Assembly (NCBI GenBank): GCA_956465555.1 | Contig: OY101115.1 | Span: forward strand, 3,720,001 to 3,784,000 | DNA: 64,000 bases | Origin: Nitzschia sp. pyKryTriq1 | Lineage: Eukaryota; Bacillariophyta; Bacillariophyceae; Bacillariales; Bacillariaceae | Reading direction: 5' to 3' | In this document: positions 1 through 64,000 of the stretch, one piece after another | How the letters are laid out: each line of letters starts with the position of its first letter | Position numbering within the stretch: the first letter of the stretch is position 1 | Program-made: the position numbers and the translations under genes | Notes under the pieces: generated by a model | Seen by the model: only the letters and a program-made list of their open reading frames with translations | Told to the model about the DNA's origin: nothing | The model's database searches: none

Positions 1-931
1 ACCATGCATCGACAACTCTCTAAACTGACACTGTTGATCCATGAAATATATGCCCCCATGAGGGCGTTGGCGAAGACTGTTGTCGCTACAATTTAATTTT
101 CCTAAATAATGTACGAGACGTGCCCGGATCTGGCACATTATTATTTGTCAGGCACGTCCGAGCGAGGCACCGCATGAAACGGGCCTTTCAAATTGTTGGG
201 CCATTTTCATTTTATGCCCAGTCCGACGGAGGGCTATAAACCATTGGCGATGCAGAAAAGCGACGTACGGCCATCCGGGCAAAGGAGCCCACTGCGCAAT
301 TGTTTCAATTGCATCGTTCAATTCAAATATCTAACAGTCATAGTTAGGTAATAAGGGGGTCATCTCAACAATCGAGTAAAGTTATACAAGAGTTACGCGC
401 GGCACTGTTACAATAGTGTGCAGTACAATAAATTATGACACAAAGCAATCCTCATGCGTCATGCGCAAGGTGCGTTGTTCCTTACACCTGGCGATTCAAT
501 TAGCGAGTGTGATGCGCGTTCGTGCAATCGGCGAGCGTCTGGCGGGGCTGGCTGACTGGTTGACGACTCACTCGAAACACTCCCCTCATCATGAAGCTAT
601 TTCATATTTGAAAATCTCAAAAGCATCGTCTCGATACTCTTTCATTGGTGTTGGGCGACCATTCCGTCGTCACCGAAATAGCCCTTCCTGGCTTCTTTCG
701 CAAGCTCGTCGCTACAAGATTCTTTCTTTTTTTCTTTTTTGCCGATTGCGGCAATGACTGGTGGTCTTGACCACACAGATTCAACAAAGCTTGATCATTT
801 CGACTCTGGTAGAGATGTTCAAATGGAGAATCTAAATACCTTCGCAGTGACGCTCTTGGGAATCGCCTGTCACGGCGCCTTCGTCCCTCTCTGCTCAGCA
901 AGCTATTGAAGCTTGCTGAGCTTTCACTAGA
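1..931. other. gene-free left edge
   Basis: No convincing gene is visible. Open frames here are short and have low-complexity or repeat-driven composition. A perfect 12-bp inverted repeat lies at 893-921, just before the 298-bp tandem repeats. A pyrimidine run lies near 721-740. Confidence 0.6.
893..921. repeat. perfect 12-bp inverted repeat (hairpin)
   Basis: GCTCAGCAAGCT at 893-904 pairs exactly with AGCTTGCTGAGC at 910-921 around a 5-nt loop. It stands 10 bp before the first copy of the 298-bp tandem repeat, so it may mark an element edge or a replication or structure signal. Function unknown. Confidence 0.85.
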
Positions 932-1527
932 AGTAGAAAGATATGCTAGAGCAGCAGCAGGTATTAGCATGATTGTGTAGTAGAGATAGTAGAGAAAAGA
1001 AGAAAAATGAAAATCTTGAGCAATGATGATAAGGAAAGTGATGACGAGTGATACTCTTCTGCATTTTAGATATCTCAGACCTCTCAAGTTTTTTGGGGGA
1101 TGAGAACTCAAGTTCGCCTCTGATGGAGAGGAAGATTCCCTACTACTGACAGACTGACGGACTGGACCCAGATCTGGTGCCCACGTACCCAGACTCGGAT
1201 CTGGGTACGACAATTTCGGGAATGACCCAAGTAGAAAGATATGCTAGAGCAGCAGCAGGTATTAGCATGATTGTGTAGTAGAGATAGTAGAGAAAAGAAG
1301 AAAAATGAAAATCTTGAGCAATGATGATAAGGAAAGTGATGACGAGTGATACTCTTCTACATTTTAGATATCTCAGACCTCTCAAGTTTTTTGGGGGATG
1401 AGAACTCAAGTTCGCCTCTGATGGAGAGGAAGATTCCCTACTACTGACAGACTGACGGACTGGACCCAGATCTGGTGCCCACGTACCCAGACTCGGATCT
1501 GGGTACGACAATTTCGGGAATGACCCA
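932..1527. repeat. tandem duplication, 2 x 298 bp
   Basis: Copy 1 is 932-1229 and copy 2 is 1230-1527, abutting without a spacer. By eye I find one difference (G versus A near the middle, about 1060 versus 1358). Each copy ends with a near-palindrome built on GTACCCAG...CTGGGTAC. No gene is credible in either copy. The near-identity points to a recent duplication or to homogenisation. It lies 314 bp upstream of the GH125 start codon, so it may be part of that promoter. Confidence 0.92.
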
Positions 1528-1841
1528 CTGAAGAATGCTCCTCCTCCTCCTCCTCCTACCGGTACAGTACATACCGTACCGGTACCGCCGTACTGTATCC
1601 TCCCATCCTCCGGAGACGGAGAGACGCGTCGTCGTCACAATAATTTCTCTCGCTATCTCAACTCTACTCTACTCTCTCTCTGTCGAGAGAGAGACAGCTC
1701 AACCGTTTTTAAGTAAAGCACTGAATATTCACAACAAGACGTTCGGACGTTCAAAGTTCTGTAAACAGCTCACTACACGTAGTCGTAGAATTCTCCACCG
1801 TTCCGGCAGACTTTAAAAAGTGCAACACGAGTACATAGAAG

Positions 1842-3684
1842 ATGCCTTCTTTGAAGAACGAGACGATGTCTGCCCTACAGTACACGCAGTATTCGGCCAA
1901 TAAAGATGACAACATGAAATTCGTCTCGTCAAGACGAGAAAGGAAGTTTCGCCGCTACGACATTATCTTGTTTGTGGTAGCGACTGGATTCTTCTTCTTT
2001 GCCTCGATGGTTGCTGTGAATGTCATAGCGTTGATGAAATCGGAAGATGATCACCATACTGATCACCCGCATTATCTTCGCGTGCCTATTACTAGTAATG
2101 CATTGGTGGCGGAAACAAAGAACAACGCAGAAAGAGCCTTGCCCCCTGCATCAGTTTGGGCGACAAGGGAACTGCAAGATCTTTCATTTGGCTCCACGTC
2201 TATTTCTTCGTGGTTGACGGCAAACGAAACAGCAAAGGCGATGGAATTATGTGGAAAATTTTTATATTCTACTATTGAACGAGCTATACATCTGAAGAAT
2301 ATGGGGCAAGATGTTTTCGTCGCAACCGGAGATATCGACTCAATGTGGATCCGTGATTCTGTCGTGCAGATGACGATCTATTTGAAGCACGTTGGTACTC
2401 ACCCATGGTTGCGTTTCATCATCGACGGAACCATTCGTCGAAATGCATTCAACATCTTGCAGGATCCATATGCTAATGCCTACGAGCACAACTGGAAAGA
2501 TCCTGCCACGCTCGAACTCAAAGATCAAGTCATTGGTCGAGGTGGCTTTGTTGCGACCAGGAACTATGAGCTCGACAGCGGTGCCTATTTCTTCATCCTT
2601 CTCTATGACTACTACCTTTCGAACGCCATCTACAGGCCAGAAGTCGTCCTGCAGGAGCCATTGATTTTTGAGGCTGTAATGACGATGATCAACACTTGGA
2701 TTGTCGAACAACGACATGATGAGTTATCACCCTACCGATATTTTGAACTTCCGAACGAAGGAAAGGGTAGCCCAACTGGTTTTACTGGAATGACTTGGTC
2801 TGGATTTCGTCCCTCTGACGATGCCTGCAGGTACGGGTATCTTATTCCAGCCAATATACACGCAGCCGCGGCCCTTCAAAGGATTCTCATCCTCAACGAT
2901 CGAATTTGGCAGAGCGAGGATTTGTCGCTGAAGGCATCAAAACTATTGAAAGAGATAGAGAATGGAATCAATACATTTGGAATTGTAAAGGACAAGTTAG
3001 GTGCACCAATGTACGCCTACGAAGTAGATGGCCTGGGCAAAACGCTCCAGAATTTTGATGATGCAAATATTCCAAGCCTACTATCAATTCCGCTTCTTGG
3101 TTGGGATGGATACAATAAGGAGGTTTACGATAACACTCGAAAGTATCTCCTGTCACAATCTAACCAATGGTACTTCGAAGGAAAAATATTTAAAGGTATC
3201 GGGTCACCGCATACTCCGTATTCTTATATCTGGCCCATGGCCATGGTGGTCCAAGGATTGACCGAGGAGGGGCCCGATCTTGCGGAGAAATTGGCTTTTC
3301 AAATGCGCCAGCTTCTCAAATCTGCGACGAACGACGCCATGCACGAAAGCGTGAACAAAGAAGGTTCCGAATCGTTCACGAGGGCATGGTTCGAGTGGGT
3401 GAGTGCACAGTCAAGAAACAAAGCTCCGCGAATGCCGAAAACCTCACCTGTTGTGTTACTGTACGGTACCGGTATAGGCCAACGCACTTTTCGTAGTTTA
3501 TGTTGAAACTGTACTGGGTGCAACTTGTACCCCCATCGCTAGCGACTTGCATAGGTCAAATAGGGTCGCAGAGATTCGGAAAAAGAGTGGAGAGCCCCCT
3601 TACAAATTCTACCAGCATAGTGCAAACGACCCTTGGAATCCACTGTACTACCAGGATGTTGAAGCTTCAGTTCACTTTGACTAA
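1842..3684 (+). CDS. GH125 family exo-alpha-1,6-mannosidase-like glycosidase, type II membrane protein
   Basis: Exons 1842-3398 and 3478-3684, intron of 79 bp, 587 residues. Residues about 36-65 form one hydrophobic segment after a basic stretch (RRERKFRRYD), which suggests a type II Golgi or ER anchor. The luminal part carries the GH125 signature GDIDSMWIRDS near residue 165, and FTRAWFEW directly before the intron. Exon 2 restores the expected continuation (ANALFVVYVETVLG) when the acceptor at 3477 is used; reading through the intron instead gives a non-homologous tail. GH125 enzymes remove alpha-1,6-linked mannose, so a role in trimming glycans or glycoproteins is inferred. The 3' splice acceptor sits inside a GTACCGGTAC-type word. 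The stop is only 2 bp from the stop of the convergent neighbour. Confidence 0.9.
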
Positions 3685-3686
3685 GA

Positions 3687-4784
3687 TTACAGCGATGCAT
3701 GGCTCTTCGAAGTCTTACAATACTGGTGGACAACAGCTGCATGCACCTTACTAAAAGACTCCATGTATACATTGAATTCCGCAGGCACAATCTTCTGCTT
3801 GCCTATCTCTGTCAGTGGTGGTTTGGGGTGGAACACCTTTCGAATAATATTTCCCAGAGCTTTGTCGTTGGGAAATTGCAGAATGGGATTAATCTCTTTA
3901 GCCCATTCATTGGATGACAATGCATCATCATAGTTCCAGCACCCAATCAAACGATCCCGGAAAAAGGACAGCTGCGCGTAGAGGATCTGCAGCTCTGTTG
4001 TATACAGATGAATGGCTTCTAGTTTTTCCTTGTTGATAGCTCGGTTGTCGACGGTGGATTTGACAACCGCGTAGGGATCGCGATAAATGTAAACATGCTC
4101 ACAACGAACTCCCGCCAGGCCACAGGCCGTATACCAAATATCAAGATTAGGATATTGCAGTGCCCGACAGGGCTTGAGAAAACTCGGATATGATGCCACA
4201 CCAAATTCATCCCCACTAGCCAAGAAGTTGACAGGGAAGACGACTGGGGACGACTCGTCGACGACGGAGAATTTCTGACGCTGAAGAACAATGTGATCCT
4301 TCATTGCTCGGAGGGTCGCCACCACTTCTTCCTGGATCGACGTAACATTGGGGGTCGGGTCCGAGTCTTGCCATTTGCATGGAGAGCTCCACAGACCCTT
4401 CCAGCGGCTCTTCTTGTGTCTATAGAGATTGCTCGTCAAACGCTTTGTAAACTCTGGATGCAGCCCATACTTGATGACCCGGTCGTGGATCGGAGATTCC
4501 TTTATCAGATCCTGCCAAAAGTGATGGCCAGTTCCCTCGATCCCGAGAAACAATATGAGCCGAATAGGAGAGGAGGAATAATCAGATGGCTTCATCCTCT
4601 GGCTGAAGGAAGCTTGTCCACTCGTAAAGTCTTGCTCGTCGAAACCAGGACCAGGAATCTGCAAAAGAGAAAAAATCACCAGCAAAAACGTCGAAAATAT
4701 GAAGGCATTCAAAATCCCTCTCAGTGACAATGATAACCGCCCATTTGGTAGTAGACCGCCTTTGTCTCGGCTTGGTCGAGCCAT
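3687..4784 (-). CDS. sulfotransferase-like type II membrane protein
   Basis: Single-exon frame of 365 residues. A basic N-terminus is followed by one hydrophobic segment (about residues 24-44) and then a luminal domain, the layout of Golgi glycan-modifying enzymes. GIEGTGHHFW near residue 80 resembles the 5'-phosphosulfate-binding loop of sulfotransferases. YIYRDPYAVVKSTVDNR near residue 240 resembles the 3'-phosphate site (RDP...S). Both are seen by motif only. If it is a sulfotransferase, it would use PAPS to sulfate glycans. Pairing with the convergent GH125 gene suggests both act on secretory-pathway glycans, an inference. A different P-loop-type Golgi enzyme remains possible. Confidence 0.6.
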   Translation of the reverse strand: MARPSRDKGGLLPNGRLSLSLRGILNAFIFSTFLLVIFSLLQIPGPGFDEQDFTSGQASFSQRMKPSDYSSSPIRLILFLGIEGTGHHFWQDLIKESPIHDRVIKYGLHPEFTKRLTSNLYRHKKSRWKGLWSSPCKWQDSDPTPNVTSIQEEVVATLRAMKDHIVLQRQKFSVVDESSPVVFPVNFLASGDEFGVASYPSFLKPCRALQYPNLDIWYTACGLAGVRCEHVYIYRDPYAVVKSTVDNRAINKEKLEAIHLYTTELQILYAQLSFFRDRLIGCWNYDDALSSNEWAKEINPILQFPNDKALGNIIRKVFHPKPPLTEIGKQKIVPAEFNVYMESFSKVHAAVVHQYCKTSKSHASL

Positions 4785-5544
4785 TTCAAGTATAGTACGT
4801 ATGTGTTCGAAGAGAGATGTCTGCCGAGACTACTCACACCATGCCGGGATCACCAAACTATTCTACCGCCGAGGTAGAGGGATGAAATAATGTACGATTC
4901 CACCAGAGCACAACACCACGTCGTCTGTAACCAGAGCAGTGACAGGAAACTGGTTATTTTGGATGCCACGGCCTTCACGGTACCGGTATGAGCAATCGGA
5001 AACAGCGAGAGCAATCGGAAACAGCGAGAGCAATCGGAAACAGCGAAGAGTACGAGTGTCGGGTGTGTGTTGTTCAAAAGTTGGAAGCGCGCTCTCGCCT
5101 CTCGCTGCAGGTGGGCCACGATGTACCGGTATTAAATACTTGTACCGTTGTTAGTATGTTTTTTGCATGTGTCGGTCGGGATTCTGGATCACCTCCGGGG
5201 CGGTACTGCGGGTAGAGAGATTAGCACGGGATATGAGAGTACGCACTTCGTATTCATATTAGACTAATACCGGATATTACAAGTGATGACAATGTGATCC
5301 CATTGTGACATCCCTCTACTGTACTAGTAGTCGATGCGACGACTCTAATAGACCTGCCTGTTCCGAAAAAGGGGATAGGAATTGAAAAAAGGATTTGTTT
5401 CATTAGGAGAGTTATTAATCGACTTGACAACACTTTATTTTCCCGGGTGTTTGGAGATTTGATTGAAAGAGGAGTGCCCTGCACGATTTGGCACCCATGT
5501 CACACTATAAGACGAAGACACAAAGCTGATCAGAGAAATTCAAT
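4785..5544. other. intergenic region with 19-bp triplication
   Basis: Upstream of the sulfotransferase-like gene and downstream of 14-3-3. It holds the 3 x 19 bp repeat and isolated GTACCGGTA words near 4979 and 5123. No gene supported. Confidence 0.6.
4990..5046. repeat. minisatellite, 3 x 19 bp
   Basis: Three exact head-to-tail copies of GAGCAATCGGAAACAGCGA at 4990-5008, 5009-5027 and 5028-5046. It lies about 200 bp upstream of the minus-strand start at 4784 and could be a promoter-proximal repeat or simple replication slippage. Confidence 0.95.
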
Positions 5545-6637
<1,093 letters not shown>

Positions 6638-8487
6638 TTTGAAAGTTACTGTAAGTTAATGACTTGAATTGCAAACAACCTTAGTGCAAGTTTTATGTCT
6701 CCGGATTCCGAGCAGGACGAATAAGAAGGTAAGGTGATGGTGCTTCCCGCGCTTTGCATACCTGGTACCGGTATGGATCTACCGGTAGAACTCATTCTAC
6801 CGGTACTGTGGTACCTGTACTGTACCGGTACCCGTACCGGTAGTTTACTACCAGTACACACTGCTTGTACGGGAAAGCGGGCCTTCGTATTTTTCGTCCG
6901 AGTACATTTTAGTTCGTACTGTACTTGTACTGTACTGGCTGGACGTAGCGACTCCGTGCCTACAGTAGCTCGGCATCTTGGCTCGAGAACAACCGCAGCG
7001 AGAACGTAAAAAAAGTTCGGTTCGACCCCGCAGCCCGCGGCGGCCCGGCGCGGCCGTCGTCGCCCGCCCGATTTCAAGTCTTGCCGCTTGCAGCCGCCGG
7101 CCGCGCGGAATACTGTACGGCTTCTCTGCCTTCCTTTCCGATACTGTACTGTAGTGAACTCGTGCAGTTTGTACCAGGTACTGGTTCTGTACTGCACCTG
7201 TACTGTACCGGTCTCACACCGGTACAGTACCTGGTACCTGGTACAGCAGTATGTACTTCGTTAGAGGGAGAGTTGGGCCGGTGGCGCGACCGGCGCGATG
7301 ACCCAAATGACCGCCTTCTTGTCGAACTTTTCTTTCCCCGTTGTAGTGCTTGTTGGGAAGTGTTGTATCGTGTTGTTACACGTGGAAGATAATTCGATCG
7401 TGGGAATATTGAGTCATGGCAAGTATTCGAAGATTGTCGAAGACAGTCCGAGACCATCCGAGAACCCGTCCGAACAAATAATGTCGCACGTCTGAAAGAG
7501 AATACGAGAATGTAGTATATGAAGATAGAGAATAATAGCTCATAATATAAAAGTTACGAACAACTGAAGTATTGTCAAAGTACCGAAACACTAGTAGGAT
7601 AATCCAACACGTTTATAAACGTATGGCCTGGGATTTTGCCTAAGTGTTTGTGAAGAGAACGAACTCTCTGTTTAATAATTGTTGACAACAACCTAGACAG
7701 TTGAAGACCTGTTGACTAGCGGTCTTAGCGCAGAGGAAGCGTGTGGTGGGTTTGGACGAGTTGTTGAGACTCCAAAGACAAACCAATAAAGAATGTAGTC
7801 CTACGTAAGGAACCGTCTAAAAGTTGTGATTGCATTCTACTCCACAATCCACGACATCGTCGGTCGCTCATGCACCCAAGATGTTGGATGGCCATGACCA
7901 ACTATCAATGGCTTGGAGGTCATGTCGTCCTCGTGTTCGTATCCCATGACAGACTGTTCAGTCACTAATGATCAGTCTTGGATTCTTGTATGCATAATCC
8001 CACACGTCGCGGTTGTTTTCGTGATGAATAGAAGAATATTCCGTCGGCGGCTCGCGGCACAAACGGCCAGACCACGGGGTTTCCCAGTACCGTAGAATGT
8101 ACGCAGGTCAATCATCACCAATTATCGCGGACAAAGCACGGGAAAATAACTGGTGTGTGCCACCTTAATCGTCCTGCTCCAGTGCCGCGGTTATGTTATG
8201 GCTGTCTTGGGCGTGACATTTTCTACCCGTCAGGAAGAATCACCATCTTGCATACCGTGCCCTACAGGTATCCTCGACGACGCCCATTGATTATTCTTCT
8301 TCCTCGGCCGAGGCAAGAAGAGCGAGACGCATCATCGGTAGAAGACTACTCGTACTGGAGTACGAGTAGGCGAGTTTCATTGTAACGCCGGCAGCGTCGA
8401 CGACTCCTCGGAACCAAGAGGAGGAGGAGACGGTTCGATTGCAATCGAGTGGTGGAGCAATTTCCGACAAAGAGCGACTACCGAAGA
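6638..8487. other. 1.85-kb gene-free spacer rich in GTAC words
   Basis: Divergent spacer between 14-3-3 (minus) and the WW-cyclin gene (plus). It carries two dense clusters of overlapping GTAC/GGTACC/ACCGGT words (about 6764-6935 and 7138-7252) flanking a very GC-rich patch (7026-7070 and 7081-7108). Open frames here are created by these words and look non-coding. From 7400 to 8400 I see only AT-richer unique sequence. Confidence 0.6.
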
Positions 8488-10462
8488 ATGGCAAAGTCCC
8501 ACTGGAAAGCTGCGCAAGATCCCCGGACGGGACGGACGTATTATTATCATGAGGTCACTCGTGAGACACAGTGGCGCAAGCCGACCGAGTTGGCGTCGGA
8601 TGAGGAGCGCAAAGCCATGGAAGACAAGGAGCGAAAACAAAAGGACTTTTTTGCAGCCATGGAGGCCAACATTCTGAACTCGTTGTCGCAGGGAGAGGTA
8701 CCGGGGAAGCCCCAAAAGCCGGATGCCCTGGAACGGCGCAAATCGAGCCGCAGACCTGCGGAGCGACCGGAACTTACTCGCACTATTAGTACGATGGACG
8801 ATGCTGTTCTCAAAAATCTGCTTCAAAGACAACCGTCGTTTCGAAATATTTCAAAGCAAAATTCCCTGACAAAGACTACCTCTTTAAATCCTGGTGAATT
8901 TGAAACGAAAAAGAGGGGCAGCCACATTGATGACTCAGAATTTGAATCCTTTGTTTCCCTCATGAGCAGCAGCAACGCGACGCGTTTGGATTCTCTGCCA
9001 GAGTCGACTACTAACGACGACTCCTTGCCGGAACTATTTAGTTATTTACCCGACGAGGAAGATTACAGCGTGGATGGTGGAAGTGAGTCCAGTACTATCC
9101 GTGAAGACGGAGGTGCCTTCAATGAATCGAGCATTACAGGGTTCGGTCTGACATGGGAGGAGACGCAGGCTCTCAGGAAGCTGGCATCGATTACCAAGGA
9201 GATGATTGTTGCAGAAAAAGAAGAAGATCGAGAATTAGAAGCAGCACTAAAGAAAGCCGGAGCAGGGTCTACTCCGGCTTGGGCGGCCAAGGACAACAAA
9301 GGGATGCGTGATCTACCCAGGGAAATTGAGCTGGATGATTCGGACGAGGAGTCTGACGATGAGGTCGCACCATCATCAGGAGCATTCCAGAAAGCAAAGG
9401 ACATTGGAGGCCGAGAGCTGGATTTTGATGATTCGGACGAAGAAGATGACGAAACCGAGACGACGTCGGACTTGGCGCCAACACCCATGCAGAAAAAGCC
9501 TATGGATGCTAAAAAGAAGGTATCAATCGAGAAACAAGAAGAGAAAATGAAAAGGCCCGAAATCAAACGTCGGAATACGTGTGGGACTTTGTACGTCGGA
9601 ACAACAATGTCGGCACCAGACAAGGACGCAACTATCAAGGTGAGACGTTTTTTAATTGTCGAGACGTCCCAACCAAATTCTGTCATTCTAATTGGATTTT
9701 ATCTTACCTTCGTTTTCATTTCAGTGCGTGTGCGGTGTGGTTCGAACTCATATTCTTTCTTCCGAACATCTGTCATATGATGCGGCTGACGACGAAAAGT
9801 ACCGGGCGTTCAATGATTTGGAGGCAGATCAGGCTGGTCGTTCGTTCACGTTTCACAATGACGATCGACCGCGACCTTCGATTCCAAGCTTGGATGAGGT
9901 CACAAGGTTCTACCGGGACATTTTCTACAAGGCACAGATGGAGACGGATTGTATAATTATGTCGTTGATTTATGTGGAGCGATTGGTCAAAAAGACTGGA
10001 GGAAAGCTTCGACCAAGAGCGCAGAATTGGAGGTCCCTCCTCTTTAGTTGTATGATCTTGTCGAGTAAGGTGTGGGACGACCTCAGTATGTGGAATGTCG
10101 ATTTCAGTCAGTCATGTCCTCCGGGTGTCAGCTTCCCTCTGAAGCGTATCAATGACCTCGAACTTGCAGTACTCCATGCTTTGGAATTCCAAGTCAAGGT
10201 TCCAGCCAGTGAATATGCCAAGTATTACTTTCTTTTGCGCACAATGTTAATCAAAAGTGGGCTTGGAGGAGAAAATCTGGATGCCATGGACCCACTCGAT
10301 GTGATGGGTGCCCGTCGCATGCAGCAAGTTTCATCTCAATTTGAAAATCTATCCTTGGGATCCCAACCCAGTGCGATTTCGAAACGCAGTCAAAGTTTGG
10401 CGCAGGGGTCTGCGATAAAGGCCAAGACAAAACTCGGTCTGGAGCAAGTCGTGAAGATGTAA
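8488..10462 (+). CDS. WW-domain / cyclin Y-like protein (copy A)
   Basis: Exons 8488-9639 and 9725-10462, intron of 85 bp, 629 residues from the first ATG. The open frame extends upstream only to GTG codons, so 8488 is chosen; a missed 5' exon is possible. A WW domain spans residues about 6-35 (W6, YYY 18-20, W29, P32). A long acidic, Ser-rich linker with several DDSDEE blocks follows. The C-terminal cyclin box matches the cyclin Y type: FYRDIFYKAQMETDCIIMSL, then SSKVWDDLSMWNVDF. Cyclin Y proteins activate PFTAIRE/PCTAIRE-class CDKs; a WW module would bind proline motifs. A paralogue lies at 20466-22517 on the other strand, where the intron site in copy A (after IK, before CVCGV) is uninterrupted. 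Confidence 0.88.
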
Positions 10463-10974
10463 GGACCGTTTGGGGTAAAACTAGAAAAGCATCGAGGTGA
10501 ATGAATACAAAGTACATATATTATGACCCCTTGATTCCTCCTCGAGAGTTTGGGTGGTGGTTGTGTACAGGGATGCTTATATATCCCTGGTTGTGTCGCA
10601 CTAAAAACTACACGTATGTATAGTACTCTCAGGAGTAAAATGGATTCAGTAGCCCACGAAGAGACGTGTACAAGTACTCGTAGGGGCGAGATCTGAAAGA
10701 TCGCAACCTTGATCAACAATTGATCCATGGATCGCAACATGGACCTATAATTATTATTGGTCCATGGATCGCAACATGTCCTCGCAACAATGGGCTTGTG
10801 GTCGCTCGAGTCGAAAGTGTTTGAAGATAACTATGGGGATGCACTCTCAACACGAAAAATTGTCGTCATTTTTCCGCCGCACGACCTGCCTTCAACACAT
10901 GCAGAATAATATCCCTCATATTGTAATTCATCGTCCAGTTGTCACTTTTTTCAGCGTGCTTTCAAATACCGGTC
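10463..10974. other. intergenic region between WW-cyclin A and the dynamin-like GTPase
   Basis: Contains two short direct copies of a word with core CCATGGATCGCAACATG (about 10724-10742 and 10762-10778). No gene supported. Confidence 0.55.
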
Positions 10975-12552
10975 ATGGTGGCGATGATTCGATCTATCCT
11001 AGGTGGAAGCTCGGTACGAGCATGCCGTAGCCTGACGATGGTGAGGCTCTCGTCGGCAGCAACCAAGATGACACCGGGTACAACTTATCAGATGGTTCCT
11101 AGATGCGGCAGTATTGTTATTGGAAATGCCATGTTTTCAGGATCGTATCGATCTTTCTACACCAGTGTTGATACTGACACTGAAGGAAAGCCTCCAAGTA
11201 CACCAGAAGATGTGCTTCGTGAGTGCTGGGAAAAGTACGATTCCTTGACCAAGTTGAATGACAAACTCGGAGGCACAGCCATCCCGCCTCCGTCCGATCG
11301 AGGCACTAGTTTGCCATTCTGTTTGTTGGTAGGAAATCACTCCTCGGGAAAATCCAGTTTCATCAATTACATCTTGCAAAGGAATATCCAAAAAGCGGGC
11401 GTCGCCCCCACCGACGATACATTTACGGTTATTGCTCCCGGCCCACAAGACAAAGACTCGGACGGGCCTACGTTGGTTGGCGATCCAGATTACGGTTTTT
11501 CTAGTCTACGACAATTCGGCCCGACGCTCATCCATCACACTCAACTCAAAGTGAGAAACTCTCATCTCAAGTTTATGCTGGTCGATTCACCCGGTATGAT
11601 TGATGCACCTGTCAATGTCACAGGACAAACAGATCATCGCACTATGGATCGAGGTTACGATTTCCAAGGGGTCGTTCGATGGCTGGCGCAACGGGCGGAT
11701 ATCGTACTTTTGTTCTTTGATCCAGACAAGCCCGGAACAACAGGGGAAACAATGTCTGTCCTTCTGAATTCGCTGAGTGGCATGGATCATAAACTCTTGA
11801 TCGTTTTGAACAAGGCTGATCAATTTCACAAAATCCACGACTTTGCCCGAGCCTATGGCTCCTTGTGCTGGAATCTCTCAAAAGTCATCCCTAGAAAGGA
11901 CTTGCCACCCATTTTTACCATGAGTTTGCCAAATGAACAAAGTCAGACCACCCTCTCTGCGAGTTTGAGTGATTTGGAACATACCCGGGATGATGTTGTC
12001 GAACAGGTCATGAAAGCGCCTCAACGACGAATTGACAATGTCATTACCAATCTTTACGACTCGACGGCAACACTCATGTTATATTCCAAAATTTGGAATG
12101 ATGTTGTTTTGAAATACAACAAGGAATGGAGGAATTGTCGCTTGCAAGAAAGTGGGTTTGTGATGGCCGGCACCTTGGCAGTCGGTGGGCTCAACTATGC
12201 GGGCATGGAAGCAATGCTTCAAGGAGGTGTCCTGGGGACATCCGTGCTGGGAGTGGGAGCGTTGTTTTGGTGGAATCAAAATTACCTTCGGAGATTGCAA
12301 GAGGACTTGACGACTCCTGAATCGCTCAGCACCTCCTTTCAACGGACGCATGCGCGACAAATACAAGACGCCGATGAATTTACGGCTAGTCTATGGCAAC
12401 GCGTTCGAAAGTCTTTACAAACAGCTTTGCACAATGCCTTTGAGAGCAGCAGTAGTCTCCCCACGGTTAGTCAGGGAGAACTTCAAAATCTCCAGGACAT
12501 CCTTGATACTGAGATCCCCACTCTACGAAGATCAGCCAGTGACGCTAGGTAA
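10975..12552 (+). CDS. dynamin-like / EHD-like large GTPase, probably organellar
   Basis: Single exon, 525 residues from the ATG at 10975 (the frame also extends upstream to a TTG, not used). The first about 60 residues are rich in Arg, Ser and Ala without acidic residues, consistent with a mitochondrial or plastid presequence. GTPase motifs are complete and in order: G1 GNHSSGKSSF, G3 DSPGMID, G4 NKAD. The spacing and the GNxSSGKS form fit the dynamin/EHD superfamily. A hydrophobic pair of segments follows (about residues 395-440: VMAGTLAVGG...GGVLGTSVLGVGALFWW), suggesting membrane insertion in the manner of mitofusin-like or bacterial dynamin-like proteins. A role in organelle membrane remodelling is inferred. 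Confidence 0.85.
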   Translation: MVAMIRSILGGSSVRACRSLTMVRLSSAATKMTPGTTYQMVPRCGSIVIGNAMFSGSYRSFYTSVDTDTEGKPPSTPEDVLRECWEKYDSLTKLNDKLGGTAIPPPSDRGTSLPFCLLVGNHSSGKSSFINYILQRNIQKAGVAPTDDTFTVIAPGPQDKDSDGPTLVGDPDYGFSSLRQFGPTLIHHTQLKVRNSHLKFMLVDSPGMIDAPVNVTGQTDHRTMDRGYDFQGVVRWLAQRADIVLLFFDPDKPGTTGETMSVLLNSLSGMDHKLLIVLNKADQFHKIHDFARAYGSLCWNLSKVIPRKDLPPIFTMSLPNEQSQTTLSASLSDLEHTRDDVVEQVMKAPQRRIDNVITNLYDSTATLMLYSKIWNDVVLKYNKEWRNCRLQESGFVMAGTLAVGGLNYAGMEAMLQGGVLGTSVLGVGALFWWNQNYLRRLQEDLTTPESLSTSFQRTHARQIQDADEFTASLWQRVRKSLQTALHNAFESSSSLPTVSQGELQNLQDILDTEIPTLRRSASDAR

Positions 12553-12758
12553 ATATTAAAAGGTGATAGAGAAGTCATTATTTCTGAACTCCCCGCATTT
12601 TCTATAGAACTAGAGCAAAGCTTGATTGACTGGCAATGGTGAAATCACTCTATCAGATACAGAAATTGGCCCAAAGTAGATCCCAAAGTGCCAAATCGTC
12701 AAGGAATATGATCTACGTGAAGAAGAACGCCACCATGGCAGTTCGATTGCAACTAGGT

Positions 12759-13115
12759 TTAGTATGATCCACCTCGCAGCTGCAGGACCATGTGAATAGT
12801 AGCACCAGCACCAATATTGTATGACTCCAATGTCTTATCGTCGGCAAGCTGCTTCCCCGAGTGGATCAGTCGGATTTGGTCCACTTGAATACCCTCCTTT
12901 TCTTGCAGAGCTTGTTTCACTGCCAGCACTTGGTTTTCCGGCTCGAAATTGAAGGCCTGCTTACGGCCGGTCAGGGTCTTGATAAAGATCTGTCGAGAAA
13001 CGAAAATGCAAAGCATGAAGGGGGGGAGATGTGAGCGGTGTTCTTGCCACGATGGAAACATGAAGGAGAAGAGATGGGCCATCATATCGGCAGTCTGCAT
13101 GCAGCTTACCTGCAT
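12759..13115 (-). CDS. divergent ubiquitin / NEDD8-like modifier
   Basis: Two exons: 13110-13115 encodes only Met-Gln, and 12759-12989 the rest; intron of 120 bp; 78 residues. The start [10 protein letters not shown] is ubiquitin-like and the C-terminus is LQLRGGSY, so the conjugation-competent Gly-Gly would need removal of two residues. Ile44 and the patch residues Leu8, His68 and Val70 are present. Lys48 is kept, but Lys11, Lys29 and Lys63 are not. Residue 72, which E1 enzymes use to distinguish ubiquitin (Arg) from NEDD8/Rub1 (usually Ala), is Gln. It is therefore not ordinary ubiquitin; it may be the NEDD8 counterpart or a separate modifier. It is a single unit, not polyubiquitin or a ribosomal fusion. 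Confidence 0.88.
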
Positions 13116-14684
13116 GGTGAAAAGATATCGAATTTCCGACGGAGTCAATCGCCTGGGAGATCAGGTGCGGGGTCTTGCAATGGCTGAAAGTGGTCTCCCG
13201 AGTATTGCTTTTGTGTTTTGCCACCTTTCACAAGAGAAGCAGTCGTCTGTAAAGCTTTTGGTGCTTGGTGGTTGGTCGTTGGCCGGTACAAGTACGGTAC
13301 CGGTACCGGTATTAATATTATGGTCGGTGCGGCCCACCGCCGCCAGCGCGCAGCGGGTTTCGATCATTTCATCATTGTCGAGGCAAGACCGTAGTAGCCT
13401 TGAATCACACACAGGACAAAAATAGGACAGGCTACGCTGATTTGTGTAGACCTGGTACAAAGGAGCATGAAGTTGAGTCTTCCCGACGGGTACCAGGTAC
13501 CCAAAAGACCTTTCCACAGACAAACCGATAGCGAGAGTTGTCGTTTCTTGAACCATAAGATTCCGTACGAAGGTCATCATCATCCGAGTCAAAGTCTACT
13601 AAGCCCTTCTTTCGCGATCTTGTAGCTGCGATTCAAGCAGTTTTTCTTGGATTTTGTCATCGACGACATGGCATCCCTGAAGATCACTTCGGTCGCTCCG
13701 GAAGTTCCGTTTCCTTGGTTCCCTCTTGCAGGTCCCGTTGGTGCTGGTGCCGGTCCACCGAGTTTTCCTTGGATCTGGATGCACGCTCTTTCCACTTTTT
13801 CCTCGTCGGGGAGCTCGTGAGTGACGCTGGTGATGATTTTTGCAGAGACCATCCACAACCATTTCATAAGTCACTTGACTTGACGATTGACTTCACAACA
13901 TTGTGCGGTTTTTCATCTCGATACTGAAAGCGCTTGGTCAGCGGAATAGGGGCATATAGGGTTTTGTTGGAATTTCCAAACAGCATCCAGTTCTCAAGGC
14001 AACAAGCGATCCGGACACAATGTACTACTGGCACGAGGCCATGAAACAAGACGATCGCCAGGAATTCAAAGCAGCCATGCAAAAGGAGTGGGACGACCAG
14101 CTACAGAACGGGAACTTCACCGTAATCCCTAAAAACTCTAAGGGTTTCGAAGATACTTACAGTTCATCAAAAATCCACCTATTTACTACGCCCAAATAGT
14201 AGGCTCATAACCCACTATTTCTACAGGGAGGTCTCCATGCCATGCCGCCCATGCATGTGCGACGACGCGTGCCTGCTTCGCACCAGACAGGCGAACACGG
14301 TGAAATATTTAGCCAACGGCAAGCACGATCCGCCGGGCTTCCGTATGTACAGTACGAGTAATATTCCTCTAAGAATTAGTCGTAGATTCCGCCGCCTGAT
14401 CGTGATTTCGCTACCGGCACGCGTGTTTCTTCCGTTAGAAATATGCCCTTTTTAAGGCCCAATGCGCAAGCATCACCTCTGATGCGCTGACCGAGCAGAA
14501 TAAACTGCCTGCATTCCGCCTCACAAAACGACTGCTGAAACGAGGCGGCAAGCTAAAAAAATAAAACAAGTGCGTTGTACAACTACCGGTACTACAAGTA
14601 CTGTACCGCACTTGTACATACATATTACGTAGCGAGACGCGAGACGCCGACGCGACGAACTTTCCGGAAACAACACCACCGACG
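13116..14684. other. spacer holding a retrotransposon scrap and unexplained frames
   Basis: Contains GTAC-word clusters (13285-13312, 13487-13502, 14586-14618) and the copia fragment at 13999-14150. A minus-strand frame at 13589-13867 has moderately coding-like composition (PDEEKVERACIQIQGKL) but no recognisable domain, and I do not call it a gene. The last 100 bp form the promoter of the DUF1769-like gene. Confidence 0.5.
13999..14150 (+). mobile_element. Ty1/copia pol fragment (fossil)
   Basis: About 50 codons match the conserved start of the copia-type reverse transcriptase domain (tryptophan followed by EAM, then EF..AM..EW). No LTRs or other parts are recognisable nearby. It is a small, broken relic; age cannot be judged from so short a piece. 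Confidence 0.75.
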
Positions 14685-15869
14685 ATGTCTCCTCCCTCTA
14701 ACGGTAGTAGCGAGACCTACTCCTCCGCTAGGACCATTTGCTGTAGCTTGAGAACAAAGCGTCCATTAGTTAGAGCGAAATCGTTGTTGACGGGCACAGC
14801 AAAAGAAATGACGAGTGCTGAGACAGTGAGCTTCGGGGCTTGTGCCAGCGTTCCCGCTGTACAGACGCCTGCGGACGCTTTTGATGGGCAACACAAGGCT
14901 TTGAAGAAAGTTTCCATCGTAGATTGTGCCACAGCAACTGAAATCATTCCCAACTCGAGACCTATGCAGCTCGACAATGATTGTTTTACTGGGCAGGTCA
15001 TGCTGTTGGTCAGGACTCCTGACGTCGACAGTGCCAAGGAACCCGTGCCCACTGGCGAAACTCCGGCGCGCATCTCGAAATACTTCAAGGGATACAAGAG
15101 ACGCTTTGAGTTCCAATTCCAGATCAAGCTGAAGAAGGTACCAACGGGTCCGTTGTTCTTGGGTTGTGAAGTCGAAGAGATGATCAAAATCAACCGATTC
15201 ACGAAGTCCATGGCTAGTTTCTTACTCGCCATGATTCGTCGAATCAATCCTGGGTTTCATTATTCCTGGGGAATCAAGAAGGATGAAACGGACCCTGAAA
15301 TTCTCAAGTCAGGTAACTGGGAAGCACAGCACTTGTCTTTTCCGGTGGAAGCTAGCATGGACCGAGTTGTCATTACTAAACCGGGGGAAACACCGCCCGA
15401 ACTCGGACACCCTCTACATGAGACTAATGAGTCTGTCAAGAGACGCCGGAAAATGGGAGCAGGTTCTATCGACTGGAACACGGAGGATACTTACACCTTA
15501 TGCTTATGGAGCGCCTATTGCGACTGGATCAAGTGGAAGAGCATCAACGTTCCCGGATGTCGCCCTTTTTCGCTTTGTGCTGCGCTAGGCGAGCAACCCG
15601 TTTACTTGAGTGTGTATGAACTTTCGGACATATCCGCTCAGGACTACAAGAAGAAGAAACCCCCTCACGTGCGTAAGGATCTTCGTGTATATACGCGTTT
15701 GGAATTCACCAACCACGAATTCACAGTAGGTGGCATTGCGCCGCGCTTTCAAAGTGACAAGTTCGTGCAAGGAAAGTACGACGAGTCCCTTGCTGGAGAA
15801 ACGGATTCCGAAATGGGTTCGGAGTCCGATGGAGTGGAGCCAGAGGTTAAGATGACAACTGTGGCATAG
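14685..15869 (+). CDS. DUF1769-like protein of unknown function
   Basis: Single exon, 394 residues. The N-terminal about 100 residues are Ser/Thr/Ala-rich and may be disordered. The conserved core starts at YFKGYKRRFEFQFQIKLKK (about residue 130), followed by GPLFLGCEVEE, INRFTKSMASFLLAMIRR, a central GNWEAQHLSFP segment, WSAYCDWIKWK, and RLEFTNHEFTVGG near the C-terminus. This arrangement (an FQ-x-Q-x-K strand, then G-x-LF-x-G-x-E) resembles the DUF1769 family known from fungi and algae; assignment is from memory of the family pattern. No signal peptide or membrane segment. The tail is acidic. Confidence 0.7.
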   Translation: MSPPSNGSSETYSSARTICCSLRTKRPLVRAKSLLTGTAKEMTSAETVSFGACASVPAVQTPADAFDGQHKALKKVSIVDCATATEIIPNSRPMQLDNDCFTGQVMLLVRTPDVDSAKEPVPTGETPARISKYFKGYKRRFEFQFQIKLKKVPTGPLFLGCEVEEMIKINRFTKSMASFLLAMIRRINPGFHYSWGIKKDETDPEILKSGNWEAQHLSFPVEASMDRVVITKPGETPPELGHPLHETNESVKRRRKMGAGSIDWNTEDTYTLCLWSAYCDWIKWKSINVPGCRPFSLCAALGEQPVYLSVYELSDISAQDYKKKKPPHVRKDLRVYTRLEFTNHEFTVGGIAPRFQSDKFVQGKYDESLAGETDSEMGSESDGVEPEVKMTTVA

Positions 15870-16099
15870 AACGTTGTCAGCAGCAGATTGAAATTATCTG
15901 CGCCATGTGCGAAGTCCTCTACTATGATGTGATCAATGTACCGTGAAATGTAGTTTATGCTGGGGTTTGAATGCTAATATAAAACAAACGTATGGTACTG
16001 ATGTAAAATTATGCTATGCTCTGAGAAAAGTGTACCTGCACTTGACTCGCTCCTCCTAGAATCAGCGATCGAGAGGCGGAAATACACGAGAGATAGTTT
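15870..16099. other. short convergent spacer
   Basis: Separates the 3' ends of the DUF1769-like and pseudouridine synthase genes; no further feature seen. Confidence 0.5.
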
Positions 16100-17266
16100 C
16101 TATTTCTTCGGATTCCGTTTCCGTAAAGATTCGGCCCACTCCAATTCTTTTTTTGATAGCTCCCGATAGCTCCCAGCCTTTAAATCGTCTAACTGAATAA
16201 CTCCCAGCCGCTCTCGTTTCAAACCAATGACAGGAAAGCCAGAGTTTGCAAGTATCCTTCGGACCATGCGATGTTTGCCTTCTTCCACTACCAATCGCAC
16301 TTCGCTGAGCTCCTTGGCATCCCTGAAGAACAGATAGCCTTTTTCCTCCAATTTCTCGAGATCGTACTCGGGTGGCAGATTTTTCATAATTTCTTCAACC
16401 AGCGGTTTTACTTGCTCCGACGGAATCTGCTTTGCCTCTATTAGATCTGCAGGAAATGCACCCATGGCCGTCGACACTCCTTCAGCCAATGTTTGCCTCA
16501 GCTCTTCTTCGTTCACGGAGCCCGCAACTAGGGCTACATATTCTTTTTGAATTCCGTTACTTGGGTGCAGCAGTGTTTGGGTCAGAGTTCCATCGGAGCT
16601 GAACAAGAGTAGGCCGCTCGTGTCGTAGTCTAATCTTCCCACTGGATGCATATTGTCAATGAAATCGAGATCGCTTAAATTATGTCGGCCTTTTCCGTCG
16701 TTCATGACGCTCAAAACCCACTTGGGTTTGTGGTAGACGCGTAGTAGAGGTGGCGGTAGAGGGACTTGAATCTTATTATCGATCCAGATATCCGCGTTCA
16801 TGGAAATCTTCTCGGAGGGCCCCAAAACTGGAAACGCTTCTCCGTCGCCAAACTTTTGAAAGACGCGTCGTTGTTTTAGAATATCAAAGCATTCAGATCG
16901 ACTTCCCCATCCCCGATTGGAGAGTACACGATCGGCTCGGAACGTCTTGCCCGTCGCTGGTGGCATTCTCTTTTTCTTCGTTTTGGAGGTTGCGGCACCG
17001 TCTTTCTTTTGCTGATTGATTTTATTGTCACCAGACGGACTCGTGGAAGCTGACAAGCGACAGGAGGTATGAAATGACTGACGCGGTGGGCAGGATCTAG
17101 AACTGCATGTTTCTATACAGCGCAGCAGCACAGAGCCAGAACATCGACGGGTTGCTGCCGCCGCCGAAAGCATGGTCGGTGGCTCGAAGGCCCAAGTTTT
17201 TACAAAACACAGACACTCGAGTGCAATCCAAAGAAAAAAGGCAAGACAGTTCTCGCTGTATCTCAT
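16100..17266 (-). CDS. RsuA/RluB-type rRNA pseudouridine synthase, probably plastid-targeted
   Basis: Single exon, 388 residues from the ATG at 17266; the open frame extends further upstream only to a GTG. Residues about 109-135 (FRADRVLSNRGWGSRSECFDIL) look like an S4 RNA-binding element. The catalytic motif GRLDYDTSG is at 210-218 with Asp213. VEEGKHRMVRRILA and GLKRERLG are the later family motifs. The family isomerises a uridine in large or small rRNA. The N-terminus is hydrophobic and breaks at WA-FEPP (Ala26/Phe27), a diatom-type bipartite plastid presequence. A second Met at residue 32 begins an Arg/Ser/Ala-rich stretch that could serve as a mitochondrial presequence, so dual targeting is possible. 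Confidence 0.92.
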   Translation of the reverse strand: MRYSENCLAFFLWIALECLCFVKTWAFEPPTMLSAAAATRRCSGSVLLRCIETCSSRSCPPRQSFHTSCRLSASTSPSGDNKINQQKKDGAATSKTKKKRMPPATGKTFRADRVLSNRGWGSRSECFDILKQRRVFQKFGDGEAFPVLGPSEKISMNADIWIDNKIQVPLPPPLLRVYHKPKWVLSVMNDGKGRHNLSDLDFIDNMHPVGRLDYDTSGLLLFSSDGTLTQTLLHPSNGIQKEYVALVAGSVNEEELRQTLAEGVSTAMGAFPADLIEAKQIPSEQVKPLVEEIMKNLPPEYDLEKLEEKGYLFFRDAKELSEVRLVVEEGKHRMVRRILANSGFPVIGLKRERLGVIQLDDLKAGSYRELSKKELEWAESLRKRNPKK

Positions 17267-18554
17267 CGATGCGCTTCCAAGCTGGTACGAGACCCAACAC
17301 CCAACGTAAATAACAAGATAGAGTTGGCAGAGAGGAGGATGTTTGATGTGTCCCTCCTCGACCACATCAAAATACCAAAAGACCAACCCAAAACAAAAGA
17401 TCGCGGATCTCGGCGTCGTGTTTCTTCGACGTTTTGTGCGGTCATCGGTCACTCCATAGCTTTCGTCTGGGTGTCGTCCGGCTTATTAAGTTACACGTGG
17501 CAGTTTGTTTTGGGCACACAAACAATACGGTACATACCGGTAGCGTACACACGACAGATTGTCACGTACGACTGACGGTAATTCGGTCGAGTTAATCGAC
17601 AGATTGTGCCGAATGAAAACAAGCCGCTAAAAATAGGCGTACAACCAGTGATTCGGTGTACTACTAGGGACCTACTCTACTAATACCTGTAGGTTATAAT
17701 TATTTATCCCAGCATGCCCCTGGGCTGCCGGTCGTCTGGTTTCCAACAGTTTGGAATAGTACCCTTATATGGAGGTGGTATGTACCTGTTATGGGCCTTT
17801 TGGCAACCTACGGTGTGAACGGAACAAATGACACTACTGTCCAGCACAGTTACAAGGTCAAGTTCAAGGATGACTTTCCTTGAGCTTTGCTTGCTTCATC
17901 ATCTTCTTCTTGTTTTGATCCACTGCAATAAACACTCCTGCAGCGGCCATATCTTTCCTTCACAAGTTTTTCATCATGACCATGCAAATGATTAGGAGCA
18001 GATGATGAGGAGCTAGTGAGGATAGGTCTGAGGAAATCTACGTATATACTGTAATAATATCAATAAAATAATATGTAGCTCAGAAATCCACTAGCCATGT
18101 TGTAGTTGTTATCCCTTCTAACATTCTTTTAGTTTCAACACTCCTCTAGCTACGAGTAGGAATAGTTGGTAGAGTACAGCCAGAGGTCATGATTGCAATG
18201 AGAAGTGGCGATGGGTCATTTTTGCATTGAGAAGCTTGGGGGCTGATATCTTTCTTTGCTGCCATGTTTCCAATTCAACAAGTACTAATTTTTTTGGCCA
18301 ACAGCAGTTCCATGAGTTCGCGTTTCAAGAAGGAAGCAAGATTAAAGCCAGAGTCAACTCAAGAAATATGCCCAATGTCCCAATGACCTTTGATGAATAC
18401 CGAACCCGAATCCTACGACGAATCCGAACCTTCGTAACGAAAGAAATAACAGAACTTCGCCCACGACGAGGCTACCACCGCTGCTCACAAAATAATCGTT
18501 CCCGCTCAACACGTCTAGTAGATCCAGCTATCAGTACCGACAATAAGATATCCG
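17267..18554. other. 1.3-kb divergent spacer
   Basis: Lies between the pseudouridine synthase (minus) and the prolyl hydroxylase (plus). A GTAC-word patch lies near 17526-17570. An open frame that overlaps the hydroxylase start (ATG near 18369, stop 18616) is noted as a possible upstream ORF. Nothing else is recognised. Confidence 0.5.
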
Positions 18555-20286
18555 ATGGTATCTGTGTTGACAAGGATGAAGAACCCGATTACCATCTTCC
18601 TTACGGCAATCCTTGACATTGCCATTGTTGCATGTTTTTTCAGCTGTTCTGCCCATGGGCAGCCAGCTTTGGGTGCAGCCGTGCAACAACTCGACCGTCA
18701 AGAGCAATGCTCGAGTCTCGATATCGGCGGTGATGCCTGTCGTATCGTTCCTGCCTTGGATGAAGAGCAACTAGCACATCAAATAGAAGTCGAAGATGAA
18801 GAAGATCCCATGTTGGCCAAGATGCCTGGTCTTGACTTTAAGGCATATCGCAGAGCTGACATCAGCAGCATGTATCGAGACGAGCCAGGTGTCCGAGTCG
18901 AGAGAACTCCATCATTCCATGGGCAGGCGGGCAAGTTCGTTAACATGAGTCCAGAACGGTTGGATTTGTACTATGATGCCAATGAAGGCCCACCGGGTAA
19001 CTTCCTGTCAACTGCAGGACCATTTGAATCGACGGGAACAGCGACCTTTCCGGATCACGTATTTTACTTCATTCAACCCAGAACCGAAGAAGTCGTTTGC
19101 TCCTTCCGTACGCAAAAAGGAGTTTCTATCTACTACTGCGATCCGTTTGTCGCAAATGATCCTTCGGACCCTTCGGCCGGTGTGCATAAGGGTCCGACCC
19201 TCTCCAAGCTCGACCTTGACGCTGAACAACAAAAGCTCTATGACTCCGCCCAATTCAACAGAGAATTTGCCCCCATGTATAAGAATTTCACAGGGGGTTC
19301 GGAGTGGCTGGGCAACTTCCCCACTGAACCACCCAGGCATCATATGTGGAGGGCGGATTATTTTGGTCAGGAACACCATATCCAGACACGAGAGACCCAT
19401 TTCGTGGAGCTACCTCCCGAAGAACTTCTACATCGAATAGCAACAAAGGACATGCGACGCAATACAACGGACTCTGTGTCGTTGATGGACTACAGAGCAC
19501 CTGGCGTGATGAACATTACAATTAAGGCAGTTTCGGTAGCGCCCAGGATCTTTCAAATAGATGGTTTCCTCTCGGATGTCGAAGTGCAACAGTAAGTGTG
19601 GATTTGTTGTGATGATGATGATGTTTCACGATAGTCCCTTTGTCCTCTCTAGACAGCTGATATTGACCTCACTGCTGTTTCTATCAATTGGTCATTTTGA
19701 CAGCATCCTGGACTTGGCTCTTAAAAAGAACTTACATCGCTCCACCACAGGTATGCGTGGCGACAGCGCAAGTGTTTCGAGCGTGAGAACCTCTCGCACA
19801 ACATGGCTTCCTCGACAAAGCAGCCCTATTATGGACGCCATTCTTCGGCGAGGTGCCGACGTTCTCAAAATTGACGAGGCCATGTTCCGTTCTCGTGATC
19901 AAGATGAAATGAACTCCTATACTTCCAGCAAAAACGCAATCAATGAGGATTTACAGATTGTGCATTACGACCAAGGTCAGCAATATACAGCCCATCATGA
20001 TTTTGGATACCCTGACGCGAGGCCCAACAGTCCCTCTCGCTCCATCAACCTCTGTTTGTACCTCAACGAAGGTATGGAGGGCGGCGAAACAGCCTTTCCC
20101 CGGGCACGGAACGGCGACCACGTGGATGGCATTGCGGCCACGCCCGAAAAGGGCAAGGCCATGATCTTTTACATGAAGAATCCTGATGGGAACTTGGACG
20201 ACCTGAGTCAACATGCGGCGATGCCAGTCGTTGAAGGAGAGAAGTGGTTTGCCAACTTGTGGACGTGGGATCCTTATAAAGAGTAA
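18555..20286 (+). CDS. prolyl 4-hydroxylase-type 2-oxoglutarate/Fe(II) dioxygenase, secretory
   Basis: Exons 18555-19591 and 19704-20286, intron of 112 bp, 539 residues (an ATG at 18576 would also work). A hydrophobic signal or anchor segment spans residues about 10-33. Residues 40-320 have no recognised domain but contain repeated Tyr/Phe-rich blocks and two NxS/T sequons. The catalytic domain starts at PRIFQIDGFLSD and carries the iron ligands His443-x-Asp445 (HHDFGYPD), His516 and the 2-oxoglutarate-binding Lys526 (HAAMPVVEGEKW). Known members hydroxylate proline in collagen- or extensin-like proteins in the ER and Golgi. The substrate here is unknown; cell-wall or frustule-associated proteins are a reasonable inference. 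It ends 179 bp from the convergent WW-cyclin B. Confidence 0.92.
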
Positions 20287-20465
20287 TACAACGAGACCAT
20301 ATTGGGACCCAGAAATCATCAATTATAGAGACAATTTTATATGTACTTCATGCAACCCTTTGATACGACGTTTTTAAAAACTGTCTCGTTGGCTTTGATC
20401 TATTGTCTATGTTAGATACTAACTTTCGAATGCTCTATGAATGTGTGTGAGTATGGTTGATTCGT

Positions 20466-22517
20466 TCAACCCACCAGCTGTTCCAAACAGACCGTGTCTC
20501 GAAGGACTGGACCGGGTTTGTCGCCGGACGATGCATGGAGCCAGGTCAAGACACCATCGTAACTCTGGGCCCGAAATCGTACCGGTTCGGGACGGGGAGC
20601 GCTTTCCATATCAGCCTGCGTCACACCTCTGGTGTTACTACTAGTCTTGGGCTGCCCCAAGGTTTGATCCTGATAGTGAGCCGTGAGTGATTCTAACCTG
20701 GCAAAGGAGGCATCATCCTTGCGTTGCAATGGCTTGGCGCCTTCTTGTACCAAACCACTTCGAAGCAGCATAGTTCGAATGAGAAAGTAGTACTTGGCGT
20801 ATTCGCTAGCAGGAACTCGGACATCAAAATTCAGAGACTTGAGGAGGGCTAGTTCCAGCTGGTTGATCCTGGGCAGAGTGAATGAAGACAAGCCAGCCGT
20901 GGCCGCCGAGACGTTTGAAAAGTCAATATTCCACATGCTCAGGTCATCCCAGACTTTGCTCGCAAGTACCATGCATGCAAAGAGGACCGATCGCCAATTA
21001 TCGGGACTGGGTGCAAGTACTCCATTGGTAGCCTTGACGAGGCGCTCTACATATATCAAGCTCATAATGATTGTGTCATGCTCCATCTGGGATCGCCCGT
21101 AGAACTCTTCGTAAAAGGCGAGGACATCGGCCAGCGATGGAACAGAAGGCTCGAGGCTTCCTCTGGTGTTAGTCATGTCATAGAACACCTTGACATCCAA
21201 GGTGTCTGTCGAGTCCGCCGTAGCCTCCTTGACTACAGAAACGGGGGAGCGACTAGATTGTTGTTCTGCCGCTTGGACAATATGAGCTCGATAGACGCCA
21301 CAGACACATTTGATGGTAGCCTTGATGTCTGGATTGTAGATGGTGTTTTGGAGGTAAATGGTACCTCCAGTATTGCGTCGGACGTGGGCCTGGCCCGGTG
21401 CCGGTACAGCCGGGGTTCCTTCCCCAGTCGTCAGCTCAGCGATCATATCAGTCTCGTCTTGGATTGGTTCATCTAAGAAGAGCTCTCCTGCTAGAAGGTC
21501 GGAATCGCTTCCTCCGAAACCTGGATTACCGATCGTGTTTCTATCACGATGAAAAGGGTGCATGTATTTGTCAGTATGAGCAGGGTCCGGTGACAGTTCC
21601 ATCGGATCTGAATCGAACTCTTCGTCATCATGGATTGCTCGCTTGGACGGACCGACTGGAAGAGGAGGTCTTCCCAGCTTGCTACTGCTACCGCTACTGG
21701 CAGAGTGGGTTTCCACTTTGGGTCCATGTTCTGGTTGTCGCTGGTGATGCACGGGCCGAATCATCAAGTGTGTATTCTTATCGTCCCGCAATTCAGCCAA
21801 TAGAACCTCATCCATACCCGAAATGGTGCGAATACGAGGTGCTCCAGGCTTAACAGGACCAGTCACAAGCTGCGCATGATGTGGAGGTGGCGACGCAGGC
21901 TCTCGGGGAGGACCGACATTCACGACGACAGATTTTTTTCTGCGATGAGTGGAAGAGGACTTGACCCCAGGAATGAGTTCCCCGCGTTTCAAGCTCTCGA
22001 GGATGTTGCGTTCCATCTCTTTAAAAAATATGGCGTCTCTCTTGCGGCGCTCCTCCTTTCGTTTCTTTTCCATTGCCTTGATTTCAGGAGGCTTGTGCCA
22101 CTGAGTGTGTCGCGAGATGGAATCATAGTAATATGTTTGGCCCGTAGCCGGATCGACAGCCGTTTTCCAAACAGGTTGATGCTTGTGCAATGACGGCTCT
22201 CCGGAAGTGTCTTCCTGGCTTGGTTTCGAAGAGTAGCGGGAAGCAAAAGAAAGTGATCCCGCCGACGCGTTCCAAGCCGGGCGCGTTGTTCTCGACCTTC
22301 TTCGTTTCTGGCCCGGTTGCAGATGGGCGTCTCGGTCGTCGGCACACTGTTCCTCGGATACGGCGTTCCAGAAACTCAACTCGCCCAACAAGTTTTCCAG
22401 TAGCTCCCCATGGTCAACCGCGTTTTCCTTTTTTGATTGCGCCGCTAGCATGTGGAGATTTCGGAAAAAGTGATATTCGTCCTCTTCTCGGTCCGAACCG
22501 ATCAAGAGTTCCAACAT
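20466..22517 (-). CDS. WW-domain / cyclin Y-like protein (copy B), intronless
   Basis: Single exon, 683 residues with an ATG start. A 115-residue N-terminal extension (ELLIGSDREEDEYHFFRNLH...) absent from copy A precedes the WW domain (about 116-145, VWKTAVDPATGQTYYYD...QWHKPPE). The segment FFKEMERNILESLKRGE matches copy A's FFAAMEANILNSLSQGE. The region before the cyclin box carries KATIKCVCGVYRAHI, uninterrupted where copy A has an intron. The cyclin Y-like box has FYEEFYGRSQMEHDTIIMSL and ASKVWDDLSMWNIDF. Both copies share the rare WW-plus-cyclin architecture, so this is a local duplication followed by inversion, retroposition or intron change. It probably activates a PFTAIRE-like CDK. 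Confidence 0.9.
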   Translation of the reverse strand: MLELLIGSDREEDEYHFFRNLHMLAAQSKKENAVDHGELLENLLGELSFWNAVSEEQCADDRDAHLQPGQKRRRSRTTRPAWNASAGSLSFASRYSSKPSQEDTSGEPSLHKHQPVWKTAVDPATGQTYYYDSISRHTQWHKPPEIKAMEKKRKEERRKRDAIFFKEMERNILESLKRGELIPGVKSSSTHRRKKSVVVNVGPPREPASPPPHHAQLVTGPVKPGAPRIRTISGMDEVLLAELRDDKNTHLMIRPVHHQRQPEHGPKVETHSASSGSSSKLGRPPLPVGPSKRAIHDDEEFDSDPMELSPDPAHTDKYMHPFHRDRNTIGNPGFGGSDSDLLAGELFLDEPIQDETDMIAELTTGEGTPAVPAPGQAHVRRNTGGTIYLQNTIYNPDIKATIKCVCGVYRAHIVQAAEQQSSRSPVSVVKEATADSTDTLDVKVFYDMTNTRGSLEPSVPSLADVLAFYEEFYGRSQMEHDTIIMSLIYVERLVKATNGVLAPSPDNWRSVLFACMVLASKVWDDLSMWNIDFSNVSAATAGLSSFTLPRINQLELALLKSLNFDVRVPASEYAKYYFLIRTMLLRSGLVQEGAKPLQRKDDASFARLESLTAHYQDQTLGQPKTSSNTRGVTQADMESAPRPEPVRFRAQSYDGVLTWLHASSGDKPGPVLRDTVCLEQLVG

Positions 22518-23336
22518 TTTTTACTCTACAATTTTCTGACTGTGCGTGTGCTGTGTGTATGGTCGTGGTGGCAGTAGATTGGGGCTTGGCGACTTCGAGC
22601 TTCCTCGTTGTCAATGTGTTGTGTTTTGTGTTTTGGGGTGAATGTGCCCAAGCAAGGATAGAAGACGATGAACACGATCTCCAACAGAAAATTGGCAACA
22701 GATAACAGATTCAGATCGATGGTGTTGTTCCGGTACGAGTACAGTAGTGGTACCGAACGTACCATAACGGTATGTATGGCGCACGAAATGCAACTGCAAG
22801 AGCGCGCAGCTTACCTTATGGTTCTCAATTCTCTATGTATTTCTACGTGTATCGTACAGATAGGTCGTGTAAATTCTTCATTGCGAGTCTTGAACGTCGC
22901 CAACGCACTCGATGGGTGGATGTGTGTGTGTCTCTGTTCGGGCCACTCCGATGAATGGCTTACGTGATTGATAATAACGCGTTAAAAACAGGCAAAGGAA
23001 AGTGGATTGTACAGGTACTGTACTGGAACAATTTTTTTTGCCTAAAATATTGTGATATTTGTAAAACTTGCTCCATACACGACCCAGGGATTTGGGACCG
23101 CGCCGGCCGACCTTTCCCTCCGCCAAAATCTCTTCACAAAATTTTTCGTTTTCGGGCTTTGGGGATAAGATACCATCGATCCTTCGCAAGAACAACTAGT
23201 ACTAGGTAAATACGGTACGTACGGGCAACGAATACTACAGGGAGAATTCTTTCTTTCTTTCTTTCTTTCTTTCTTTCAGCACTCAACTTGTCTTACTCCT
23301 TACGATGATCGAGAACCGACAAATAGAGTAAGAACC
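22518..23336. other. divergent spacer with TTTC microsatellite
   Basis: Upstream of WW-cyclin B (minus) and the small secreted protein (plus). Holds a GTAC-word patch at 22731-22766 and a (TTCT)8 microsatellite at 23247-23277, about 60 bp before the next ATG. No gene supported. Confidence 0.55.
23247..23277. repeat. (TTCT)n microsatellite
   Basis: About eight uninterrupted TTCT units in the presumed 5' UTR or core promoter of the gene starting at 23337; length variation here could affect expression. Confidence 0.95.
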
Positions 23337-23723
23337 ATGAACTCTTTTCGTCGGGTGCTCCTCCTTCTTCTCCAACTCATCACGGCCTCCTCATGGGCCC
23401 AGCTCCAGCTTTCCGTCGATCTTCCAGCCCCTTCCAGTGACATACGGGAGCAACTCCACGACGGACAAGTGCGAGATCAACTTTTGAGCCAAGCTTGGAA
23501 GGCGGCGGAAGCGTTGCAAAATCCAGAGCCAGGCGATGAATTGGCGGAACTATCGGCTCGAATCAAAGAGCTCAAACAACAACTACAACAATCGGAGGAT
23601 TCTTCGGAAGAAACCAAAACGCTTGTGAAAGAACTAGAGCAACAGCGGATTCTTTTATTGCGGCAGGGAATGCTGAAACGACAATTTCAAATGCCGCCGG
23701 AGGAAATCAATACGAAAATGTAG
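23337..23723 (+). CDS. small secreted coiled-coil protein of unknown function
   Basis: Single exon, 128 residues. The N-terminus (MNSFRRVLLLLLQLITASSWA) is a clear signal peptide, with a likely cut after Ala21. The mature part is charged and predicted helical, with heptad-like spacing in ELSARIKELKQQLQQSED and TKTLVKELEQQRILLLRQG, so a short coiled coil is likely. No Phe follows the cut, so it is more likely secretory or ER than plastid. No family recognised. It converges on the S1-NKAP gene with 120 bp between stops. Confidence 0.7.
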   Translation: MNSFRRVLLLLLQLITASSWAQLQLSVDLPAPSSDIREQLHDGQVRDQLLSQAWKAAEALQNPEPGDELAELSARIKELKQQLQQSEDSSEETKTLVKELEQQRILLLRQGMLKRQFQMPPEEINTKM

Positions 23724-23843
23724 ACTAACGTTGGACTCAGTACTCATAACGGTCGGATTGTTTGCCAAGGCTTGTACCATTATTTGTCATTATATCATTG
23801 AAGCAGTGACACTACTTTCAGACTTCGACTCCACTAGTGGTAT

Positions 23844-26431
<2,588 letters not shown>

Positions 26432-26893
26432 ATGGCTCCCGGAGAAAAAGGAGGACAACGAAAAAGGTTCACCAAGAAAAAGGGCGGACCAGCCCCGGAT
26501 GCCACGGGCGGGCGCAAGGGTAAAAAGGAGGACAAGACGGTGACCAAAAAGGGCAAGGGCAAGAACGCCGCCAAGAGTGCTCCGCCAGGCAAGGGAAAGA
26601 AACAGCAGCCACCGCAACAACAACAGAAGAATGCGAAGAAACCACAAAAGGGCCAAAAGGGAGGCAAGCCGGTGCGAGAAAAGAAGACTCCTTTGACGGA
26701 GGAGGAATTGGAGAAGCAAATGGACGATTACTGGCTGAAATCCAAGGATAAGGCTGTCGCTGCCAAGAAGCTAGATGAAGACATGGACGGTTATTGGGCC
26801 AAGAAGGGGGAAGAAGAGGGCAAGGAGGGGGAAGGCGAAGAGGGCAAGGCGGATGACGACAAAAAAAAGGAAGCAGCCGCCGAGTCGTCGTGA
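26432..26893 (+). CDS. CHTOP/FoP C-terminal-like small Lys-rich protein, probable mRNA export adaptor
   Basis: Single exon, 153 residues, strongly basic first half (Lys/Gly/Gln-rich, no RRM). The C-terminal half carries two repeats of the FoP-duplication type, LEKQMDDYWLK and LDEDMDGYWAKK, spaced by about 22 residues, then an acidic Glu/Lys tail. In CHTOP and in ALY/Yra1-type adaptors such L-D-x-x-[LM]-D-x-[YF] motifs contact the helicase UAP56. I infer an mRNA export or RNA-binding adaptor. It lacks the RRM of ALY, so it is closer to CHTOP. The divergent partner is another mRNA-processing protein. Confidence 0.75.
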   Translation: MAPGEKGGQRKRFTKKKGGPAPDATGGRKGKKEDKTVTKKGKGKNAAKSAPPGKGKKQQPPQQQQKNAKKPQKGQKGGKPVREKKTPLTEEELEKQMDDYWLKSKDKAVAAKKLDEDMDGYWAKKGEEEGKEGEGEEGKADDDKKKEAAAESS

Positions 26894-28012
26894 TCATCCA
26901 TCATTGGTTTCCCTTCGAAAACTTGCATACGAACACACACTTTAAATTAAAAATGTTCGTCATAAGATCACTACCAGTCCGTTCGTTCGTTCGTTCGTTC
27001 GTTTTTGTGACTAGCCTTTCCTTCCTTGGGTACGAATGAAGGGTTCTACGTACTGCCTGGGGTAGGAGTACCGGTAGAGAAGTAAGATGAGCACAGCAGC
27101 TACTCGTGCGAAACTGTGACAGAATAAAATAGCCAAAACTAGAAGTACGACCCCCTGATCATGATTTCAGTCAGAAAATTGAAATCCACATTATATGATC
27201 GCTACCGAGAGAAGAGGATTTCAACATTTCGGGTGCTGCTGTACCGTAGTACCAGCAGCAGTACTGTCTGTCCAATGTTATACTAGTCTGCTTCGAGATG
27301 AGTACTGTACCAGGTACCGGTAGGGTCTATCACTTCGTACTCTGACAAGTAGATGCGCCAAGTGCTTCTTTGAGTTCAGAAGTACAAGGTAGAACCATTT
27401 ACTCTCTCTCTGGTAGATACTACCGGTGGAGCTAGAGCTAGAGAGAGAGAGAGAGAGAGAGAGACCTACATAAAAAAGAATCCAAAACTTCTACTCGTAC
27501 CTTATACCGGTACTATTGAGAAATATCTCTCTCTAGTAGTAGAGACGAGAGAGAGTACCGGTCGTCGTCGTCGTCGTAGTCTTCTTCTAACAGTACCGGT
27601 ACTCGTACTCGTACCGCGCAGTTAGTAGGTAGCGCGCCGTGCGTCCGATCTCGGACTGACTAATCCGACCATCCCGGGGGATTCAAAATTTACCATGTGC
27701 GTTAATTACCGTTACTTTTTCACGTACACCCTTCAGTGCCTTCTACCACACCGAACACCCCACAAGCCGGAGTAGCAATTGAGCTTCGCCGACGCTCCTC
27801 GGCGGCGACCGCACCCTTCCGACTGGCCTGCTGTTGCGTGTTGCGTGTTGCCCTTTGATAATCATGTGCATTTTGTGTGAAGAAGATCGCAACTGATGTG
27901 TTGATAGAGGTCATTGCCTCGACTGCTTCACTTTATTTGCGACTGCGACTAGATCAAGCAATAGCCTATTGTTGTTGTTGTTTGCTAGGACTGGTTTTCT
28001 GAAACGAAAACA
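26894..28012. other. 1.1-kb spacer with microsatellites and GTAC words
   Basis: Contains (TTCG)n at 26981-27003, (GA)12 at 27441-27464, GTC/GTA triplet runs near 27558-27580 and scattered GTACCGGTA words (27064, 27303-27325, 27505, 27593-27615). No gene recognised upstream of the flippase start. Confidence 0.55.
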
Positions 28013-31000
28013 ATGGGTGTCGGTGGCAGCAAGCACGTGCAGGATGACGGCGACCGGGTCTTGGTGACCGGAAGGCCCGATTTCAACCGATGCGACAACA
28101 TGATTACTACGTCCAAGTACACCGTCTGGAATTTTTTCCCAATTGTACGTGAGCATTACATTTTGTGCAAAGGATGGCGTGTGATCTACGCAACGCTACT
28201 GTCTGCAGTTGATGTATTGCGACTCTCGCTCTCGCTATCTTAAAGCACGGTTACAAGTTATCTGTGCAGGGATGAAGCCACAGCATGATATCACTGACTG
28301 ACTTTTATTGTTCCCGTCGCTCCTTTCTTCGATGTTTCACCACTCACATTTTCTCGCTGCTTATCGCAGGCGGTTGGAGAACAGTTTCGTCGTTTCGCCA
28401 ACATGTACTTTTTAATTGTTGGTTGCATCATGGCTACAGGTTATTATTCAGAGAATTTGTTTCAATCAGCCATTTCCCCGTGGACCACGCTCGGGCCTTT
28501 GGCGTTTGTAGTCAGTGTGAGTTTGTTGGTAGAAGGAGCGGCCGATAGGAAACGGCATAGAAGTGACGATTTGACGAACAATGCTCCATGTATCATCTTG
28601 AGGCGATCAGACGAAATCGATCAGGAAGAGGGCGCGACTCGGGACAAGCAAGTCCTCAAAGGCAAAGATGTTATTGTTAGCCTTGCCAAGTCCTATGTAC
28701 AGACGTCAAAAAATGGACCACAGACTCCAGTTGCATCTGATAGTGGAAACGCGCAAAAGGTCAACATTGGCTTCCAAAGCATTCGTCGTATGGACATTCG
28801 GCAGGGCCATTTGATCCTCGTCAAGAATAGGGAGATGGTCCCCGCTGATATGGTTCTTCTCGCGAGTAGCGGAGACAGAGGAAGTGCCTACATTGAAACC
28901 AGTTCGATCGATGGAGAGACGAATTTGAAGCTTCGTACAAGCCCTAACCTTCCGTCCAAAATGCTGAAACATCTTAGAAATGGGACTCCGATGGACCAAA
29001 TTGAAGAGGAAGACGAGGATGCTCCGGGGGACGTAGAAACACTTGAACAGGCCACCAAGCGGATCACCCGATTTTCTTGTCTCGCGCATCCTGAAGGTAT
29101 CTCTGCATTGAAAAATCCCACTTACACTAACGCGGGTGATGCAAAGGAGTCTGATCCGAACACCAGAAGGAGTTTTTTCGCCGAACACGCTTTGCATCAT
29201 CATGCCCGATCACCCTCGAGCACTCAGCCACTCGATGGCCAACTACACTACGTGGCAGCTTTGACTTCAGAACCACCGAACCCCCATGTAAACACCTTTT
29301 CTGGTAAGCTCACTCTCCCTCCCGCGGCAGAAGGTGGTGAATCTCTAGATATCGCTTTGGGAGCCGACAACCTTCTGCTTCGTGGTGCCGTACTGCGCAA
29401 CACCGAATGGGCCATCGGACTATCTTGCTTTACCGGTACCGATACGAAACTCGTTCAGAATTCTTTTGAGACACCATCCAAGTTTAGCCAGCTGGATCAG
29501 CTGATGAACAAGACAGTTGTTTTGATCATCATCATCATGGTGATCTGCATCAGCTATCTGGCATCAATGGCCGTCGTCTCCAATGAGCAAGAGTTCAATA
29601 ATCTCTGGTACATCGGCGTCAGTAAGAACACTACTGCTCCATGGCCTTACCTACCAGATGACCTCCCTCCCCCACAATGGGAAACTACTACATCAAATTG
29701 GCTCCAGATGTTTTTCCTATACGTCACGCTCCTGAGTAACTTTGTTCCTTTGAGTATGTATGTGACTGTGGAAGCGATCAACTTCTTTTTCTTGTACTTG
29801 ATTTATGTCGACAAGGATATGTACGACGCTAAAACAGATACAAGAGCAGCGGCAAGGAGTACTAATGTGACTGATCTTGGTCAAGTCCAGTACATCTTTT
29901 CCGACAAGACCGGGACTTTGACGCAGAATGTGATGCGCTTTAAGCGTTGCTCTGTCGATGGACTGGTATTCGGTGCACCTATTCAAAGAACTCGTCCCGG
30001 GGCGGAAGACGACGACCCGCAATCGTCGTTTCATCCGACTCGTCAGCTGCTTGTCGGACGTGTCAATGCTAATGGTGGAGTTGTGACATCTGCCGATGGA
30101 GAGCTGACCTTTAACTCTGAAATGTTCCTGAGAGTCTTGAGCTTGTGCCATACTGTGGTTGTGGAGAAAGATCTTGACTTGAACGATGGCATTGATGCTG
30201 CTGCCTCAGTTAGCTCTCGCGGATCTTCAATGTCAAAACGAAGGAAGTCTAGCAAAAAGTTTACCAACCGCAATCGCACATTGAGCGAAATGAGCGATCG
30301 CTCGTTTACGGGCCTTGAACCCTTGTCGGAAGATGGCGTCATTATCGGTGGAATGCCAGATGGAAATCGAAGTAGGGCTACCAGTGCTGGCTCTCTTCAT
30401 GTCCCGACGAGTATGGAAAAGGCGAGCGACGGCGCCCCGATCGGATACGCATACCAAGCAGAAAGTCCCGACGAAGGGGCCCTTGTTTCAGCTGCCAGTA
30501 ATTTGTTTGGTTTTCAAGTTGTGGGTCGCGATTCTTCTGGTATCAAGATCCGCTGCGCTCATCCGACTATTCTCACTGATGAAGATGCGGTTAATGGCAT
30601 CAAGTCAGGTTCTATAAGCCCCAGGAAGCTAGCAACGAAGTCAGCGGCCGGAACCACCCCAACGAAAAATGCAAACACTGAAGAGTTGGAGGATTACCTA
30701 GTGGATCCTAGCATGCAACGGATGGAGACTTGGAGTATTCTCGCTGTGAATAAGTTTGACTCGGAGAGGAAGCGAATGTCGATTCTCCTCAGATCTCCTC
30801 CAGAGCTTGGTAGCATACCGGTGCTATTGTGCAAAGGAGCTGATTCAGCCATGCTTGATCCCTCGGTGTGCACCGGTGCCGAAAACCTTGTAGCGGCCGA
30901 TTTGAATGAATCGCAACGACTTGGACCTCTTGCTGAGGATTTTGACGGCGAAGATGAAGAGGAATGGGAAATGAGTCAGATGCTTGGTATTCAATCTCAC

Positions 31001-33659
31001 CTCGGCGAATTTGCTTCGGAGGGTCTCCGTACTTTGGTCCTTGGAGTTCGATTTCTCACTGAGGCACAGTGCGAGATATGGCTCGATCAGTACAAATCTG
31101 CGGCGACTTCGATCAAGAATAGGGATTCGATGCTGAAAGCAGCCGCCTACGCAATCGAAAAGCAGATTCACATTGTTGGTGCCACGGCCATCGAAGACAA
31201 GCTCCAAGTAGGTGTACCTCGCACCATTGCGACACTGGGAAAGGCTGGTATCAAACTATGGGTGCTTACGGGAGACAAAAGAGAAACTGCTATCGAAATC
31301 GGTTATTCCACTCATGTACTTACATCCAGGATGCATCTGACTGAGGTTGCGGATGCAGGTCCTGAGTTCGTACGTGCGCAGTGTGCTATGGAGTTTATTC
31401 GTCTAGTAAAACAGGGCAAATTACCTACTTACCAGAGGGCTGCGGTTGACCAGTCAGATGACGGGTGGTCTTGGGCGAATGCTTCCTTTGCCATCGGCAA
31501 GTTTTGGCGTTCAGTATCCCGAGCCTTCAGATCTGCGATTGTCAACTTTAGGGTCATGGTGACAAAGTTGCTCGGGAAGGACTCAAAGTTTCTTGTAGCG
31601 CAACTTGAAGCAATTAAGACAGAAGGGGAGGCAGAGAAAGATCTCTTGAAGGACATCGCTCGGCGCCGCAATGTGAGGGATCGTGCTGAGAAGATTGTTC
31701 AGGACTATCTCAAATCGCCAGAAGGACAAAAATTCAGACGCACAACGGAAGCGAACCCGAACCCATTGTCTCCTAGATCAGATGGGTCCGGAGAGGTTTC
31801 TTTATCGACTGACGAAGTTCCTGGAGTTTTTGGACGGGCACAATCTGCCAGGCTACTGCTTGAAAAACGAAAGAGCGAAGGAAAGTTGGCGACGACAGAA
31901 TTGCGCAATGTATCACTTGCACAGCTGACTGCCCAAGAGGCGACCGACGATCTGGAACAACCCATCATTGACGAAGACACACTTTCCTTGAAAAGTTTCG
32001 TTCCTGTTGCTGGTAACGCGCAGAGCGATTTTGACCGAAGGAGGCGCACGATTTTGGAGCGTCTTTTTGCCGTGGACCGTTCTGTGCGCAAGGGCAAGCT
32101 GATAAAGCATTTGAAGAAAGAAAAACGCGCAGAAGCCCTTTCGTCCCCCAAGGGTGAGCATGCAGCACCGGCGTCTTCTACGCATCTTAGTAGCGAGAGC
32201 CCCCGTGCCTTGGTTATCGAAGGAGCTGCTCTCAAACATCTACTTGGAGATACTGAACTTGAAGAGTTGATTTTTGCAGTCGCCAGCAAATGTGACGCTG
32301 TGATCGCATGTCGAGTTAGTCCCAGGCAGAAGGCTCTATTGGTCAAATTGGTACGCCATCACGTCGTACCGGAACCTGTTACGCTTGCCATTGGTGATGG
32401 GGCAAATGATGTGGGGATGATCCAAGAGGCACATGTTGGAGTCGGTATTTCTGGAAAGGAAGGGAAGCAAGCAGTGAATGCTTCTGATTTTGCAATCGCT
32501 CAATTTCGATTTCTCGAGACGCTGGTGCTTATTCATGGACGATGGAACTTTTTCCGTTTGAGTACTGTCGTCATGTTTTCGTTTTACAAGAACGCGTTGA
32601 TGGCTGGGTGCCTGGTAGTTTACAACGGCGAGACCTTGTACAGTGGGACGCCTCTTTTCGACGAATGGATCATTGCTGTTCTAAACTTCGTTGCTGGAGT
32701 CCCGATCACCATTCTAGGGCTCTTTGATCGTTGCCTCGACAAGGATTACATTCGGCGGAACCCCGAAGTTTACCAACCTACTCGAGACAATGAACTCATC
32801 ACATTTCGCAGCTTCATTCGGTGGGTAATCCTCACTGTGGGGCACATTTTCTGCTTGTACTTCGGGAGTGTCCCGCAACTGACCGGGCCTGGTGGAACAA
32901 CCTCGGCATTCCTTGGTTTGGAAACCGAAGGCAAGGACACTGTTGGTGACGGGGAGGGTGGTGATCTGCAGAGTGTCGGAACGGTCACTTTTTCATGTAT
33001 GGTTATCCTGCTTGCATACAAGGTGAGTGAGATCCCCAACGGCCGGTGTGCCTTCATATTCCTAGCCCTGGCTCATTATATTTTGCTCATCCTATTCTTT
33101 GCCAACAGGTCCTCTACGAATCCACATCGCTTATCAACGGTCACTTCCCAGCATTCACGTGCCGCAAAGACGTCAAAGAGGGTTTCTTCAGCCGGTTGCC
33201 GTACACTTGGTATGGAGTGACTTATGGATCGATCATTTTTTACTTCGTTTTCCTTATGATTTACCAGGTGAGTTCCACTGTATCTCATCCGTTATTTGAA
33301 TTGATGTTTTCTACTAGGCTCATCCTTTGCTTTTGTCCCTGTCTGGAAAGAACATCGCTGAACGTGGAGGTCCCGGCGAGTACTTCAACTTGGCCGGTGT
33401 CGTGACGCATATTTTCACAACAAGAACTGTTAATTGGCTTGCTATCTTGTTCTTGCCCCTCGCTGCCATTGCTTTTGATGTTTCTGGAAAATTGCTCGGG
33501 AACATGTTCTATCCCACTCAAACGCAGATTCACCGCGAGATTGAAGCAAAAGGATTCGCAGCGAAGAAGAAGGCTTTGGCGGAAGCTGCCCACCATGGTC
33601 GAGACCGAGCATCTCATCAGCCCAGGCAAACCGATACAGAGGCTTCGTTAGCACGTTAA
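28013..33659 (+). CDS. P4-type ATPase (phospholipid flippase)
   Basis: Four exons: 28013-28144, 28370-33022, 33109-33267, 33318-33659; introns of 225, 86 and 50 bp; 1761 residues, longer than the usual 1100-1350. The N-terminus reads through VGEQFRRFANMYFLIVG, the P4 TM1 entry. SSIDGETNLK is the actuator-loop motif, VPLSMYVTVE is TM4, Asp556 in DKTGTLTQN is the phosphorylated residue, and GDGANDVGM lies near 1386. Large charged inserts in the cytoplasmic loops explain the extra length. P4-ATPases, usually with a CDC50 subunit, move phospholipids to the cytosolic leaflet in Golgi, endosome or plasma membrane. The last intron is only 50 bp; retaining it would shift the frame. Confidence 0.97.
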
Positions 33660-33729
33660 GGCCAATTACTAAAATGTATGTTAGAAAAAAGAACCTTGTT
33701 AAAGTACTGTAGTCTACGTCGATCGGTTA
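33660..33729. other. 70-bp convergent spacer
   Basis: Only 70 bp separate the stop codons of the flippase and the DUF3598-like gene, so their 3' UTRs probably overlap. Confidence 0.6.
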
Positions 33730-34989
33730 TTACAACGATAATGCATCTCGAATAGCGTCCAAGCCGGATTCTGGTTCACCCGGTTTCGTTAATTTGGCAG
33801 TTTGGTTGCCCTTCTTTTCGCTGGAGGTCGCAGCTGGTGAGTTCGAGGTTTCCGTACCCAACTCAGCTTTGTCATCTTGGTCAACCTTCCAATCGCGTGA
33901 AGGGATCGGCACATTTTCCAGTTCACCAATATTTTTCATCATATCACAGCGAAGACTAGATAGCGAGGGAGGCTCGAATCCTACCATCATATCATCGTCC
34001 ACAACCATTGGCTGAAGCGCTTGAACTCCAGCTTCCATACGCAAGAGTGTCTCATCATCGGGCAACCACGCTAGTCGGCAAACACCCACAGTGGCATCCG
34101 TGATGATTCGGGGACATTGCACATGAATGGGACCCATTCGAAGATTCCATTGCTCCACTGGTGTAATTCCATGCCACGCATCAGTCTCTTCCATCTCTGA
34201 AATCTCCCATCCGCGATTTCCAGTTTGAGGGCCCCAAGTCCAGCTTGTGCCACTCCATTTCTTGTGCCAGTTAAATGGTGGGACCGGTCGAAAGAATACA
34301 GGGTTCCCTGCGGTGGGTGGATCTTTTGTTTCGGTTTCTGGCGTTGGCGCAGTGGGCCGCAGGGCTTCTCGAGAAATCATGCAACGGAAAAGCTTCAATC
34401 CTTGCGGTGGACAAGATCCTGGTTCCACGCCTTGCTCCCAGACGGGAGCATGCTGAAAGATCACACGTACACGACCATCCCCATGTTTCAAAACGAGCTC
34501 TGTCGCCATGGCGCCGGATCGAAGAATCGTGGGACCATTCACCATGGATACCGCTGCAAAGCGACTGTTGCGCAAGTTCTCAGCTGAATAAGATGCCACA
34601 GGAAGTGTCTTTGTTTCCATTGAGTCGAAGCATGTGGCACAATCCGACTTTTTGGCGCCAACGACGATTGTGTGGGTGTGTTCAATCGTTCTTCCGTCGT
34701 CCTTGGTGTTGAGGTCGACACTGGCAACAGTTTCGTCGATCACATCTCCGATATAATCATGTGTAGTCCAGACGCCTCTCCAAGATCCTTTGGCGTGATG
34801 TTTATTGAAGAGCTCCCATTGCACAGCATCGTCGTCAATCTCTTCCGATACACCGCCGACGACACTGAACACCACCACGGAGTTTGTTGTTGGAAGGTTC
34901 TTCTTGAGCGGTCTTGCTGGTGCCGAAGGAATGAAGGCGCTCACTTCCACCGCCAGGGAAGTAAGGATCAAGTAAAGAGACGTTCGCAT
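33730..34989 (-). CDS. plastid-targeted DUF3598-like protein
   Basis: Single exon, 419 residues from the ATG at 34989. An upstream in-frame ATG at 35103 would add 38 residues and hide the targeting signal, so I prefer 34989. The signal peptide MRTSLYLILTSLAVEVSA is followed by Phe19-Ile-Pro-Ser, an ASAFAP-like junction for plastid import. The mature start QWELFNKHHAKGSWRGVWTT (W..F...H.G.W.G.W) matches the opening of DUF3598, a family of lipocalin-like proteins in cyanobacteria and algae related in fold to bilin lyases. Its function is unknown; a chloroplast ligand-binding role is inferred. The C-terminal about 60 residues are polar and probably disordered. Confidence 0.75.
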   Translation of the reverse strand: MRTSLYLILTSLAVEVSAFIPSAPARPLKKNLPTTNSVVVFSVVGGVSEEIDDDAVQWELFNKHHAKGSWRGVWTTHDYIGDVIDETVASVDLNTKDDGRTIEHTHTIVVGAKKSDCATCFDSMETKTLPVASYSAENLRNSRFAAVSMVNGPTILRSGAMATELVLKHGDGRVRVIFQHAPVWEQGVEPGSCPPQGLKLFRCMISREALRPTAPTPETETKDPPTAGNPVFFRPVPPFNWHKKWSGTSWTWGPQTGNRGWEISEMEETDAWHGITPVEQWNLRMGPIHVQCPRIITDATVGVCRLAWLPDDETLLRMEAGVQALQPMVVDDDMMVGFEPPSLSSLRCDMMKNIGELENVPIPSRDWKVDQDDKAELGTETSNSPAATSSEKKGNQTAKLTKPGEPESGLDAIRDALSL

Positions 34990-35666
34990 ATTGACGATGG
35001 TTGTGGTCACTTGGGGTAAAAAACGATGGTTGTGGTCACTTGGTACAATCTTAGACGTCGTCCTTTGTCCTTTCAAGAATGTCCTTGCTTGTGTTGGCAT
35101 CATGCATCATCGACCGTCATCGGTGGTGATCGAAACGGTGGATTGAGATTGAGATGGTTTCTCTTTTCTTCGATGCGAAGATTGTGCAGATAACTGGTAC
35201 TGTACCATACCGGTACGAAGAAGATAGAAGATATCGGTTCGCACTCTGGGGTTTTTCCACGTGGAATGATGGGGTAGGACAAACAATCGGGGGATTGGTG
35301 AAGTTCAGGGGATCTCGATGGGATCCACTTTTACTGTACTTTGGGGTTAATCGTGGCGTGGTGGTTGGGTTGAGTTGAGTTGGTTGAGGAGCTACAGCGT
35401 AGGTGCGGGGTGCGGGCATCACGCGCCCGCGTGATGAGGCGCTGCCGTTCTGCGCGGGTTCTGGTTCGATGTTCGATCCCCACCACCTCCATCATGCAAT
35501 CAGCCATCGAACACAAAATAGTCACAAATAATAGTCACGAAGTGTCCAACTTCGCTACCGGTACGAACACTCGTACTGTAACTCTTCCATTTTCCATCCC
35601 TTCCATCTTCCATCACACCCAATCAATCGACCCCCACTCCATCGCCGACATCATAGTGTGGATTGC

Positions 35667-35704
<38 letters not shown>

Positions 35705-35741
35705 GTAAAGTACCACAAATAAGCTCTAGCTAGAGTGTAAC
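34990..35741. other. divergent promoter between DUF3598-like and CHY/RING genes
   Basis: Holds a 19-bp direct repeat pair (GATGGTTGTGGTCACTTGG near 34995-35042), GTAC words at 35196-35215 and 35560-35580, and (CAA)13 at 35666-35704 in the presumed 5' UTR of the E3 ligase. No gene supported. Confidence 0.55.
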
Positions 35742-37238
35742 ATGGGGGACTCGATGGATGTAGATGGCGGAGGAATGGATGTTGATATGGGCGAAGAGAC
35801 GGTCAATCTTCGGGACGAACAAGCACCTCCTCGCAATGGCGCCTCTCGTCGCCGTTCCATGTCCCACGAAGAGCAACAATCTCGCCGGGCAAGTATCAAA
35901 GCCATCCTGGCGGACGAAAGCATACCAATTCAAGAGCGGCGCAGGTCTATCCAGAACTTGATGGACGGGCGACGAAGTAGTATTGGTACTGCCTCGGTTG
36001 CGTCAACGGCAAGTGGAGGAGGAGACGACGACCCTTACGGTTACGGGTACGGCGACTCGGATGAATATGGCGGTGGGAACCGCACGTCGGATCGAAACGG
36101 CGGTGTGGATATGGGCATGGACAGTGCCGACGTTAGTGAACCTGTCTCGAATGAGGCGACCAAGCGTGCCGAACAAACCCGTCCCCCATGCAATCATTAC
36201 GTTAGGAACTGTTCGTTGGTGTCGCCCTGTTGTGGGGCGACCTTTGGTTGTCGAATTTGTCACGACGATAGTCCTATCCTTCCGCCCCTGCTGATTCAGA
36301 GGCAGGCCATGCGTCGTTACGGTAGAAGTTCCTCCATGCCTATGAATCCTAGTATGACTCAACAGACGCCCGAAGAGACCCACCATAACATTGATCGATT
36401 TGCTATCAAAGAAGTCATTTGCCGTGAATGTTTCACCAAGCAGACCTCCAAAACGTAAGTATCGTATGAACTAGTACTGTATGAATGAATTGATGGATTC
36501 TCAAGTTTACACAGCAACTAACTCGTGGTTTTATTCATCATTGACTATCGCAGAAACAATTGTCTCTCATGCGGAGTCCAATTTGGAGACTATCATTGCA
36601 ACGTCTGTAACTTATGGATGTCGGGCGACGAAAAGCCGTATCATTGCACAGACTGTGGGTTTTGCCGTGTAGGTGGTGCGGAGAATTTCCAACATTGTCA
36701 TGATTGCGGAATGTGTATCGATAAAAGCTTGTATGACAACCATAACTGCAAAGATGGAAAGTACAAATCCAATTGCCCCGTCTGTCAAGAGTTTCTGTTT
36801 AGCTCGAGAAGTGCTTCACATGAGATGCCTTGTGGTCATGCCATTCATTGGGAGTGTTTTCGACAGCTCGCGGCACACGATTCGCGTTGCCCAGTTTGCA
36901 AAAAGACGGCGGAAACGAAGGATCGAATGATGCCGACGTGGAACGCAATGGCTGCGGGTGTGGCTCTGCAGCACGTCCCCCCGGAACTAGCACGAGTAGT
37001 CAATATCACATGCAACGACTGTGAGAAATCGGACGATGCGCGTGCTTGGCACTTTCTGGGTGTGCAGTGCCGAAACTGTTCCTCCTTCAATACTGTCGTC
37101 GACCGCATCATTATGTCTGGTGAGGAAGCGCACGAGTTCTTGGAGACACTGCAAACTCGAAGTGATCTCACGGAGAACGAAGACGGAAGCCAGCGTATCA
37201 GTCGGCGACGAATCAATCGACGCCGCTCCTTATTTTGA
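35742..37238 (+). CDS. CHY zinc-finger / RING E3 ubiquitin ligase (RCHY1/PIRH2 type)
   Basis: Exons 35742-36454 and 36554-37238, intron of 99 bp, 465 residues. The N-terminal about 145 residues are acidic, then Arg/Ser-rich (RRRSMS, RRASIK, RRRSIQ look like basophilic kinase sites), and Gly/Asp/Tyr-rich. Zinc-binding modules follow: a CHY finger (CNHYVRNCSLVSPCCGATFGC ... CRECF, split by the intron), a CTCHY region (CTDCGFC, CHDCGMC), a RING-H2 (CPVCQEF ... CGHAIHWECF ... CPVCKK) and a C-terminal zinc ribbon (CNDC ... CRNC). Family members are E3 ligases acting in protein turnover and, in plants, iron- and stress-linked signalling. Substrate unknown. Confidence 0.95.
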
Positions 37239-37356
37239 GCGACAGCTTCCGTCGTTGTTTCTGTACATAGTAGAAGTACACAATAATTTCTCTCAGTAGT
37301 CTACGACGCAATAGATTTCATAGGAGTAGTTAGTTGCTACTCTAGAGCCATAGCAA

Positions 37357-39751
37357 TCACTCGGGTCCATCCCAAAGAAAGGATTCATCCGTTTGCTTCG
37401 TGTCATATCTTACTCCAAGCTGTTTGAAGCGGGTCGAATTTTGCTTGGTTATGGAAAAATATGAGTCCAGGGTGTTCTTGGCAGTTCCTCTTTTCGGAGA
37501 CAACTTTCGATCACCAACAGGGCGAAAAGACCTCACCCATGGCTGGGACTGGGACGAGAGACAGCTCGGAGATTTCTCCTTTTGCTTCCTGAAAGCATCG
37601 ATCAAAGGCCCCGACTGAGGTCGTCTGATACTCTTAGGGGGGAGAGACCGAAAGGAGTTGTCTAGCCTGGTAGATTTGATTCCGATAGCACGAACTCCAA
37701 GAAGATTGGATGTAGGCCTAGAGTATCCTGAGTCATCCGGGGAGTCAATGAGTTCAGAATCGTCAAGCGATACCCGAGCCGGTTTGCTGCTACCCAATTC
37801 ATCGTCATCCACACCATCAAAATTTCCGATGAAGGGCTCGGAATTGGAATCCGTCAGATCAAAAAACGACGGGGCTTCCAGATTACTAATTGTATCCGTA
37901 GCCAAGCCGGCGGCAGGATATCCATCGCTGGATGGGTCGCTCAGCGAATCACTGAACGACACATCAGCTGATCGTAGGTGCCCTGCATTTACCATTTGCT
38001 CTGTTGTGTTGGAGTCGATTGGTGGATTCTGCTGCTTCCCAAGGTCGCTTGCAAATCGACGTCCTCGTGGCGCTTCCGTGGGAGGTCGCTCAAAGCGACC
38101 TGACGAACAAGAAAGCCTAAATGACCGATCTTGTACCGAAGAGAAATCACGCTTCACATACCGAACATCCTTTGTGTCATAAAAATTTTGGATGCCAATC
38201 TGATCACTACTTGACTCTCGATCCGCAGTTCTTGCAAATTTGGCAAAGAACTTGCTGGTGTTGCCAGTGTTTGGGTGAATGATGTCCAGAGGAGCCCTAC
38301 TATCATCTCGTGACCTCTTTCTGGTCGCCGTTGGGACTGGCTTGGCATAGGGATTTCTTGCCGGAGCGACCTTCTTGAGTACGAACACCACTGGTGGCTT
38401 CCGACTTTCCTGCTGTTCTTTGACGGCTTTTACTTGGCTACCTCCTCTGCCTAAGCATGCAGTCTCTTTGATCTTTGGAGCATGATCAGCCTGATCCGAC
38501 GCCTCCGCGATTTTACCCAGAAATGACCAGTCGTCGCCAAATCGTTCCATGAGGGGGGAGTGTTGAGTATGACAAGAAGGTGCATCTTTTCCCGGCTCTG
38601 ATGTTCGAGGTTCACAAAGTGGCTTGTTGCTGCCGTTTTGGTACTGGACGATATGGTAGTAGAAGACTGCCTCACTTTTCGCCAGATTAAGCTCATATTC
38701 CCTGGTATCGATATTTGGTCTATTCTTTCTTGGTATAGCGTCCAAGACTTTTGAAAATCGAACACTGTCATTCCGATACGAATTGTCCCGAACATATTTG
38801 AACGCGTTCACTAGTCCAACACCTGTTAGTTTGTTCGGTGCGTAGTCGCATCCAGCAAGTACACATCCTTGTACAAAAAGTCGCACACCAAATCCCGGTC
38901 GTCTGGACTGCCGCGAAGCAAGATTTATCAATAGCGATTCCAATGCACTAGGGGGTTTCTTCCCGGCGGTGCAAGGGACTTGATTGTCTTTGGAGGACAA
39001 CAGCCAATCCATAGAGATGACGTCGCACTTTCCTGTTTGTCGGTCTAGTTTGAAGATGACGGGGAAGGCACAGTGCGTCGCTGCCGAATAGACGAGAACA
39101 TCAGAGTCCTAGAGATTGTGTTCAAACAGAGTGAGAATGGGAGAAGGAAAATGCAGTCCGAGCTTTAGCATGTTGGATATTGGATATGCAACGTACCTCG
39201 GTAATGACAGCATCAGCCAATCCATCAACGCAAAGCTTTGCGAGCTGGGCATCGGCTTCGTATGGGGACCAAGTCAAGTGTACACGCTCGTCATTTTGGA
39301 AGTTTCTTCTGACCTCAGCCATGACTTCTTCGGTGAGCTCGTCCTTGATTTTGATACAGGTCTTGTACTTTTCCTCTGCTTTGTGGTTCTCGCGTCGATC
39401 CTTGTATTCCCGTGCCTCCTTCAAATTGGCTTGTCGGCGCCGCTCGCGTTCTCCGTTGGTGTCTGCCTTGAGTGGGCATCGTTTTCCGTCCATTACCAAG
39501 TAGATTTGGCCAATTTGAAACGCCTGGAGGAGCTCTCTGCATCGCGATATTACGTACTTTGCCGACACCTGAACGCAGTGCTTGTCGATGATCCCTCGTT
39601 CAATTCCTTCCACGTACTTCTCCGAGACACTGTATACACTGCGATGAAGCCAACAAGAGGCATCGACAGCGAGAGTCTTACCCCGAAAATCTCGCAGAGA
39701 GGTCTTTTGGGTGGCAAAACTCAATCCCTTGTGGAGCCCTTGAATTCCCAT
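37357..39751 (-). CDS. exonuclease 1 (FEN1/XPG family nuclease)
   Basis: Exons 39197-39751 and 37357-39108, intron of 88 bp, 768 residues. The start at MGIQGLHKGL is the usual EXO1 N-terminus. The metal-ligand set is complete: VDASCWLHR, MDGKRCPLK with following RERRR, SPYEADAQLA, DSDVLVY (directly after the splice) and LAGCDYAPNKLTGVG. The C-terminal about 400 residues are Ser/Asp-rich and variable, as in EXO1. Near the end, KNTLDSYF resembles a degenerate PCNA-interaction (PIP) box lacking the usual Gln. EXO1 is a 5'-3' exonuclease in mismatch repair, end resection and recombination. Confidence 0.95.
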
Positions 39752-40419
39752 GGTGAGACGTAGTCGCAGCTTCAGACAGTACGTGAGCTCAAAATTTGAC
39801 TTGGACGCTGGGTCCCAAGAAAGACTGAGATGAATGATTAAGGCTTCTAACAAGGTCTGTCACTACAGTACGAAGATGAAATGACAGATAGAATGAATTC
39901 CGGTTGGAGCAAGTAGATATAAAGTGCACGGTGCTTGGCTGGTGCGTGAATATTTTTTTGTTCAACATTTTCAAATCGTTCCGTTGGCTGGTTTCGATGA
40001 TCGATCTCGAGCCAGCCGAAAAATTTGGCTCGAACTTTGGTGAATCATCGACCACTGCGACTCGTTATTTTCCATTCATGATCGCGACTCACGAGTGAGT
40101 CAGTCAGTCGCAAACTCCTCATGCATCGCGAGGACGACTGCACTTTTTCGCTGATTTACGATTCACGATGATGGTGATTACCAGTACCAGGTATGAGTAC
40201 TCGTACCGTAGTGCTGTCGGGAGGAGGTGCGGCTCTGCATTACCCATTTGCACTGCCATATGTTATCAACTACTAAAGATACTTGCCGTATTTGTATCCA
40301 CCATCCACTCCCCGACAAAACTCCATTTTGATCCTATTGTGATTTTCGTTTCACCGTGATTAGGAGTACTTGATTCATTGATTGATCCATTCATTCATTC
40401 ATTCATTCGAAAAATAGCG
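39752..40419. other. divergent promoter EXO1 / SDR
   Basis: Contains an inverted repeat GACTCAC-GA-GTGAGTC at 40086-40101 that includes an AP-1/bZIP-type TGAGTCA, GTAC words near 40183-40208, and (ATTC)n at 40388-40408 just before the SDR start. No gene supported. Confidence 0.55.
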
Positions 40420-41319
40420 ATGGACGTGTGCGAGCGGTTTTTCAAAGCAGGTGGACCGCTTCTGTGGCTGTGTTCTCTTTTACTGGCGTCAACTCCAGTC
40501 CAGGCAGGGCCATCCTCGCTGTGGGAATTCCCATCGGGTACGACGGCGGTTGTGACTGGAGGAACAAAGGGAATTGGCAAGGCCATTGTTGAAGAATTGG
40601 CTATGAAGGGCACCAGAATTCTGACTTGTAGTCGCAACGAAGAAGACCTCGAACGGTGTGTAGATGAGTGGAGTGCGCAGGGGTGGGACGTCACGGGAGT
40701 GTCAGCTGATGTTGCCACACCCGAGGGACGCGAATCGTTGATGCAGGATATCGAGTCTTGGTTGGGCGAATCAAAGAGATTGGATATTTTGGTCAACAAT
40801 GTCGGCACCAACATTCGGAAGAAATCGATTGAATACACCCAAGAAGATTTGGAAAAAGTTTGGAATACCAACTTTAAATCCATGTTCGGTTTGACTGTAG
40901 CTTGTCACCCTCTGTTGAAGCGAAACCGTGGGGAACCATTCAGCTCTGTCGTAAATATCGGATCTGTTGCGGGAGTAACCTGCATGAAATCAGGCACTCC
41001 GTACGCTTCTACCAAAGCAGCCATGAATCAAGTCACTGGAAACTGGGCTTGTGAATGGGGCCCCGATGGGATCCGCGTGAATTGTGTAACACCATGGTAT
41101 ATAAATACAGAACTCGCCCAGCAAGTGCTAAAGAACAAGGCGTATGCCAAGTCTGTGATTGAACGAACCCCGATGGGGCGCGTTGGCGAGCCACACGAAG
41201 TGGCTGGTCTGGTTGCCTTTTTGTGCTTGCCCAGTGCTCAATACATTACAGGACAGGTCATTTCCGTCGATGGTGGCTTTACTCGAAATGGATATTACGA
41301 TAGTTTCTATCGCCGATAA
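40420..41319 (+). CDS. short-chain dehydrogenase/reductase (tropinone reductase-like), secretory
   Basis: Single exon, 299 residues from the ATG at 40420 (the upstream frame has only a TTG). The hydrophobic N-terminus ([23 protein letters not shown]) is a signal peptide or anchor without a plastid-type Phe. The SDR core is complete: TGGTKGIG cofactor motif, NNVG, catalytic Ser in NIGSVAG, and YASTK (Tyr and Lys), then the C-terminal [11 protein letters not shown]. The acidic/basic pattern after strand 2 (SRNEE) favours NADP. The substrate cannot be told. It converges on the plastid orphan with 60 bp between stops. Confidence 0.92.
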
Positions 41320-41379
41320 GAACCAATGTCCGCCTTTTATGGATCCGCTAGCTATGGAATCATCAAAGACTTTATTCAT

Positions 41380-42030
41380 TTAGTTGTCGGCTTCAAAATT
41401 TCCTTTTCGGTCTGACGATGCTATACTCTCTACATACAAAGCTCCCAGATGTGGAGGCCGTCGATGTTTCCGAAGCTCCCACTGCCACCGTCGGATTCTT
41501 CCGTCCCAAGTGACAGTTTTCATCACTTGCGTTGCTATCCATCCATCCTCCCCTCCGACCCGATTCAGTCGAGTCTCCATAGACCATTCCTTTCCTTTCA
41601 TGGCGACCCCATAGAAGGAAGTCGCCATAGTGCCGGCCGTCTCGTGGGCCGACTCGATGAAATCGGTCAAATTGTGCTTAAAGATATGGCGAGTTGTATC
41701 ACCAGCAAACGCCCAAACAGAGCAAAGGCCGGCGTTCTTTGTCGGCAGATCGTTCATTCGCAGCGCATCCATTAGCAGAGCGGGAATATCTTCTGGGTCT
41801 AAGTCAGGACGAGGCAACCCTGCCCCATCCCATTGTGATCGTGTAACGTTAAAGATCGATTCTTCCTCAAAGATATTCCTGGTTTGGCCATTGTTTTGCG
41901 TGCCCCCGTCCTCGGGGTCCTTGGCCTGCCGACGACATGAAGCGGTGCGGTAAAATGTTCGACATTGCAGAAACGCCGATGCAAAATAGCCAAAGATAAT
42001 CAGAAGATAGGTGAATTGCGGTAATACCAT
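41380..42030 (-). CDS. plastid-targeted protein of unknown function
   Basis: Single exon, 216 residues. The signal peptide MVLPQFTYLLIIFGYFASA is followed by Phe20, a textbook ASAF junction. The mature domain has LLMDALRMNDLPTKNAGLCSVWAFA, then FIESAHETAGTMATSFYGVAMKG and WIATQVMKTVTWDGRIRRWQWELRK. The opening 'multi-residue helix, then N-D-x-P-x-x-x-A-G' pattern resembles a small NTF2-like/DUF4864-type family found in plants and algae, but I cannot assign it firmly. Probably a soluble chloroplast protein. Confidence 0.75.
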   Translation of the reverse strand: MVLPQFTYLLIIFGYFASAFLQCRTFYRTASCRRQAKDPEDGGTQNNGQTRNIFEEESIFNVTRSQWDGAGLPRPDLDPEDIPALLMDALRMNDLPTKNAGLCSVWAFAGDTTRHIFKHNLTDFIESAHETAGTMATSFYGVAMKGKEWSMETRLNRVGGEDGWIATQVMKTVTWDGRIRRWQWELRKHRRPPHLGALYVESIASSDRKGNFEADN

Positions 42031-42532
42031 GATGACAGTTTATGGTGGATGGGGTGGGGTGGTTCAGTTGATCCTGAACAAGGAAAGTCAAAAGCAGGCG
42101 CGAGACACGAGACGAAAAAGAAGAGAAGATACCGATGATTCGACTCATCGGATCATCGACAGGATTCTCCGAAACGGCGTCCTTTTGGCTTTTGCTTGAT
42201 GAACACGTAAGCCTTCGGCTCATCTCTCTCAGCTCAGCGAGAAGAGGGCATTAAAATATATACCGGCGGTACACGTGTACCGGTACCGATACCGGTACTG
42301 GTAAATATAAATCACAACATACACATTCATCAAGTACAGTACACGTACCGGTAGTAGTCATCGGAAACGAAAGAAGCCAGAAAATAATATCCAGGGACGG
42401 ATCTTCGCCTCCGGTAGTGGAAAGGAGCTTCACCATCACTTCGACGTGTTCTCGAAGATGGTGTCAAAATAATCAAGTGCCCAGTTGTCTCTCATATCTT
42501 TCATCCATCTCCTTCGTTCTCTTCAAGCAACG
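42031..42532. other. divergent promoter with GTAC cluster
   Basis: GTAC/ACCGGT words at about 42262-42352 (CGTGTACCGGTACCGATACC and similar). No gene supported. Confidence 0.55.
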
Positions 42533-43870
42533 ATGGCAGCCAAAGACGATGATGTGATCCCTTTTGCGGCCGAGACGAACCTTTCGCACCCATGGTTTGA
42601 AGGACCCGCCCCTCCCGTCGCCTTCACGTTCGGCTTGACAGCAGTGTTCGCGGTCCCGGCTCTCTACCTTTATCTACAGCGAGCTGCGACGCTCCGTGGA
42701 AAATTCGGAGCGTCCTTTCAAGGCTCATTGAAAGCTTGTGCCTTGATCTCAGCCTATATGGACAATTATGGACACTCTCGATTCGCGACACTCAAATTGT
42801 GTACGAAATCATTTTTCTTTCTCGGCCTTCTACAGCTCAACTTTCATCGAGGATTCTGGATCATGTGGGGAATCTTGGTGATTGAATCAAGTCTGGATAC
42901 TATTCGAGTCTTGCTGGCCTATTGGAATTGCAAAAGTCTAGGCAAAGCTCAAGTCGTCTCGGAGGAAGAAACTCGGGATTTGCAACAAGGGAACAGCGCC
43001 GTTCTAGATCCTACCAACGTCTACGAGGACTTGACGCGACCCAAATCCATTGCCGGTATGGTATTTTTGGTTCAGGCGATGCTCATTGGCCTTGTCATGG
43101 TCGATACCTATAAGACTACCACTCGCACATGCTTCGATGGCACGGACGGTTGTCCTATGCTCACATCACTTGGCTCGTACACCATGTATCTGATGGGAAC
43201 GTTCATGGCCAGTGTGTTCTATGTTGGACCCCGAAACTCCTACGGTCAGAAAGAACAGAACCCAACTTTTTGGCTCAAGCTATTTCTAATGAGCAAACAA
43301 CCTTCTGTCTTGACTTGGACGGACAGTGTGACGGATCAACAACAATCCTACGAGTTGCGTCCGAACGATTGGCGGATTTGGCTGCGCTTCATTCTCAGTT
43401 TTCTGGTCAACGGCGTCGGCTTTCACTTTCTATTGCATGTTCTACCTATCCAAGTAGCGGGGCAGTCGACGATTATCGGTGTCGTCTTTCGAGCCATTGG
43501 TATGATTTATCTGGCTGACTTGGATGATTCGGCAGGGCACAAAATGACTTTGGTTCAAGTCGAAAGGAATCAGGGAGCCTTTCACTCCTTCACACCCGAC
43601 GAAACTCTTGGAACGCAAGACAGTTATGGCAGCTTGGCGGCTGATACAGAGCTGGAGGCGGCGAAGCAAAAGATTATCGATGATGCTTTGCAGAGCGTCA
43701 AGAAGCAGCTGGAGGACTTGGTTGCAAATGGACGTCATGAAAAATCTGCAGCTGTGGCCGCCCGTCGACGGCCGCAGCGCAAGTTCTTCAACATAACCAA
43801 TGCCTTATTTGTATCGGCAAATCAGACACGACAAAAAAAGAATGACGAGAAAACACGGCTGGTACATTGA
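42533..43870 (+). CDS. multi-pass membrane protein of unknown function
   Basis: Single exon, 445 residues from the ATG at 42533. About six hydrophobic segments: PVAFTFGLTAVFAVPALYLY, SFFFLGLLQLNFHRGFWIMW, IAGMVFLVQAMLIGLVMV, YTMYLMGTFMASVFYV, WLRFILSFLVNGVGFHFLL, and STIIGVVFRAIGMIYL. The C-terminus is cytosolic-looking, with a charged helix (EAAKQKIIDDALQSVKKQLEDL) and a basic tail. No family recognised; diatom genomes hold many such orphans. Confidence 0.8.
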   Translation: MAAKDDDVIPFAAETNLSHPWFEGPAPPVAFTFGLTAVFAVPALYLYLQRAATLRGKFGASFQGSLKACALISAYMDNYGHSRFATLKLCTKSFFFLGLLQLNFHRGFWIMWGILVIESSLDTIRVLLAYWNCKSLGKAQVVSEEETRDLQQGNSAVLDPTNVYEDLTRPKSIAGMVFLVQAMLIGLVMVDTYKTTTRTCFDGTDGCPMLTSLGSYTMYLMGTFMASVFYVGPRNSYGQKEQNPTFWLKLFLMSKQPSVLTWTDSVTDQQQSYELRPNDWRIWLRFILSFLVNGVGFHFLLHVLPIQVAGQSTIIGVVFRAIGMIYLADLDDSAGHKMTLVQVERNQGAFHSFTPDETLGTQDSYGSLAADTELEAAKQKIIDDALQSVKKQLEDLVANGRHEKSAAVAARRRPQRKFFNITNALFVSANQTRQKKNDEKTRLVH

Positions 43871-44507
43871 ATATTATCGGAAGATGAGCTCGCTCGTTCG
43901 ACGCTCTTTGCAAGGCGTCGAAAGAAGAAGGCCTATCCTTTCTAACTGCATGTCTTTCGCTTACACTGTATTTCGAAGTCAACATAGACCAGTCGCCAAA
44001 ACATAGTACATTAAAGCTGTTTATGCCACCATTTTTTTGAAAGGGATCACCCATCACCCTTCAAGAAGCTCCAATGGGGGGAGGTTCAACGTGAATCTCG
44101 ACCGAGTAAATGATATATAATACTGTACGATACTCCCTACCGTATTACTACCAGGTATCGTCCTACTGTAGTTCGAATACCGGGGTATTATTGTCCAGCC
44201 TCGGCGCCGGCCTGGACGACGGACTGACTCTGGTGACGTCATAATCACGAATCGGTGCGTGCGTGGTGCGTGGTGCGCATGCGACTTTTTTGCTTTCGTG
44301 GTGGTCGAATGACTTTCTTCGCATTTCGCCCGTGCCGTCGTCGTCGTCGATCGATCCGGAGTGATGACGATGCATTTTGGTTGGCACTTTCTTGCTGCCG
44401 ATACCAGTACCAGGTACGAGGTACCTGGTATGGTATGCTTCCTTCACGATAATCGACATCGACAACATTATTATTATTTGCTATCGCTTCGACGGTCGGT
44501 CGGCAAC
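43871..44507. other. intergenic region with hairpin
   Basis: Contains GTAC words near 44120-44160 and a perfect 10-bp inverted repeat at 44408-44430. The open frame continues upstream of 44508 in frame, but through GTAC-word sequence, so it is treated as 5' UTR. Confidence 0.55.
44408..44430. repeat. GTAC-type perfect hairpin
   Basis: TACCAGGTAC (44408-44417), loop GAG, GTACCTGGTA (44421-44430). It lies about 80 bp before the next start codon and could form a cruciform or a 5' UTR hairpin. It is one of the clearest examples of the palindromic GTAC word family. Confidence 0.9.
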
Positions 44508-45293
44508 ATGGGAACCACAGTTAAACGTAGACGGAAATCCGAATGTCCGACTACTACTTCTACTTCTACTAGAGGCCTGGTTGAGGACGACAACGGCAAT
44601 GGCTACGTGCTATGCAAGAAACCAAAGGATGCCAATGACCGTGAGCTCTCCGAGCCCCCCAGCCTCCGCCGTGCAGGATCTTCGACCATTGACTTTATGT
44701 CATCGTTCGGGGATGATGAGAATGATTTGTTCTCCCCGTCCAAGAGTGGTCAGATGGATCGCGGTGGATTGACCGCTCTCGCCACGACGCTTCATCTTTT
44801 GGTGGGAGGCATGACCGCCGATTTTTGCAAGAACGGATTGCCGTGGGAGGGGCAAAAGTGCCGATCCAAAATAGCGGGCCTTTCGGGGATTCTGTATGCA
44901 CTACCAGCCCTCGTCGCCGTGGGTCACCCGTATGACCAGATCATGTGGACGGTGCAAGCCATGCTTTCTATTCTGGCCGACTACTGCTACATTTGTCAAG
45001 ATTCCTTCTGGCATGGCGTTGATCGATACTTTGCCATTTTCAATGCCGTTACGATTGTTTGGCGAGTCTCTGTTGTTCTCAGCTGGCACATTGCTTTCTT
45101 AATGATCATCCCCATGGGCTGTTTCGTAGGTGCCAGTCGGGCCAAGGACCAGAGGGATCTTGACTCTTGGCATGTCTGGCATTGCCTTTGGCATGTATCG
45201 AGTGGACCGTTGGTTGGTGTCGTCGTGTATATGATTCACAACTGTCAAAATACTGCTACGTCTATGGAAGCTGGAATTACAGCAAGCCAGTAA
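44508..45293 (+). CDS. His-rich multi-pass membrane protein of unknown function
   Basis: Single exon, 261 residues from the ATG at 44508. The first about 85 residues are polar with a KRRRK basic patch. The rest has about six short hydrophobic segments. Clustered conserved-looking polar residues sit in them: DSFWHGVDRYF (Ser, His, Asp), then WHIAF, and WHVWHCLWHV near the C-terminus. Such a Ser/His/Asp...His-x3-His layout is reminiscent of the CREST membrane-hydrolase superfamily (alkaline ceramidase, PAQR, Per1-like), but the match is only by pattern. Function open. Confidence 0.7.
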   Translation: MGTTVKRRRKSECPTTTSTSTRGLVEDDNGNGYVLCKKPKDANDRELSEPPSLRRAGSSTIDFMSSFGDDENDLFSPSKSGQMDRGGLTALATTLHLLVGGMTADFCKNGLPWEGQKCRSKIAGLSGILYALPALVAVGHPYDQIMWTVQAMLSILADYCYICQDSFWHGVDRYFAIFNAVTIVWRVSVVLSWHIAFLMIIPMGCFVGASRAKDQRDLDSWHVWHCLWHVSSGPLVGVVVYMIHNCQNTATSMEAGITASQ

Positions 45294-45402
45294 GGGGGGT
45301 TGACCAGAGGAAGAACTATATTGTATAAGTCTTGCTGGACACACCATCTTGAATCTATTCTACGAGTGCCGAGAGAAGCCGTACTTTGCGTTCAGGAAGT
45401 TT
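45294..45402. other. 109-bp convergent spacer
   Basis: Separates the His-rich membrane protein and DUF1772 stop codons; nothing else seen. Confidence 0.5.
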
Positions 45403-45993
45403 TCAAACGTACGAGGCATGCAAGTGGGATTGTTCAACAAGACTGCGGGTGTCTGATCCTTTCTTGTCGGCACCTACCACAGATTCTTCCTGTAGCAAGC
45501 TTGTACACAAGAGGAGCGAACTGACCATGCAGAGAACAGTACGGGCTGTATTCCACTTTCTCCACGGCAACTCAAAATAGCCGCGCTCGAATGCGAGGCT
45601 GTCGTCATCTAATTGGCTAATGTTCAAGGTTTTTACCCGATTGTTCCTGGGTATGTTTGCCGAAACCGTAATAATTTGTCCCAAGACATAGAGCATGGCC
45701 GCCACGAAGATGCGAGCCTTGGAGGCTTTGGCGGCTGAAGCCTGAATGGCAAAGGCCAATCCGGTCGTCAGCAACAACACCAGTACTGAACCTATCCATG
45801 TCAAAACAAAGATGGGCTGGTTCTCTTGGATGACACCATCAATGACTTGAAAGGCTCGCAGAAAATTTGCATCAGAGAGTTGGCTGATACCCGGCATGAT
45901 AACAATAGAAAAGATTAAAAGAAATCCGAAGACAGTTGTACACAAGAACGTAGAGAATAGTAGAGAAACTTGATAGGCTGTTTGAAGGCTCAT
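45403..45993 (-). CDS. DUF1772 / anthrone-oxygenase-like membrane protein
   Basis: Single exon, 196 residues from the ATG at 45993. Four hydrophobic segments (LLFSTFLCTTVFGFLLIFSIVI, PIFVLTWIGSVLVLLLTTGLAFAI, IFVAAMLYVLGQIITVSA, and TVLCMVSSLLLCTSLL). The family signature is visible: MPGISQLSDANFLRAFQ after TM1, ANIPRNNRVK after TM3, and WRKWNTARTV before TM4. DUF1772 members include anthrone oxygenases of polyketide pathways, but most are uncharacterised; no polyketide genes lie nearby. Confidence 0.8.
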   Translation of the reverse strand: MSLQTAYQVSLLFSTFLCTTVFGFLLIFSIVIMPGISQLSDANFLRAFQVIDGVIQENQPIFVLTWIGSVLVLLLTTGLAFAIQASAAKASKARIFVAAMLYVLGQIITVSANIPRNNRVKTLNISQLDDDSLAFERGYFELPWRKWNTARTVLCMVSSLLLCTSLLQEESVVGADKKGSDTRSLVEQSHLHASYV

Positions 45994-46760
45994 GGTGATG
46001 TCTTTTTCGGAATTTATGAGTAGTAGACGGATTGAGAATGAAAATCTTTGAGGAGCCAAGTAGGGAATATACAAAAGTCTTACTCCCACGTTCTTGGTAG
46101 TTCGGTGGGGGTGTTCTTGATGATTCATTCTTCTTGATGATTGATTCCTTCTTCGCACATTCCTTTTTATTCTTCATTCACACAGCTCTCTTTTGAGCGA
46201 TCGTGCGCGATTAGACTTTCACCTTTTTGCATACTGTACAGTACCAGGTACCAGGTGTACGTACAGACAGTGAAAGCGCACAACATGAGAGCGCAGTCTG
46301 TCGTCCGTTCGCCAGCCGAAAGCCGGTTTGAATGAAGCCGAGCCATTCGACTCCTTCGACTATGAGTGAGTGATGATTCGATGATTCTTCTTCTTCGCGA
46401 TGATGATGATGCCATCGATCTCAAATAATCTCAACACTCAACAACAACAAAAAACAAAAAGTTCGACGTCTTCCAATTCAGAAACACCCTGTGAAAAGAT
46501 GATTGATGATTCGAAGTCTTCTCTCGGATTACGATGATAAGAATGTCGCTTACTGTACTGGTACCAGGTACAGTACGAGTACACGTACACGTACACGTAC
46601 CGTCAGTGACGAGAAGTGAGCGAGAGGCAAGAAAGTAGCTTGCTTCTTCTTCTCGTGATTCGACGTCCGATCGTCATCTCTTCCGCCGTCCTTCACCCTT
46701 CACATCACAATTCAATAACAACATAACGAAGCCGCACTACACCACAAAATCAAAATTAAA
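45994..46760. other. divergent promoter, contains duplicated non-coding block A
   Basis: Block A (46001-46352) shares three ordered segments with 49334-49600. GTAC words at 46230-46265 and 46555-46602, including an (ACGTAC)n-like run. No gene supported. Confidence 0.6.
46001..46352 (+). repeat. dispersed non-coding duplicate, copy A
   Basis: Three collinear matches to copy B: TCTTTTTCGGAATTTATGAG plus a following TAGACG-ATTGAGAATG (46001-46040), ATCGTGCGCGATTAG (about 46200-46214), and GTCGTCCGTTCGCC with downstream CGGTTTG...GCCGA..CATTCGACT (about 46300-46352). It has no coding potential. It may be a decayed small element or a duplicated promoter. Confidence 0.75.
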
Positions 46761-49257
46761 ATGATAGTGCAGCGAGTCAGTACTAGTGCTGCCGTTGCCT
46801 TTTGTCGCCCATCGACTTTGCTCCGACAAGCAGCACATAAGCATCAGCATCTTGCCCGAAGAAGCAGAAGCAATCTCGCGACATCCACATTGCTACCATC
46901 ACTACTGAGACCATCTTCTTCCACGACGGCTCATTATTTGATGCGACCAGGAGATTATTCGGTGACAACAACTCGAGTTGTATCCTCTTCTACTGCTACA
47001 CATACCGCTACTGCTCTGGCGTCGTCTTCGCCCTGGACGACGATGACATCTATGTCTAGTATCATTACCAGTCCTGGTGGTATTTTCACTTCGGTACTCG
47101 GAATTATCTCTTTGGTTGTCTACTTCAAGTACAAGGGAGCGATTCAACGACGTCTCAAACAAGTCAAGGAAGAATCGTGGTTGTTTGGTGCCGGTGTTAC
47201 CATGACGAGAGAAGAAATATCATCTTCTACTTCTAATGATTCACCCGCAGCGCTCTTTTCGCATCTCGAGTTGCTACAAATCAATCCTACGTTTCAAAAA
47301 CAATATGAAGCAGAAGACTGGAAATTGATTAGTTTGGGAGACTATTTGGCAACCTTGCGTCCCAAGCAATTGCCCAAGAGATTCTCGACGCAGGATTTGC
47401 CCAAATTGGTGCAGCAAGAATTGGAAGCGGGCTTGACGGCTGGACTATTGAAAGCATTGGGACCTCATTTGGGACGAGCCCTTCTTCCTGCCGTCGGAAC
47501 GGGATTCATTCAAGGACAGGCCTCTAGCCTCGCATCCAAACTGGCGACGCGATGGATGATGAAGAAGCCGTCGCAGGATGAATCATCCACTACGACGATG
47601 GGACTCTCTTCCAACCAAGATCGAGCCGGACTGCCAATTTCTATTATGAGTGTCTTGGCATTGTCCGAAACGAATGCAAAACTCACTAGTGGAAACGGTA
47701 ATGACTGTGATAATGAGAAGGATGGCAGCAGCAGCAGAAAGAATGATTCGGCAGGAGCTTCGGATGACGAATTGCTTCCGGGTGCCAACTTATCGGCCAT
47801 GGACAAAATGAAGCAAGGCGAAAATGTCAACGGGCCCTCGTTTGCGGATACGGACATGGTTCCAAACAAGGGATTCGTACTTGACGCGGACTTTCACAAG
47901 ACGGTTCGAAAAATGGAAACGAAAATGAAAGAAGAAGGACATTGTGCTGATCACCAGTCTACCGAACTGCAAACTGCTCAAGCTCAAGTGCGGGAACAAG
48001 AAGAAGGAGGAGATGACCAAGCAAGGAAGTTCGACGATGATGACTCGTGCGCGGCTACTAATGCCGTTAAATACGATCCCAATGATCGCAAGATGGGAGA
48101 GCCAGTACCCATCAATCCAAGGCTCTTTCCGGATCTACATTTGGGATATGGCGATGCGATTTCGTCCCATACCAAACGTCAAGTCTTGCAAATGCGCCTC
48201 CTCGCCGTATTGTTGAACCGTTTGGGAGCTAACTATCATCGATTGGCGCATCCGACTGTCGGTGATCCCTTGTTCACTATGAAGTTGACCAAGGACGGTC
48301 CCACTATCACGAAACCAACAGAACTCGTTCAAGGATTGATCGACATGGGACATCAGATCAAGGTCGTTCCAACATCTCGAATGACCTCTTTCGGACTAGG
48401 AATGTGTGTCAAAGAATCAGATGGATCGTGGTCCAATATTCCACTCGCCGTCTTTTTAGAGAGTGGATACGAAGACATGGATGGCAATATGGCTCCCGTC
48501 ATGATGCCTCACAGTGGTGTGCGATTCATTTTGGAAAAGGGACCCCTTGTAGACCATGATGGAGAAGAATACGACGACCATGATCCCTCGAAATGTACAA
48601 ACCCATTGATCATACAACATTTCATTGGAATCGAAGGTAGGACAATCTGAACAACGGCAACGGATGTATGTCACAATCAATCATCGACAGTTCTATTTAC
48701 TAACAATATATTTTCATCCAACAACGACAGGTTTCTGCGGATGGAAGTCGGATCAAAATCCGGAAGTTCCGTTCAATGAAAATGTGGAATCGGGAAAGGC
48801 ATTGACTGATGCCAAGGATTTAGTACGAGCCGTGCGATTGGCAGGGTTGTATGGTACACTTTTGAATGGATTGGCGACCGATCTTGAATTGCCCTTTGGA
48901 GGTTATGGGGTTACAGCCGTCTGCAATGATTCGGCCGCCATCATCCAGCAGTGCATGTACGGGGAATCCTACATCTTTCCGTTGACATCAATAGGACGGT
49001 ACCTACAGCGAACTGTTCGGTACGGTCATTCAACGGCTGAACGACTGCAAACTATGCCCAACACGGTCGACGAAGTGAACGACTTGCGAGCTCTGGTCCA
49101 AGCCATGAAGGATCTGCCTTCGGATATAAATGCGACTCCCGGCAATGCTAGTAACGCGGCTCGTCGACTGCTGTCTACGATGCAGCCGAAACGTCCATTG
49201 AAACTCATGGATGATTCGAAACGAATAATGGAAAGCATCATGCAGGAAACGCAGTAG
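46761..49257 (+). CDS. large protein of unknown function, probably mitochondrial membrane-anchored
   Basis: Exons 46761-48636 and 48731-49257, intron of 94 bp (phase 1, rejoining G-FCGWKSDQ), 800 residues. The N-terminal about 100 residues are rich in Arg, Ser, Thr and Ala with almost no acidic residues, a mitochondrial-type presequence. One hydrophobic segment (GGIFTSVLGIISLVVYF, about 105-122) follows. A region with GLLKALGPHLGRALLPAVGTGF precedes a long acidic, disordered linker (about 300-440). A conserved-looking globular part begins at PINPRLFPDLHLGYGDA and ends in exon 2 with LPFGGYGVTAVCNDSAAI and YLQRTVRYG. No family recognised. Confidence 0.8.
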
Positions 49258-49764
49258 AAACAACTACCATTGAATAGTGGTGTACAACTTCTAGAACAAT
49301 TAAGTTTGAGTAGGGAGAATGCCTCTTGGCTTGTCTTTTTCGGAATTTATGAGATGATGAATAGACGAATTGAGAATGGAAAGCTTCGGACAGATCTTCC
49401 TATTTCACAGCTATCGAATATCGTGCGCGATTAGCGAATACCTACATATTTCTTTGATGATGATGATGATGATGATGATGATTCTTCAATCTCAAATATA
49501 CCTATGATAGCTGAAAACGCGCATCGCGAGCGAATAGTTGGTCGTCCGTTCGCCGACCGAATCCTCGCTGCACCGTCGGTTTGGAGCCGAATCATTCGAC
49601 TGAATTCCCCTGAAAAACACGGCAAAGAATTGGAATGCTGTAAATACGATAGAGTAGAAAACCTTCTTTCGTTGTTGATCCTGCTACTGTAAAGTATTTT
49701 CATCATGCTGCCTTGTTGTGCATGGGAATGAGAAGCACTAAAGAGTTTCACCATCGCAGCAATC
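49258..49764. other. intergenic region, contains duplicated non-coding block B
   Basis: Copy B of the dispersed block (49334-49600) and a (GAT)9 microsatellite at 49456-49482, about 280 bp before the helicase start. Confidence 0.55.
49334..49600 (+). repeat. dispersed non-coding duplicate, copy B
   Basis: Shares ordered segments with 46001-46352 in the same orientation; see copy A. Shorter than A because the GTAC-rich part of A has no counterpart here, which suggests that the GTAC words were gained or lost independently. Confidence 0.75.
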
Positions 49765-52700
49765 ATGTCATCCTCGACCCAAAAGAGGACGGTAGTCAAA
49801 AGGAAAGGTGGAAGTAATGCGTGTAGTGGCAACGGTAGCAATGCTGTGATCCAAACGTCCAACGGCGAACGAAAGTTCATTGGAGGCGCCGCCATGGCTC
49901 GACTTGCCGCTCGGAAACGACCAACGGCAACACGAATCGTTCGTCCCGATGAGAAGCAGAGGATCGATCAACCGGTTCCTATGAGTCTTAATCCTTTCGA
50001 ACGATTTTATGCGGGACTTTTGCGCTCCCATGCTGCAGACTTTGTGTCTCCCGACCAGGCGACGACGTGGCGGTCAATTTGTCAAAGGTTACGATTGCCG
50101 GTCCCCGAAGGACCCCTTCCCGCTGTCTACCCCGACGGAAGACAGCATTTTGCTTATCGAGCCGCCTTGGTCATGGAAGAATCCCGGTATGCCGTCGCTG
50201 AGGGTCTTTCCAAGTTGGAAAAACGATACAGACACGCCAGCAAGCAAAATCCAAAACATTCACGTCAACACCAACACCAACACCACCATCGTCACTCGTC
50301 TTCCGATGGATTTCTAGTCAGGTTGGTCAGTCTGGAGCAACGTGACAAGTCTGGACATACCATTTTGTCGTTTTGTCAGGAGAAACCTTTTACTCCGGAT
50401 CAGATGGATTCGCTGCGGACGGGAACGGTGTTTGCGTGCAATCTTCTAGCTGCTGCTGCTGGGACGAGCCCGTCCGTGTCCACTTCTGTTCTGGGCAGCA
50501 TCCTCCCTTCGTCGAGAGATGAAATTATTGAGCAAAGGAAATTTGCTCTCATGATCTTCGTCAATAGTCCAATACAACCTGCCAAACCTTCCTCGGTGGA
50601 GTGGGAATTGACACCCCTCACAAATCTAGTCACGCAACAACGCATGTTCGAGGCATGTTCATCCACTTCGATGGTCAAAATTCCGTTTCTGCACCCACTG
50701 TTGGGATCCAAAGCGTCGACCCACACCCGTTTTAGTGAAGACGATGATGGAAAGACTGTTTCTGAGATTCGGAAACGGAAAGAAACCCCTGACGAAGAAA
50801 ATGTCGATCCGTTGGTTCCGCTCGAAGTCGTTCGAGAAGTCTTTTCTATTCCTGGACTGAATGCAACACAAGAAAAAGCAGCCACTTCCTTTTTGCACTC
50901 CGAAGCCAATACGATAAGCCTAGTTCAGGGTCCACCGGGTACGGGGAAGACTACGTTGTTGGTATCAGTCATTTGTCGATATGTCATGGAATCAATTCAT
51001 CGCGGGATTTCCAGGTCCCTCGTGGTCTGTGCACCGACCAACAAGGCTGTATCAGTGCTTTGCCAGCGATTTGTCGAAACCATTCGGAATGATCACAATG
51101 ATCTTCCGTGCAATGTTGTGTTGATTGGCGACGAGGACAAGTTACTCAATGATGGCAGCAATAGTGGTCAGGAACACAGACATCGACATTCTTCTTCTAC
51201 AAAAAATAACGAAACAGCCACCCCGTTGAGGTCCATGTTTTTATACACGTGGACACAAACTGTCCTGGATGATTATGGGCGGATTCGACGTTATCTGACT
51301 ACCAATCAAAGTCCCAACCATCGAAATGGAGCAGAATGGGCTTTTCGCCTGGCACGACAAGTGGAAGGACGGTTGGAACGGAGTCTGTCCCTTTCCAAAT
51401 CTATGTTGGATCAGATGAAGGAGCTCACCAGCTATCTAGAAGAGGACTTATTGTCGGTGGGGAGTGGCTCGGTAAACACCTCCAAGGCCACTGCCATTGC
51501 TACGGTGCAAGCAATCATGCAAGCTATCAGCGAGTGGAAAAATGACAGTATCTGGCAACAGCTCCTGGGTTCTGCGCACCTTATATTCTGCACGCTGGCG
51601 AGTTCCGGTGCTGTTATTCTCAAAAAGTCTATTGTTGAAATCAATGATCTGATTGTGGACGAGGCAGCTGCGGCGACCGAACCCGAAATGTATATTCCCT
51701 TTCAATATCGACCAGAACGGCTTCTAGCGGTGGGTGATCCAAAGCAACTACCCGCCACGGTACTGAGCCGCAAGGCCGAAGATCTTGGTATGAGCCGAAG
51801 TCTGCACGAGCGACTCATGTATGATTGCCAGCACAAACATATCATGTTGGATGTTCAGTACCGAATGCGACCGGCCGTGAGTCAGTTTCCCTCGAGAAGA
51901 TTTTACAACGCGCAACTTACTGATGGACCTAATGTCCTTCGCCGAGACTACTGTGGGGCTGTGCACTTGCTTAATGACCAGCCATATACATATCTGCAGA
52001 CCCTTGGCGATGAACGGCAATCCCACTCGGGTTCGTTTGAAAATCCAGCCGAGGCGGAGACTGTGGTGAACTTGGTGCAACAGCTGCAGCGCCTCTCACG
52101 GCGACTACCCGGCAAATGGCACTCCCCTGACCGTCTTCGCGTTATAACTTTTTACCAGGCGCAAGTCTCGCTCATCAAACGCATGCTACATCAACGCGGA
52201 TGTCAGCATGTGCTTGTGGCTACAGTCGATTCAAGTCAAGGATGCGAAGCAGACATTGTGATTGTGTCCTTCGTTCGCAGTCGTAATAAGTCTCAAAAGG
52301 CGACGGTGGGATTTCTCTCCGATGATCGTCGCTTGAACGTTGCCATTACGCGAGGTAAGGATACAGCTGGACGTTCTTGGTACTTCTACGATTGCTGCAG
52401 CGATAACTGACCGGCGAATGTTCTTTTTTGTGGTTAGCCAAATATCAGTTGATTTGCGTTGGAAATGCGGACCATATGATGAGCATATCCAATCCAAAGG
52501 CAGACACGGTGAAAGATCTGACTCTTGATGCCTTGGGTCGCCGGTGCATCATTCCCCACCCTTCCAACAGCGATCGAATTCTTCGCGAGAATCGTGAGAA
52601 ACGACCAAGAGACGACCCCAATTACATGGTTCCCATGGATCCTAAGAAGCACAGGCCAGAGACTGGCCAAAATCCAATTCCCTTTGTACCAGCTGGAAAT

Positions 52701-53645
52701 TCCGCTCCGTTGGCACAAAACGACAAGATAAACACTCAACCGTACACGAGGGAAGAGCTCATGAATTTTTTGGACTCGGAAGAGGACGACGATAATTCGT
52801 CCAGCGATAGCGAATCATCATCTTCCAGTTCCTCATCGTCGTCGTCATCATCATCATCTAGCTCTTCTTCTTCGGCAAGCAGTACTTCCTCCGGCTCGAA
52901 TGATGCTTCGGGTACGGCTGTTATGCCAATCATTATTGACGGCCCACCTCGTGCAGCACCAGAGAGCAAGCCAATTGCAACAACGAGTGATACGATTCCA
53001 ACTCCACTAAAAGAAGAAGAAATAGATCACACGCCGGTGAAGAAAGAAGAGCCTGTCGTCACACGCATGGAAGTCCAGAATCCTGCTCCAGTAAAGGAAG
53101 ATGAAGCAGTCGCTACAGACACAAATGTTCCCCGTCGACCCAATGAATACTCGACGGATGCTGTAAAGGAGGAGCCTAAGACGATGGTTTTGCTGGCAGA
53201 ACCAGAGACTGCACCGGTACCTGTGGCACGAAACAGCGTACCCGTGAAGCAAGAGCATCCAAAAGAAGAAGCAATTGAGCCATTGTTTCAACGTATTCCA
53301 CAGAACCTTCCTGATGACGAATCTCCACCACAGACCAATATTATGCAAAACGTGAACAAAAGTTTATCCTTGTCTCAAGTTGCAGTCAGCGTTACTGACG
53401 CCACGACATCCGGAAGCCGATCAGATAGTCACGTCGAAATCGACTTGACAATATACGATGGCGATGACGATGTAGTAAAGGAGGAGACTAGCATTCTGCC
53501 AACACTTGGAGCACCTCTTTCTGTGAAAGTCGAGGCGGTAGGGACGATGAACTGCTCAGAAGAAGAAAGAACGGTTGGGATGGATTGCGACAAGGCCGTA
53601 CGTGTCGATGGCGAAGATGACGAGGACCTCGGGATAGAAGTGTAA
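49765..53645 (+). CDS. UPF1-like superfamily 1 helicase with SUMO-motif-rich tail
   Basis: Exons 49765-52354 and 52438-53645, intron of 83 bp placed inside helicase motif VI (VAITR-AKYQL), 1265 residues. All SF1B motifs are present: I GPPGTGKTT (about 392), Ia CAPTNKAVSVL, II VDEAA, III GDPKQLPAT, IV VQYRMRP, V VDSSQGCEADIV, VI LNVAITRAK. The nearest relatives are the IGHMBP2/senataxin/UPF1 group, which act on RNA, DNA or R-loops. An N-terminal His-rich insert and a Ser run (about 985-1010) flank the motor. The C-terminal 250 residues carry many psi-K-x-E sites (LKEE, VKEE twice, VKQE, VKVE) and a SUMO-interacting motif EIDLTIYDGDDD, so SUMO regulation is inferred. Confidence 0.93.
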
Positions 53646-53737
53646 TCTCTCGTACGTTTGGAGATAGATCGAATTCCAGAGTCCCAAAAACCAGAAAAGA
53701 CATGTGTGTTTGCAATAGAATCACTACTTACTACTAC
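53646..53737. other. 92-bp convergent spacer
   Basis: Between the helicase and Tim17/22-like stop codons; overlapping 3' UTRs are likely. Confidence 0.5.
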
Positions 53738-54367
53738 CTAGTCATTAAACTGCCGCATAACGATGTGGACGCAATCCATGAAAATCAACATGGAAGCATA
53801 CGGTAAGGACGGTCGAAGAGCAGGTTGACTCATAACAGCTCCCAAGGAGACTGCCCCAGCAAGTCCAATCTCTACCCATTCACCTGGATCAGCAGCCACT
53901 CGCACTCCGTACCGGAGTACGTGAAAGCCCCCGAAGAATCCACCAAACATAGCAGCTGACCGAGAAGTACCCTGCATCAGGTATCGTCCCTTGGCTACAT
54001 TAGAGGCGTTCTTTAGAACATCTGATTGCTGAGCGGTCCTCATTCCGTCCATGAATCCAAAGACTGACCCTGTGATCGCACCGATGGTTCCACCAAACGC
54101 TGCATGTTTGAACAAGTCCAACCACTTGAACTTGATTGACGAATCGAAAACGCCGAACGAACTATTCTGCTCTTGATTATTATGAAGCGAAGGGATACTG
54201 TCACCTCCTTTGAGCGCCCTGGAAGCTTCTTGCAGCTCTCGTTCTTGTTTGTCAGCTTCCCGTTGCAGTTGCCTTTGGATTCTTTCCTTATCCATCCCTA
54301 AATCTTGCGCATGGCCATATGGGATTTTGGACCACGGAATGAAGCGAGCTCGCTCCCACGATGACAT
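53738..54367 (-). CDS. Tim17/Tim22/Tim23-family-like membrane protein
   Basis: Single exon, 209 residues from the ATG at 54367. The polar, charged N-terminal half (ERIQRQLQREADKQERELQEA) is helical. From residue about 85 there are four short hydrophobic, Gly-rich segments: HAAFGGTIGAITGSVFGFMDG, SAAMFGGFFGGFHVLRYG, VEIGLAGAVSLGAVM and PYASMLIFMDCVHIV. GxxxG spacing and placement fit the Tim17/22/23 (and PRAT/OEP16) superfamily of mitochondrial and plastid inner-membrane proteins. The specific member is uncertain. Confidence 0.75.
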   Translation of the reverse strand: MSSWERARFIPWSKIPYGHAQDLGMDKERIQRQLQREADKQERELQEASRALKGGDSIPSLHNNQEQNSSFGVFDSSIKFKWLDLFKHAAFGGTIGAITGSVFGFMDGMRTAQQSDVLKNASNVAKGRYLMQGTSRSAAMFGGFFGGFHVLRYGVRVAADPGEWVEIGLAGAVSLGAVMSQPALRPSLPYASMLIFMDCVHIVMRQFND

Positions 54368-54922
54368 ATTCAAAGTCTAATAATGAAAAGGCTGGATTGA
54401 GATAGCGGGTAGATGTAGGCAGTAGTTTCAATGTTGACAGCCGGAACAATCTGTGGATGACAGATCGCGTAGAGAAGATGACACCAACAACCAACAATAA
54501 GCTCATGCATGCTCTCGAAAATCATCATGACGGATGACGGCGGTTTCGTGGAAAAACGTACGGTACCATACTTGTACGAGTACAGTAAAACTCCTCATAA
54601 AACGTCGTCGCAGTGAAAATTGTCCGCCCGCCATCCGGCAAGACGTTTAGTCGGCGTAGTCCTCAAGAGTCAAAAAAGCCCAATACTCGTACTGCCGTAC
54701 ATACCGATATTACAGTACAGTATCTCGATCTCGCCACATAGTACATAGGCGCGGGCGGTGGCCAGGCGGAATGGATCTTTCCACTTTCCACTGAAAAAAT
54801 GCGTCTCTCATTTGAATTTCTCATTTCAGCAAGCAGCAAACTCATTATTTGTTCAAGCTACAATAATAATATCTCGCATCCTTACAACGACATCCCACGT
54901 CCCACTTGCCACTACCAGTACT
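54368..54922. other. divergent promoter Tim17-like / MDR
   Basis: GTAC words at 54557-54592 and 54690-54720. The MDR frame extends upstream of 54923 but without an ATG in a plausible context, so this is treated as promoter and 5' UTR. Confidence 0.5.
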
Positions 54923-56239
54923 ATGAGCACGAAAAAGTTTACAGTCTTGGGCCAAGACTGGGATGTAATCGTCGCCGTCTTTGCCAACATTTTGTCGTGG
55001 TTCGTTCGCCGGTTCTTCCCCCAGTTCTTGCCCCATTTGCTTCCCAAGATTGCCGAAGAAGATACTTCGGCTTCCGCATCCTCATCTGCTACTCAAACGA
55101 AATGCGTTGCCATCGGGCGACCAGGAGGTCAAGAACAGTTGCGCGTGATTACACTCAAACCAGGTTTCGCGACTTGTGGATACAACGTGGACAATCCATC
55201 TCCCTTTATCGACGTGACGGGGTCGCTGCCTTCCCAGTCGGTGGTCGTAAGAGTCCATTCATTTTCGATCAACTATGCCGATTGCTGCATTCGATGGGGA
55301 TTGTACGAAAGTGCCAACAAATTTGTGGGCTGGCCGATTGTGCCTGGCTTTGATATTTCGGGCGTGATTGAAAGTGTCTCGTCGGACAATGACAGTGGAT
55401 TGAAGGTGGGCGATCAAGTGTATGGTGCGACATTCTTCGGTGCCTACTCCACACGGGTTCTAGTACCATCCGATCAACTGCGAAGGGTGCCCAGGGGTTT
55501 GACCCTTTCGCAAGCGGCATCTATTCCAGCTGTCTCTTTGACGGCATTGTATTCCTTGTACTTGGGTGGACAATTTCCTCTCGATCTCAGTCCCCGACCC
55601 AGCAATCGATCTATACTCATCCATTCCGCTGCCGGAGGAGTAGGTAGTATGCTGGTTCAAATGTCAAAACTCGTGGGAATGTCCAAGGTGGTGGGAGTTG
55701 TTGGAAGGTCGGCAAAAGTCGATGCCGCCAAAGCGTTGGGATGTGATGTCGTCATCGACAAGAGCCAGGACGATCTCTGGCAAGTGGCGAGAGACGCATC
55801 TCCCCAGGGTTATGCTGTCGTCGCCGATGCCAATGGTGTTTCTACGTTGGGCGATTCCTACGAACATTTAGCTCCTACGGGTCGATTGATTGTCTTTGGC
55901 TTTCATTCCAACTTGCCCATGGGCAACGATATGCTCCATCCCCTCGAGTGGTTAAGGATGGTCCAGAAGATGACCCAACTGCCCAAATTCAATCCCATGG
56001 GTCTGACTACGAGCAACAAGTCTTTGATGGGATTCAATTTGTCTTTTTTTGTCCAAGAAGTTGAAATGCTGGGGATTTTATATGATCAAATATCCGAATG
56101 GTTTGACCAGGGAAAATTACAATGCCCTCGTGTGGTCGAAATGGATATGACCGAGGTAGCGGCCGCTCACGAGTTGATCCAAAGCGGAAAGAGTGTAGGC
56201 AAGATTGTCATTCAAACCAAGGCAAGAGAGACTGCCTAG
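54923..56239 (+). CDS. zinc-free MDR oxidoreductase (quinone reductase / VAT-1-like)
   Basis: Single exon, 438 residues from the ATG at 54923. After a hydrophobic N-terminal helix (DVIVAVFANILSWFVRRFF) comes the MDR fold: VVRVHSFSINYADCCIRWGLY, GWPIVPGFDISGVIESV, VGDQVYG, and a Rossmann nucleotide site HSAAGGVGSMLVQMSKL. The order and the lack of zinc-binding cysteines match quinone oxidoreductase and VAT-1-like proteins; NADPH is the likely cofactor. The stop codon lies within the first copy of a 40-bp tandem duplication (56200-56279). Confidence 0.9.
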   Translation: MSTKKFTVLGQDWDVIVAVFANILSWFVRRFFPQFLPHLLPKIAEEDTSASASSSATQTKCVAIGRPGGQEQLRVITLKPGFATCGYNVDNPSPFIDVTGSLPSQSVVVRVHSFSINYADCCIRWGLYESANKFVGWPIVPGFDISGVIESVSSDNDSGLKVGDQVYGATFFGAYSTRVLVPSDQLRRVPRGLTLSQAASIPAVSLTALYSLYLGGQFPLDLSPRPSNRSILIHSAAGGVGSMLVQMSKLVGMSKVVGVVGRSAKVDAAKALGCDVVIDKSQDDLWQVARDASPQGYAVVADANGVSTLGDSYEHLAPTGRLIVFGFHSNLPMGNDMLHPLEWLRMVQKMTQLPKFNPMGLTTSNKSLMGFNLSFFVQEVEMLGILYDQISEWFDQGKLQCPRVVEMDMTEVAAAHELIQSGKSVGKIVIQTKARETA

Positions 56240-56279
56240 CAAGATTGCCATTCAAACCAAGGCAAGAGAGACTACCTAG
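56200..56279. repeat. 40-bp tandem duplication across a stop codon
   Basis: Copy 1 (56200-56239) is the last 13 codons and stop of the MDR gene; copy 2 (56240-56279) is in the 3' UTR with two differences. It begins CAAGATTG and ends CCTAG. The duplication left the encoded protein unchanged because the stop is in copy 1. Confidence 0.95.
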
Positions 56280-56503
56280 CTATCGATATATAACAAAAAA
56301 TAGACGATACAACATCATGATGGGGTTGTCACCTTTCACAGTCAAAGTAACGTACAGTATATCTCTAATTCGGTAAATACAAAACACTACATTCTTTAGG
56401 TAGAGGAGCAGTGAGTCGACGACAAGAAAACTGCGTTTTCATCACGATCGATTATCTAGATTTCTTAAATAAATATCATGATGTCTCTTTTTCAGTCACC
56501 TCT
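56280..56503. other. convergent spacer
   Basis: AT-rich 3' region between the MDR and RFC3 genes; no further feature seen. Confidence 0.5.
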
Positions 56504-57643
56504 TTATCCAAACATTTCGTTAATGTATTTTCGATACAGCGCCATGTACTTTGCCACAAAGGCCTCCAAATGGAAGATCTCCTTACTACCCATACTAATG
56601 CGGTGCTCATAAAATGCGGCCCACTCAATCACCGAGACCTTGAGTCCCTCATCGGGGACCTTGACCAGCAGTTCATTGACGAGTCGTTTGAGAATGGTCG
56701 TGGGAGGAATACAGTTGACCAGCAACTCATAGAGCTTTTCTCGGGCTGCCATTAGCTTTTGGGGCGATTGCTCTGTGGTAATATCTGTGGCTAGTTGACG
56801 AATGTACAATTCCCAGTCCATGGAAGGTAGGAGCTGCTGGTCCGAGAGAGCCCTGCCAGCCGCTTGAACCTTGGCGGCTTCCAGCATCAGCAGGGCCTTG
56901 CGAAGATTTCTATTGCTTTCCCGGGCAATATTGACTGCCAACGCCTCGGGCAGAGTGATGTTTTCTTTCTTCGCAACTTGAGTCAACACTAGAGAAATTT
57001 GATCGACAGTGGGAGCGGCCACCCGGATTCCCAGGCAACGCGATCGGAGAGGACCAATCAACTGGCTAGGTGAGTCACAGCAGAGAATCAGACGACAAGT
57101 CGCCGCGTACTTTTCCATGGTTCGACGCAAAGCGGCTTGGGCTTGTTTCGAAAGTCGATCCACTTGATTGAGAACCACTACTTTGATTTCCGCAGGGGGG
57201 CGTCCACCTTCTGAAGCTCCATTCGGGTGAACTTGCTGCTGATTTTCCTTTTCCTGTTGTTGGTTTGCCACGCTGCTTCGAATGTTCTTGGTGGAAGCCA
57301 GTTGCTTGAGGACGTCCTGAATGACGTAGCGATCGTTGATGCCGGCGTCGCCAGGGCTGAGTTCGACGTGATGATTCGAGGTCACCATGTGGAGTTCCAC
57401 AGTGCGGTTCGTAGGCGTCGTAAAGGTTCGCTGATCCAGTCGCAGTTTGTGCGCCGAGGGACCAAAGAGGGCGCCCAGCAACGCCGCAATGCGGGTGCGT
57501 TTGCCGGCTCCACTCGGGCCGTAAAAAAAGAGATGCGGCAAAGACGCCGGGTTTTCCGCCAAGGACGCCAGGCGATCGCTCACTTCGTCATGGTAGTCCA
57601 GTGCAGACAATTCAGCGGGGCGGTACTTGTCTACCCACAACAT
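56504..57643 (-). CDS. replication factor C subunit 3 (clamp loader)
   Basis: Single exon, 379 residues, close to the 350-380 of the family. The N-terminus MLWVDKYRPAELSALDYH matches human RFC3 (yeast Rfc5). Walker A is GPSGAGKRTRI with the characteristic S-G-A-G-K variant. VVVLNQVDRL is the degenerate Walker B of this subunit. ALRRTMEKY and the sensor motif RSRCLGIRV follow, as does the C-terminal collar with YEHRISMGSKEIFHLEAFVAKYMALY. An Asn/Gln-rich insert (NQQQEKENQQQ) lies about residue 125. RFC loads PCNA onto primed DNA. Confidence 0.97.
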   Translation of the reverse strand: MLWVDKYRPAELSALDYHDEVSDRLASLAENPASLPHLFFYGPSGAGKRTRIAALLGALFGPSAHKLRLDQRTFTTPTNRTVELHMVTSNHHVELSPGDAGINDRYVIQDVLKQLASTKNIRSSVANQQQEKENQQQVHPNGASEGGRPPAEIKVVVLNQVDRLSKQAQAALRRTMEKYAATCRLILCCDSPSQLIGPLRSRCLGIRVAAPTVDQISLVLTQVAKKENITLPEALAVNIARESNRNLRKALLMLEAAKVQAAGRALSDQQLLPSMDWELYIRQLATDITTEQSPQKLMAAREKLYELLVNCIPPTTILKRLVNELLVKVPDEGLKVSVIEWAAFYEHRISMGSKEIFHLEAFVAKYMALYRKYINEMFG

Positions 57644-58419
57644 GTTGCACTATTGAAAACTGAGGTGTAATGTAAGATGATAGCTTGAATGTTGTACCGG
57701 TACCAATAGTGAATCAAGGAAGAAAGATTTGCATCGGTATGGTACTTCGTACCGGTACTGTACTGGTACCGGTACAAGTATTGTACCACTACCGCACGCC
57801 AGTGATGCAGTAATCACTGCGGGAGAGTGAGGAAAAGGCGCAGCGCATCGTCCGCCCGCAAAACGGCACGGCGCCAATGATCAAGTCGAAGAGGTCAACT
57901 TGTTTTTCTTATGCCCTCGTCACTCGCGCGCCAAAAATGAATTCGGTCTGTCTGTCACCACCAAATAGGCTCATGTCGTCTGTCCTTCAATACGAAAGGA
58001 TACCACAAAAGGAACGAATAGACGTCAAGAGTCGTCAAGAAGTGTCACGCATGCACACGTCAGCTCTCACGCACGTACGAACGATTTTTCACACAACTTG
58101 AACTTTTGGCGGCTTCCGTTCGTTTTCAATGCATCAATCGAACATGTGCATGGTTGGTGGAGGTTGTCGTCGTCGTCGTGCATGCATGAGAAAAAAGAAA
58201 CGAGAGGAGAGGAGATGAGGCGAGCGAAAGGCCGAGACCCGAAAGACAAGACGACGACGGACACACCATCTCTGCCAACGTGTTTATACTTTTTGAGAAA
58301 TTTTCTTGCTGGCGGCCCACTGACTGTTCGTACTGCACCTGTAGTCTCATACTTCGTAGTACAGTACTCTCTATTCTCGATATCATTATTATTGTTTGAT
58401 ACCTACTCCTGTTACCACC
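57644..58419. other. divergent promoter RFC3 / plastid repeat protein
   Basis: A dense GTAC-word cluster at 57693-57785 (three ACCGGTAC within 90 bp) next to the RFC3 start. Otherwise unique sequence; no gene supported. Confidence 0.55.
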
Positions 58420-59220
58420 ATGAAATTCGTCACTGCCGTTCTTCTTGCTCTCCCCATGGCGGGCGCCTTTTGCCCTGCCACTCCGTTGTCTGCGACCAGC
58501 AGACTTTCAATGTCGACAGTAGTTACTGGTCCTAGTGGCAAGGCCGCCACTTCGGCCGCAGAAGATCTTGCGTTGACCTTGAAAATCATTTTGGATCATG
58601 CCGGACGATCCTCGACGGTTTCCAAGGAACAATTTATTCAGCAAATGGAGGAGGTAGCCAAGGTCGTAGAAGAGCCAGAGGAAGTTGTTGACATTTCGGT
58701 TCCTTATAATGCCGCTGCCAAACTCGCGTACGAAGCCAGCGACAAATCCATGTCGTTTGCGGACTTTGAACCCAAATACCTGGCCGAAGCCGTCGCCATG
58801 GTAAAGTCGAAGCAACCTGTTGATATCTCGGTCCCTTATAATGCTGCTGCGAAACTCGCGTACGAGGCGAGCGACAAATCCATGTCGTTCACTGACTTTG
58901 AACCCAAATACCTGGCCGAAGCCGTCGCCATGGTAAAGTCGAAGCAACCTGTTGATATCTCGGTCCCTTATAATGCTGCTGCGAAACTCGCGTACGAGGC
59001 GAGCGACAAATCCATGTCGTTCACTGACTTTGAACCCAAATACCTAGCCGAAGCCGTCGCCATGGTAAAGTCGAAGCAACCTGTTGATATCTCGGTTCCC
59101 TATGATGCCACAGCCAAGCTTGCCTATGAAGCTAGCGACAAATCCATGGCGTACGCCGACTTTAAGGTCAAGTACTTGGCTGATGCCGTGGCCGAGGTCA
59201 AGGCAATGCAACAAAAATAA
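58420..59220 (+). CDS. plastid-targeted protein with four 44-residue repeats
   Basis: Single exon, 266 residues. Signal peptide MKFVTAVLLALPMAGA followed by Phe17 (ASAFAP type), hence plastid import. Residues about 18-88 are a unique helical region. Four repeats of 44 residues (132 bp) follow, at 58687-58818, 58819-58950, 58951-59082 and 59083-59217. Each starts VDISVPY and contains KLAYEASDKSM and KYLAEAVAMVK. Repeats 2 and 3 are almost identical at DNA level; repeat 4 is the most diverged. No known domain recognised. Each unit looks like two helices, so a helical repeat scaffold in the plastid is the best inference. Confidence 0.88.
   Translation: MKFVTAVLLALPMAGAFCPATPLSATSRLSMSTVVTGPSGKAATSAAEDLALTLKIILDHAGRSSTVSKEQFIQQMEEVAKVVEEPEEVVDISVPYNAAAKLAYEASDKSMSFADFEPKYLAEAVAMVKSKQPVDISVPYNAAAKLAYEASDKSMSFTDFEPKYLAEAVAMVKSKQPVDISVPYNAAAKLAYEASDKSMSFTDFEPKYLAEAVAMVKSKQPVDISVPYDATAKLAYEASDKSMAYADFKVKYLADAVAEVKAMQQK
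58687..59217 (+). repeat. in-frame 132-bp tandem repeat array (4 units)
   Basis: Four coding repeats as listed for the host gene. Near-identity of units 2 and 3 indicates a recent unit duplication or gene conversion. Confidence 0.95.
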
Positions 59221-60323
59221 ATAAACGAACTTGGACGGCGGCTATTAGCCGTGATGGACGAAGTTCGAGTTCCTGCTTGAATATTTGTTTCCAGGCTTGA
59301 GAGATGGAAAGGGAGACACATATACTATAAGACAACATGCCCATTTGGGGGCGCTCCCATTCCAACGCACCACAACCCCACCCTTTGCTCATGCTCGATC
59401 ATCATCACCTGAATTCATCCAAGTCTTCTGTAACACTAGTAGCATGGAATCTTTATGGAAAGGAAAGGAGGGCTTTTAAACAGCTCAGACCAGAGGACCA
59501 GTTAGCTAGTCGGTACGAATTGCCACTAGTCCTAGCTAGTAGGCTACTAGTCTCTATAGGCGTACCGGTAGCTGTATTGATATAAGTAGCACACTCACTG
59601 TCTGTACGTACAAGTACGTACATTACAATCATCCCTGCACGTGTACACTCTTCTCTACTAGCTCTAGAGAGTAGAGAGAGATTACTGCAGAGATCATCAT
59701 GAAATCCAGCACCACAGAACACGCCTGATCCCAATCGAAATCCACGGATCAGGACGACGATATCGATTGTCACGGAAACACAACCGAGACGACGACGACT
59801 GACTAGACTCATCGCATCACGCAGCTGGACTTATGCGACTATTCCGTCGGACCACTGACGCACTGACCGACCGACTGAAGTCGAGCGGGCTGGCGCGCTG
59901 ATGGAAAACGTATCTTTGTTTGATCGTTTCCAAGAAGAAAAAAGCAACCAACTCTAGTTATTCGGCTTTCGTCTCTCTTCAGCAACAGCATTGGTTTTCT
60001 CACAATTCTAGCATTTACAAAATCAAATAGCATTGTCACTTTCAATTCCAAAAAAAATATTCTAGCTTACTACTATCTATCCGTTCATCTTTGGACGATA
60101 CATCATCAGAGCCCGACCAAGCCATATTCCTACTAGGAAAATTATCTAGATACAGTTAGATGACACGTCATCTAAGTAAAATCTATCGAGAAAGCCGGCT
60201 CGTCAAAAAGCAGGTAGATGTACCTACTAGATGTAGATCTATTAAAGGTCTGCAGTACTGTACTTCGTAGCGTACACGTGCGTACAGTAGGTGCCTTCGG
60301 CAAACAAGAGGAGGAGGAGGGAG
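59221..60323. other. 1.1-kb gene-free spacer
   Basis: Unique AT-richer sequence with scattered GTAC words (59562-59575, 59602-59625, 60255-60290) and no credible gene. Its right end provides the 5-bp target-site duplicate of the LTR element. Confidence 0.55.
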
Positions 60324-61786
60324 TGCAGTGTCCTGTCGACGTCATCGGTCCGTCCGTCCCTCCCTCGACGTCATCCTGACACTGCGTGACGTCATAGCGT
60401 TCCTACTAGTCGTGACACCTCCGTCAATGACTAATGCATTTCATCTAGAGGCGATCCTTCCTTCACAAACTTCACAAGACATCCAAGATCGCCATCACCA
60501 CTACATTTATGATAAGTCGTTCGTGCCCCTGACACTTCACGACTACTTTACGATTACAAAAGATTCATCTCTCAAAACACCCCAGAAAAATAGTCTCACT
60601 TCTTTTAATTTCATCTACTTTAAATCACGAATTGAATCCCGTAACTACGAGTCGTTGCATTCTGATCAGAAGTTCGACAATATCGTACACCCTTTCGAAC
60701 GACCAATACTACTAACTACTTTGCCTACGAGAAGTCGCCGCTATGTTGCGTGCAGGTAACAATCGTCGAGGAAACCGTGTTCCTCGAGCCCAAGGAGTCC
60801 TCCCCTTCAAAAAGGATTTCTCCCCCAAATCTCTCGACATGGTCAAACATTCCGTCACTCGTACCGTCAACGAGGAGACCGAGAAGACCACAATCGAAGT
60901 CCCAAAGCTCCGCGTGGAGGCTACCAACATGGAATATCTACACTTCATCAACTCGTTCGAGAAGGCTCGACGAGTCATGTCGTGGACTACTGGTCCCCGA
61001 CTTTTTAACAAATTTCAAATGCATCTTGAAGACGACCACGAGACCAAGTGGGACGACATCACCACCGGTCTCAACGAGACGGTTGCCAACTTCGATCAAG
61101 CGATCAGTGAGTTCACTTCGCAACGCTTTCAGCCGGACGACTACCACGTCCATAAACCAATTCCGATTATTGCCCAGTATAACCAATTCCGCGCCCGCCG
61201 ACAAGCACGCATCGACGAAAACGCGCGATGCGAAAATCTTCGCCGCCGCTTCAAAGACTACGAGCTGGGCGACGAAGTACTGGTCCTCTCCTACAAACCC
61301 GATAAGCTCGAACCTCGAGCCACCGGCCCCTTTGTCATTGCCCAAGTCCATGTCAACGGCACCGTCACTATTCAACGCAACGCCCATGTTTTTCAGCGCA
61401 TTAACATCCGGCGCGTCAAGCCTTACCTTCATTAATCTTTGGAGGCAGGGTGCAGTGTCCTGTCGACGTCATCGGTCCGTCCGTCCCTCCCTCGACGTCA
61501 TCCTGACACTGCGTGACGTCATAGCGTTCCTACTAGTCGTGACACCTCCGTCAATGACTAATGCATTTCATCTAGAGGCGATCCTTCCTTCACAAACTTC
61601 ACAAGACATCCAAGATCGCCATCACCACTACATTTATGATAAGTCGTTCGTGCCCCTGACACTTCACGACTACTTTACGATTACAAAAGATTCATCTCTC
61701 AAAACACCCCAGAAAAATAGTCTCACTTCTTTTAATTTCATCTACTTTAAATCACGAATTGAATCCCGTAACTACGAGTCGTTGCA
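60324..61786 (+). mobile_element. non-autonomous Ty3/gypsy-type LTR retrotransposon, structurally whole-looking, young
   Basis: Two 336-bp LTRs (60324-60659 and 61451-61786) start TG and end CA and look identical by eye. A 5-bp target-site duplication GGGAG flanks the element (60319-60323 and 61787-61791). A purine-rich tract (GGAGGCAGGG) precedes the 3' LTR. The 791-bp interior has one open frame (60743-61435), whose first part looks gag-like and whose last about 60 residues look like the tail of a Ty3/gypsy integrase. Protease, reverse transcriptase and RNase H are not represented, so it would depend on a relative. Identical LTRs imply a very recent insertion. Each LTR has three GACGTCA boxes. 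Confidence 0.93.
60338..60394. promoter_or_regulatory. three GACGTCA (CRE/bZIP-type) boxes in the 5' LTR
   Basis: GACGTCA at 60338-60344 and 60367-60373, and the full palindrome TGACGTCA at 60387-60394; repeated in the 3' LTR at 61465-61471, 61494-61500 and 61514-61521. Diatom bZIP factors are known to bind TGACGT-type CO2/cAMP response elements. A role here is inferred. Confidence 0.7.
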
Positions 61787-62132
61787 GGGAGTCCTTCTTC
61801 CTACTGTAAAGTCCGAGCCCCCCCAACTACTCTTATATATGCCCCATATGTGTGGGGGATACAATTTACGCCTGAACCGCATTTCGCATTTCCCGTCTCC
61901 ATGCCACGTGGAAACTGGAACTGGTACGGGACTGACATATACGAATCGATCCTGACCGCTTATTGCGTTTCTTGTTGTCCCCCTCGCATACCGCATGAAA
62001 AGATCTCGACTGTCATCTGTCATCGGGATTGCATTCATCATCCATCTTGCATCATCGCATCTCTACCGATCCAGTCGTCACAACACTTGAGTAGTCTCAC
62101 AAAAGATAGGCAGAAAAGGATTCTAAAGAGAA
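61787..62132. promoter_or_regulatory. EPSP synthase promoter region
   Basis: The 346 bp between the LTR element and the EPSPS start contain a TATATAT near 61834-61840 and a short hairpin CCCCA...TGGGG near 61842-61857. The LTR element therefore sits directly upstream, in the same orientation. Confidence 0.45.
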
Positions 62133-63658
62133 ATGAAGTTTCTCTCAAGCGCTGTCCTACTGCTTCTTGGGCCCTTCCAGATCAGCGCCTTTACGCCTGT
62201 GGCGGCTCCGAACACTGTCGGACGAAGTTCTGTGCGAATGTCGGCGAGCGCTGCGACGGCGGAAACTTACACGGTGACCCCTATCAAAAGTTTGGATGGC
62301 ACGGTGACATTGCCAGGATCAAAATCCTTGAGTAATCGCTGCCTGCTATTGGCTGCGTTGAGCGACGGAAACACCAAAGTTGACAACTTGCTGGAGAGTG
62401 ATGACATTCGCTACATGCTCGAGGCCTTGGACCAGATGAAAGTTCCAGTTGAAAGACACTCGGCCGAATCGGTAACCGTCACTGGTCAAAATGGACCTAT
62501 CAATTCTCCAACTGGTGACGAAGTTTGTGAGCTCTTTCTTGGCAATGCTGGTACCGCCATGCGACCTTTGGCTGCTGCTCTTTGTATGGGAAAGGGCAAG
62601 TTTGTTTTGGATGGGGTTCCTCGAATGCGAGAGCGTCCGATTGCTGACTTGATCGATGGTCTCCAGCAGCTGGGAGCGGATGTTACTTGTGTAAAGGAGA
62701 CTGGATGTCCTCCAGTTACTATCAATGCCAATGGACTTGGTGGTGGAAAGGTAGGACGAGAAAATCATTCTGCAACCTAATTTGATGTGAGGAACGTTTC
62801 ATTGACCAGTTTGTTTTTGATCATCGGCAGGCTTCTATCAGTGGAAAAATGTCGTCACAATTTCTATCTTCGCTTTTGATGGCATCGCCTGTTGTAGATG
62901 GTGATGTAACGATTGAGATCAAGGACGAGCTGATCTCGGCGCCATACGTTGCGCTGACTATTGGATTGATGAAGAAGTTTGGTGTTAATGTTGAGATCGA
63001 AGGCGACATGGATGGCCAACCCAAGTTTCAAATCGCTGGATCTGAAAAGTACAAAAGCCCAGGTTCTATTTTGGTGGAGGGAGATGCCAGTTCGGCGAGT
63101 TATTTCATTGCCGGCGCGGCTATTACCGGTGGAACAATCACGGTGCGAGGATGTGGGTCGGAAAGTGTTCAGGGGGATGTTGCCTTTGCTGATGTGATGG
63201 AGCAAATGGGTGCCACAATCACTTGGGCCCCCGAGAGTATCACAGTCACTCGCGATCCCTCTGTTAGGCTAAAGGGCGTAGATGTCGACTGCGGCAAAAT
63301 CCCAGACGCAGCGATGACTCTCGCTGTAGCCGCGCTTTTTGCCGAGGGACCAACGACAATCCGAAACGTGTACTCGTGGCGTCTCAAGGAAACAGAGCGA
63401 ATGAAGGCCATCGTAGCTGAATGCACTAAACTTGGTGCCACAGTAGAAGAATTCGAGGACTATTGCATAATCCACCCACCAAAGGACAACAAAATCAACG
63501 ACAATGTGCTAATTGAAACATACGACGACCATCGAATGGCGATGACCTTCAGCCTTGCGGCATGTGGGGGTGTCAATGTTATCATCAACGATCCTGGATG
63601 CACAGCCAAAACATTCCCCACATACTTCGACATGCTGGAGGGTATTGCCACGCACTAA
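62133..63658 (+). CDS. EPSP synthase (5-enolpyruvylshikimate-3-phosphate synthase), plastid
   Basis: Exons 62133-62750 and 62831-63658, intron of 80 bp, 481 residues. The signal peptide is followed by Phe20 (FQISA-FTP), a plastid presequence. The mature enzyme is complete: PGSKSLSNR (shikimate-3-phosphate site), [13 protein letters not shown] (PEP site; Gly and Pro as in ordinary class I enzymes), [39 protein letters not shown] and YDDHRMAM. It joins shikimate-3-phosphate and PEP in aromatic amino-acid synthesis. In many heterokonts shikimate enzymes are plastid-located; here the gene stands alone rather than in a pentafunctional AROM fusion. Confidence 0.97.
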
Positions 63659-63729
63659 TTCATTAGCCAATTAAAAGCTGAAAAGGGTTAAGTTTATGTT
63701 ACACGTATGGATATTACGGTGCAATCGCA

Positions 63730-64000
63730 TTAGGTTTGCCTGAAGTTAAGTTTGGCAAGCGCCAAGAGGGTCACCGTCCGAGAAACGATCAACAAGGCAA
63801 ACAAATAGAGGATATTCCATGGGATGTTTTCCGGGATGAAGCTACCGCCGAAGCTAGCAAACACCCACTGAGATGCAGTCCCGACGCAGACTTCGTCGCT
63901 TGGAAGCTGATCGCAACCCAGGAACTGCCAGAATGGTGTATTTGGCGAAGCAATGATAGGAGTGTCATCGTTCTCGAATTGTGACACCAACAGGCCCTGA
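63730..64000 (-). CDS. ABCG-type (White/BCRP) half-transporter, C-terminal end, runs off the window
   Basis: Only the last 89 or so codons are in the window; the frame is open to the right edge (QGLLVSQFEN...). CVGTASQWVFASFGGSFIPENIPWN is not itself diagnostic, but the final hydrophobic helix and the tail LYLFALLIVSRTVTLLALAKLNFRQT fit the C-terminal transmembrane segment and short tail of ABCG transporters. It converges on EPSPS with 71 bp between stop codons. Confidence 0.72.
   Translation of the reverse strand, partial: QGLLVSQFENDDTPIIASPNTPFWQFLGCDQLPSDEVCVGTASQWVFASFGGSFIPENIPWNILYLFALLIVSRTVTLLALAKLNFRQT

Follow-up and report, generated by a model that had tools for sequence, protein, structure and literature searches.

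The window, by which we mean the whole 64,000-nt stretch analysed here (Nitzschia sp. pyKryTriq1, assembly GCA_956465555.1, contig OY101115.1, positions 3,720,001–3,784,000, forward strand), carries dense clusters of GTAC in the spacers between its genes, with exons, introns and spacers taken from our own HMM gene models (predicted genes). When a cluster was defined as at least three GTAC in steps of ≤25 bp, 28 were found, against a mean of 0.31 and a maximum of 3 in 100 shuffles, and all 28 lay in predicted non-coding DNA (Table 1). GTAC itself occurred 354 times where ~142 were expected (142.7 ± 10.5 in shuffles), with maxima of the core start-to-start distance at 5 and 6 bp. The clusters are thus real. 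Ten spacer intervals had been listed in the first-pass annotation as runs of GTAC and related words; every one of them holds such words and is predicted to be non-coding, although the interval 44408–44430 contains only two GTAC and no TACN1-2GTA. At 46555–46602, the identical units suggest local duplication.

Table 1 Clusters of TAC/GTA sites in the window (window coordinates; paired half-sites counted as TACN1-2GTA)
Feature	Position	Context and content
TAC/GTA cluster	1558–1595	upstream of GH125 mannosidase-like gene (1842–3506, +); 5 GTAC, 3 TACN1-2GTA, 1 TACCGGTA
Large cluster	6764–6935	divergent spacer 6306–8487, 14-3-3 gene (-) / WW-domain gene (+); 14 GTAC, 12 TACN1-2GTA, 5 TACCGGTA
Second cluster of same spacer	7138–7256	divergent spacer 6306–8487; TACC-W-GGTA forms among sites
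Cluster	13285–13312	divergent spacer 13101–14807
Cluster	14577–14617	divergent spacer 13101–14807, near gene at 14808
Cluster	17530–17569	divergent spacer 16967–18575
Cluster	22731–22766	divergent spacer 22518–23336
Two more clusters	23009–23222	divergent spacer 22518–23336
Two clusters	25812–25970	divergent spacer 25671–26431; 8 TACN1-2GTA within 25896–25970
Four clusters	27030–27614	tandem spacer upstream of flippase-like gene at 28430
Cluster	35197–35216	divergent spacer 34990–35741
Cluster	40184–40206	divergent spacer 39752–40419
Two clusters	42262–42352	divergent spacer 42031–42532
Cluster of TACC-W-GGTA forms	44407–44430	tandem spacer 43871–44507
Cluster	46236–46264	divergent spacer 45898–46940
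Cluster	46555–46602	divergent spacer 45898–46940; short run of identical 6-bp units
Two clusters	54558–54718	divergent spacer 54368–54922
Cluster	57693–57786	divergent spacer 57644–58419, RFC-subunit gene (-) / gene at 58420 (+)
Two clusters	59604–60285	spacer 59221–60742

The impression that exons hold very few of these words proved correct for clusters, which are absent from them, but not for single GTAC, with 116 occurrences in the 41.6 kb that exons take up in the window. Across 54 predicted genes, the 179 exonic GTAC matched the expectation from codon usage (178.6 ± 10.5 under codon shuffle), with no sign of a point-mutational drive towards GTAC. Where no second GTAC stood within 25 bp, the word reached 2.31/kb in divergent spacers, 2.27/kb within exons, but 3.99–4.43/kb in introns and in the convergent and long tandem spacers, so that lone GTAC also shows a lesser surplus in non-coding DNA generally.

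Half-site, chain, flank and near-miss counts were made on a 106.8-kb set that includes eight loci picked for GTACNGTACNGTAC and some overlapping HSF loci. Key counts were repeated on 82 kb of non-coding sequence, free of overlaps and chosen without regard to the motif, from which 15 pattern-chosen loci and six of the 30 HSF loci (L017, L026, L030, L032, L038 and L044; duplicate or overlapping) had been left out, while chain and outer-flank counts rest on the larger, partly motif-chosen set.

These counts identify GTAC as the common edge of longer inverted repeats, namely TAC-W-GTA, TACCGGTA and TACC-W-GGTA, and rule it out as the unit itself, because the rules for centre and spacing extend beyond it. 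Genome-wide, TACCGGTA was present in 15,515 copies against 839 of the reversed word, and TACTAGTA in 6,568 against a control of 2,360, an excess owed in part to TAG triplet repeats; neither TACATGTA, with an AT centre (692 versus control 696), nor TACGCGTA (345 versus 453) was enriched. In the unselected 82 kb, A/T centres prevailed in the 7- and 9-bp forms (TACC-W-GGTA 34 versus TACC-S-GGTA 1; TAC-W-GTA 119 versus TAC-S-GTA 33), 91 of 108 ACCGGT lay inside TACCGGTA, and 142 of 264 8-bp sites had a non-palindromic centre. Spacing is likewise constrained: in 34 kb of spacers, TACnnGTA (125) and TACnGTA (71) far exceeded the expected 15.2, whereas TACGTA, with a gap of 0, stayed near chance (19).

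Placement relative to genes is uneven. Paired half-sites reached 7.9/kb in divergent spacers (120 in 15.1 kb, present in 14 of 15 spacers) and 3.0/kb in convergent ones (13 in 4.3 kb, 6 of 18 spacers), a difference significant at the spacer level (p = 0.0044), and TACCGGTA occurred 25 times in 15.1 kb of divergent spacers, 11 times in 10.8 kb of long tandem spacers and three times in 73 kb of exon. Weaker enrichment extends to convergent spacers (13 versus 2.5 shuffled) and introns (5 versus 1.1). Sites are sparse beside start codons, their density climbing from ~150 bp upstream of the ATG and forming two humps in divergent spacers; at the same time, density is also high 200–700 bp downstream of genes. 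A site lay within 600 bp in 45 of 55 upstream regions of a random set, and in 19 of 33 at HSF-gene loci. The promoter role proposed initially therefore withstood both comparisons made with our gene models, spacers exceeding exons after composition correction and divergent spacers exceeding convergent ones.

Taken together, the clusters are probably arrays of putative docking sites for symmetric (dimeric) promoter-binding proteins, of one kind or several, a reading that we base on sequence. Of the earlier proposal of sites for a factor with a GTAC core, the binding-site part is the best supported explanation, while the core gives way to an inverted TAC...GTA repeat whose centre is constrained. 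Each site would consist of two inverted TAC or TACC half-sites, with G mildly favoured at the position just beyond them, at one of three spacings: TAC-W-GTA (7 bp); TACCGGTA, or a looser TAC-NN-GTA whose centre is mostly pyrimidine-purine, AA or GA-type (8 bp); and TACC-W-GGTA (9 bp). A protein would read these sites and act on transcription, and since they precede ordinary housekeeping genes, the reader may be a broadly used promoter factor. From site geometry, our guess is a diverged member of the HSF family, very large here (153 HSF-domain matches in the genome), or of the bZIP family (29 PF00170 matches). A pattern search of 30 loci for HSF recognition helices returned 18 distinct domains, 17 with SF[Q/R/L]RQL and one with SWQRQL, 16 of them with RQLN, which lends the guess no firm support.

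A mainly mutational origin is possible but on balance unlikely; the clusters would then be degenerate microsatellite-like arrays of 5–6 bp units and TAC/TAG triplets, growing and shrinking through slippage and microhomology deletion and tolerated in untranscribed spacers. Adjacent array spacers were identical more often than after shuffling (12 of 26 versus 3.8 at gap 2; 12 of 20 versus 8.4 at gap 1; overlapping triples counted apart), with 30 of 69 neighbour pairs identical in the array listing, although 14 of 26 and 8 of 20, respectively, were unlike. Recent duplicates differ by 3, 5, 6 and 7 bp in or beside TAC/GTA/TAG arrays, and (TAG)n/(TAC)n repeats adjoin the arrays. These small indels indicate that mutation contributes to the arrays, and to that extent the mutational process suggested in the first-pass annotation is partly supported; synonymous choice in exons shows no drift towards GTAC. 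In a recent segmental duplication, motif positions were no less substituted than other non-coding ones (3 of 492 versus 24 of 8,253), a comparison of little weight given so few changes. Slippage duplicates units and would not alone yield inverted repeats with W or otherwise restricted centres at three spacings. Near misses of the two main words are also rare, contrary to simple repeats: the one-mismatch excess relative to intact words was 0.15 for TACCGGTA and 0.18 for TACWGTA in the 82-kb set, whereas eight simple-repeat words of that DNA gave 1.2–2.4; simple repeats make an imperfect yardstick, though, as near misses also arise at array edges. For the whole TACNNGTA family the ratio was 0.41, or ~0.8 if counted like single words, with TAGNNGTA forming the bulk of its near misses (236 versus 48.5), an excess put down to triplet repeats. 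Given the identical neighbours and the indels, fast turnover could also account for the scarcity of near misses.

Excision footprints of Tc1/mariner-type, TA-targeting elements typically take the form TAC[A/T]GTA, with which TAC-W-GTA agrees, and 5- and 6-bp arrays could grow as visit after visit left TA-C(N)G-TA behind. Forms of TA-x3-TA and TA-x4-TA whose inner stretch begins with C and ends with G are indeed in excess (225 versus 25 and 347 versus 24 in the partly motif-chosen 106.8-kb set), and one difference between duplicates is a 5-bp TACAG at a TA. Nevertheless, this origin is very improbable: TACATGTA, which excerpts of PMC3520976 present as a Tc1 footprint, is not enriched; DDE_3, the one mariner family searched, had two transposase matches in the genome; the many non-palindromic 8-bp centres are unlike footprints of identical ends; and the base just outside arrays is not neutral (G.45 versus.29, or.34 with a stricter background, in the 106.8-kb set). 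Nor is the largest cluster a dispersed mobile element, a candidate we rejected, window positions 6700–7300 being single copy except for three short array-like matches of 83–84%. Some clusters nevertheless belong to repeats, as does the array of locus L002, whose repeat recurs in L027, L033, L045 and the window. As a signal to chromatin or for DNA modification, the sites might exclude nucleosomes or be methylated symmetrically, which would fit their scarcity beside genes and density between them; CG and CWG, the centres seen most often, place cytosines symmetrically. We regard this reading as improbable, as it leaves the outer TAC/GTA requirement without account and other centres occur in many sites. 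Copper-response-type elements of the green algal kind, with SBP-like proteins as readers, are hardly credible. The GTAC core alone speaks for them, and the real unit is TAC...GTA with a specified centre; the genome gave 0 SBP matches, a negative of little weight because the control genomes gave none either.

To our knowledge, the grammar of diatom promoters has been worked out only to a small extent. In this genome, a single class of words obeying simple rules (a half-site, three spacings, allowed centres) recurs across most sampled upstream regions, and arrays changing by small indels may exemplify binding sites that are quickly gained and lost. In yeast, the sites of general regulatory factors such as Reb1 are short, frequent promoter words before ordinary genes, as the diatom words are; unlike the diatom clusters, we know of no inverted-repeat arrays among them. 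A more far-reaching scenario, speculative and rather unlikely, is that a greatly expanded transcription factor family, most plausibly HSF-like, moved from GAA/TTC to TAC/GTA half-sites, so that the arrays would give most genes a general promoter architecture and be the stramenopile counterpart of the yeast sites. Canonical heat shock elements themselves were rejected, GAA/TTC pairs showing no enrichment in 34 kb of sampled spacers (GAAnnTTC 12 and TTCnnGAA 17, each versus 14.3 expected), and their TTC/GAA half-site differs from TAC/GTA. The likeness is one of geometry only: according to excerpts of PMC11267843, the HSFs of Phytophthora infestans together bind 3-bp inverted half-sites with 0, 1 or 2 bp between them, of which gap 0 is near chance in the diatom.

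Closer counterparts come from Phytophthora promoters. As excerpted, PMC3520976 describes motif-1 (M93, TACATGTA) as very abundant upstream of genes and a proposed homodimer site; it shares the inverted repeat TAC..GTA upstream of genes, but its AT centre is the one found at chance in the diatom, where the KN/Irx homeodomain proposal for it (same excerpts) has no support. M94 is TACCGGTA itself, a high-confidence promoter motif of P. infestans that belongs to a set of 103 stage-associated motifs; in hyphal promoters its twin M93 is the stronger (PMC3597505, in excerpt). Going by these excerpts, which name no binding protein for it, the identical 8-bp palindrome is over-represented in promoters of this one stramenopile and was therefore already known in that group; the diatom differs from the M94/M93 pair in its 15,515 copies of TACCGGTA beside a TACATGTA at chance, and in sites densely packed into arrays that include 7- and 9-bp forms. 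Among the matches listed from the open literature (subscription papers and preprints lying outside it), some seen as excerpts, none reported the words in a diatom, the array layout or the spacing rules. With rules this simple, and with a top word that a distantly related stramenopile uses letter for letter as a promoter motif, the identity of the reader protein is directly testable.

Within the window, GTAC occurs 354 times against a first-order expectation of 142 (2.5-fold), the highest ratio among the 256 tetramers. The occurrences form 28 clusters (three or more GTAC in steps of ≤25 bp), whereas 100 dinucleotide shuffles gave 0.31 on average and never more than 3. All 28 clusters are non-coding according to predicted genes, and the ten intervals in which the first-pass annotation had noticed clustered palindromic words in promoters and spacers all fall in predicted spacers and contain the words. 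Genome-wide, GTACNGTACNGTAC counts 1,134 against 43 for the reversed word. Isolated GTAC is denser in introns and in long tandem and convergent spacers (3.99–4.43/kb) than in divergent spacers (2.31/kb) or exons (2.27/kb). TTAA, the target word of piggyBac-type elements, is depleted in the window (81 vs 212 expected).

Gene models came from a small HMM gene finder, whose training set was the window plus five 10-kb pieces of other contigs; it predicted 33 genes in the window. When proteins or exons of 20 of these were scanned against Pfam, 15 matched at E ≤ 0.001, one of them scoring under its curated cut-off; the products are of commonplace kinds, namely 14-3-3, an RFC subunit, a GH125 mannosidase, a flippase and EPSP synthase. 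EPSP synthase was split into two predictions (62133–62780 and 62879–63658) that match consecutive parts of one Pfam model, and the 98-bp gap between them is probably an intron. The assembly comprises 40.65 Mb in 20 contigs; its eight silicon-transporter matches are in keeping with a diatom, as the first-pass annotation assumed, and so are the HSF DNA-binding domains, with at least 153 matches after scoring 150 of 213 candidates. Some HSF-domain matches lie in tight groups, e.g. at 106–132 kb of contig C6.

When every inverted triplet was tested with gaps from 0 to 6 across 34 kb of spacers, TAC-nn-GTA ranked first (125 vs 15.2 expected). The centres between the half-sites are constrained, as counted on an 82-kb set picked independently of the motif. 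Among 264 gap-2 sites, CG accounted for 91, GA/TC 41, CA/TG 37, AA/TT 33, TA 28, AC/GT 21, AG/CT 9, AT 3, CC/GG 1 and GC 0; A/T outnumbered C/G at gap 1 (119 vs 33). At gap 3, CAG/CTG made up 34 of 81 sites, which puts TACC-W-GGTA at 34 vs 1 for TACC-S-GGTA. In this set the 7-bp TACWGTA leads by raw count (119 vs 91 for the 8-bp palindrome TACCGGTA), and TACCGGTA leads when ranked by excess over expectation. Whole-genome counts agree with these preferences: 15,515 vs a control of 839 for TACCGGTA, 6,568 vs 2,360 for TACTAGTA (part due to TAG repeats), and no enrichment for the AT-centre counterpart TACATGTA (692 vs 696) or TACGCGTA (345 vs 453). At the bases flanking sites, G is commoner (outer flank.45 vs.29, or vs.34 on a stricter background) and T rarer. 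Triplet repeats, (TAG)n/(TAC)n, are also in excess in the window and the sampled non-coding spacers, and inflate some TAC/GTA counts.

Paired half-sites with a gap of 1 or 2 bp (TACN1-2GTA) numbered 120 in 15.1 kb of divergent spacers (7.1 shuffled), 47 in 10.8 kb of long tandem spacers (5.5), 13 in 4.3 kb of convergent spacers (2.5) and 5 in 2.0 kb of introns (1.1). Exons held 18 in 73.1 kb (7.9 shuffled), compared with 17.8 under a synonymous-codon shuffle of 54 complete predicted genes, in which GTAC likewise stood at 179 vs 178.6; exons are therefore neutral, neither enriched nor purged. Neither of the equal densities that the first-pass annotation named as arguing against a promoter role was seen: spacers lie above shuffle while exons sit at codon-shuffle level, and divergent spacers are denser than convergent ones (spacer-level permutation p = 0.0044; 14/15 vs 6/18 with at least one site). 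In the random set of sampled regions, density was 2.3–3.9 per kb within 100 bp before the ATG and 7.8–9.2 per kb at 150 to 500 bp upstream. Sites are central in tandem spacers, distant from both flanking genes, and show a two-humped profile in divergent ones. The placement rule is between genes and off coding ends, strongest in divergent spacers and weaker elsewhere. A promoter-only reading is weakened by the regions fetched around HSF genes, where density rises later upstream and numerous sites also lie 200–700 bp downstream of genes.

Judged from sequence, it is somewhat more likely than not that the clusters serve as docking sites for DNA-binding proteins that act as symmetric dimers and would occupy inverted TAC/GTA half-sites at three spacings. 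This reading is best supported by exon neutrality, by the divergent-spacer bias and by the constraint on centres at each of the three spacings, a pattern that copying does not produce by itself. Slippage as the chief cause of the arrays is for that reason doubtful, even if adjacent spacers within arrays are identical more often than in shuffles, so that arrays grow in part by local duplication. Transposon footprints are a very improbable source, given that TACATGTA stands at chance genome-wide and the genome holds just two DDE_3 matches.

One-mismatch forms of TACCGGTA and TACWGTA lie near background: the ratio of their excess to the intact excess is 0.15 and 0.18, compared with 1.2–2.4 for eight words of simple-repeat type counted in that DNA; such scarcity suits either retention of sites or turnover quicker than decay. 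The TACNNGTA family overall gives 0.41 (~0.8 if counted as for single words), which slightly lowers our confidence in the binding-site reading. The bulk of its near misses are TAGNNGTA (236 vs 48.5), an excess attributed to TAG triplets, and the ratio is about 0.2 once this form is left out. A recent segmental duplication is shared by contigs C1 and C3, and two parts of it were sampled (98.2–99.7% identical). The two copies hold 74 and 76 sites, with a further 3 within a large insertion; 68 are unchanged, indels touch 4 and 5, and substitutions touch 2 and 3, so site turnover does happen. Substitutions hit 3/492 motif columns and 24/8,253 other non-coding positions, numbers too small to speak for or against selection. 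The C3 copy carries a TTAA-flanked 1,564-bp insertion missing from C1, with ends GGTGGATATGT/ACATATCCACC, which we take to be piggyBac-like in target site.

Coordinates of repeated features in the window and sampled loci
Feature	First copy	Second copy	Remarks
Segmental duplication (sampled loci L052–L055)	C1:4290001–4310000	C3:3150501–3170500	99.1–99.7% identity
LTR-like direct repeat, ~340 bp	window 60322–60662	window 61450–61786	
26-bp near-palindrome CGTACCCAGACTCGGATCTGGGTACG	window 1184–1209	window 1482–1507	identical copies, 272 bp apart

The LTR-like repeat has relatives, 76–98% identical, in three sampled loci (L039, L045, L032), and the gene predicted between its copies (60743–61435) has no Pfam match. 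Palindromes like GTACNGTACCGGTAC are repeated in the G+C-rich, contractile-tail phage contig IMGVR_UViG_3300038393_002326 (L119, L059, L087), where 10 of 17 TACN1-2GTA sites in L119 lie outside ORFs, though these cover 97% of that locus; the palindromes are operator-like repeats whose resemblance to the diatom word is presumably convergent.

The geometry makes an HSF-type reader tempting by analogy, since oomycete HSFs collectively bind half-sites at gaps 0, 1 and 2 (PMC11267843), and canonical GAA/TTC heat shock pairs are unenriched in the sampled spacers despite the big HSF family. Against it, oomycete HSFs still bind TTC; HSF recognition helices in the sampled loci discriminate nothing as to the reader protein. 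A literature search gave no diatom reports of these words among the matches listed. The word itself is already known, but neither its prevalence in a diatom nor the spacing grammar or array form turned up in the literature searched. Promoter motif M94 of P. infestans is TACCGGTA (PMC3597505), letter-identical to the diatom's top word by excess, whereas M93 beside it, TACATGTA, also described as motif-1 (PMC3520976), is a promoter motif in P. infestans and stands at chance in the diatom.
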